Below, piece by piece: positions 1-33,336 of a stretch of DNA of 33,336 nucleotides. How positions within the stretch are numbered: the first letter of the stretch is position 1; each line of letters starts with the position of its first letter. Both the position numbers and the translations under genes were made by a program. The stretch is from Candidatus Sumerlaeaceae bacterium (GTDB lineage: Bacteria > Sumerlaeota > Sumerlaeia > Sumerlaeales > Sumerlaeaceae): contig JAOAAY010000038.1 of the NCBI GenBank assembly GCA_026418615.1, forward strand, positions 1 through 33,336. Direction: 5' to 3'. Under the pieces are notes generated by a model. That model saw only the letters and a program-made list of their open reading frames with translations. It searched no databases and was not told the origin of the DNA.

Positions 1-1059
1 GGCGTCAGCGCAGGAAGCCTCGCCGCCGCTTGGTACTGCGTGAACTTCGACCAACGCGCCGACCCGGCCTTCTTCGAGCGGTTCAAGGACTCCATGGCGC
101 TGAACCTCCAGTGGCGCAGTTACGGTCACATGGTCGTCTTTCCCCCGCTGGCCCTCCAACTGCTGGCCACCGGCGTAACTCGGACGGATTTTCTGGCGAA
201 CGAGATCGAACGCGTGCTCGGGCGTCCCGCCACTTTCGATGACCTGCGGGCGGCCGAGGCGCGGCCCGAAAACCCCGCCCCCATTCTGATTACCAACGGC
301 ACCATTTACAATACGGGCCAGCGTCTCGTGATGTCCAACCTGCCCGCCAGCCGCTTCCCGGCGCCGCTGGCCGACTCGCGTTTGCGAATCGCCTCCCAGG
401 GATCGGGCATGCGGGCTCTCATAGACCTCATGCAGCCGCTGGCCTTTGAGGATTTCGGCAGCGACATCGGTTCCTTCCGCGTAGCACACGCCGTGGCCGC
501 CAGCGCAGCCTATCCTATCGTGCTGGCCCCGTTCCGACTGAAAGTGTACCCGCAGAATGTCCCCCAAACCAGTGCCGGGCGCGTCTCACCGCAGTTGCTC
601 GAATCGCCCTGGATCCATGTGGCCGATGGCGGTCTCGTCGAGAATGAGGGCGTGGATGCGCTCATCAGTCTCCTCAAAACCCTCGACCGCAACCAGCCCG
701 TGCTGCTGATCGTCATACAGGCCAATTTCCGGCTTGAAACAAAAAAGGTGGACCGCAACGAAATCTGGGGGCCGCTGGATGTCATCTACCGCATGTACGA
801 CATCGGCACGCTCAGGCCGCTGGCGCTTTACGATGCCCATGTCGCACAGTTCCATAACCCAGCCGCGCTCGAAGCAGTCGTGATCCGGCTGGAGGGTTAC
901 GACCCGGAAACCAACAATCTGCTGCGCCGGATCCCGACGGCATTCAAGTTGTCGCGCGAACACCGCGAGGCCATTGACGCCGCGGCAGTGCAGAATGTGG
1001 CCTACATGACGCCGGCGCTCCAGGCTGCCATTGTGCGTCTGTCGCGAGGCCGAAAATGA
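1..1059 (+). CDS. Patatin-like phospholipase, 5' end outside the window
   Basis: Patatin-family serine acyl hydrolase acting on lipid esters. The reading frame is open from base 1, and its first residues read GVSAGSLAAAWY. This contains the GxSxG nucleophile elbow, so the catalytic Ser is encoded at bases 7-9 and the true start lies left of the window. The partner Asp of the patatin Ser-Asp dyad is in the DGG motif of HVADGGLVENEGVDAL (near base 620). Both catalytic elements are therefore present and only the oxyanion-loop N-terminus is cut off. An internal GTG at base 40 is not a credible start because it would remove the nucleophile. The stop is 11 bases from the end of the convergent phosphohexomutase gene. 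Whether the lost N-terminus carries a signal peptide cannot be seen, so the cellular location is unknown. The family call is firm; the substrate is not. Confidence 0.85.
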   Translation, partial: GVSAGSLAAAWYCVNFDQRADPAFFERFKDSMALNLQWRSYGHMVVFPPLALQLLATGVTRTDFLANEIERVLGRPATFDDLRAAEARPENPAPILITNGTIYNTGQRLVMSNLPASRFPAPLADSRLRIASQGSGMRALIDLMQPLAFEDFGSDIGSFRVAHAVAASAAYPIVLAPFRLKVYPQNVPQTSAGRVSPQLLESPWIHVADGGLVENEGVDALISLLKTLDRNQPVLLIVIQANFRLETKKVDRNEIWGPLDVIYRMYDIGTLRPLALYDAHVAQFHNPAALEAVVIRLEGYDPETNNLLRRIPTAFKLSREHREAIDAAAVQNVAYMTPALQAAIVRLSRGRK

Positions 1060-1070
1060 CGCCGGATCGT

Positions 1071-2525
1071 TCAGCCGAACAGGAGTTTCGCCCCCGCTGA
1101 CAGGATGCGCCGAACGCGCGCATCGGTGTCCGCGGCCACATAAATGCGCGCCAAAGGCTCCGTATCGCTCAGACGCATCAGCATCCAGCCGCCGCCTCGG
1201 AAATAGAATTTGATGCCGTCAATCAGGCTCACCCGCTCCGTGTGAAGCCCGGCAATGCGGTCGGGCGGAGCCTCACACAGCACCGCAAAGTTTTCCCGCA
1301 GGCGGTCCATGTCGCCATAACGGTCTATGCGCCCGTAGGCAAAGGGACCCGTCTCGCGGCGCAAACGGGCCACCTCCTGCGCAATGGACCGGCCTGACGC
1401 GCCCAACATTTCGATGAGCAACAGGCAACTGAGCACGCCGTCGCGCTCCGGCATGTGGCCATGATACCCAAAACCGCCGCTCTCCTCGCCGCCGATCACC
1501 ACTTCCCGCGCGATCATCTGCTCGCAGACATTCTTGAACCCGACAGGCACCTCCACAACCTGCCGGCCCTCGGACGCGGCCAGTTTGTCCACCGTGTCGG
1601 CCATCGAGGTCGTGCGCACCACATCCCCGCGCCAGCCGCGCGTACGAACGAGATGCCGGAACAAAAGGGGCATCAGATCATGCAGTTGCACGAAATGGCC
1701 CGCCCCGTCCAAAACCCCAAAGCGGTCGGCATCGCCGTCCGTGGCCAGTCCAAGGGCGGCGCGTTCGCGCCGGATGAGTCCGACCTGATCCGCAAGGTTC
1801 GACAGAATCGGTTCCGGACCGTGCAGTCCCCCGAACCCCGGATTGGCCGTGTCATTGAGCGTGACGACATCGAGGCCCAAGCGCCGCAGAAACACATCCA
1901 CCGTGCCGCGGCCGGCGCCATACATGGGGTTGAACACAATCCGGCCGCGAAACCGGCGGATGGCCGCCAAATCAACAAAACCCTCCACTTGCCGCCAGTA
2001 GGCAGGCATGAAATCGGTTTTCCGGATTCGCGCTGGCCGCTCCGCCGACCAAACCGCGCCGTCCGCGATGGCGCGCAGAGTTTGCTCTACCGCACGAGTC
2101 ATCTCGGGCATAGCCGGGCCGCCGTACGGCCCCTTGAATTTGACGCCGTTGTACACCGGGGGATTGTGGCTCGCGGTCACCATGAGACCGGCGTCAAGGC
2201 GACGCCGGCGCACAAAAAGCGACAGGGCTGGCGTCGGGCAGTGGCCGGCAGTCAGATGGACCTCGGCGCCCGCCTCCGAAGCCGCACCGGCCGCAGCGGC
2301 GGCAAACTCGGCAGAGAGGAACCGGGTGTCGTACCCAATGGCGATGACTGGAGTTGCTGTGCGCCCGTCAGCGGCAAGGTGGCGTGCCAATGCTCGGGCC
2401 ACGAGGCGGACATTGTCAAATGTAAAGGCGTCGCCAATAATCGCCCGCCAACCGTCCGTTCCAAAACGCGGCAGCGGCACACTCGGCGACACGGCGGCTG
2501 GCGTTGATACGCGGCGGGGGCTCAT
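1071..2525 (-). CDS. Phosphoglucomutase/phosphomannomutase family protein
   Basis: Alpha-D-phosphohexomutase that interconverts hexose 1- and 6-phosphates through a phosphoserine. All four family signatures are present in order: FGTDGWR near residue 21, the catalytic TASHNPP loop with Ser119, the metal loop DGDADR at 263-268, and the sugar-binding GGEESGG around 345-351. A C-terminal phosphate-binding stretch (RLSDTEP) follows. At 484 residues it has normal four-domain length. The ATG overlaps the stop of the upstream small gene (ATGA, bases 2522-2525), so the two are probably translationally coupled and co-transcribed. Glucose, mannose and glucosamine phosphates cannot be told apart from sequence alone. 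Proximity to nagB makes an amino-sugar or cell-envelope role possible, but that is inference. Confidence 0.93.
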   Translation of the reverse strand: MSPRRVSTPAAVSPSVPLPRFGTDGWRAIIGDAFTFDNVRLVARALARHLAADGRTATPVIAIGYDTRFLSAEFAAAAAGAASEAGAEVHLTAGHCPTPALSLFVRRRRLDAGLMVTASHNPPVYNGVKFKGPYGGPAMPEMTRAVEQTLRAIADGAVWSAERPARIRKTDFMPAYWRQVEGFVDLAAIRRFRGRIVFNPMYGAGRGTVDVFLRRLGLDVVTLNDTANPGFGGLHGPEPILSNLADQVGLIRRERAALGLATDGDADRFGVLDGAGHFVQLHDLMPLLFRHLVRTRGWRGDVVRTTSMADTVDKLAASEGRQVVEVPVGFKNVCEQMIAREVVIGGEESGGFGYHGHMPERDGVLSCLLLIEMLGASGRSIAQEVARLRRETGPFAYGRIDRYGDMDRLRENFAVLCEAPPDRIAGLHTERVSLIDGIKFYFRGGGWMLMRLSDTEPLARIYVAADTDARVRRILSAGAKLLFG

Positions 2526-2839
2526 GCGCGGCGGCGGTCGTGCAGTTGTGCAAGGGTATAGTCGAGGCCGTAAACCTGCTTCAGTCCCGCGATGCGCTGG
2601 CGCGTCTCTGCCGACAGGCGCCCGCCCTTTTCGGCGAACGCATTGGAGCCCTCCATGGCGGCCATGAAGACCTCCTCAATGAGTTCGCCAAGCGACACAT
2701 CGCGCAGTTCGGCAAGGCCCTTCATGACCTTCACCAGACGCGGCTCGAGCCTCACGCCTACCAGAATCCGCTTGGGCGTCGCCGGCGATTGCCGCTCCGC
2801 GGCGCGCCGTCCCGCACCCTGCTGCCTGCCACCCCTCAT
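2522..2839 (-). CDS. Small ribbon-helix-helix-like protein coupled to the phosphohexomutase
   Basis: A 105-residue protein with a basic, Gln/Ala-rich N-terminus. A segment near residues 24-62 (KRILVGVRLEPRLVKVMKGL onwards) looks like a beta-strand followed by two helices, as in ribbon-helix-helix proteins. A conserved-looking tail, YGLDYTLAQLHDRR, follows. I recognise the general type of short conserved bacterial protein but no assigned function. Its TGA overlaps the ATG of the downstream phosphohexomutase by four bases, which suggests co-expression. The start has only a weak GTGAGG-like ribosome site. It could be a DNA-binding autoregulator or simply a small conserved protein; the DNA-binding role is inferred from the fold pattern only. 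Confidence 0.6.
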   Translation of the reverse strand: MRGGRQQGAGRRAAERQSPATPKRILVGVRLEPRLVKVMKGLAELRDVSLGELIEEVFMAAMEGSNAFAEKGGRLSAETRQRIAGLKQVYGLDYTLAQLHDRRRA

Positions 2840-3080
2840 GCCTCACCGCCTCGCTGATGGAACTTTAGGTTTGTAATGCGTTAATTTGATAGCACCGCTC
2901 GGGCATGACAAGTGAAAACTTGAAGCCGGATTGCAGGCCGGCACCTGCGCCTTTCGCTGTGAAGTCCCGGCGGAATGCCGGGCCGGGGCGTTAGCGGCCT
3001 GTTCAGCCATTGACGGCACCGGCCGCACGCGGCAGCGTCTGAAACCCGAGGCACTCACCAAGGGCAGGAGGATGATCCCC
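2840..3080. other. Divergent intergenic region with a small GC hairpin
   Basis: A 241-base gap between the divergent small RHH-like gene and the EutN-type gene, which must hold both promoters. It contains a perfect 6-bp hairpin at 2966-2982 (CCCGGC, 5-base loop, GCCGGG) with no T-run. The stretch nearest the minus-strand gene (about 2860-2900) is AT-rich. I could not fix a convincing -35/-10 pair on either strand. Confidence 0.4.
3066..3071 (+). promoter_or_regulatory. Ribosome binding site that decides the EutN start
   Basis: A perfect AGGAGG lies directly against an ATG at 3072, too close to serve it, but nine bases before the GTG at 3081. The family's N-terminus (M-Y-L-A-x-V-I-G) begins exactly at that GTG, so the GTG is the start. 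Confidence 0.75.
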
Positions 3081-3407
3081 GTGTATCTGGCGCAGGTCAT
3101 TGGCAAGGTCGTCTCAACGGATAAAATGGACTCCTATGCGCAAAAAAAACTGCTGCTCGTCCAGAAACTCGACCTTCGGCGCAACCCAAGCGGCCTCAGC
3201 ACCATTGCCATTGATTATGTAGGGGCTGGAGAGGGCGACATCGTCCTCGTTGGCGCGGCTCCCGGTCTCGCCTCCACCGTGTTCAAGGTGCCGCGCGCAC
3301 CCATGCGCGAACTTGTCATGGGAATCGTTGACCGCGTCTCCACCTCCACGGGCACGGATTTTGGCAACAGCGTCCGGACCGACGCCGGGGCTCAACCAAG
3401 CGACTGA
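3081..3407 (+). CDS. EutN/CcmL-type microcompartment vertex protein, orphan
   Basis: Shell pentamer family (BMC-P) that caps the vertices of bacterial microcompartments. Starting at the GTG at 3081 gives 108 residues beginning (M)YLAQVIGKVVSTDK, the canonical EutN/CcmL opening. It is followed by KLLLVQKLD, AIDYVGAGEGDIVLV and a final MGIVDRV strand, all standard for the family. A longer reading from 2931 adds about 50 residues that do not resemble the family. The C-terminal tail after residue 90 is longer and Ser/Thr-rich. No BMC hexamer gene, signature enzyme or encapsulation peptide is visible in this window, so the protein stands alone among unrelated genes. Its 3' end overlaps the convergent gene at 3392 by 16 bases. 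The fold is confident; participation in a microcompartment is uncertain. Confidence 0.85.
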   Translation: MYLAQVIGKVVSTDKMDSYAQKKLLLVQKLDLRRNPSGLSTIAIDYVGAGEGDIVLVGAAPGLASTVFKVPRAPMRELVMGIVDRVSTSTGTDFGNSVRTDAGAQPSD

Positions 3408-4162
3408 CCGCCCAACCGGGCCGGATGCGAGGCAGGCAGCCGCCGCAGAGCCAGCCCCACCCAGCCCGCGCTGTCGTCACAGGGCACGACTGTCTCGCCC
3501 AGACCGTCCAGAATGGCTGCCACATGCCCCGGCGAGCGGCCGTCTGCATCCACCGCTGCCACAAGGTGCCCAACGGCCGTTTCCGGGCTGAGCATGGCCA
3601 ACGCTCGCAAAAGCGCCCGGGTTTCACGACTGGTCGCCGCCGCCACCCCCTCGGCGTCCTCCGCCACATCCAAAATCGGCGGGCAGCACGGCCGGGCAGG
3701 CGGGGTGCGGGCAAGAAAACGACGCAACAAACGGGCAATCACGCCATCCCGGCCGGCGCAGGCAGCCAATCGGCGCGAAACCTCTTGCTGGAGCATCGGC
3801 ACGGCCGCCTGCGCGCCCAGACGAGCCAGTGTCAACGCGACCAAGCCGCGTTGCACATCCGTCCAAGGACTGGGATCTGCGACTTCCTCCGAGGGCGGAA
3901 AAAAGTTGCGCGAATACAGATGTGACAACAAGACATAGCGGGCCTGGATCAGGTGCAGATCCTGCGCCAAGTTCAAAGCAACCGGCGTAGCATCCTCGGG
4001 ACGCGCCAGCAGCACCAGCAACGCACGGATGAACTCCGACCTCTCGGCTTCGTCGAGCGATTCGACGAAGCGATGCACCTCGACGACCCCCTTCAAGTAG
4101 TCGCAGGGGGCAAACCCATGCAGCATCCCGCGCAGGCGTTCAAGCAGTTCGGCGCGTTCCAT
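3392..4162 (-). CDS. Uncharacterised helical protein
   Basis: I do not recognise this 256-residue protein. It is predicted largely helical, rich in Leu, Ala and Arg, with amphipathic helix pairs such as RGLVALTLARLGAQAAVPML and ETRALLRALAMLSPETAVGH. These recall HEAT-type repeats without a clear repeat register. It has no signal peptide, membrane segment or catalytic motif that I can see. A Pro/Cys-rich linker (PPARPCCPP) divides two helical halves. Codon use and third-position GC match its neighbours. The 3' end overlaps the EutN-like gene by 16 bases on the opposite strand. The upstream ribosome site is weak, so the start is provisional. Confidence 0.6.
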   Translation of the reverse strand: MERAELLERLRGMLHGFAPCDYLKGVVEVHRFVESLDEAERSEFIRALLVLLARPEDATPVALNLAQDLHLIQARYVLLSHLYSRNFFPPSEEVADPSPWTDVQRGLVALTLARLGAQAAVPMLQQEVSRRLAACAGRDGVIARLLRRFLARTPPARPCCPPILDVAEDAEGVAAATSRETRALLRALAMLSPETAVGHLVAAVDADGRSPGHVAAILDGLGETVVPCDDSAGWVGLALRRLPASHPARLGGQSLG

Positions 4163-4388
4163 CTTGCTGCGCCACTACAGGGCAAACGCAAAGTTGCGTC
4201 AATCGGATCGTGGCATCTTCCCATGGACCGGCACCGGAACATTTGACGGGAATTTCTGAAAAAAGGCCTTGATACCCCGCGGCTGATGCACCAAACTGTA
4301 AAAAAATGAAGCAAGATAGCAGATAAGCGCGATTTTGTTGTTGACTTGCACCGGCTTCATTCAAAAACGAGCGCCTCGTCAGCAATTC
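4163..4388. other. Divergent intergenic region upstream of the ROK regulator
   Basis: A 226-base gap between divergent genes. It is clearly more AT-rich than its surroundings from about 4250 to 4385, as expected for promoter DNA. A TTGACT at 4341-4346 could be a -35 element for the plus-strand operon, but no good -10 sits 16-18 bases downstream. No operator palindrome stood out. Confidence 0.35.
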
Positions 4389-5645
4389 ATGGAATCCAAC
4401 CGCGAAACTTACGAAGACGATCGGTCGCGCAAAAAGGTGCGCAAGGCCCTGATCCGCTTCTTTGTCTGGAAGCATGGCCCCGTCTCGCGGGGACGACTGT
4501 CGGAAGGCTTGCGACTGAATCTGCCCACGGTCTCCACCTGCGCCGCCGAATTGCTGGCCAGCAACGACTTGGTCGAGGAAGGCTACGCCGACTCCACGGG
4601 TGGCCGTAAACCCCAATTGCTCGACATCAATGCCGAGCGAGGCACGGTCATTGGTCTGACCTTCTCATCGAGGGGCATTTCGTCAGCCTACGCGAACCTC
4701 AAGGGACGGATTAGCAACCTGCGGATCTATTCGTTTTCGCCCAGCGGCGGGCGCGAGGCGGCTCTCAAGACACTCCGGCAGGCGGTGGCCGATCAATTCG
4801 AGCACATCGCCGGCGTATCAGGACTCTCCCCCGTCGTGCAAATTGGCGTGGGCATGTCGGGCATCCTCGACCCCGTTCGCGGCATCTCGCGCATGTTTCC
4901 CCGCTTTGAAGACTGGCGGGATGTGCCGCTGGCCAGCATTCTCGAGAGCGAATTTCGCGTCCCCGTCGTCATGGATAACCATGTGGCTGCCATCGCGCTG
5001 GCAGAAAGCATATTCGGCAAATATCGGGGTTTCCGCAATGCGCTTTATGCTCAGTTGGGGCCGGGGCTCGGCGTGGGCATCATCATTGACGGACGCATTT
5101 ACCGCGGTTCGCGAACGCAAGTCGGCGAATTCGGCCACACCCAGATTATTGAAAACGGCCCCATCTGTTACTGCGGCAACTACGGTTGCCTCGAGAGCGT
5201 GGCCAGCGACTATGCGCTCGTCCAGCAAGTGGAGTCGGCCCTGCGCGAGGGCGTCCAAACCCGTATCCCCGAATTCACGCCCGAGCCCGGCAAGATCACC
5301 CCAGGGTCCATCTTCCGAGCGGCGGCGGCTGGCGACCGGTTCGCTCTGAACCTGATCGAGCGCGTCGGACGCTTGCTGGGGACAGGCATCGCCAACCTCG
5401 TCAACCTCTTCGGCCCGGAATTGGTGATTCTCGGCGGAACCATGAGCGAGGCCGGCGACCTCATGCTCAACCCGATTTGCCGGACCTTGGAGAACAATGT
5501 CCTCGACCGTATGGAGAAAGGGGTGGAGTTGCGCACCAGCAGTTTTGGCAGCGAGGAGGCCATGAAAGGGGCCGTGACCTTGGCGCTGCACGAATACCTC
5601 TCACGCGGCCTGTCGGAGCGGGATCTGGTCATTGAAGGTCTTTAG
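4389..5645 (+). CDS. ROK-family transcriptional regulator (NagC/XylR type)
   Basis: Sugar-responsive regulator with an N-terminal winged helix-turn-helix (about residues 15-70, SRGRLSEGLRLNLPTVSTCA) fused to a ROK sugar-kinase fold. The ROK part shows a phosphate-loop region IGVGMSG, the sugar-binding DNHVAAIALAE, the glycine-rich QLGPGLGVGIIIDG, GEFGH, and the zinc-binding cluster Cys260-x-Cys262 ... Cys267 (CYCGNYGCLE). An ATG at 4389 is preferred over the TTG at 4335, which lies in the presumed promoter and adds 18 unconserved residues; neither has a strong ribosome site. The next gene, 81 bases downstream on the same strand, is nagB. The natural ligand is therefore probably N-acetylglucosamine or its phosphate, by analogy with NagC (inference). 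Confidence 0.9.
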   Translation: MESNRETYEDDRSRKKVRKALIRFFVWKHGPVSRGRLSEGLRLNLPTVSTCAAELLASNDLVEEGYADSTGGRKPQLLDINAERGTVIGLTFSSRGISSAYANLKGRISNLRIYSFSPSGGREAALKTLRQAVADQFEHIAGVSGLSPVVQIGVGMSGILDPVRGISRMFPRFEDWRDVPLASILESEFRVPVVMDNHVAAIALAESIFGKYRGFRNALYAQLGPGLGVGIIIDGRIYRGSRTQVGEFGHTQIIENGPICYCGNYGCLESVASDYALVQQVESALREGVQTRIPEFTPEPGKITPGSIFRAAAAGDRFALNLIERVGRLLGTGIANLVNLFGPELVILGGTMSEAGDLMLNPICRTLENNVLDRMEKGVELRTSSFGSEEAMKGAVTLALHEYLSRGLSERDLVIEGL

Positions 5646-5726
5646 GGCATAAAACGCAGGCCGGGCCTGAACCGGCCGGCGTGTTGTGCCCAGAAAAAAT
5701 ACATCACAACAAGCAGGAGAGAAAGA

Positions 5727-6542
5727 ATGGAAGTCATCATTGCGAAGGACCGTACGGAACTCGCAGAAATCGCCGCCGGTATCATCCGGGCGCAGATTCT
5801 CGCCAAGCCCAACTGCGTGCTGGGTCTGGCCACCGGCAGCACCCCCGAGGAAACTTACGCCCGCCTCGTCCGTTATCACAAGGAGGAAGGCCTGAGTTTC
5901 GCCAAGGTCACAACCTTCAACCTCGACGAGTACATTGGCCTCCCGCCGTCACACGAACAAAGTTACTATTACTTCATGCACGACCGGCTTTTCAACCATG
6001 TCGACATCAACGAGGAAAATGTCCATGTGCCCATGGGTATGGCGCCGGATCCGGACGCGTTCTGCAAATGGTACGAAGAGCAGATCGAGAAGGCCGGCGG
6101 CATTGACCTGCAGTTGCTGGGCATCGGCGGCGACGGCCATATCGCCTTCAACGAGCCGGGCTCCTCGCTCGCCAGCCGCACCCGCGTCAAGACCCTCACC
6201 GAGCAGACCATCAAGGACAACGCCGAGTTGTTCTTCGGCAAGGGCAAGGAGGACGAGGTTCCCAAGTTTGCCATCACCATGGGCGTCGGCACGATTCTCG
6301 AGGCCCGTCGCCTGCTGCTGATCGCCTTCGGCAAGCGCAAGGCCAAGATCGTCAAGCAATTGATCGAAGGACCGGTGACGAGCATGGTGACCGCCAGCGC
6401 CCTGCAGTTGCACCCCGACGCCATCGTAGTCATTGACGAGGAGGCCGCGGCCGAACTCGAACTCAAGGACTACTACAAGTGGGTTTACAAGCAGAAGAAC
6501 GCCGAGTACCAGAAGACCCTCGACCGGCTCGCCGGCCGCTAA
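5727..6542 (+). CDS. nagB: Glucosamine-6-phosphate deaminase
   Basis: Converts glucosamine 6-phosphate to fructose 6-phosphate and ammonia, the committed step of amino-sugar catabolism in the cytoplasm. The 271-residue protein has the phosphate-binding LGLATGSTPE (residues 32-41) and the NLDEY motif with Asp67. It also has GIGGDGHIAFNEPG with Asp136, His138 and Glu143, matching E. coli Asp72, Asp141, His143 and Glu148. Nothing is missing, and length agrees with the family (266 in E. coli). The ATG has a strong AGGAGA site 8-9 bases upstream. It follows a ROK regulator, a standard arrangement for GlcNAc control. Ammonia released here could feed the same nitrogen economy as the amt-glnK pair in this window, but no direct link is visible. 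Confidence 0.96.
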   Translation: MEVIIAKDRTELAEIAAGIIRAQILAKPNCVLGLATGSTPEETYARLVRYHKEEGLSFAKVTTFNLDEYIGLPPSHEQSYYYFMHDRLFNHVDINEENVHVPMGMAPDPDAFCKWYEEQIEKAGGIDLQLLGIGGDGHIAFNEPGSSLASRTRVKTLTEQTIKDNAELFFGKGKEDEVPKFAITMGVGTILEARRLLLIAFGKRKAKIVKQLIEGPVTSMVTASALQLHPDAIVVIDEEAAAELELKDYYKWVYKQKNAEYQKTLDRLAGR

Positions 6543-6561
6543 TCGAACATTCCGGCCCCAA

Positions 6562-6591
6562 GCGGAGGGTGCTCGCCCGAGCACCCTCCGC
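6562..6591 (+). terminator. 13-bp perfect intercistronic hairpin after nagB
   Basis: A perfect inverted repeat of 13 bp (6562-6574 with 6579-6591) closed by a 4-base GCCC loop lies 20 bases after the nagB stop. No T-run follows, so it is unlikely to be an efficient intrinsic terminator. It more likely protects the nagB 3' end or partly attenuates transcription into the next gene. It has the form of an mRNA-stabilising intercistronic stem. Confidence 0.6.
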
Positions 6592-6659
6592 CGGCCCTCG
6601 CGGCCCCATCGCCGGAATCAACCCGACAGACCAATCTTAGACGAAGGAAGTCTCTAATC

Positions 6660-8558
6660 ATGGGAAAGCACCTGCCTGAACTCGACGAGGTACTGAAGAG
6701 CAGCGAACTGGTGGCAGCCGTGTCGCGCGTCAAAAGCGCTCAGCCGGCCGGCAAACCGGTGAGCGATGAACTGCGCAAAAAACTCGAGGAGCACCGCGTG
6801 TGGGCGGCCGACTGGAGCAAGATCCGGGTGGCCGAAAAGTTCAACCCCAACCACGCCTTCGATGTGAAACTGTTTGGCGAATGCTACCTCGGCGCCTTCG
6901 AACCGGGCGAAATCGAGGTGGAGAAAGGCCTCAAACTCACCACCGGCGTTTATAATTCATGCCTCGTCAATGCCGTCGTCGAGGACAACGCCCTTGTGTA
7001 CAATGTCGGACTGCTCTCGAACTATGTCGTCGGAAAGGGCGCCGTCGTGGCCAACTGCAAAAGCGTCACGGCCGTCGCCGGCACCGCCTTCGGAAACGGC
7101 ATCGAACTGCCCATCGCCATCGAGACCGGCGGGCGCGAGGTGCTCTCCTACGCCGACATCACGATCCCCGTGGCCGAAAAAGTGGCCAAAAGCCGCGACA
7201 ACAAGGACCTGCTCGCCGAGTACGAGGCGTTCGTCAAACAGTATGTCGAAGCCGTCACCAGCCCGAAGGGCATCATCGAAGAGGGCGCCCGGGTCGTCAA
7301 TACGGGCAAAGTGTTCAACGCCTACATCGGGCCATACGCCGTCGTGGACAATGCCAACAAGGTGGCCGAGGCGACGCTCCTCTCGAACAAGGACGAGAAA
7401 ACCGAGGTTCTCGACGGCGCATGGGTTTCCAAAAGCATCCTGCAGTGGGGATGCGAGGCGGCCTCCATGGCGATCGTGCAGGAGAGCGTCTGCACGGAGC
7501 ACAGCCATGTGGAGCGCCACGGCAAAGTGACCCAGTCAATCCTTGGCCCCAACACCGGCGTGGCCGAGGGCGAGGTGACCGCCAGCCTGTGCGGGCCGTT
7601 CGTCGGCTTCCACCACCAGTCGCTGCTCATCGCGGCCCTGTGGCCGGAGGGCAAAGGCAATGTCGGCTACGGCGCCAATGTCGGCTCCAACCACACGGGC
7701 AAGGCTCCCGATCAGGAGATTTGGCCGGGCGAGGGCACCTTCTTCGGCTTGGGATGCAACATCAAATTCCCGAGCGACTTCACCGGCGCTCCCTATTCGA
7801 TCATCGCGACGGGCGTGACGGCGCTGCCGCAGAAGGTGAGTTTCCCGTTCTCGCTCATCATCACGCCCGACGCGCCGTATCCGGGCATCTCGCCGGCGTA
7901 CAACGAAATCGCTCCGGCCTGGGTGCTCAGCGACAATATCTTTTCCGTCAAGCGCAACGAGGGCAAGTACACCAAGCGCAACAAGGCCCGCCGGACCAAG
8001 TTCGTGTTCGAGGTCTTCCGGCCCGACATCGTGGACATGATGATCTCAGCACGCGAACGGCTCGCCGGAGTCAAGGAAACGAAAGCCATTTACACCGACA
8101 AGGATGTCAAAGGCCTTGGCAAAAACTACATGAAGGAAGACGCCCGCAAACGCGCCATCGAAGCCTATACCTTCTACATTCAATACTACGCTCTCAACGG
8201 CCTGAAGCGGGTGGTGGAAAAAGCCCTTGCGGAAAATCCCAAGACCGATGTAAACGCCCTTTTGTTGCAGGCCAGTAACGATCCGCGCTGGGAACACGAG
8301 CGGAGCGTGTTGGCAAAGGAATTGCCCGGGAAGGGTGTGGCGGAACTTCTGAGTATGCTCATCGAGCAACAGGAGAAAATCGCCCGCGATGTGCAGTCGT
8401 CGAAAGAAAAAGACGACCATCGCGGCGTCCGCATCATTCCCGACTATGCCCACGCCCATGCGCCCGCGGCCAACGACGGTTTCGTCAAGGAAACTTGGAA
8501 AGTTACGCAGGAACTGAAGGCCAACTGCGAGAAGTTGATCGCTCAGATCAAAGCGTAA
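6660..8558 (+). CDS. DUF4954-family protein
   Basis: A 632-residue protein that I recognise as the uncharacterised DUF4954 family, known from Bacteroidetes and related deep lineages. The middle (residues about 60-450) has the short hydrophobic/glycine periodicity of a left-handed beta-helix (NVGLLSNYVVGKGAVVANCK; GNVGYGANVGSNHTGKA), as in hexapeptide-repeat sugar-nucleotide enzymes. The strongest conservation, from memory of the family, is around GPFVGFHHQSLLIAALWPEG. The C-terminal 150 residues are helical and charged. No signal peptide or membrane segment is present. A GAAGGAAG ribosome site precedes the ATG. Its position 117 bases after nagB on the same strand suggests a role with amino sugars or their nucleotides; this is inference, and no reaction is established. 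Confidence 0.85.
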   Translation: MGKHLPELDEVLKSSELVAAVSRVKSAQPAGKPVSDELRKKLEEHRVWAADWSKIRVAEKFNPNHAFDVKLFGECYLGAFEPGEIEVEKGLKLTTGVYNSCLVNAVVEDNALVYNVGLLSNYVVGKGAVVANCKSVTAVAGTAFGNGIELPIAIETGGREVLSYADITIPVAEKVAKSRDNKDLLAEYEAFVKQYVEAVTSPKGIIEEGARVVNTGKVFNAYIGPYAVVDNANKVAEATLLSNKDEKTEVLDGAWVSKSILQWGCEAASMAIVQESVCTEHSHVERHGKVTQSILGPNTGVAEGEVTASLCGPFVGFHHQSLLIAALWPEGKGNVGYGANVGSNHTGKAPDQEIWPGEGTFFGLGCNIKFPSDFTGAPYSIIATGVTALPQKVSFPFSLIITPDAPYPGISPAYNEIAPAWVLSDNIFSVKRNEGKYTKRNKARRTKFVFEVFRPDIVDMMISARERLAGVKETKAIYTDKDVKGLGKNYMKEDARKRAIEAYTFYIQYYALNGLKRVVEKALAENPKTDVNALLLQASNDPRWEHERSVLAKELPGKGVAELLSMLIEQQEKIARDVQSSKEKDDHRGVRIIPDYAHAHAPAANDGFVKETWKVTQELKANCEKLIAQIKA

Positions 8559-8614
8559 CTCGTACTGGCCGCCAACATGGTCAGGGGTTAGGAGTGGCAG
8601 GTTGAAGGCGGCAG

Positions 8615-8660
8615 CCGGGCACGGCGGAGGGCAACACAAGGGGCCTCCGTCGCTGCCCGG
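8615..8660 (+). other. Strong imperfect hairpin between the DUF4954 gene and ybeY
   Basis: Arms 8615-8630 and 8644-8660 pair over about 16 bp with one bulge and one G-U wobble, around a 13-base loop. No T-run follows. It sits 57 bases after the DUF4954 stop and about 50 before ybeY, and could act as a transcript stabiliser or attenuator. It is the second such stem in this operon-like run. Confidence 0.5.
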
Positions 8661-8708
8661 TCGCCCGAGTCCTGCCGACAAGTCGCTGACGAAAGGGTGC
8701 AGGAGACA

Positions 8709-9170
8709 GTGGAAATCAACATACGCAACAAATGCAAATCTAACATCATCACGACCCATCGCCTCAAAAAGATCACCAACAATGTGATCAAACTCGTGCT
8801 GGAAGACCGCGGACGCGAGTCGGCGGAAGTGTCCGTGGTTTTTGTGGACGACGCCGAGATGCGCAACCTCAACCGGACCTATCGCGGGGCCAACAAAAGC
8901 ACGGATGTGCTGGCTTTCCCGATGAACAAGGGCAAACTGGCCTCCATCGGGCCAGACCTTCTCGGCGACATCGTGATCAGCGTGCCGACGGCACGCAAGC
9001 AGGCAGAGGCCAACGAACATTCCATCGAGCGCGAATTGTCCATCCTGCTCATCCACGGCCTGCTCCATCTGCTCGGCTATGACCACATGACCGATCGCGA
9101 GGAGATGGCCATGAAGGAACTCGAAACCGAGTGCCTGATGCTGGTGGAAGAGGAACTGAGCATCGTCTGA
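8709..9170 (+). CDS. ybeY: Endoribonuclease YbeY (rRNA maturation factor)
   Basis: Single-strand-specific metallo-endoribonuclease involved in 16S rRNA 3' processing and ribosome quality control. The zinc-binding signature HGLLHLLGYDH (H3xH5xH) is intact, with His116, His120 and His126 when counted from the GTG at 8709. The upstream STDVLAFPM and GDIVIS strands are also typical. Length (153 residues) is normal. Two GTG starts compete: 8709 has AGGAG at 8701-8705 with a short 3-base spacer, while 8697 has no spaced site, so I chose 8709. It is closed by a strong terminator at 9209-9242. It is probably transcribed with the upstream DUF4954 gene or from the 138-base gap. Confidence 0.94.
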   Translation: MEINIRNKCKSNIITTHRLKKITNNVIKLVLEDRGRESAEVSVVFVDDAEMRNLNRTYRGANKSTDVLAFPMNKGKLASIGPDLLGDIVISVPTARKQAEANEHSIERELSILLIHGLLHLLGYDHMTDREEMAMKELETECLMLVEEELSIV

Positions 9171-9208
9171 CGCCGGCACCCTGAGCCTGCCGTCCGGCTC
9201 CAAGCGTG

Positions 9209-9242
9209 GCGGGAACCCTGCGCGGGTTCCCGCTCTGTTTTT
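9209..9242 (+). terminator. Intrinsic terminator after ybeY
   Basis: A perfect 10-bp stem (9209-9218 with 9224-9233), a 5-base loop and a TCTGTTTTT tail. It lies 38 bases beyond the ybeY stop and separates it from the FKBP gene, which therefore needs its own promoter or read-through. Confidence 0.85.
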
Positions 9243-9358
9243 GCCGGGTACGCGATGGCTGTGCGGCCCGATTCTTGCTCCCCCTGAACCTGTTTTGTGC
9301 TGTCTCAAACCCGGCCATGGCCGGGCAGCCAACCTATTCGCAAAAGGAGATTCACCGG

Positions 9359-9841
9359 ATGTTCCGATTCACCGCAGTTGCCCTGACGCTTGCCGCACTC
9401 GCTGCGTCGACGGCCTTTGCCGCCGAGACGACCGCTACCGTGTCTGCCACGGCGCCCGACGCCGCCGCCACAACCGCCGCGGCCGAAGCACCCAAGACGA
9501 AGACCCTTCCCTCGGGCACCAAGATCGAGGATCTTGTGGTCGGGACAGGCCCGGAAGCCGTCGCGGGCTCGACTGTCAAAGTTCACTACCGCGGCACCCT
9601 GACAGACGGCAAAGAATTTGACAGTTCCTTGAAGCCGGGGCGCGAACCCTTTGAAGTGCGCAATCTCGGCAATGCGCCGGTCATCAAGGGCTGGAACGAG
9701 GGCATCGTCGGGATGAAAGTCGGCGGCAAGCGCCGTCTGACGATCCCCCCGGCAGCGGGTTACGGCGAGCGCGGCTTCCCTCCTGTGATTCCTCCGGGCG
9801 CCACACTCGTGTTTGAGGTCGAGTTGCTCGAAGTCCGCTGA
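9359..9841 (+). CDS. Secreted FKBP-type peptidyl-prolyl cis-trans isomerase
   Basis: Proline isomerase of the FKBP fold, exported and probably periplasmic. Starting at the ATG at 9359 (AAGGAG site nine bases upstream) gives 160 residues. They begin with a clean signal peptide, [20 protein letters not shown], with cleavage likely after AFA or FAA. An Ala/Thr-rich linker (23-48) precedes a single FKBP domain (53-160). The domain shows [35 protein letters not shown] and [10 protein letters not shown], the usual substrate-pocket elements. A longer frame from 9206 would bury the signal peptide and is rejected. Helper function in folding of envelope or secreted proteins fits the family; no specific client is suggested. 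Confidence 0.93.
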
Positions 9842-9862
9842 CCGGAGCACCGGGTTTTGAGG

Positions 9863-9917
9863 GCCGCGGGCGGTCCGGCTGCGATGTCACACGCCGGCCG
9901 TCCGCGGCTCGTTTTTT
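9863..9917 (+). terminator. Intrinsic terminator after the FKBP gene
   Basis: Arms 9863-9879 and 9893-9908 pair over about 16 bp with one bulged base and one G-U wobble, followed by six Ts at 9912-9917. It lies 21 bases after the FKBP stop, in the 225-base convergent gap before the DnaE-family gene. A second, T-less 8-bp palindromic stem (10001-10008 with 10023-10030) is also present in this gap. Confidence 0.8.
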
Positions 9918-10066
9918 CCTCTCCGCAGGTGTCTGCGCCACACTGGCCGCGACGGAGCGGGCGCTCTTCAGGGCCAGAGAAGCGTCCCGGTGCCCACCTT
10001 TTCCCCGGCCTCTGGCCGACGACCGGGGAAGTTTCCGAGTCCCCCCCGAGGCTTTTCGGCCTGCCG

Positions 10067-13000
10067 TTATGACTTTGACAGCGGTGATGCGAGGATTTCG
10101 ACCCCCGTCACATTGAGCGTCGGCGAACCGAGCGACACATCCACGCGGCCCGTGAGCAGATACGGCCCGCGGGTGAGCGTGCGGGGGGCAAAGCGCTCAT
10201 ACATGCGCGGGAACAAGGTGGCCTCGAAAGTGCCGCTGCGATCCTCAAGGGTCAGCATTTTCATGGGCTGACGGCGGGTCTTGGTAGCCAGTAATTTTGC
10301 GGCAATCAGCCATCCGGCCATGCGCACGCGGCGGCCCGCGTGATCGCGGATGGCCGCGGCGCTCACAACATCGGGGGGAACCTCCACCAGATCAAGGGGG
10401 TGGGCACTGAGCATGAAGCCCAAGGTTTCGGCCTCGTGGCGGCACAGTTCGCGCAGCGACCACGCCGCCGCCACGCCGGCGCCGCCCTCCGGCAAAAGGA
10501 TTTCCGGCCCCGCCAGACCGAGTCCGCCATCCGCCCCGGCGCGGCAGAGCAACTCCGCTTCGAGCATCAGGGCGGGCCGCTGGCGGGCGGCATCGGCCGG
10601 CGCGCCGGCGGCGCGCAGCGCGTCCAAGGCCCCGGCCTTCGCAAGCGCCCGGCACTCCCCCAGGCTCGCACCCGTCCGGCAAATCAAGTCCGCCAGCGAG
10701 CGGTATGGTCCGGCGCGCCGGCGCTGAGCGAGGATGGCCTCCAGCGTTGTGCCGGACAAACCCTTGATAGCCTCCAGCCCCACCCGCACCCAGCCCGCCA
10801 GGCCGCTCCCGCTTGCGCTGCAACCGGTGTAATGTTTTTCTCCGGAATTTATGCACGGCGGCAGCACACTCAACCCCCGGCGACGCGCTTCGCCAAGATA
10901 GGCGTCCGGACCGTAAAACCCCCCGCCATTCGTCAGCACCGCCGCAAAGAACTCCGCCGGATGGTGGGCTTTCAGATACGCCACCTGAAAACTCAGCACG
11001 GCAAAAGCCGCCGAGTGTCCCTTGCAAAATGAATATCCGGCAAAACTGGACATCTGCCGCCAGATCTCGGCTATGTCATCCTCGGCCAGCCCGCGGGCGC
11101 GGGCGCCCGCCAGAAACTTGTCGCGGATGGCCGCCATGGCGTCGCGCGACCTCATCTTGCCGCTCATGGCGCGGCGCAGCAGGTCAGCCTCGCTCAGCGC
11201 CATGCCCGCCACTTCGTGAGCCACCCGCAGCACATCCTCCTGATAAACCATCACGCCGTAGGTTTCCGGCAGAATCCGCAGCATGAGAGGATGCGCGGGC
11301 GCACAGGCATCGCTTGCGCGGGCCGGCTGTCGGCGGGCAGGCGGCGCGACGCGCTGCGACTGGTGGCGCACGATGTACTGCTGCATCATTCCGCTCTCCG
11401 CCACTCCGGGGCGGATGATGCTGCTCGCGGCCACGACCTCCTCAAAATTGCGGCACCGCAGCCGCTCGAATAGCGCCCGCATCCCCGGCGACTCGATGTA
11501 AAAACATCCCATGGTGTCGCCCGCGTGGATGAGGGCGCGGGTGGCCGGATCCGCAGCAATCGCGTCCAAATCGCGGATGCGCTCGCGCAAGGGTCGCGGG
11601 TCGCAAGACGCAGCAACGGCCCCCCGTGGCGACGCTTCGGGCGCGGCCACAATGCCCATGACACCCGCAAGGGCCACACTCGTGCCGCGGCGCGTGCCGG
11701 GAGATTTCATGCGCACAGCCTCGCGCTGGAAGACGGCCGCATCGCCTCCTGCGGCGCAGGCGGATGACGGGGCAGCCGCCGCCCCCTCGCTGTCGGCTCC
11801 CGCACCGCCGCCGCGGCCGTTGGCCTCGCACAGCGCCACCGCGTCGCCCAGCACAGCCAGCGAGCGGTTGCCCAGCAGGTCAATCTTGACCAGCCCCAGA
11901 TCCTCCACGCCGTACATGTCCATCTGCGTGATCACAAAACCCTTGGCACTGCGGGTCAGCGGAACATAATCGGCCACCGGACGGGGACTGATGACAATGC
12001 CGCCGCAATGGATGGAAAAATGGTGGGGAAACCCGGCAATGCGTCCGGCATGGGCAAGGACGGTGCGCCACGGCTCATCCCGGGCGAGGCTGAGACTCTC
12101 TCGCACCGCGTCCACCCCGCTCCCCATGCGGCCGACGCTCTCATCCTGTTCCCCGTCGTCGGGCCGGTCGGCCGTGCCGTCCCATGCGCGCCGGCCCGTG
12201 TCCTCCTCGCAGTAACCAATTTCATGGAGTCTGTTGAAGGCGTCCACCTCGCGCGGCCCCAGTCCCATGGCGCGCGCCGTCTCGCGGATGGCTTGGCGCG
12301 TGCGCAGCGTCGCAATCGTCGCAATCAGCGCCACATGCCCCTCGCCAAAAAACTCGAAGCACCACCGGAGAATGTCGTCGCGCTGGTTCCAGGCAAAATC
12401 CACATCAATGTCCGGCGGCGCGGAACGCTCCGGGTTCAGAAAGCGTTCAAAATATAAATGGTGACGCAGCGGGCACACATCGGTGATCCCCAGCGCGTAA
12501 CTGACAAGGGAATTGGCCGCGCTGCCGCGCCCGAGCGTCGGGAAACCGCGCGCATGAGCCTCAGCCACGATCCGATGCACCAGCAGGAAATAATCGGCAA
12601 ACTGCAGCCGGGTGATGACGCCCAGTTCGTAATCGAGCCGGCGAACCGCGGCCTCGGGCGGCGGCCAGCCGTAGCGGCGCCCCAGCCCCTCCTGCGCAAG
12701 CCGCCGCAGCGTCGCTGCCGCGTCGGCATCCCCCGGCGCAGGATCCATGCGCGGAAACTTCCACTCGCCCAGCGGCAGGCGACAGTCGCACAGCGCTGCA
12801 ATCCGCACAGTGTTGGCGACCCAGTCGGCAGGATCGGGGGAGAAGCCAAACCGTGGAGCAAAGGCGCGGGCGCCGTCGGACTGTAATAGGCCGTTGCGCA
12901 GGCGCAAAAAGGCACACACCGCCTGCTCCGACTGGAAATGCCGGGCCGGATCGAGTCGGTCCTCCTCACGCAGGTGATAGATCGTCGTCAGCCGGCGCAT

Positions 13001-13699
13001 GGCCTGCAGAAGGTCGTGGAGCGGCGCATCGCCGGGCACGGCGACGCACACATCCGCCGCAATCACAAGCGGCAGACCAAGGCGCGCAGCACACTCGTAG
13101 ACGGCGCGGTTGCGTCGCCGCGCGTGGCGCGAGGGCATGAGCGCTCCGAAAACATGCAGCCCAGCCGGGACGCCCGCAGCGGGATTGCATGCAAGCGCCT
13201 CGAGCACCGGCGGACAGTCGCTCAGCACCACCACATCCGGCGGCAACCGCCGACACTCCGCCAGCAGATCAAAACGGTCGTCGAGCATGCGGCGCGTCAC
13301 CAAATGCGAGATGGCCGAATAGCCGGCAAAATTCCGCGCCAGCAGCACCGCCCGCTGATCCGTCCGGCCGGGCCGCAGAGCAAGGGATGTGGAGACCGAG
13401 TCCGCCGGCTCAGCGCCATGACCGGACCCGACGGAGCGCGTGGCCGTCGCGTCGGCAAGCGCCTCCTCGGGCTGGCGCACCTCAGCCCCCAGCAGCGGCT
13501 TGATCCCCTCGGCGGTCGCCGCTTTGTAAAACTCCACCACACCCGACAACGCATTGGTATCCGTCAGCGCCACAGCCGCCGCCCCTTGCCCGGCAGCCAG
13601 CCTCACAATCTCGCAAGGCGCAAGCGTCGAGTCAAAGAAACTGTAATAACTATGGACATGCAGGTGGACAAATCCCGATGCACTCACTGGCGTTTCCAT
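10067..13699 (-). CDS. dnaE: DnaE-family DNA polymerase III alpha subunit, probably the SOS/translesion form
   Basis: C-family DNA polymerase. Starting at the ATG at 13699 (GGGAG site six bases upstream) gives 1210 residues. An N-terminal PHP domain begins with FVHLHVHSYYSFFDSTLAP. The palm shows the catalytic PDIDVDF pair and the third Asp in GLVKIDLLGNRSL. Finger and helix-hairpin-helix regions follow, then a C-terminal OB fold (RMAGWLIAAKLLATKTRRQP onwards). Between the third catalytic Asp and the ATRALIHAGDTMGCFYIESP segment there is an Ala/Gly-rich insertion of about 75 residues, longer than I know in relatives. A LexA box 35 bases upstream suggests damage induction, the behaviour of DnaE2/ImuC. 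No imuA or imuB lies next to it. That it is error-prone, rather than the replicase, is inference from the operator and from divergence. Confidence 0.88.
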   Translation of the reverse strand: METPVSASGFVHLHVHSYYSFFDSTLAPCEIVRLAAGQGAAAVALTDTNALSGVVEFYKAATAEGIKPLLGAEVRQPEEALADATATRSVGSGHGAEPADSVSTSLALRPGRTDQRAVLLARNFAGYSAISHLVTRRMLDDRFDLLAECRRLPPDVVVLSDCPPVLEALACNPAAGVPAGLHVFGALMPSRHARRRNRAVYECAARLGLPLVIAADVCVAVPGDAPLHDLLQAMRRLTTIYHLREEDRLDPARHFQSEQAVCAFLRLRNGLLQSDGARAFAPRFGFSPDPADWVANTVRIAALCDCRLPLGEWKFPRMDPAPGDADAAATLRRLAQEGLGRRYGWPPPEAAVRRLDYELGVITRLQFADYFLLVHRIVAEAHARGFPTLGRGSAANSLVSYALGITDVCPLRHHLYFERFLNPERSAPPDIDVDFAWNQRDDILRWCFEFFGEGHVALIATIATLRTRQAIRETARAMGLGPREVDAFNRLHEIGYCEEDTGRRAWDGTADRPDDGEQDESVGRMGSGVDAVRESLSLARDEPWRTVLAHAGRIAGFPHHFSIHCGGIVISPRPVADYVPLTRSAKGFVITQMDMYGVEDLGLVKIDLLGNRSLAVLGDAVALCEANGRGGGAGADSEGAAAAPSSACAAGGDAAVFQREAVRMKSPGTRRGTSVALAGVMGIVAAPEASPRGAVAASCDPRPLRERIRDLDAIAADPATRALIHAGDTMGCFYIESPGMRALFERLRCRNFEEVVAASSIIRPGVAESGMMQQYIVRHQSQRVAPPARRQPARASDACAPAHPLMLRILPETYGVMVYQEDVLRVAHEVAGMALSEADLLRRAMSGKMRSRDAMAAIRDKFLAGARARGLAEDDIAEIWRQMSSFAGYSFCKGHSAAFAVLSFQVAYLKAHHPAEFFAAVLTNGGGFYGPDAYLGEARRRGLSVLPPCINSGEKHYTGCSASGSGLAGWVRVGLEAIKGLSGTTLEAILAQRRRAGPYRSLADLICRTGASLGECRALAKAGALDALRAAGAPADAARQRPALMLEAELLCRAGADGGLGLAGPEILLPEGGAGVAAAWSLRELCRHEAETLGFMLSAHPLDLVEVPPDVVSAAAIRDHAGRRVRMAGWLIAAKLLATKTRRQPMKMLTLEDRSGTFEATLFPRMYERFAPRTLTRGPYLLTGRVDVSLGSPTLNVTGVEILASPLSKS

Positions 13700-13971
13700 G
13701 GCGGGCTCCCGACACCATTTCCTACCCGCAATACAGAACAAATGTTCTATAAAAAAACAGACCGGACGCCCTCCTCGTGAATCGGGAACCACACCCCCAA
13801 CCGGGAACCGCACCCTTGCAGCCCGCGCCGACCGGTCGTCCGGGAAGTGAATCCATTCCGTCCCTGCGGTGCCGTCGCAGCCCGCCGCCCCGTCGTCAGG
13901 CTCAACGCGCCCTCACCCAACGCCGAGCGCACCGGGCAAGACCACCGCCCTTTCCGCCCCGTAGGCGCTCC
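13700..13971. other. Intergenic region upstream of the DnaE-family gene
   Basis: A 272-base gap between two minus-strand genes. It contains the LexA box at 13735-13748, an A-run (13751-13757), and a 14-bp imperfect direct repeat at 13783-13796 and 13802-13815 (19-base period). No RNA gene or credible short reading frame was seen. It gives the polymerase gene its own promoter. Confidence 0.5.
13735..13748. promoter_or_regulatory. LexA (SOS) box, GAAC-N4-GTTC type
   Basis: The palindrome AGAAC-AAAT-GTTCT matches the Gram-positive-style LexA operator consensus GAAC-RNRY-GTTC at every defined position. It lies 35 bases upstream of the chosen start of the DnaE-family gene and beside an A/T-rich stretch likely to hold the -10 element. 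Known LexA biology makes this polymerase damage-inducible; direct proof would need the host LexA. Confidence 0.75.
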
Positions 13972-14505
13972 TTACTGGTTCCCAGCCCCTGAAGCCGGGA
14001 TCTCCTCCGGCCGGTGGTAGGGCTTCAGCGTAATCCCCCATCGGGGAACCGCAGCGCAGTAAGCCTCATACTCCGCCCCGAACAGCCGCCGCAAGGTAGG
14101 CTCCTCGTAATAAACAACAAACACATGGAATGCCGCCAGCATGCAGAGGGCGTAGAACAGCACTTCGTTGCTCATGAAAATCCAGGAAATCGCAAACAAG
14201 GCTATCATCAGACCGACATACATGGGGTTGCGGTTGTAGCGGTACAGCCCGCTCACCACGAGGTGTTTGGGCGGATCCACGGGGGCCGGCGTGCCGCGCC
14301 CGCGCTCGGCAAACTCCCACACGCACCGCAGATACAGGCCTGCCCCCAGAAAGAACAGGGCGTACGCCGGAAGCCGCCACGGCGACAACGGAAGCCCGTG
14401 CCACTCTCCCTGTCCCTTGATAATCAAGTAAGGGATCAGCAAAATGAAAGTGGTAGGCACAAAAATCGTGAACAAGACAACCTTGAGTAGCAGCCTTCGG
14501 TTCAT
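13972..14505 (-). CDS. Isoprenylcysteine carboxyl methyltransferase-like membrane protein
   Basis: A 177-residue integral membrane protein with about four or five hydrophobic segments (residues 7-29, 46-62, 95-110 and 113-133). It has the family signature around residues 69-97: RGRGTPAPVDPPKHLVVSGL, then YRYNRNPMYVG. This signature marks the ICMT/phospholipid-methyltransferase-like superfamily, whose members methylate lipids, isoprenoids or small molecules using S-adenosylmethionine. The C-terminal EEPTLRRLFGAEYEAYCAAV is also typical. The bacterial substrate is unknown. It lies between the divergent SDR gene and the DnaE-family gene; no functional link to either is evident. Confidence 0.85.
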   Translation of the reverse strand: MNRRLLLKVVLFTIFVPTTFILLIPYLIIKGQGEWHGLPLSPWRLPAYALFFLGAGLYLRCVWEFAERGRGTPAPVDPPKHLVVSGLYRYNRNPMYVGLMIALFAISWIFMSNEVLFYALCMLAAFHVFVVYYEEPTLRRLFGAEYEAYCAAVPRWGITLKPYHRPEEIPASGAGNQ

Positions 14506-14679
14506 GCTCGCAGGGGATTGAGAATCCTTGATCGTGATGGCAAGACTGGATCAGCAGGCTTGACGGTCGCGAGTCAGCCGGGCCACGGCAAGAGGATTTG
14601 CGCGGCACGCGGCAATGCTGCGGCCCGACGGCAGTATTCTGGCCCGACGGCGTCCCCATCTTTTCCGCGGAGGCACGGC

Positions 14680-15459
14680 ATGGACATTGCGGTTATCACG
14701 GGGGCTTCCATGGGGCTTGGCGAGGAGTTTGCGCGGCAACTGGCAGCCCGGGGAGAAAATCTTTTGCTTACGGCCCGCAGCGCCGACCGCCTCGCCGCGC
14801 TGGCCGCAGAACTGGCCCCGCGCCACGGCGTGCAGGTACTGACCCTGCCCCTCGATTTGGCCCAGCCCGGCGCTCCGGGCGAGGTGGCCCGATTCCTCGA
14901 GCACAACGGGCTGCGCCCCAAATGGCTTATCAACAACGCCGGCTTCGGCGAGGCCGGCGACTTCATGAGCCTCGACCCGCAACGCCTGCACGAGTGCGTC
15001 ATGCTCAATGCCGTCGCGCTCACCGATCTCACCCGACGGCTCTTACCCGCGATGTGCGGCATAGCCAGCGGCGCACGCGTCATCAATGTGGCGAGCACGG
15101 CCGCCTTCCAGCCGCTGGCCTTCTTCGCGGTCTATGCTGCCACAAAAGCCTATGTCCTCCACCTGAGCGAGGCCCTCCACGAAGAACTGCGCCCCGCGGG
15201 CGTGCGCGTCACTTGCCTGTGCCCCGGCCCCACGCGCACACAATTCGCCCACAACAACGGCCTCGATCCCCGCTTCTTCGAGCACGGCCAGACAGCCTCG
15301 GAGGTTGTCCGGCAAGGCCTCGCCGCCTCGGACCGCGGCCAAGCCCTCTGCATCACCCAGACCCGCTTGCGCATCGCCCTGTCGCGCCTCGCCCCGCGCT
15401 CTGTCGTTCGAAAAGTTGCTGCCGCCGTAGCGCGTTCACTCATCCAGAACCGCAGGTGA
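14680..15459 (+). CDS. Short-chain dehydrogenase/reductase (SDR family)
   Basis: NAD(P)-dependent oxidoreductase with a Rossmann fold, 259 residues. Residues 7-14 give the TGASMGLG nucleotide-binding loop. NNAG follows near residue 86, and the catalytic Ser plus YAATK (Tyr-x-x-x-Lys) triad appears in NVASTAAFQPLAFFAVYAATK. The absence of an acidic residue just after the glycine motif and the presence of Arg in TARSADR suggest NADPH preference (inference). The ATG at 14680 has GGAGG six bases upstream, while the upstream extension to 14518 has no SDR similarity. The substrate cannot be deduced. The gene stands alone between a divergent methyltransferase-like gene and the beta-helix locus. Confidence 0.93.
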   Translation: MDIAVITGASMGLGEEFARQLAARGENLLLTARSADRLAALAAELAPRHGVQVLTLPLDLAQPGAPGEVARFLEHNGLRPKWLINNAGFGEAGDFMSLDPQRLHECVMLNAVALTDLTRRLLPAMCGIASGARVINVASTAAFQPLAFFAVYAATKAYVLHLSEALHEELRPAGVRVTCLCPGPTRTQFAHNNGLDPRFFEHGQTASEVVRQGLAASDRGQALCITQTRLRIALSRLAPRSVVRKVAAAVARSLIQNRR

Positions 15460-15508
15460 AGGGGCAGATCAGCCCCCGCCCCGCCAGATTGCGATCTCCC
15501 CGGCCCCG

Positions 15509-15579
15509 GCGTCTAACACCCGTACGCCTGCATGTCATGCCCCCTCCAGACGCGCTTGGGGCATCTTACCGTTAGACGC
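15509..15579 (+). repeat. Nested inverted repeats with attC-like end motifs
   Basis: A perfect 9-bp inverted repeat (GCGTCTAAC at 15509-15517, GTTAGACGC at 15571-15579) encloses a second perfect 7-bp inverted repeat (ATGCCCC at 15537-15543, GGGGCAT at 15558-15564). The outer arms contain RYYYAAC (GTCTAAC) and GTTRRRY (GTTAGAC), the end motifs of integron attC sites, 67 bases apart, starting 51 bases after the SDR stop. No second such site or integrase is seen in the window. It may equally be an RNA hairpin or an operator. Confidence 0.35.
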
Positions 15580-15616
15580 TGTGCGATATGAGGTTCAATC
15601 CGTTTCTTAAGGTGAC

Positions 15617-15641
15617 TTTTCACTTGAAATTCGCGTGAAAA
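15617..15641. promoter_or_regulatory. Inverted repeat upstream of the first beta-helix gene
   Basis: Perfect 7-bp arms TTTTCAC (15617-15623) and GTGAAAA (15635-15641) flank 11 bases containing a TTGAAA. It lies 110 bases before the chosen start. It resembles a dimeric-regulator operator in the leader of the secreted-protein gene. A second small stem (GATCC/GGATC) follows at 15655-15670. Confidence 0.4.
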
Positions 15642-15751
15642 ACGGGACCGTTTTGATCCATAAAAGGATCCTGATCTGTCTCCACTGGCCAACGGGTTTC
15701 TCGGTACGCCCAAGCGAGAGGGGACGCATCAACGCTGGTGGAGGAAATCCC

Positions 15752-18700
15752 GTGTTTTCCGTTTCAAACCCTCATCGTCCTTGGGGCGTGTCGGCCCTGA
15801 CCGCATGTTTTGTCAGCCTGTGCCTGTTTCTGAATGCTACTGCTGGAGCCGTGACAATCACTGTCAACACAACGGATGACACCTTGGCCAACGATGGTTT
15901 TGTGTCGCTGCGCGAGGCAATCCAGGCTGCCAATACGGATGCACCGGCTTTTGATGCACCTGCCGGGTCGGGATACGATGTCATCGTCATCTCGCCCGCC
16001 TTGGTAAGCGGCGGTCCGGCCACGACGGTGCTGACTCTCGGGCAGTTGACCATTAACACCGAGATGAGCATTATAGGGCCCAACGAGACCGCCTTTAACA
16101 ACCCCTATGCCATCAGCGCCATTTCTGCTGGCCGGGTTTTCTCTGTTAATGAAACTTCGGCTACCATCTCCGGAATTACCGTTCGGGACGGGCACATCTC
16201 TACATTCAATATTTTAGGAGGTGGGATTTACCAGTTTCAAGGCAGACTGACACTCGCTGACTGCGTTATAACCTCGTGCGCAACACCGAATGGCTACGGC
16301 GGCGGTCTTGGAAATGTCGGCGGGACACAATTACTGATCCGCAGTGCAGTGACTAATAACTTTGCGAGGAATGGCGGAGGCCTTTATGCGAACTCTGGAG
16401 CGATTACCCGAATGGAAAACTCGTGGTTCTCAGATTGTGAAGCAACCGAGGGAGGCGGAGCCGTTCGACTGAGTGGCGGCTCAACGCTTCAGGCATCGGA
16501 CTCCATTTTCTACTATTGCTACGCCGAGTGGTATGGAGGCGCTCTGGATAATTTTTCCGGCGGAGAAACAACTCTGACACGGTGCGTTTTAAATGTTAAT
16601 TACAGCGGTCTTGTCGCTGGGGCATTCTACTCTAACGCCCCTCTGGTACTCGATGCTTGCACTTTTTCCGCCAATACTTCGGTGCTCCGTGGAGGTGCTA
16701 TTTCCCATGAGTTAGCCCCAGCACTGATAAAAGACTGCGTTTTTCTGTTCAACTCGAGTTTCAATGACTGGGGTGGCGCCATCTATTCTGTGTCAAGTCC
16801 AGTGAAGATAGTCAACAGTACCTTTTGTAACAATTCTTCGATACTCAACGGGGGGGCGATACATCACGCGGGCTCTGACCGTCTGCTGCTCGAAAACTGC
16901 ACCATAACGAGTAACACGGTGGACTCTGGCAATGCAGATGTCGGTGATGGCGGCGGCGTACACTCGGAAACCGGCAATGTATTTATTGCCAACACCATCA
17001 TCGCCGGCAACGCGGATGGCTCCGGTCAAAGGCCCGACATCAGCGGAGTTGTCCAGTCATTGGGATACAACCTGATTGGCAACATCAAACAGCAGACTTT
17101 CGCCTCGAACACAACAGGTGACCGTTACGGCGACCCCCTCAACACGACTACCCCGAATAGCGGCGCGCTGGAAAGTCCATCTCCCATCGATCCGCTACTG
17201 GCCGAAGTCGGCAATTACGGAGGATGGACATGGAGTTGCGAGCCCCTCCCCGCCAGCCCAGCAATTGATAATGGCAATCCGTTGACCACCGTAACAACCG
17301 ATCAACGCGGAGCCCCTCGCCCGTTCCCCGCCAACTATGACATCGGCGCCGTCGAGGTCGGAGGCGCCGTTGTCAATCAGTGCCAGACCTTCTCGTTCGA
17401 TGTCCTCACTCCGCCGGGGTCTCCGACCGGCTGGAGTTCGTTCGGGTTCAATTCCGCCCTCGGCTTTGCAGATTTCTCCACCACCGAACTCGCCGCACGG
17501 CTTTATGTCGCGCCGTCGCCGAATCGGTTCCGGATTGCGGGGATCATTTCGAATTTCAGCGAATGGCTACTCGCGGTGCCGTCCAATCAGGTTGTCCGCG
17601 GCACCTACCGTGTGTATGCCGCCGGTCAGCCCAATCCGACCGACTACAATCAAATCCCCAACTTGCGTTTGCGCCTGTCGAACCGGTTTGCTGTCAACGC
17701 GATGCTCGAGGTGTTCCACCACGACACCAACGAAGGCGACGCCGCCCAGCGCGCCCGGCTGGCCGAATTGCGACCCTCCCAAATTGCGGCAAGGCCGTCT
17801 GTTTACCGCGTGGATTACGACCCTATTGATGTGCCATATCTGGCAGCCAATTCCGCCACGGAAGGAGTCTTGCGCGGCGCCGAAGCCTACGCCATTCACC
17901 CGACGGATACCGGTTACATCGCCCTGACCGAGGCCTGTACGGCGGTGTACCCGTCCTCGCTGATTGCCCCTGAGTACAATCTTATGATGAATTACTCCAC
18001 TAGTCTCGTGGATGCCGGCGAACTTCGCGCTTTCTTCCCAGCGTCCGAGTTGAGCCTGCTCAGTCTCGCCCCCGGCGCGACTGAAGGCGAATTTGCCACC
18101 GTGGACCCCCTCGCCCCGTTGCCGACCTACGCCGAGAGCCGGTCTGGTATCACTTTGGCCTCGGCCGCAGTCCCCACAAACCGCATCGGCGTGGCTTCGC
18201 GCGAAATCAACATAGACGGATCCGCCACGGTGTCGTATGCAACCCGCCCCCGCGTCGAACCCCGCAAGGTGTATTCGATCCGATGGCACCTGACCAGCAC
18301 GCAGCAGGTCAACCGTCAGGCGCAAATCCGTTTGCGGGCCCGCACCATCAAGTTCGGCTGGAGTCAAAAACTCGAGATCGGCGGCGCTTGGGGCACAGGC
18401 GGCGGCGGACTCTATCCGCTCAACGCCAACAATTCGATCGCCCAGCAGACGCTGCCCGGCGTGGGCTGCTTGAATCCCGACAAGAGAAAACCCGGCGAGC
18501 CGGGCGGATGGTACACCCTCATCATGCACTCGCCCATGAACGCCGACATTCGCGGCGAGCCGCCGGGCACGCCGGTTTCCGCTGTCATGCCCAACATTTC
18601 CGCACAGCCGGGGAATTTTATCAACGCCCCCAGCCGGCGCGATATCTTCACGGGCATTGATCTTGTTGACACCCTCTCCGGCGGCGCCGGCCGATTCCTT

Positions 18701-18769
18701 GAAGCCGGCCAGGTCACAGCCGATGCCATCGAAATCCGCGAACATGTGTTGCTGACTGAGTACGACTAA
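15752..18769 (+). CDS. Secreted right-handed beta-helix protein with novel C-terminal domain (short paralogue)
   Basis: A 1005-residue exported protein. The GTG at 15752 has a GGAGG seven bases upstream and begins a signal peptide (residues 1-33, hydrophobic GVSALTACFVSLCLFLNATAGA). A CSLREA-type strand (DDTLANDGFVSLREAIQAAN) opens a right-handed parallel beta-helix (about 34-450). This ends in a choice-of-anchor-Q-type module containing GDRYGDPLNTTTPNSGALES and YDIGAVEV near residue 537. Residues 538-1005 form a separate domain that recurs at the end of the next gene. It lacks a C-terminal aromatic residue, PEP-CTERM or transmembrane anchor, so it is not an obvious autotransporter barrel. 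The helix-coding part is noticeably AT-richer than the tail. Function is unknown: adhesion, polysaccharide binding or surface-layer structure are possible. Confidence 0.85.
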   Translation: MFSVSNPHRPWGVSALTACFVSLCLFLNATAGAVTITVNTTDDTLANDGFVSLREAIQAANTDAPAFDAPAGSGYDVIVISPALVSGGPATTVLTLGQLTINTEMSIIGPNETAFNNPYAISAISAGRVFSVNETSATISGITVRDGHISTFNILGGGIYQFQGRLTLADCVITSCATPNGYGGGLGNVGGTQLLIRSAVTNNFARNGGGLYANSGAITRMENSWFSDCEATEGGGAVRLSGGSTLQASDSIFYYCYAEWYGGALDNFSGGETTLTRCVLNVNYSGLVAGAFYSNAPLVLDACTFSANTSVLRGGAISHELAPALIKDCVFLFNSSFNDWGGAIYSVSSPVKIVNSTFCNNSSILNGGAIHHAGSDRLLLENCTITSNTVDSGNADVGDGGGVHSETGNVFIANTIIAGNADGSGQRPDISGVVQSLGYNLIGNIKQQTFASNTTGDRYGDPLNTTTPNSGALESPSPIDPLLAEVGNYGGWTWSCEPLPASPAIDNGNPLTTVTTDQRGAPRPFPANYDIGAVEVGGAVVNQCQTFSFDVLTPPGSPTGWSSFGFNSALGFADFSTTELAARLYVAPSPNRFRIAGIISNFSEWLLAVPSNQVVRGTYRVYAAGQPNPTDYNQIPNLRLRLSNRFAVNAMLEVFHHDTNEGDAAQRARLAELRPSQIAARPSVYRVDYDPIDVPYLAANSATEGVLRGAEAYAIHPTDTGYIALTEACTAVYPSSLIAPEYNLMMNYSTSLVDAGELRAFFPASELSLLSLAPGATEGEFATVDPLAPLPTYAESRSGITLASAAVPTNRIGVASREINIDGSATVSYATRPRVEPRKVYSIRWHLTSTQQVNRQAQIRLRARTIKFGWSQKLEIGGAWGTGGGGLYPLNANNSIAQQTLPGVGCLNPDKRKPGEPGGWYTLIMHSPMNADIRGEPPGTPVSAVMPNISAQPGNFINAPSRRDIFTGIDLVDTLSGGAGRFLEAGQVTADAIEIREHVLLTEYD
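16080..16960 (+). other. Low-GC beta-helix segment
   Basis: Within the first beta-helix gene this stretch has far more A/T at third positions (for example around 16201-16240 and 16560-16680) than the rest of the gene or its neighbours, while remaining in frame. It covers the variable helical rungs. It suggests recent acquisition, recombination or relaxed codon selection in the passenger part only. Confidence 0.55.
17117..17176 (+). repeat. GDRYGDP module repeat, copy 1
   Basis: First of four copies of a 20-residue motif (GDRYGDPLNTTTPNSGALES here) that closes each beta-helix module in the two adjacent genes. Copies in the second gene are at 20120, 21296 and 22943. Conservation is seen at both protein and DNA level. 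Confidence 0.8.
17365..18766 (+). repeat. Shared C-terminal domain, copy 1
   Basis: Codes for about 468 residues repeated at 23187-24592. Shared stretches include SGFNSAL/FGFNSAL, FRIAGxxSNFSEWL, MLEVFHHDxNEGDA, the identical RWHLTSTQQVNRQAQIRLRA, LYPLNANNSIAQQ and LPGVGC. Three Cys positions (QCQ, TEAC, GVGC) are invariant. I do not recognise the domain. Confidence 0.85.
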
Positions 18770-18823
18770 ACCAGACTCCCGTGCAGCCATGTGCCGCCGT
18801 TGAGATGAGCATCATCATCCCGC

Positions 18824-18851
18824 TTGACACCGCCACCCGCCGGATTATACT
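18824..18851 (+). promoter_or_regulatory. Near-consensus sigma-70 promoter of the giant beta-helix gene
   Basis: A perfect TTGACA (18824-18829), a 16-base spacer and TATACT (18846-18851) lie about 54 bases before the start codon. This is the best housekeeping promoter in the window, so the second gene is transcribed independently of the first. Confidence 0.75.
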
Positions 18852-18858
18852 AGACCAT

Positions 18859-18870
18859 TCTGGTACCAGA
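18859..18870. promoter_or_regulatory. 12-bp palindrome at the expected transcription start
   Basis: The perfect palindrome TCTGGTACCAGA begins seven bases after the -10 hexamer, overlapping the predicted +1. It is well placed for a repressor operator. A neighbouring ACCA-N3-TGGT overlaps it. Confidence 0.5.
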
Positions 18871-18904
18871 CCAGCGCTAACCATTGGGGCGGGAGATAGG
18901 CATC

Positions 18905-21900
18905 ATGCGGGGCGTCAGGGCGAGCCGGTCATGGCTCTTCGTCATAGGGATTTTTCCGGTACGAGTTTGGGCAGCGACTCTAACGGTGACGACGCCAGCC
19001 GATTCGGTCGTCGTGGACGGCCAAATCTCGCTGCGCGAGGCCGTGACGGCGGCCAGCACAAATCTCCCGTCGGGTGACGCACCGGCGGGATCGCCGGGCT
19101 ACGATGTCATTCGTTTTGCCCCGTCGCTGACAGCAGGCGGGCCCGTGACCATCACACTGGTTGGCCCAGGATTGGTCGTATCGGATGAGACCGAGATTAT
19201 CGGTCCGGGGCGCAGTCGCCTTGCGATTAGCGGCAACAACACCGTGCGGCCATTCCAAGTGACATCATTCACCTCGGCCTCACTGGGTGGCCTGACGATT
19301 CGTGACGGCATGACCCCTCCCCTGCATAGCGGGGGCGGCATCCTTGGCGAAAGCGATTCGCTGCTGACACTTCGCGACTGTCGCCTGACGAGCAACACGG
19401 CCCGGCGGGGCGGGGGCGGCATTTCTGCGCAAACCCGCGCCGTCTTGACGCTGACAGACTGCCAGGTGGACGGAAACCTCGGCGAGGAAAGCGGGGGCGG
19501 CGTCGAGTTTTTCGGCTCCGCCTCCGGATCCCTAATCCGCTGTGTCATCCAAAACAACCGCACGGGCACCCTCAGCAGCGCCATTGGTGGCGGCGTAACC
19601 TGGTTGGTTACACCCACAGGATTGATGACGGACTGCGTAGTGGCCGATAATCGAGTTCCCAACTCGGCAGGCGGCGGGATGTTCGCTCGCAATTCTCATG
19701 TGATGGTCGAGCGCACCACTTTCTCGGGCAACCGCGCGGGGCAACTCCCCGGTGGCCTCGGTGATGGCGGAGGGCTGTTTGCGGACAACACGACCACTAT
19801 CTCCCTGATCAACTGCACGATTTCCGGCAATTCGGCCGATGACAGTGGCGGGGGTATTGCTTGGCAGGCCTTGGCCGGATCGCTGCTGAAACTCGAAAAC
19901 TGCACCTTGGCCAACAACACTGCAGATTCAGATGCCAACGGCGCAGGCACCGGCGGAGGTATCCATCGCACCGGGGGCACGGTGCTCCTCACAAATACGA
20001 TTGTCGCAGGCAATACCGACCGCACCACCCTGCGGCCAGACATCTCCGGCACGATCACCTCGCTCGGCTACAATCTGATCGGCTCCCTCGGAACACAGGC
20101 CTTTGGCAGCAATACAGCGGGCGACCGGTACGGTGATCCGGGCAATACCACGACCCCAAATTCCGGTGCCATCGAGAGCGCCACAACCATTAGCGCGGTC
20201 TTGGGGGCGCTGGCCCATAACGGAGGCTACGGGTTCACCCACCTGCCGGGTATGGGCAGTCCAGCATTGAACAATGCGAATCCCGCAACCACTGAGACAG
20301 TTGATCAGCGCGGGGTGTCGCGTCCGTCCGGCGCGGGTTACGACATCGGATCCGTAGAGGTGGGCGGGTGTGCCGCCAACCCTGTCGTGACAACAACAGC
20401 CGACAGCGGTGGCGGTTCGCTGCGCGACGCCATCGCCTTGGCTTGCCCGGGCGCCGTCATCACTTTTTTGCCCAGCCTGACAGAGTTTGGATCGACAACA
20501 ATAACTTTGACTTCCGGCGAACTGTTGGTGAACAAAAGGCTGACGATCGAAGGGCCGGGACGCGATCTGATAAGTGTCAGCGGCAATGGCGCCAGTCGCG
20601 TCATGAGCGTGACCAGCGGCCCGGTCACGCTCAAGTCGCTGACCTTTCGAGACGGATTCCTCACGGGCGGCGCCGACGGGGCTGGCCTGTGGGTGGCAAC
20701 CGGGACATCGGTTGTCATCGAAAAATGTGCAATCACCGACTGCGTAGCCACGGGGAGCCTAGGTGCGGTTGGTGGCGGTCTGTTTGTCGACGGCACGGGC
20801 ACGGGGGTCACCCTGGTGGAGTGTTATGTGGGTCGCAACAAGGCCTCCGGTGTCGGGGGCGGAATGGCTTTTGCCTTCAACACGGCGGGGCTGATTAGCA
20901 GCACGACTTTACACGATAATCTGGCCGAACGGCCAGTTACATTCGGCGGCGGTGGCCTGTATGTCGAGGGTGCCACGGTGAGCATTCGCAACTCGACACT
21001 GTCGGGCAACAGGGCCTTTGAAAACGGCGGGGCCATCATGACCAACTCGGCCTCGACCTTGGTCTCCTTGGAGAATGCCACACTGACAGCCAACCGGTGC
21101 GACATTGATGGCATCAACGCCGGACAAGGCGGCGGAATCCATCGCGCTAACGGGACCGTGTTGATGGCCAACACCATCGTGGCCGGCAATGTGGACTTCG
21201 GCAATCAAGCCCCTGATATCTCCGGAGCGATCACCTCCCTCGGATACAATCTCGTGGGCCATGTCGGAGTCACCAACTTCAGCAGCAACCGCGCAGGCGA
21301 TCGCTACGGCGATCCTTACAATACCACAACTCCCAACGCGGGAGCCATTGAAAGCGCCACCGCCATTGATCCGCGACTCGGACCACTCGCTTCCATCGGA
21401 GGCCCGGCACTGATCCATGTTCCCATGGCCGCCAGCCCGGCTGTGGACAATGCCGCTCCTGCAACGACCGCCACCATGGATCAGCGGCGGGTGAGTCGCC
21501 CGCAGGGCGTGAGGGCCGACATCGGATCGGTCGAATTCCGCCCTTCGATCCTTCAATGGTCGGTGGACTCCCGGTTCTACCCCAACGGCGGGACCTTCGA
21601 CTTCGGCCCCTGTCTTGTGGGCCAACCGGTGCAGAAAACAGTGGTCGTGACCAATGTCGGCGACGAAGTCGTAACTCCGACCGGCCTGACCATCGGCGGG
21701 TTGCCGGAGTTTACGGTTCCGCAAAACTCTTGGTTTCCGGGGCTGTTGCAGCCGGATCAGTCCGTGCAGCAGGGCATGACTTTCACGCCGTCGAGCCGTG
21801 CCTCGTTCAGCGGACTCCTTCGATTTGCATACGAAAACTCGTCGTTTACCCTCAATCTTGCGGGGCGGGGGTGCCAGCCCGCCATGGTGGTAACAAACCT

Positions 21901-24595
21901 CAACGACGCGGGCGCGGGTTCGTTGCGGCAGGCGGTGCAGGAGGTGTGTTCGGAAGGCACGATCTCTTTTGCACCGTCGCTCACGGCGGGCGGCCCGACC
22001 ACTCTGACCCTCACCAGCGGCGAAATTTCGATTCCGGCCAGTGTGACTATCGTCGGTCCGGGGCGCGACCGGCTCACAGTCAGTGGCGGCTCGCAGTCGC
22101 GCGTTTTCCGATACGACTCATCCACCAGCGTAACCATTCGCGATCTAACCCTGAGCCAAGGGGGCACTCCGGACCATGGCGGAGCCATTAGCGCTGGTGG
22201 ACCGCTCACCCTGATCGGCTGTCATATCCACGATTCTTGGGCAGGCCTTGACGGTGGGGGTGTTCGAGCGTTGAAAAATGTGTCCATCGTAGACAGCAAG
22301 TTCTCGTCTTGCTTCGCCGGCGACAGGGGAGGCGGCTTGGCTGTTTTCGGCTCAGCGAACACAGTCGTTCTCGACAGGGTTGTGTTTGATACCAACGAGG
22401 CTTCGACCTATGTCTATTCCAGTGGCGGCGGGGCTAACATACGCAATGTCGCGTCGGTACAGATGTTTGACTGCCAGTTCAATTCGAACTATGCCCGAGG
22501 GCCGGCGGGTGGCCTGTCGCTCGCGGATGTGGGTAATGCTCTCGTAGACCGCACGCTGTTCTGGATGAACCAATCTTACGGAGGCGAAGGCGGCGGCGGG
22601 CTTTACAGCGAGGATTCATCGGTTTTGGTGCGAAACTGCACTTTCGCCTCGAACCGCTCACGCACCGATGGCGGCGGCCTTTTCTCGGGCGGGGCGACGG
22701 GTCGCGTCACGGTCGAGAATTGCACCTTATGGGATAACCAATGCAACGCCGATGGCGTTGGCTCCGATGACGGCGGTGGGGTGATGCAGAACGGGAGCAA
22801 TCAACTCTGGCTGGCCAACACGATAGTGGCCGGCAACCAGGATCCGGATGGGAACCGTCCGGACATCGCAGGAATCGTCCGCTCCTCAGGATATAACCTC
22901 ATCGGAACGGTGGGGACCCAGCCTTTCATTTTCAATACGACCGGCGACCGCTACGGCGACCCGTTTAACACAACGACGCCGAACCCCGGCGCTTTTGAGA
23001 GCGCTTCGGTCATCAATGCGCAAGTTGGCCCCTTGAACTATTACGGCGGGCCGACTCCGACACTCAATTTGTTGGCCAACAGCCTGGCGCTCAATCGGGG
23101 CGATCCCGCCACAACGGTCACGGTGGATCAGCGGGGCGTGGCTCGGCCTATTCAAAATGGTTTTGATATCGGCGCCGTAGAACGCGCGACCTATGTTAAC
23201 CACCAGTGCCAGAATTTTACCACCAACCAATTGACAGCGCCCGGGTCGAGCACCGGTTGGAGTTCATCCGGCTTCAACTCGGCGCTCGCATTCGTGGACT
23301 ATTCCCTCACTGAGACAGCCATCCGGCTTTATGTGGCCCCGTCGGCGGACCGCTTCCGCATTGCCGGAGTGCTGTCCAACTTCAGCGAGTGGCTCCCTTA
23401 TACGAATATCGGACCCGGCAACATCGTGCGCGGGAAGTTCTACCTGTTTGCCGGGGGCCAGCCAAATCCCTCGGACCGCAACCAGATCCCCAACCTGCGC
23501 ATGCGCCTGTCTTGCCGTTTTGCGGTCAATTCCATGCTGGAGGTCTTCCACCACGACCCAAACGAGGGCGACGCAGGGCAGATAAGGCGATACTCCGAAA
23601 TGCGCCCGACCACATGGGAATTCAGCCCCTCGCTCTACCGGGTGGATTTTGATGTCATTGATGTCCCCTACCTACAGGCCAACGCCGCGGGAGAGGGCGT
23701 GCTGCGCGGCGTCGAGGCTTACGCCATCTACCCGAGTGATCAGGGTTACCTCGCGTTGACAGAAGCGTGCATCGGAACCTACCCGGCGCCCCTCGTCACC
23801 CCCCTCAGCCCGCTCAGCCGCCGCTACGAGACAGCGTCAGGGGGCGCGGGCAGCCTCGCCGCCTTCTACCCGGCCAGCGAAATCAACCTGTTCAATCTGA
23901 TCCCCGGCACCACTGAGGGTGCATTCGGCACGGTAGAGACGGTCGGCTCGCTCCCGACCTACTCGGAGGGCGCTGGCGGGATCACATTGGCCTCGCTGGC
24001 CGTGCCCACAAACCGAATCGGCGTGGCCGCGCGCGAGATCAACATTGACGGCTCGGCCTCGGCTAATCTGCAGACCCGGCCCCGTGTCAGTGCCGACACC
24101 CAGTACTCCATCCGGTGGCACCTGACCAGCACCCAGCAAGTGAACCGGCAGGCGCAGATCAGGCTGCGTGCGCGAACTAACAAGTTCGGGTGGAGTCAAA
24201 AGTTTGAGATCGGCGGCGCATGGGGCACTGGCGGCGGGCTGTACCCGCTCAATGCCAACAACTCGATTGCGCAACAGTCGCTGCCGGGCGTGGGGTGCCA
24301 AAATCCTGACCAGCGCACGCCGGGCGAGCCGGGCGGGTGGTACCACATGATTATGCACACGCCCCTCAGCAGCGACATCCGCGCTGAGCACCCGCCGGGC
24401 ACGCCCATCACCACGACCATGCCGCATCTCTCCTCACAGCCCGGACCGGGCGTCAACTCCGCCAGCAGGCGCGACCTGTTCCTCGGCCTGGATCTGGTGG
24501 ACACGATCAGCGGCGGCAACGGCCGCTTCCTCGAAGCCGGGCATGTGACCTTGGACGCGACCGAGATCCGGTGGCAGGCTCTGGTAGACGACTGA
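18905..24595 (+). CDS. Giant secreted triple beta-helix protein with novel C-terminal domain (long paralogue)
   Basis: An 1896-residue exported protein. The ATG at 18905 has GGGAG nine bases upstream and starts a signal peptide (MRGVRASRSWLFVIGIFPVR, cleavage near VWA). Three beta-helix modules follow (about 24-487, 488-879 and 993-1426). Each opens with an SLREA/SLRDA/SLRQA strand and closes with a GDRYGDPxNTTTPN motif, then DQRGVxRP and DIGSVE/DIGAVE. Between modules two and three is an ASPM/SPD-2/Hydin-like immunoglobulin-type domain (880-992: FDFGPCLVGQPVQKTVVVTN). Residues 1428-1896 repeat the C-terminal domain of the previous gene. The stop is followed by a 176-base gap. It looks like a tandem paralogue that grew by module duplication. 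Cell-surface or secreted function is inferred; no anchor or secretion signal beyond the signal peptide is visible. Confidence 0.87.
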   Translation: MRGVRASRSWLFVIGIFPVRVWAATLTVTTPADSVVVDGQISLREAVTAASTNLPSGDAPAGSPGYDVIRFAPSLTAGGPVTITLVGPGLVVSDETEIIGPGRSRLAISGNNTVRPFQVTSFTSASLGGLTIRDGMTPPLHSGGGILGESDSLLTLRDCRLTSNTARRGGGGISAQTRAVLTLTDCQVDGNLGEESGGGVEFFGSASGSLIRCVIQNNRTGTLSSAIGGGVTWLVTPTGLMTDCVVADNRVPNSAGGGMFARNSHVMVERTTFSGNRAGQLPGGLGDGGGLFADNTTTISLINCTISGNSADDSGGGIAWQALAGSLLKLENCTLANNTADSDANGAGTGGGIHRTGGTVLLTNTIVAGNTDRTTLRPDISGTITSLGYNLIGSLGTQAFGSNTAGDRYGDPGNTTTPNSGAIESATTISAVLGALAHNGGYGFTHLPGMGSPALNNANPATTETVDQRGVSRPSGAGYDIGSVEVGGCAANPVVTTTADSGGGSLRDAIALACPGAVITFLPSLTEFGSTTITLTSGELLVNKRLTIEGPGRDLISVSGNGASRVMSVTSGPVTLKSLTFRDGFLTGGADGAGLWVATGTSVVIEKCAITDCVATGSLGAVGGGLFVDGTGTGVTLVECYVGRNKASGVGGGMAFAFNTAGLISSTTLHDNLAERPVTFGGGGLYVEGATVSIRNSTLSGNRAFENGGAIMTNSASTLVSLENATLTANRCDIDGINAGQGGGIHRANGTVLMANTIVAGNVDFGNQAPDISGAITSLGYNLVGHVGVTNFSSNRAGDRYGDPYNTTTPNAGAIESATAIDPRLGPLASIGGPALIHVPMAASPAVDNAAPATTATMDQRRVSRPQGVRADIGSVEFRPSILQWSVDSRFYPNGGTFDFGPCLVGQPVQKTVVVTNVGDEVVTPTGLTIGGLPEFTVPQNSWFPGLLQPDQSVQQGMTFTPSSRASFSGLLRFAYENSSFTLNLAGRGCQPAMVVTNLNDAGAGSLRQAVQEVCSEGTISFAPSLTAGGPTTLTLTSGEISIPASVTIVGPGRDRLTVSGGSQSRVFRYDSSTSVTIRDLTLSQGGTPDHGGAISAGGPLTLIGCHIHDSWAGLDGGGVRALKNVSIVDSKFSSCFAGDRGGGLAVFGSANTVVLDRVVFDTNEASTYVYSSGGGANIRNVASVQMFDCQFNSNYARGPAGGLSLADVGNALVDRTLFWMNQSYGGEGGGGLYSEDSSVLVRNCTFASNRSRTDGGGLFSGGATGRVTVENCTLWDNQCNADGVGSDDGGGVMQNGSNQLWLANTIVAGNQDPDGNRPDIAGIVRSSGYNLIGTVGTQPFIFNTTGDRYGDPFNTTTPNPGAFESASVINAQVGPLNYYGGPTPTLNLLANSLALNRGDPATTVTVDQRGVARPIQNGFDIGAVERATYVNHQCQNFTTNQLTAPGSSTGWSSSGFNSALAFVDYSLTETAIRLYVAPSADRFRIAGVLSNFSEWLPYTNIGPGNIVRGKFYLFAGGQPNPSDRNQIPNLRMRLSCRFAVNSMLEVFHHDPNEGDAGQIRRYSEMRPTTWEFSPSLYRVDFDVIDVPYLQANAAGEGVLRGVEAYAIYPSDQGYLALTEACIGTYPAPLVTPLSPLSRRYETASGGAGSLAAFYPASEINLFNLIPGTTEGAFGTVETVGSLPTYSEGAGGITLASLAVPTNRIGVAAREINIDGSASANLQTRPRVSADTQYSIRWHLTSTQQVNRQAQIRLRARTNKFGWSQKFEIGGAWGTGGGLYPLNANNSIAQQSLPGVGCQNPDQRTPGEPGGWYHMIMHTPLSSDIRAEHPPGTPITTTMPHLSSQPGPGVNSASRRDLFLGLDLVDTISGGNGRFLEAGHVTLDATEIRWQALVDD
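20120..20179 (+). repeat. GDRYGDP module repeat, copy 2
   Basis: Reads GDRYGDPGNTTTPNSGAIES and ends module one of the giant protein. It differs from copy 1 at only two residues, which supports module duplication between the two genes. Confidence 0.8.
21296..21355 (+). repeat. GDRYGDP module repeat, copy 3
   Basis: Reads GDRYGDPYNTTTPNAGAIES and ends module two of the giant protein, just before the immunoglobulin-like insert. Confidence 0.8.
22943..23002 (+). repeat. GDRYGDP module repeat, copy 4
   Basis: Reads GDRYGDPFNTTTPNPGAFES and ends module three of the giant protein, immediately before the shared C-terminal domain. Confidence 0.8.
23187..24592 (+). repeat. Shared C-terminal domain, copy 2
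   Basis: Second copy of the domain at 17365-18766, of the same length to within a few residues and collinear throughout. It begins at the conserved N-x-QC-Q motif and ends with GRFLEAGHVTLDATEIRW. One additional Cys (LSCRFAVN) is found only here. Confidence 0.85.
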
Positions 24596-24705
24596 GCGCG
24601 AGATCCCCCGGGGAATCCGGTCAGTCAGTGATGATCGCGGCCCTTGCGCCACCCCTGCGCAGACGGCGGGCCGCCCCCTTGCGCGCACTGCAGCCCAAAC
24701 ACAAC

Positions 24706-24735
24706 GGGCCGGCGGCCTTGACGGCCCGCCGGCCC
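24706..24735 (-). terminator. Terminator of the amt-glnK operon
   Basis: A 12-bp GC stem with one bulged base (24706-24717 with 24723-24735) and a TTGAC loop lies 36 bases beyond the glnK stop. Read on the minus strand it is followed by the T-rich GTTGTGTTTGG. It may also stop plus-strand transcription from the beta-helix gene, though no T-run follows on that side. Confidence 0.6.
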
Positions 24736-24771
24736 GGCTACATCCACATCCTTAAGGTTTGAGCGCCCGTC

Positions 24772-25110
24772 TCAAAGGGCGTCGAGACCTTCCTCGCCCG
24801 TGCGGATCCGGATGGCATTGGCGACATCCATGACAAAGACTTTGCCATCTCCGATGTTGCCCGTGCGGGCGTTCTCCACAACGACTTTCACAGCCTCATC
24901 GAGCAGGTTGTCCTCAATGACCACCTCAATCTGGATCTTGGGCAGAAAAAAGATGTTATATTCCAGCCCGCGGTAAATTTCCTTGTGGCCGCGCTGACGG
25001 CCGTAGCCCTTCACTTCGGTCACCGTCATGCCCTTGATGCCGATGGCGTTCAGGGCGTCCTTCACCTGTTCGAGTTTGTGCGGCTGGATGATGCACTTGA
25101 GCAGTTTCAT
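24772..25110 (-). CDS. glnK: Nitrogen regulatory protein PII (GlnK/GlnB)
   Basis: A 112-residue trimeric signal protein that senses 2-oxoglutarate, ATP/ADP and glutamine state, and here probably gates the adjacent ammonium channel. The T-loop GYGRQRGHKEIYRGLEY carries Tyr51 at exactly the E. coli uridylylation position. The B-loop TGNIGDGK and C-terminal IRIRTGEEG are also intact. The ATG has an AAGGAT site five bases upstream. It follows amt by 56 bases on the same strand, so the order is amt-glnK, the reverse of the common glnK-amtB order. Uridylylation would need a GlnD, which is not in this window. Confidence 0.96.
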   Translation of the reverse strand: MKLLKCIIQPHKLEQVKDALNAIGIKGMTVTEVKGYGRQRGHKEIYRGLEYNIFFLPKIQIEVVIEDNLLDEAVKVVVENARTGNIGDGKVFVMDVANAIRIRTGEEGLDAL

Positions 25111-25166
25111 GTTATCCTTTCACTCTCTCAACAACTGAATTCTGGCGGCTGGGACGGTCACGACGG

Positions 25167-26525
25167 TCAGGAGGTGTACGCACTCTCGCCGTGCTGCGTC
25201 AAATCGAGACCCATCTGTTCCTCCTCGGTGGTGACGCGCAAGCCCATTGTCAAGTCCAGTACTTTCAAGATCACGAACGAGACAATCACCGTGTAAATGA
25301 CCGTCGCCACGACAGCCACAACCTGCAGGACGATCAGTTTCACGCCGCCGTGCAGCAGCCCCGGATTCGTAACAGCCGAGTTGAGGAACGGCGACGCAAA
25401 AACACCCGTCAGCAAAGCCCCGATGGTGCCGCCCACACCGTGGACACCGAAAGCATCCAAGGCGTCGTCAATGCCCCGCCGCGCGCGCCAAGTGCATGCG
25501 TAGGAACAGACAACACCCGCCACAAGGCCAATGGCAATGCCCGAAAGCGGGCCGACAAAGCCCGCTGCCGGCGTGACAGCCACAAGTCCTGCCACAGCAC
25601 CCGATGCCGCGCCCAGAAGGGTCGGCTTGTCCTTGAATGTCCAGTCCACCAGCATCCAGGCGACGGCTCCCGCCGCAGCCGCGCAGTGCGTGCTGACAAA
25701 CGCCACAATCGCGATCTGGCCGGAACCGAGCGCACTACCCGCGTTGAATCCGAACCAACCAAACCACAGCAGACCCGCGCCCAGGACGGTCAGCACGAGG
25801 TTGTGTGGGATGAACGGCTGGTGCGGGAATCCGCGCCGGGGCTTGATCAAAAGAGCGCACACCAGCGCCGTGAACCCTGATGTGATGTGAACCACCGCAC
25901 CGCCCGCGAAATCGAGCGCGCCGAGTTTCAGCAGCCAGCCTTCGCTGCTCCACACCCAGTGGGCCACCGGGCAATACACCAGCAGCGACCAAATCGCGAT
26001 GAAGACTACATAAGTCTTGAATTTCATGCGCTCGGCGAACGCGCCTGAAATCAGGGCCGGCGTGATGATGGCAAACATGCACTGATAAATCATGAACAGC
26101 CGGTGGGGCACCGTCGTCGCATAAGTCTCGCTCGGAGTCATGCCCACGGCGCGCACCCCGAACCAATCAAGTCCGCCCAGCAACCCCGCCCCGCCAATCT
26201 TGAGCACCGACGGCGAAAACGCCAGCGAGTAACCCACCGTGACCCAAAGCACCGTGATGATGCCCAAGGCGATGAAACTGTGCATGACGACGGAGAGAAC
26301 ATTGCGCGCATGGACAAGTCCGCCGTAAAACAGCGCCAGCGCAGGCGTCATGAGCATCACCAGCGCGGCGCTCACCATCAGGAAGGCCGTGTCGCCAAAG
26401 TTGATGTCCTCCGGCGTCTTGTGGCCCGAAGGCACTCCGCTGCAACCGCTGAGCACGATGGCCGCAACGCCCAGAGTCCAGACAAGTCCGGCGCGACCCC
26501 TCAAAGCATTTGACAAGCGTTTCAA
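25167..26525 (-). CDS. amt: Ammonium transporter with lipobox-like signal sequence
   Basis: Amt/Rh-family ammonium channel with eleven expected membrane helices and both pore histidines: one in DFAGGAVVHITSG, one in DAFGVHGVGGTIGALLTG. Also typical are FYGGLVHARNVLSVVMHS and LLWFGWFGFNAGSAL. A TTG at 26525 (AGGGG four bases and GGAAGGAG twelve bases upstream) is preferred over a GTG at 26603, because it begins a clean signal peptide, MKRLSNALRGRAGLVWTLGV. The peptide runs to AAIVLSGCSG. LSGC fits the lipobox, so the mature N-terminus may be lipidated, which is unusual for Amt. Its own PII gene follows directly. Nitrogen limitation is the likely inducer; no sigma-54 site was found in the 140-base divergent gap upstream. 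Confidence 0.92.
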   Translation of the reverse strand: MKRLSNALRGRAGLVWTLGVAAIVLSGCSGVPSGHKTPEDINFGDTAFLMVSAALVMLMTPALALFYGGLVHARNVLSVVMHSFIALGIITVLWVTVGYSLAFSPSVLKIGGAGLLGGLDWFGVRAVGMTPSETYATTVPHRLFMIYQCMFAIITPALISGAFAERMKFKTYVVFIAIWSLLVYCPVAHWVWSSEGWLLKLGALDFAGGAVVHITSGFTALVCALLIKPRRGFPHQPFIPHNLVLTVLGAGLLWFGWFGFNAGSALGSGQIAIVAFVSTHCAAAAGAVAWMLVDWTFKDKPTLLGAASGAVAGLVAVTPAAGFVGPLSGIAIGLVAGVVCSYACTWRARRGIDDALDAFGVHGVGGTIGALLTGVFASPFLNSAVTNPGLLHGGVKLIVLQVVAVVATVIYTVIVSFVILKVLDLTMGLRVTTEEEQMGLDLTQHGESAYTS

Positions 26526-26743
26526 GAGACCCCTATGCTCCTTCCTCGTTGGGATGAAAAAAGTCCCGCCCTTCAGGCAGGCGCGGTATGGGTGCTGACA
26601 CACATCGTTTCAACAAAAAAATTCTTCCAGTCAATTTAGCATGAGTCACGCATAAACGGAGTTTTGGGTTCTTTTTGACCGCATCGGCGAGCAGGGCAAA
26701 TCTGGATTTTGATGTCTAAGTATAGAGGAGACAATAATCGAAA

Positions 26744-27754
26744 ATGAGTGCCAGACGGATGAGGACACGGATACTGATCCAGGTTTTCACGGTTCTGTTT
26801 TTGATCGTTCGCGGCGTTTGTTCTGCAGAATCTGCACCCACAACAACCCCGGACTCGGCAGCATCGGCACCCGAAACGCCCCCCGGCCGGACGGCGTCGG
26901 CGCTGAAAGCGGAGTTGGAGCGCATCGCGGCAGCGCATCGCGGTGTCATGGGGATCAGCGTCAAAAACCTCGACACCGGCGAGGAAATCTCCGTCAACGG
27001 CGACCAGTTGTTCCCCACGGCCAGCAGCATCAAACTGGCCGTCATGTGCGCCGTCTTTGATGAAATGTGCTCGCCCACGGGCAAATTTCCAGATTATTAC
27101 ATGACCAAACCGTACGACGACGCGACCAGCGTCGGCGGCGCGGGATTTGTCAAACAGTTCAAAGATGGCACCAAGGTCGAATTGAAGGAACTCCTCCACT
27201 TCATGATCACCGTCAGCGACAATGTGGCGACGAACATGCTGGTCGAGTGGCTGGGCGGGCTCGACAAGGTCAACGACTGGCTGCGCGCCCGCGGCTTCCG
27301 CCATACGCGCATGAACGCCACCGTCGGCGGGCGCGCAGTGTGGAGCGCCGAGGGCCTGCGCGAGTGGGGGCTGGGCGTGTGCACGCCCGACGAAATGCGC
27401 AGACTCCTCGAAATGATTTACAAGGGAGAGGCCGGCACGACAACTTCCACCGACGAAATGCTGCGGTTGCTCGGCAACCAATACTTCGACGGCCTCATCG
27501 CCGGCGAAGCACCACCCACCGTCTGGGTCGGCAGCAAAAGCGGAGCCATCAACGACGCCCGATCCGACAATGCCATCGTCGCCTCGCCGGGCGCTACCTA
27601 CATCCTCACAGTGTACACCAAGCAAAACGCCGACAAGCGCTGGACGCACGAGAACGAGGCCGAGGTCGCCATCCGAAAAGTCGCCCGGACCGTCTACCAA
27701 CACTTCAACCCCACCAGCACATGGGTGCGCCCAGCCGGAACCGAAAAACTGTAA
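26744..27754 (+). CDS. Class A beta-lactamase-like serine hydrolase
   Basis: A 336-residue exported penicillin-recognising serine hydrolase. The signal peptide (RMRTRILIQVFTVLFLIV, cleavage near CSA) is followed by a Thr/Pro/Ala linker and the catalytic domain from about residue 52. The three active-site elements are Ser94-Ser-Ile-Lys97 (SxxK), Ser158-Asp-Asn160 (SDN) and Lys265-Ser-Gly267 (KTG equivalent). The omega loop (NATVGGRAVWSAEGLREWGL) lacks a recognisable ExxLN with the deacylating Glu166. It may therefore be a slow esterase/carboxypeptidase or a divergent beta-lactamase rather than a resistance enzyme. The ATG has GAGGAG 13 bases upstream, a rather long spacing. It is divergent from amt, with no apparent AmpR-type regulator. 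Confidence 0.85.
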   Translation: MSARRMRTRILIQVFTVLFLIVRGVCSAESAPTTTPDSAASAPETPPGRTASALKAELERIAAAHRGVMGISVKNLDTGEEISVNGDQLFPTASSIKLAVMCAVFDEMCSPTGKFPDYYMTKPYDDATSVGGAGFVKQFKDGTKVELKELLHFMITVSDNVATNMLVEWLGGLDKVNDWLRARGFRHTRMNATVGGRAVWSAEGLREWGLGVCTPDEMRRLLEMIYKGEAGTTTSTDEMLRLLGNQYFDGLIAGEAPPTVWVGSKSGAINDARSDNAIVASPGATYILTVYTKQNADKRWTHENEAEVAIRKVARTVYQHFNPTSTWVRPAGTEKL

Positions 27755-27758
27755 CGCC

Positions 27759-27788
27759 TTGACAAATTTTGCAAACAGCGAATAATTT
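27759..27788 (+). promoter_or_regulatory. Promoter of the XRE-flotillin-PspA operon
   Basis: A perfect TTGACA (27759-27764) is followed after 17-18 bases by ATAATT/TAATTT. The first of two TTTGCAAA palindromes (27768-27775) lies in the spacer. The promoter begins only four bases after the beta-lactamase-like stop, in an AT-rich 120-base gap. Confidence 0.65.
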
Positions 27789-27832
27789 ATGCTAAGATTG
27801 CTAACATAAGCGGGGCAAATTGCATCTGTCTG

Positions 27833-27842
27833 ATTTGCAAAT
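27833..27842. promoter_or_regulatory. Second TTTGCAAA palindrome (putative operator)
   Basis: The perfect 10-bp palindrome ATTTGCAAAT lies 33 bases before the XRE start. Its core TTTGCAAA repeats at 27768-27775, inside the promoter spacer, with 66 bases between centres. The pair is a plausible site for autoregulation by the XRE protein. Confidence 0.45.
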
Positions 27843-27874
27843 AGCCTTGTTTCGTGTTGCTGGGCGGGGAAGGC

Positions 27875-28381
27875 ATGAATCTCGGTGGCAAACTTAGGGT
27901 GCTCCGGACGCTGGAGGGCAGCCTTCGCGGGTTGAACAGACCCCTCTCCAAAGCGGATGTGGTGCGTCTCATCCGCGAAGAACTCGGGGAGTCCATCAGT
28001 CAGGCCTACCTGTCTCAACTCGAGTCGGGGCGCCGGACGCACATGACCGAGGAGTCGCGGCAGTTACTCGCGAGATTCTTCAAGGTCCATCCGGGGTTCC
28101 TCGTCAGCGATCCGGAGGGCTACCGCACTCAACTCGTGGTGGTGCCCTATGCGAGCGAGTCGCATTTGGACGAATGGCTCGAAGCGGGCGTGGAGCGGTT
28201 TGCCGCCACGGATCCGGAGTTAGCCGAGGCCCTGACGGTGTTGGCGCGTCATCCGCGGTCGCGCGATCTGCTGGTTTTGCTGTCGCGCCTGTCTGCGGCG
28301 CCGCCATGGCCGGCCCAGCCCGCCGCCGGGCAACCGTCAACCACAACTCGGGGGAGTAAAAAGGAGGAGGCTCACCGGTGA
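27875..28381 (+). CDS. XRE-type helix-turn-helix regulator of the flotillin/PspA operon
   Basis: A 168-residue protein with an N-terminal Cro/CI-like helix-turn-helix (about residues 10-75). It is recognisable from ADVVRLIREEL, ISQAYLSQLESGRRTHMTEE and RQLLARFFKVHPGFLV. The C-terminal half is Leu/Ala-rich and helical with a Pro/Gln tail, and I recognise no ligand domain. The ATG at 27875 (GGGGAAGG just upstream) is preferred over the GTG at 27854. Its TGA overlaps the GTG of the next gene (GTGA), so the regulator is translationally coupled to the NfeD-like gene it probably controls. XRE-type regulators (ClgR) accompany pspA in Actinobacteria, so envelope-stress control is a reasonable inference. 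The upstream palindromes fit autoregulation. Confidence 0.82.
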   Translation: MNLGGKLRVLRTLEGSLRGLNRPLSKADVVRLIREELGESISQAYLSQLESGRRTHMTEESRQLLARFFKVHPGFLVSDPEGYRTQLVVVPYASESHLDEWLEAGVERFAATDPELAEALTVLARHPRSRDLLVLLSRLSAAPPWPAQPAAGQPSTTTRGSKKEEAHR

Positions 28382-29031
28382 CCCACCTGCTTTCCAATAT
28401 CTTTCTGGGCTGTTTTCTCGTCGGGCTGATCCTGACGCTGATCTCGCTGCTGTTCGGCTTTGATCACAGCCACGACGGCGTGCACTGGGGCGGCGATCAC
28501 GGCGCCGACCTCGGGGGCGACGCCGGCACCGCCGGCCACGCCGCTGGCCACGGCGCGGGAGCCGACGGGGCTTCGTTCTTTTCCTATCAAGGGATGCTGA
28601 TGTTCCTCACTTGGTTTGGCGGCATCGGATACATCCTTAACCGCCACGCCAGCGGCATGGTGCTGGTGGTCGTCTTGGGGGCGCTCGCGGGCGGTTTTGC
28701 CGGCGCACTGGCCGTGTTTTACTACCTCAACAAGTTCATACGCTTGGGCACGAAGCGCATGCGCAAGTCGGACTATTACCTGCCCGGCACGCTGGCGCGG
28801 GTGACGAGCGCCGTGCGGCTCGGCGAAGCGGGCGAGATCACCTATGTTCAGGGCGGCACGCGCAAGACCTGCGCGGCACGCAGCGACGAGGGGCGCGCCC
28901 ACCCGCAGGGCGAGGAGGTCGTCGTCGTGCGTTACGAAAAGGGGATCGCCTATGTGCGGTCCGCCACAGAAGCCCTTGGCGGGCTGGCTCCCGCCCAAGG
29001 ACGGGGAGGCGAACCGGGAACCGTGCAATAA
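28378..29031 (+). CDS. NfeD/YuaF-like membrane protein with His-rich loop
   Basis: A 217-residue membrane protein of the NfeD-like (YuaF/YqiJ) type that partners flotillins. It has a first membrane segment (residues 4-26) and a His/Gly/Asp-rich loop (28-66, with His at DHSHDGVHWGGDH and GHAAGHG). Two further membrane segments follow (about 70-86 and 92-115), then a soluble OB-like domain (about 135-200, LPGTLARVTSAVRLGEAGEI onwards). The GTG start overlaps the preceding stop, consistent with translational coupling and preceded by AGGAGG. The downstream gene is flotillin. In B. subtilis, YuaF and FloT act together in membrane microdomains. The His-rich loop, on the external or periplasmic side by predicted topology, could bind metal; that is speculation. 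Confidence 0.83.
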   Translation: MTHLLSNIFLGCFLVGLILTLISLLFGFDHSHDGVHWGGDHGADLGGDAGTAGHAAGHGAGADGASFFSYQGMLMFLTWFGGIGYILNRHASGMVLVVVLGALAGGFAGALAVFYYLNKFIRLGTKRMRKSDYYLPGTLARVTSAVRLGEAGEITYVQGGTRKTCAARSDEGRAHPQGEEVVVVRYEKGIAYVRSATEALGGLAPAQGRGGEPGTVQ

Positions 29032-29125
29032 CAAATCGATTCTTTAACAAGTAACGCAGACCGGACCCTGCGGGCGCCAAGCCGCGGGCACACAAACCAG
29101 GAACAAAGGAGAGAGGGGTTCAGGC

Positions 29126-30640
29126 ATGGACAGAATCACGGCAATCATCGTGGCAGCGCTTGTTCTCGCCATTCTCACAATCTTTTATGTCATTGCCCGG
29201 ATGTACCGCAAGGTGGGCCCCAATCAGGCGCTCATCATCTACGGCTGGGGCGGCACCCACATTGTCACGGGCGGCGGCGCCATTGTCTGGCCGATGATCC
29301 AGACCGCGCGCGAACTGTCGCTCGAACTCATGAGTTTTGATGTCGCGCCCAAGCAAAATCTCTACACGGTGCAAGGCGTCGCCGTCACCGTCGAAGCCGT
29401 CGCCCAGATCAAGGTCAAGAGCGACCCCGAGAGCATCACAACCGCTGCCGAACAGTTTCTCAACAAGGATCCGCTCGAGCGCGAGGGACTCATCCGGCTC
29501 GTCATGGAAGGCCACCTGCGCGGCATCGTCGGACAGTTGACCGTCGAGGCCATCGTCAAGGAACCCGAGATGGTCTCGGCCAAGATGCGCAGCACTTGCG
29601 CCGAGGACCTGTCGAAGATGGGCCTCGAGGTGGTCAGTTTCACGATCAAGGAAGTGCGCGACCAGAACGAGTACATCGCCAACATGGGGCGCCCGGATGT
29701 CGCGCGCATCCGCCGCGACGCGGATGTGGCCACCGCCGAGGCCGAGCGCGACACCGCCATCAAGCGCGCCGTGTACATGCGCGAGGCTGCTCAGGCCAAA
29801 GCCCAGGCCGACATGGAGCGCGTGCAGGCCGAGACGGCCAGCGCCGCCAAACAGGCGGAGGCCGTCCGGGACCTCGAGGTGAAAAAGGCCGACTATCAGG
29901 CCGCCATCTCGCGCCAGAAGGCTTCCGCCGACAAAGCCTATGACATTCAGGCCAATATCATGCAGCAGCAAGTCATCGCCGAGCAGGTGCGCATCGAGCG
30001 CGTCCGGAAGGAAGAGCAAATCAAGGTGGAGGAGGCCGAGATCCAGCGCCGCGAGCGCGAGTTGCTCGCCACCGTGCTCAAAGCCGCCGAGATCGAACGC
30101 CAGAAAATCGCACAACTGGCCGAGGCCGAGCGGCAAAAACTGGCCATCGAGGCCCAAGGCCGCGCCGAGGCCACCCGTCTCGAGGCTCAGGGCCAGGCCG
30201 ACGCCATCCGCGCCACGGGACTTGCCGAGGCCGACGCCATCAAAGCGAAAGGGTTCGCCGAGGCCGAGGCCATGACGGTCAAAGCCAACGCCTTCCATGA
30301 GTACAATCAGGCGTTTGTCATCGACAAACTCCTGAGCAGCCTGCCGGAGGTGGCGCGCGCCATCAGTGAGCCGCTGCGCAATGTGGACCGCATCACCGTC
30401 CTCAGCACGGGCAACGGCTCCAACGCCGGCCTCGACAAGGTCACGGGCGACATCGGAAAAATGATTGTCCAGATCCCCGCGCTGTTCGAGACGCTCGCGG
30501 GCGTGGATCTCAAGCAACTGCTCGAACGCGTGCCGCAGATTGGTGAAAAGGCGGCTTTCGAGAAGGGCACGACCGAAAAAACCGCCGGCCAGACGACACC
30601 GGGTTCCGCCGATCCCAGCAAAAACCCACCACCAGCCTGA
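29126..30640 (+). CDS. floT: Flotillin (SPFH-domain membrane scaffold)
   Basis: A 504-residue flotillin that organises functional membrane microdomains. An N-terminal membrane segment (ITAIIVAALVLAILTIFYVI) precedes an SPFH/band-7 domain (about 30-210, GPNQALIIYGWGG; EVVSFTIKEVRDQNEYIANM). A long charged coiled coil with the flotillin Glu-Ala repeats follows (about 215-400, AEADAIKAKGFAEAEAMTVK), then a C-terminal oligomerisation region and a Pro/Thr-rich tail. Length matches B. subtilis FloT (about 509). The ATG has a strong AAGGAGAG site. The neighbouring NfeD-like and PspA genes make an envelope-maintenance operon. No N-terminal acylation signal other than the membrane segment is visible. 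Confidence 0.95.
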   Translation: MDRITAIIVAALVLAILTIFYVIARMYRKVGPNQALIIYGWGGTHIVTGGGAIVWPMIQTARELSLELMSFDVAPKQNLYTVQGVAVTVEAVAQIKVKSDPESITTAAEQFLNKDPLEREGLIRLVMEGHLRGIVGQLTVEAIVKEPEMVSAKMRSTCAEDLSKMGLEVVSFTIKEVRDQNEYIANMGRPDVARIRRDADVATAEAERDTAIKRAVYMREAAQAKAQADMERVQAETASAAKQAEAVRDLEVKKADYQAAISRQKASADKAYDIQANIMQQQVIAEQVRIERVRKEEQIKVEEAEIQRRERELLATVLKAAEIERQKIAQLAEAERQKLAIEAQGRAEATRLEAQGQADAIRATGLAEADAIKAKGFAEAEAMTVKANAFHEYNQAFVIDKLLSSLPEVARAISEPLRNVDRITVLSTGNGSNAGLDKVTGDIGKMIVQIPALFETLAGVDLKQLLERVPQIGEKAAFEKGTTEKTAGQTTPGSADPSKNPPPA

Positions 30641-30680
30641 ATGAGATGATGCCGATGAGTTGCGCCTTGCTCAGCAGAGT

Positions 30681-30718
30681 CCCGCCCGCTCCCGCGCCCG
30701 ACCGCGGCGCGGGGCGGG
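30681..30718 (+). other. GC-rich hairpin in the flotillin-pspA gap, first
   Basis: A perfect 8-bp stem (30691-30698 with 30706-30713) around a 7-base loop, extended by outer CCCGC/GCGGG pairing to 30681 and 30718. No T-run follows. Together with the hairpin at 30771 it could tune pspA expression relative to flotillin or protect the upstream mRNA. Confidence 0.5.
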
Positions 30719-30770
30719 TCGCCGACGCAAAGCCCGCCAGACCGGCCATGCGCGGGGCAGCGATCCCACA

Positions 30771-30788
30771 GCGGGCGGCAACGCCCGC
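30771..30788 (+). other. GNRA-capped hairpin in the flotillin-pspA gap, second
   Basis: A perfect 7-bp GC stem (30771-30777 with 30782-30788) is closed by a GCAA tetraloop, a very stable RNA fold. It ends 28 bases before the pspA start codon, so it could influence ribosome access or block 3' exonuclease decay. Confidence 0.5.
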
Positions 30789-30816
30789 CCCACGATGAGC
30801 CACGAAAGGCACGACC

Positions 30817-31491
30817 ATGAGACTCCTTGAACGCGTTGCCGCCCTCATCAGGGCGAATGTGGCGGACTTGCTCGACCAGTCCGACGATCCGGAGCACATG
30901 CTGTCGCTGGTCCTGCAAGACATGAACAGCCAATTGATTCAGGTGAAAACGGCCGCGGCACAGGCCCTCGCGGACGAGCACATGTTGAGCCAGCGCCTCG
31001 AGTCGGCCCGCGCCGAGGCCGCCGCGTGGCTCGAGCGCGCGGGCGCCGCCGTGGACACCGGCAACGACACCGCGGCACGCGCCGCCCTCGAACGCCATAA
31101 TTCCTTTATGCAGACGGTGGCCGAACTCGAATCGCTCATCGAGCGCACACGCCGCGAGATGGAGGACTTCAAGCGCGTGCTCGTGCAACTCGAAACACGC
31201 ATCGGCGAGGTGTCGCGCTCGCGCGATGCCCTCCTCGCCCGCCACCGCCGCGCCGCAGCCCTCGAGAAAATCGCCCAAAGCGGCGCAGACATCAACGCCG
31301 GACGCCTCGAGGAAATCCTGAAAGCCATCGCCGACTCGGCCGAGCAGCGCCACGATCAGGCCGCGGCCCTCAAGCAACTCAACACCGGCGGCCCCGCACA
31401 GGAAATACGCCGGATCGAAGCAGCCGACAAACTCGAACAGCAACTGGCCCAACTCAAAGCCCGCCGCGCCGGGCACGAACCCCCGGGCTGA
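30817..31491 (+). CDS. pspA: PspA/IM30 (ESCRT-III-like) envelope-stress protein
   Basis: A 224-residue, almost wholly helical coiled-coil protein of the PspA/Vipp1 family, which forms membrane-remodelling rods that protect the inner membrane. The N-terminal amphipathic helix and opening (MRLLERVAALIRANVADLLD, then QSDDPEHMLSLVLQDM) are the family hallmark (about residues 1-40). Long Glu/Arg/Ala-rich helices run to about residue 215. Length is typical. The ATG has AAAGG about eight bases upstream. It follows flotillin by 176 bases containing two strong hairpins, and is most likely the last gene of the XRE-NfeD-flotillin operon. No pspB, pspC or pspF is present, so control would not be the enterobacterial kind. 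Confidence 0.9.
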   Translation: MRLLERVAALIRANVADLLDQSDDPEHMLSLVLQDMNSQLIQVKTAAAQALADEHMLSQRLESARAEAAAWLERAGAAVDTGNDTAARAALERHNSFMQTVAELESLIERTRREMEDFKRVLVQLETRIGEVSRSRDALLARHRRAAALEKIAQSGADINAGRLEEILKAIADSAEQRHDQAAALKQLNTGGPAQEIRRIEAADKLEQQLAQLKARRAGHEPPG

Positions 31492-31652
31492 ACACGCCGC
31501 TCGCGCTGGATTCTAAGTAAACCGTTTTTCACCGACAACACGCCCCGCGGCCGATGCCTTGTCCTGCACCCCGTCCCCATGGCGCAAGGGGCTGCAAGGG
31601 AATCCCCGGCGCCCGGCGGGCATGGCCGGATGGCTGCGCTTGATTGCGGCCC

Positions 31653-33287
31653 ATGGTCTCCGATGTGCGCGAAGCCACCGACACAATCCCCCTGCCCGCC
31701 GGCGGCAGCGCAGCCTTTGCGCGCCGCTACTTCCCCCATCTGTGCCGGCGTCCGTTTTGCGCCCTGCACCTTGATTCGTTCGCGCGCTACGACGCGCTGG
31801 CCTCCGGCCCCATCCTCACGCGGACCGGTACGCGCTTCGCCCTCGCCGCGCCCCGCGGCGCCGCCAAGTCCACCATCCACTCGCTCATCCTCCCGCTGCT
31901 CGACCTGTGCCTCGGGCGTGAGCGCCACATCGTGCTGATCAGCGCCACACTCGCGCAGGCGCGCACACGCCTGCGCAACCTGCGTCTCGAACTCGAGCGC
32001 AACGACGCGCTACGCGCCGACCATCCCCGGCTGACCGAGACGGAAAAACCATGGAATCGCCACAGCCTCAGCGCCGCCGGCGCACTCATCGAGGTCTTCG
32101 GCGCCGGCGCAGAGATCCGCGGCATCGGCCACGCGGGCTTCCGCCCCACCAAGATCATCCTCGACGACGCCGAGGACTCGCGCCGCGTGGCCACCGGCCG
32201 CGCCCGGCGCGCCACCGCCGACTGGTATTCTGAAGTCATCGAAAACCTGGGCGACACATACACCCACATCGAGGTCATCGGCACCATCCTCCATCCCCAA
32301 TCGCTACTCGCCACCCTGCTCGCGAGAGCGGACTTCACGGGGCGCCTCTACCGCAGCGTGGAGAGTTGGGCCGACCGCGCCGACCTCTGGGCCGAGTGGC
32401 GCCTGCGGCTGATGGATCCGCTCGATCCCGACCGTCTCGCCACCGCCCACGCCTTCTTCGAGCACCACCGCGGCGAGATGCTCCGCGGCGCGCGCGTACT
32501 CTGGCCCGAACGCGAAGACTACGAAGCCCTCATGATCCAGTGCGCCCTGCGCGGCCGCCGCGCCTTCTTCAAGGAAAAGCAAAACGCCCCGTTCGACGAC
32601 GAAACGCGCCTGTTCCGCACGGCCGAGTGGCGCACTTTTGTCCTGCGCGACGGGTATCTGTGGCCGTGGGTCGAGGCCGGACGCGAAACCGCCGAGGCCG
32701 ACGCCGCGCCCCGACCCCTCGCCGCCCTGCGCGACCTGCAGATCTTCGGTTTTCTCGACCCGGCCATGTGCGAGACCTCGCGCAGCGACTACGCCGCCAT
32801 CGCCACCGTGGGGCGCGATGCCGCCGGCCTGCTCTATGTGCTCGACCTCTGGATGACGCGCGCCACCCCTGAGGCGCAGGTGCGCCGCGCCTTCGACCTC
32901 CACGAGGCGTGGAACTACGCCCTCTTCGGCGTCGAGACCAATCAGGCGCAGCAACTGTTCGCGGCCGAGTTCGAACGCGAACGCCAAGCGCGCCGCGCCG
33001 CCGGACGCCCCTGGCAACTGCCCCTGCATTGCGTCAAACAAACCGCGCCCAAACGCGCACGCATCGCCCGCCTCGAGCACCCCGCCGGCGCCGGGTGGCT
33101 ACTCTTCTCGCGCGAACTGCCCGAAGAGTTCCGCCAGCAGGCTGACGAGTACCCCGGCGGACTCCACGACGACGGCCTCGACGCGCTCGCAGAAGCCGTC
33201 CGCCTTGCCAGCGACACCGCTCCGGCGCCTCAGCCCATCCGCCCCATCCGCCGCATCCCGCCCTGCAAAGGGCTGACAGGCTACTGA
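31653..33287 (+). CDS. Phage-type terminase large subunit
   Basis: A 544-residue DNA-packaging motor with an N-terminal ATPase and a C-terminal RNase H-like nuclease. Walker A is APRGAAKST (about residues 66-74), Walker B plus catalytic Glu is KIILDDAED (167-175), and a coupling GTILH follows. Nuclease acidic residues appear in FGFLDPAMC, GVETN and HDDGLDALAEAV. All motifs are intact, so it is unlikely to be a decayed remnant. The ATG at 31653 is preferred to a TTG at 31644; neither has a strong ribosome site. No small terminase, portal or integrase is seen before it, and the right side is cut by the window. It could begin a prophage or a gene-transfer-agent-like cluster. Codon use and the missing ACGT/AGCT match the chromosome. 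Confidence 0.88.
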   Translation: MVSDVREATDTIPLPAGGSAAFARRYFPHLCRRPFCALHLDSFARYDALASGPILTRTGTRFALAAPRGAAKSTIHSLILPLLDLCLGRERHIVLISATLAQARTRLRNLRLELERNDALRADHPRLTETEKPWNRHSLSAAGALIEVFGAGAEIRGIGHAGFRPTKIILDDAEDSRRVATGRARRATADWYSEVIENLGDTYTHIEVIGTILHPQSLLATLLARADFTGRLYRSVESWADRADLWAEWRLRLMDPLDPDRLATAHAFFEHHRGEMLRGARVLWPEREDYEALMIQCALRGRRAFFKEKQNAPFDDETRLFRTAEWRTFVLRDGYLWPWVEAGRETAEADAAPRPLAALRDLQIFGFLDPAMCETSRSDYAAIATVGRDAAGLLYVLDLWMTRATPEAQVRRAFDLHEAWNYALFGVETNQAQQLFAAEFERERQARRAAGRPWQLPLHCVKQTAPKRARIARLEHPAGAGWLLFSRELPEEFRQQADEYPGGLHDDGLDALAEAVRLASDTAPAPQPIRPIRRIPPCKGLTGY

Positions 33288-33336
33288 GAGCCAGTACCCG
33301 CACGAAACGGAAAACCCTTTACCCACAATCCCAGCC

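Follow-up and report, generated by a model that had tools for sequence, protein, structure and literature searches.

Why would 33,336 nucleotides of bacterial DNA contain not a single ACGT? The window, by which we mean the whole stretch of this length that was analysed (positions 1..33336, contig C54 of genome G000), was said in a preliminary description to lack this tetranucleotide entirely. A scripted count bears this out, with no occurrence against 71.0 expected under a maximal-order Markov model built from trinucleotides (z -9.8). AGCT is also absent (71.4 expected under a maximal-order Markov model), which is an addition to the preliminary description, where only ACGT was reported. No other tetranucleotide in the window deviates to a similar degree, the next by z being CGAT (120 vs. 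173.6 expected).

Two palindromes missing from the window

Ordinary composition or codon usage can be ruled out as the cause by synonymous-codon shuffles, in which the codons of 11 window ORFs (23,613 bases) were permuted within each gene 300 times. The shuffled ORFs contained a mean of 68 ACGT (range 55–82) and 59 AGCT (range 43–77), and the real ones contain neither. TGCA, TCGA, and GATC fall within their shuffle ranges in the same ORFs, while CTAG lies just under its range (2 observed, range 3–18) and CATG over it (108 observed, range 58–93).

The codons are arranged accordingly. It had been claimed that Asp, Asn, His, and Tyr are written with NAT codons ahead of Val although NAC codons are preferred elsewhere, and the count across the 11 window ORFs agrees: all 71 NAY codons preceding GTN are NAT, whereas 210 of the 296 NAY codons preceding other G-starting codons are NAC. 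The codon pairs at positions 6862, 7003, 7023, and 7507, given as examples, are GATGTG, AATGTC, TATGTC, and CATGTG, all of the NAT-GTN form. These positions lie in a DUF4954/hexapeptide-repeat gene (6660..8558, + strand; PF16314, E = 2.1e-52). The preliminary description had also inferred that the many ATGT contexts favour deamination. Their abundance is accounted for by the codon table, in which NAT is the sole synonym left for these four residues before Val.

Ordinary genes in the window are equally free of both sites, among them nagB for glucosamine-6-phosphate deaminase, a metabolic gene (5727..6542, + strand; TIGR00502, E = 1.1e-95), and the amt ammonium transporter gene (25167..26603, - strand; TIGR00836, E = 1.6e-138). 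Neither site occurs across the DNA polymerase III alpha-like gene (10067..13813, - strand; PF07733, E = 1.5e-70), which served to find relatives. Homologs were found at 55–58% identity in four same-family genomes, and at 49–53% identity in three records labelled Candidatus Sumerlaeaceae or Sumerlaeota, from which G000 probably belongs to the Sumerlaeota. G000 carries a second DNA polymerase III alpha-like gene (C33:51717-54116), about 36–39% identical to the first in the matched parts. At the end of the contig is a large-terminase-like gene (31644-33287, + strand), for which the TIGR01630 match is barely above the cut-off and the NF033889 match is below it.

Extent across the genome and the sites that survive

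The source genome comprises 3.57 Mb in 124 contigs and is 92% complete. Direct counts were made over 68 stretches totalling 1,253,966 bases (35% of the genome). In this 1.254 Mb there are 13 ACGT against 3,018 expected (0.4% of expectation, or about 10 per Mb) and 31 AGCT against 2,940 expected (1.1%). The word "complete" in the preliminary description is thus correct for the window, where the count is zero, and too strong for the genome, which retains a small number of sites. Over all 3.57 Mb, SSACGTSS occurs 13 times vs. 1,731 for its reversed control, and SSAGCTSS 10 times vs. 2,828 for its control. Normal ACGT counts outside the window, which would have refuted the preliminary description, are thus not seen. 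Of the options put forward there, a whole-genome constraint of the restriction type is supported. Among the 16 tetranucleotide palindromes, only ACGT and AGCT are depleted to this depth in G000; the next is CTAG at 0.27, which stands at 0.09 in the same-family relative G004. A single degenerate site, ASST, was considered and ruled out, as ACCT/AGGT is found at 1.17 of expectation.

The relatives tested do not share the trait. In 400 kb of G004, both ACGT (1,407 observed, 1,388 expected) and AGCT (1,785 observed, 1,744 expected) are present at normal frequency. The 38 other class members each contain between 256 and 5,555 SSACGTSS, and ACGT is missing from none of them; a class-wide lack is thereby ruled out. 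SSAGCTSS was found in all 29 other genomes tested (36 to 2,347 each), 12 of which are of the same phylum. The double depletion is hence not present in the relatives tested (38 genomes for ACGT, 29 for AGCT). The G000 stretches are also depleted in RTCGAY (0.13–0.23), CCWGG (0.34), and CTAG; in G004, CCWGG stands at 0.26, and the depletion of RTCGAY (0.49–0.63) is milder than in G000.

Intergenic DNA has been purged as well as genes. In an 863 kb sample of G000, with genes called by script and spacers sorted into three classes, co-directional spacers contain no ACGT and one AGCT (76.7 and 79.2 expected), convergent spacers none and one (15.3 and 20.5 expected), and divergent spacers one and five (38.5 and 32.5 expected). 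The totals of 1 ACGT against 130.5 and 7 AGCT against 132.2 are those of avoidance at the level of DNA. Avoidance at the level of RNA is disfavoured by this purge of intergenic DNA, while a palindrome offers no strand test. A tRNA-Val and a tRNA-Thr gene, which lie close together on opposite strands, carry several sites, and this pair may account for the higher count in the divergent class.

The tRNA genes are where survivors are concentrated. Ten of the 44 surviving sites lie inside 6 of the 14 tRNA genes, which together make up 1,133 of the 1,253,966 bases (0.09%), and four AGCT fall within one tRNA-Thr gene. Site density is 8.8 per kb in tRNA genes vs. 0.027 per kb outside them. In the G004 control, five tRNA genes hold four AGCT and no ACGT. 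Outside tRNA genes, 12 ACGT (3,018 expected) and 22 AGCT (2,940 expected) remain. These 34 sites are confined to 17 of the 68 stretches; they show some clustering (L131, L140, L141), and a number of them fall in patches of low G + C. The other 51 stretches have no site outside tRNA. Carrying a site thus does not seem to be lethal in itself, and sites seem to be lost wherever nothing retains them. A check for rRNA gave no 16S match in the G000 assembly.

Codons and dipeptides: selection or deamination

In the preliminary description, the preferred route was a DNA modification whose deamination turns ACGT into ATGT or ACAT. If 5-methylcytosine (m5C) in ACGT and AGCT deaminated, the sites would decay by mutation alone, and certain codons should accumulate. 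The changes to be expected are ACG to ACA in threonine codons before T, CGT to TGT or CAT in arginine codons after A, GCT to GTT or ACT in alanine codons after A, and NAC-GTN to NAC-ATN. Most of these products show no excess. Before T, G000 has lost ACG (863 kb sample), ACC and ACT having gained the most share, and ACA stands at 0.175. The corresponding values in G004 are 0.124 for ACA and 0.321 for ACG, from which a proportional redistribution without ACG would give 0.18 for ACA. After A, the frequencies in G000 are 0.257 for Cys TGT (0.253 elsewhere), 0.352 for His CAT (0.390), 0.139 for Val GTT (0.155), and 0.074 for Thr ACT (0.076). NAC makes up 0.747 before Ile vs. 0.803 before other A-starting codons, and AAC before T is at 0.581 vs. 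0.682. The frames that have no synonymous C-to-T escape (A|CGT and A|GCT) have lost their sites too, and their Arg and Ala codons have been redistributed nearly proportionally.

A number of observations are nevertheless compatible with C-to-T change. ACAT/ATGT is raised in G000 (1.16 of expectation, 1.33-fold over G004). AGT before T is raised as well (0.246 vs. 0.070 before other bases), AGT being the sole one-step synonym of AGC, while AGC and AGT jointly dropped from 0.366 to 0.246. NAG reaches 0.697 before Phe, against 0.599 before the remaining T-starting codons (0.589 vs. 0.558 in G004), and ATG before T is slightly up (0.81 of an average codon vs. 0.75 in G004); both are unexplained. 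The Asp-Ile and Asn-Ile dipeptides are raised (1.17 and 1.08 vs. 0.96 and 0.93 in G004), yet NAC is not favoured before Ile. There is also a precedent in Helicobacter pylori, for which one study describes an m5C methyltransferase, changes away from ACGT that are skewed to C-to-T, hence to ATGT and ACAT, and 53–295 remaining sites per Mb (PMC10423294). The m5C methyltransferase family PF00145, however, gave no match in a search of the whole of G000 (92% complete), while the same search was positive in 10 of 14 control genomes. Overall, the purge seems to reflect selection acting against the word as such, and we regard decay by deamination alone as very improbable.

The purge pressure also appears to be visible in protein sequence. 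Dipeptides were compared over 335,256 residues from 798 script-called genes of G000, with one relative, G004, as the control. Of the 20 X-Leu pairs, Lys-Leu (0.77), Gln-Leu (0.81), and Glu-Leu (0.82) rank lowest (1.02, 0.98, and 1.07 in G004), and among the 20 X-Val pairs the bottom two are Asn-Val (0.79) and Asp-Val (0.80; 1.02 and 1.10 in G004). The codon table predicts seven such pairs, namely the three NAR-Leu pairs and the four NAY-Val pairs, which include His-Val and Tyr-Val. Their mean rank was 19.9 among 307 pairs relative to G004, a value reached in none of 100,000 random draws, although the seven had been seen earlier in a smaller sample and the ranking was thus not blind. The effect on His-Val is weak (rank 77 of 307), and strong differences are also seen for some pairs that have no obvious connection with the sites, Val-Gly being ranked 1 and Pro-Thr ranked 3. 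Thr-Tyr can likewise spell ACGT, although synonymous codons readily avoid it, and shows no depletion (0.91 vs. 0.87 in G004).

Candidate enzymes and comparison with known systems

Family searches of the whole G000 genome (92% complete) gave no match to PF02384 or PF07669, and returned one PF01555 gene and one partial PF02086 (D12) match. The PF01555 methyltransferase (C30:25798-26844; L055:5798-6844) lies beside a protein of 325 amino acids (C30:26869-27846; L055:6869-7846), which is predicted to adopt a DHH (RecJ-like) fold, matches no Pfam family, and has 22 relatives. No relative of it was found among viral contigs. The methyltransferase and its neighbour of predicted DHH fold are possibly an undescribed modification-linked pair; in open-licence literature we found no paper on a DHH protein paired with a methyltransferase. 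Of the 643 ORFs of 160–600 amino acids in the sampled 35% of the genome, 442 were scanned with PADLOC in three batches (E = 1e-6, 1e-8, and 1e-8), and no restriction-endonuclease family was among the first 25 of the 158, 28, and 30 families matched. PADLOC matches in the G000 ORFs included the type III-A CRISPR parts Csm3, Csm4, Cas6, and Cas1, as well as a CARF-RtcR-like regulator, AriA, and mads-like families. A simple repeat script found no CRISPR array in the G000 stretches read, and thus no spacers to serve as foreign DNA.

In our judgement, the near-absence of ACGT and AGCT is probably due to long Type II restriction at both sites, by systems that are still present but unseen or were recently lost. 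Restriction at ACGT and AGCT would have killed or harmed site-carrying cells over a long time, such that nearly every newly arisen site was selected away, while a methyltransferase would have protected those remaining in tRNA genes. The selecting agent would be a restriction enzyme, and two specificities would be involved. If the residual fraction outside tRNA genes reflects mutation-selection balance, scaled selection would be about 5 per site, which could suffice to purge free sequence but would be too weak to break tRNA genes. Several points count against Type II restriction: no cognate enzyme emerged from the five family searches or from the PADLOC families listed for 442 ORFs, Thr-Tyr is not depleted, and to our knowledge the purge is deeper than most site avoidance in the literature. 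Two separate systems would be needed, both either encoded in the ~8% of the genome absent from the assembly, recently lost, or equipped with methyltransferases outside the families searched. The two losses were probably separate events, because other ACGT-poor genomes keep AGCT.

A nuclease that cuts ACGT and AGCT without a protective methyltransferase, the absence of sites being itself the mark of self, would fit their near-total loss and the fact that no methyltransferase was found that clearly suits them. Such a nuclease would, however, cut the survivors in 6 of the 14 tRNA genes, including the tRNA-Thr gene with four AGCT, and none was found; we think it unlikely. Its fuller form, in which the purged genome is the mark of self, the tRNA-gene sites are shielded in some other way, and the purge edits the dipeptides of the proteome, seems to us quite unlikely. 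We found no paper in open-licence literature on restriction enzymes without a cognate methyltransferase. That the PF01555 methyltransferase (C30:25798-26844) and the neighbouring protein of predicted DHH fold (C30:26869-27846) form a system acting on both motifs is also quite unlikely. One mechanism common to both motifs is not supported, as the seven other genomes with an SSACGTSS/control ratio below 0.01 all keep AGCT. An artefact of sequencing or assembly would have some footing in the one surviving AGCT at a contig start (C84:18), where the adjoining sequence (L070:1-17) resembles a Nextera transposon/adaptor end, so that an untrimmed adaptor probably made this one false AGCT. The lack nevertheless spans contigs of up to 273 kb, long open reading frames persist, codons and dipeptides adjust to it, and digestion or read loss at the sites would break contigs rather than rewrite sequence; such an artefact is exceedingly improbable.

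Type II restriction remains the preferred explanation, and avoidance of its sites is known. Rusinov et al. (2015; PMC4687349) attribute site avoidance to orthodox Type II systems, report that it deepens the longer a system has been resident and that lost systems leave traces, and call a site underrepresented at a ratio of 0.78 or lower. G000 is alike in that short palindromes are under-represented genome-wide beyond codon and composition effects, as at the sites of orthodox Type II restriction-modification systems; in that account, depth is tied to long residence and can outlast the system. It differs in that two motifs stand at ~0.4% and 1.1% of expectation, against a threshold of 0.78, and that no cognate enzyme was found. 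With H. pylori, G000 shares the motif ACGT and its strong depletion, which varies between H. pylori lineages (PMC10423294). G000 departs from that case in that ~10 ACGT per Mb are left, that the search for an m5C enzyme was negative, and that most tests show no overall leaning towards C-to-T.

Searches of open-licence literature returned no paper on a double ACGT/AGCT purge, and none on a dipeptide imprint or tRNA sparing of site avoidance. With two 4-base palindromes at ~1% or less of expectation, the 3.6 Mb genome offers a natural experiment in which avoidance of restriction sites is close to its limit. The escape in tRNA genes and the apparent dipeptide effect would allow the per-site cost of restriction to be estimated against known functional constraint, and if methyltransferases are truly absent, the rule that restriction needs modification would come into question.

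Deep purges of single palindromes recur among genomes. The SSACGTSS/control ratio, read by eye, was below 0.01 in 8 of 386 genomes (G000, G051, G060, G119, G134, G227, G259, and G356). Direct counts of ACGT confirmed a deep purge in G259 (0 vs. 81.8 expected, 84 kb read) and G119 (1 vs. 128.4, 79 kb read), and indicated milder depletion in the small samples of G060 (3 vs. 46.4) and G134 (1 vs. 12.7). In G060 (2.1 Mb genome), SSTCGASS was counted 0 times and SSACGTSS twice, and the 100 kb read, at 29% G + C, has 7 TCGA against 37 expected and 3 ACGT against 46. G024, of the same class as G000, has 3 GATC against 319 expected in 93 kb (0.9% of expectation). Several palindromes are purged in this sample (L144-L163), where CTAG stands at 4%, GGCC at 5%, and CATG at 11.5% of expectation. 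The single-site purges of G024 (GATC) and of G259 and G119 (ACGT) are as deep as those of G000, but unlike G000 these genomes keep AGCT (263 observed vs. 322 expected in G024, 313 vs. 354 in G259, and 409 SSAGCTSS in G119). The purge in G000 is therefore of a kind already known from equally deep single-site purges, and its unusual parts are that it is double and that it appears to have left an imprint at the protein level.
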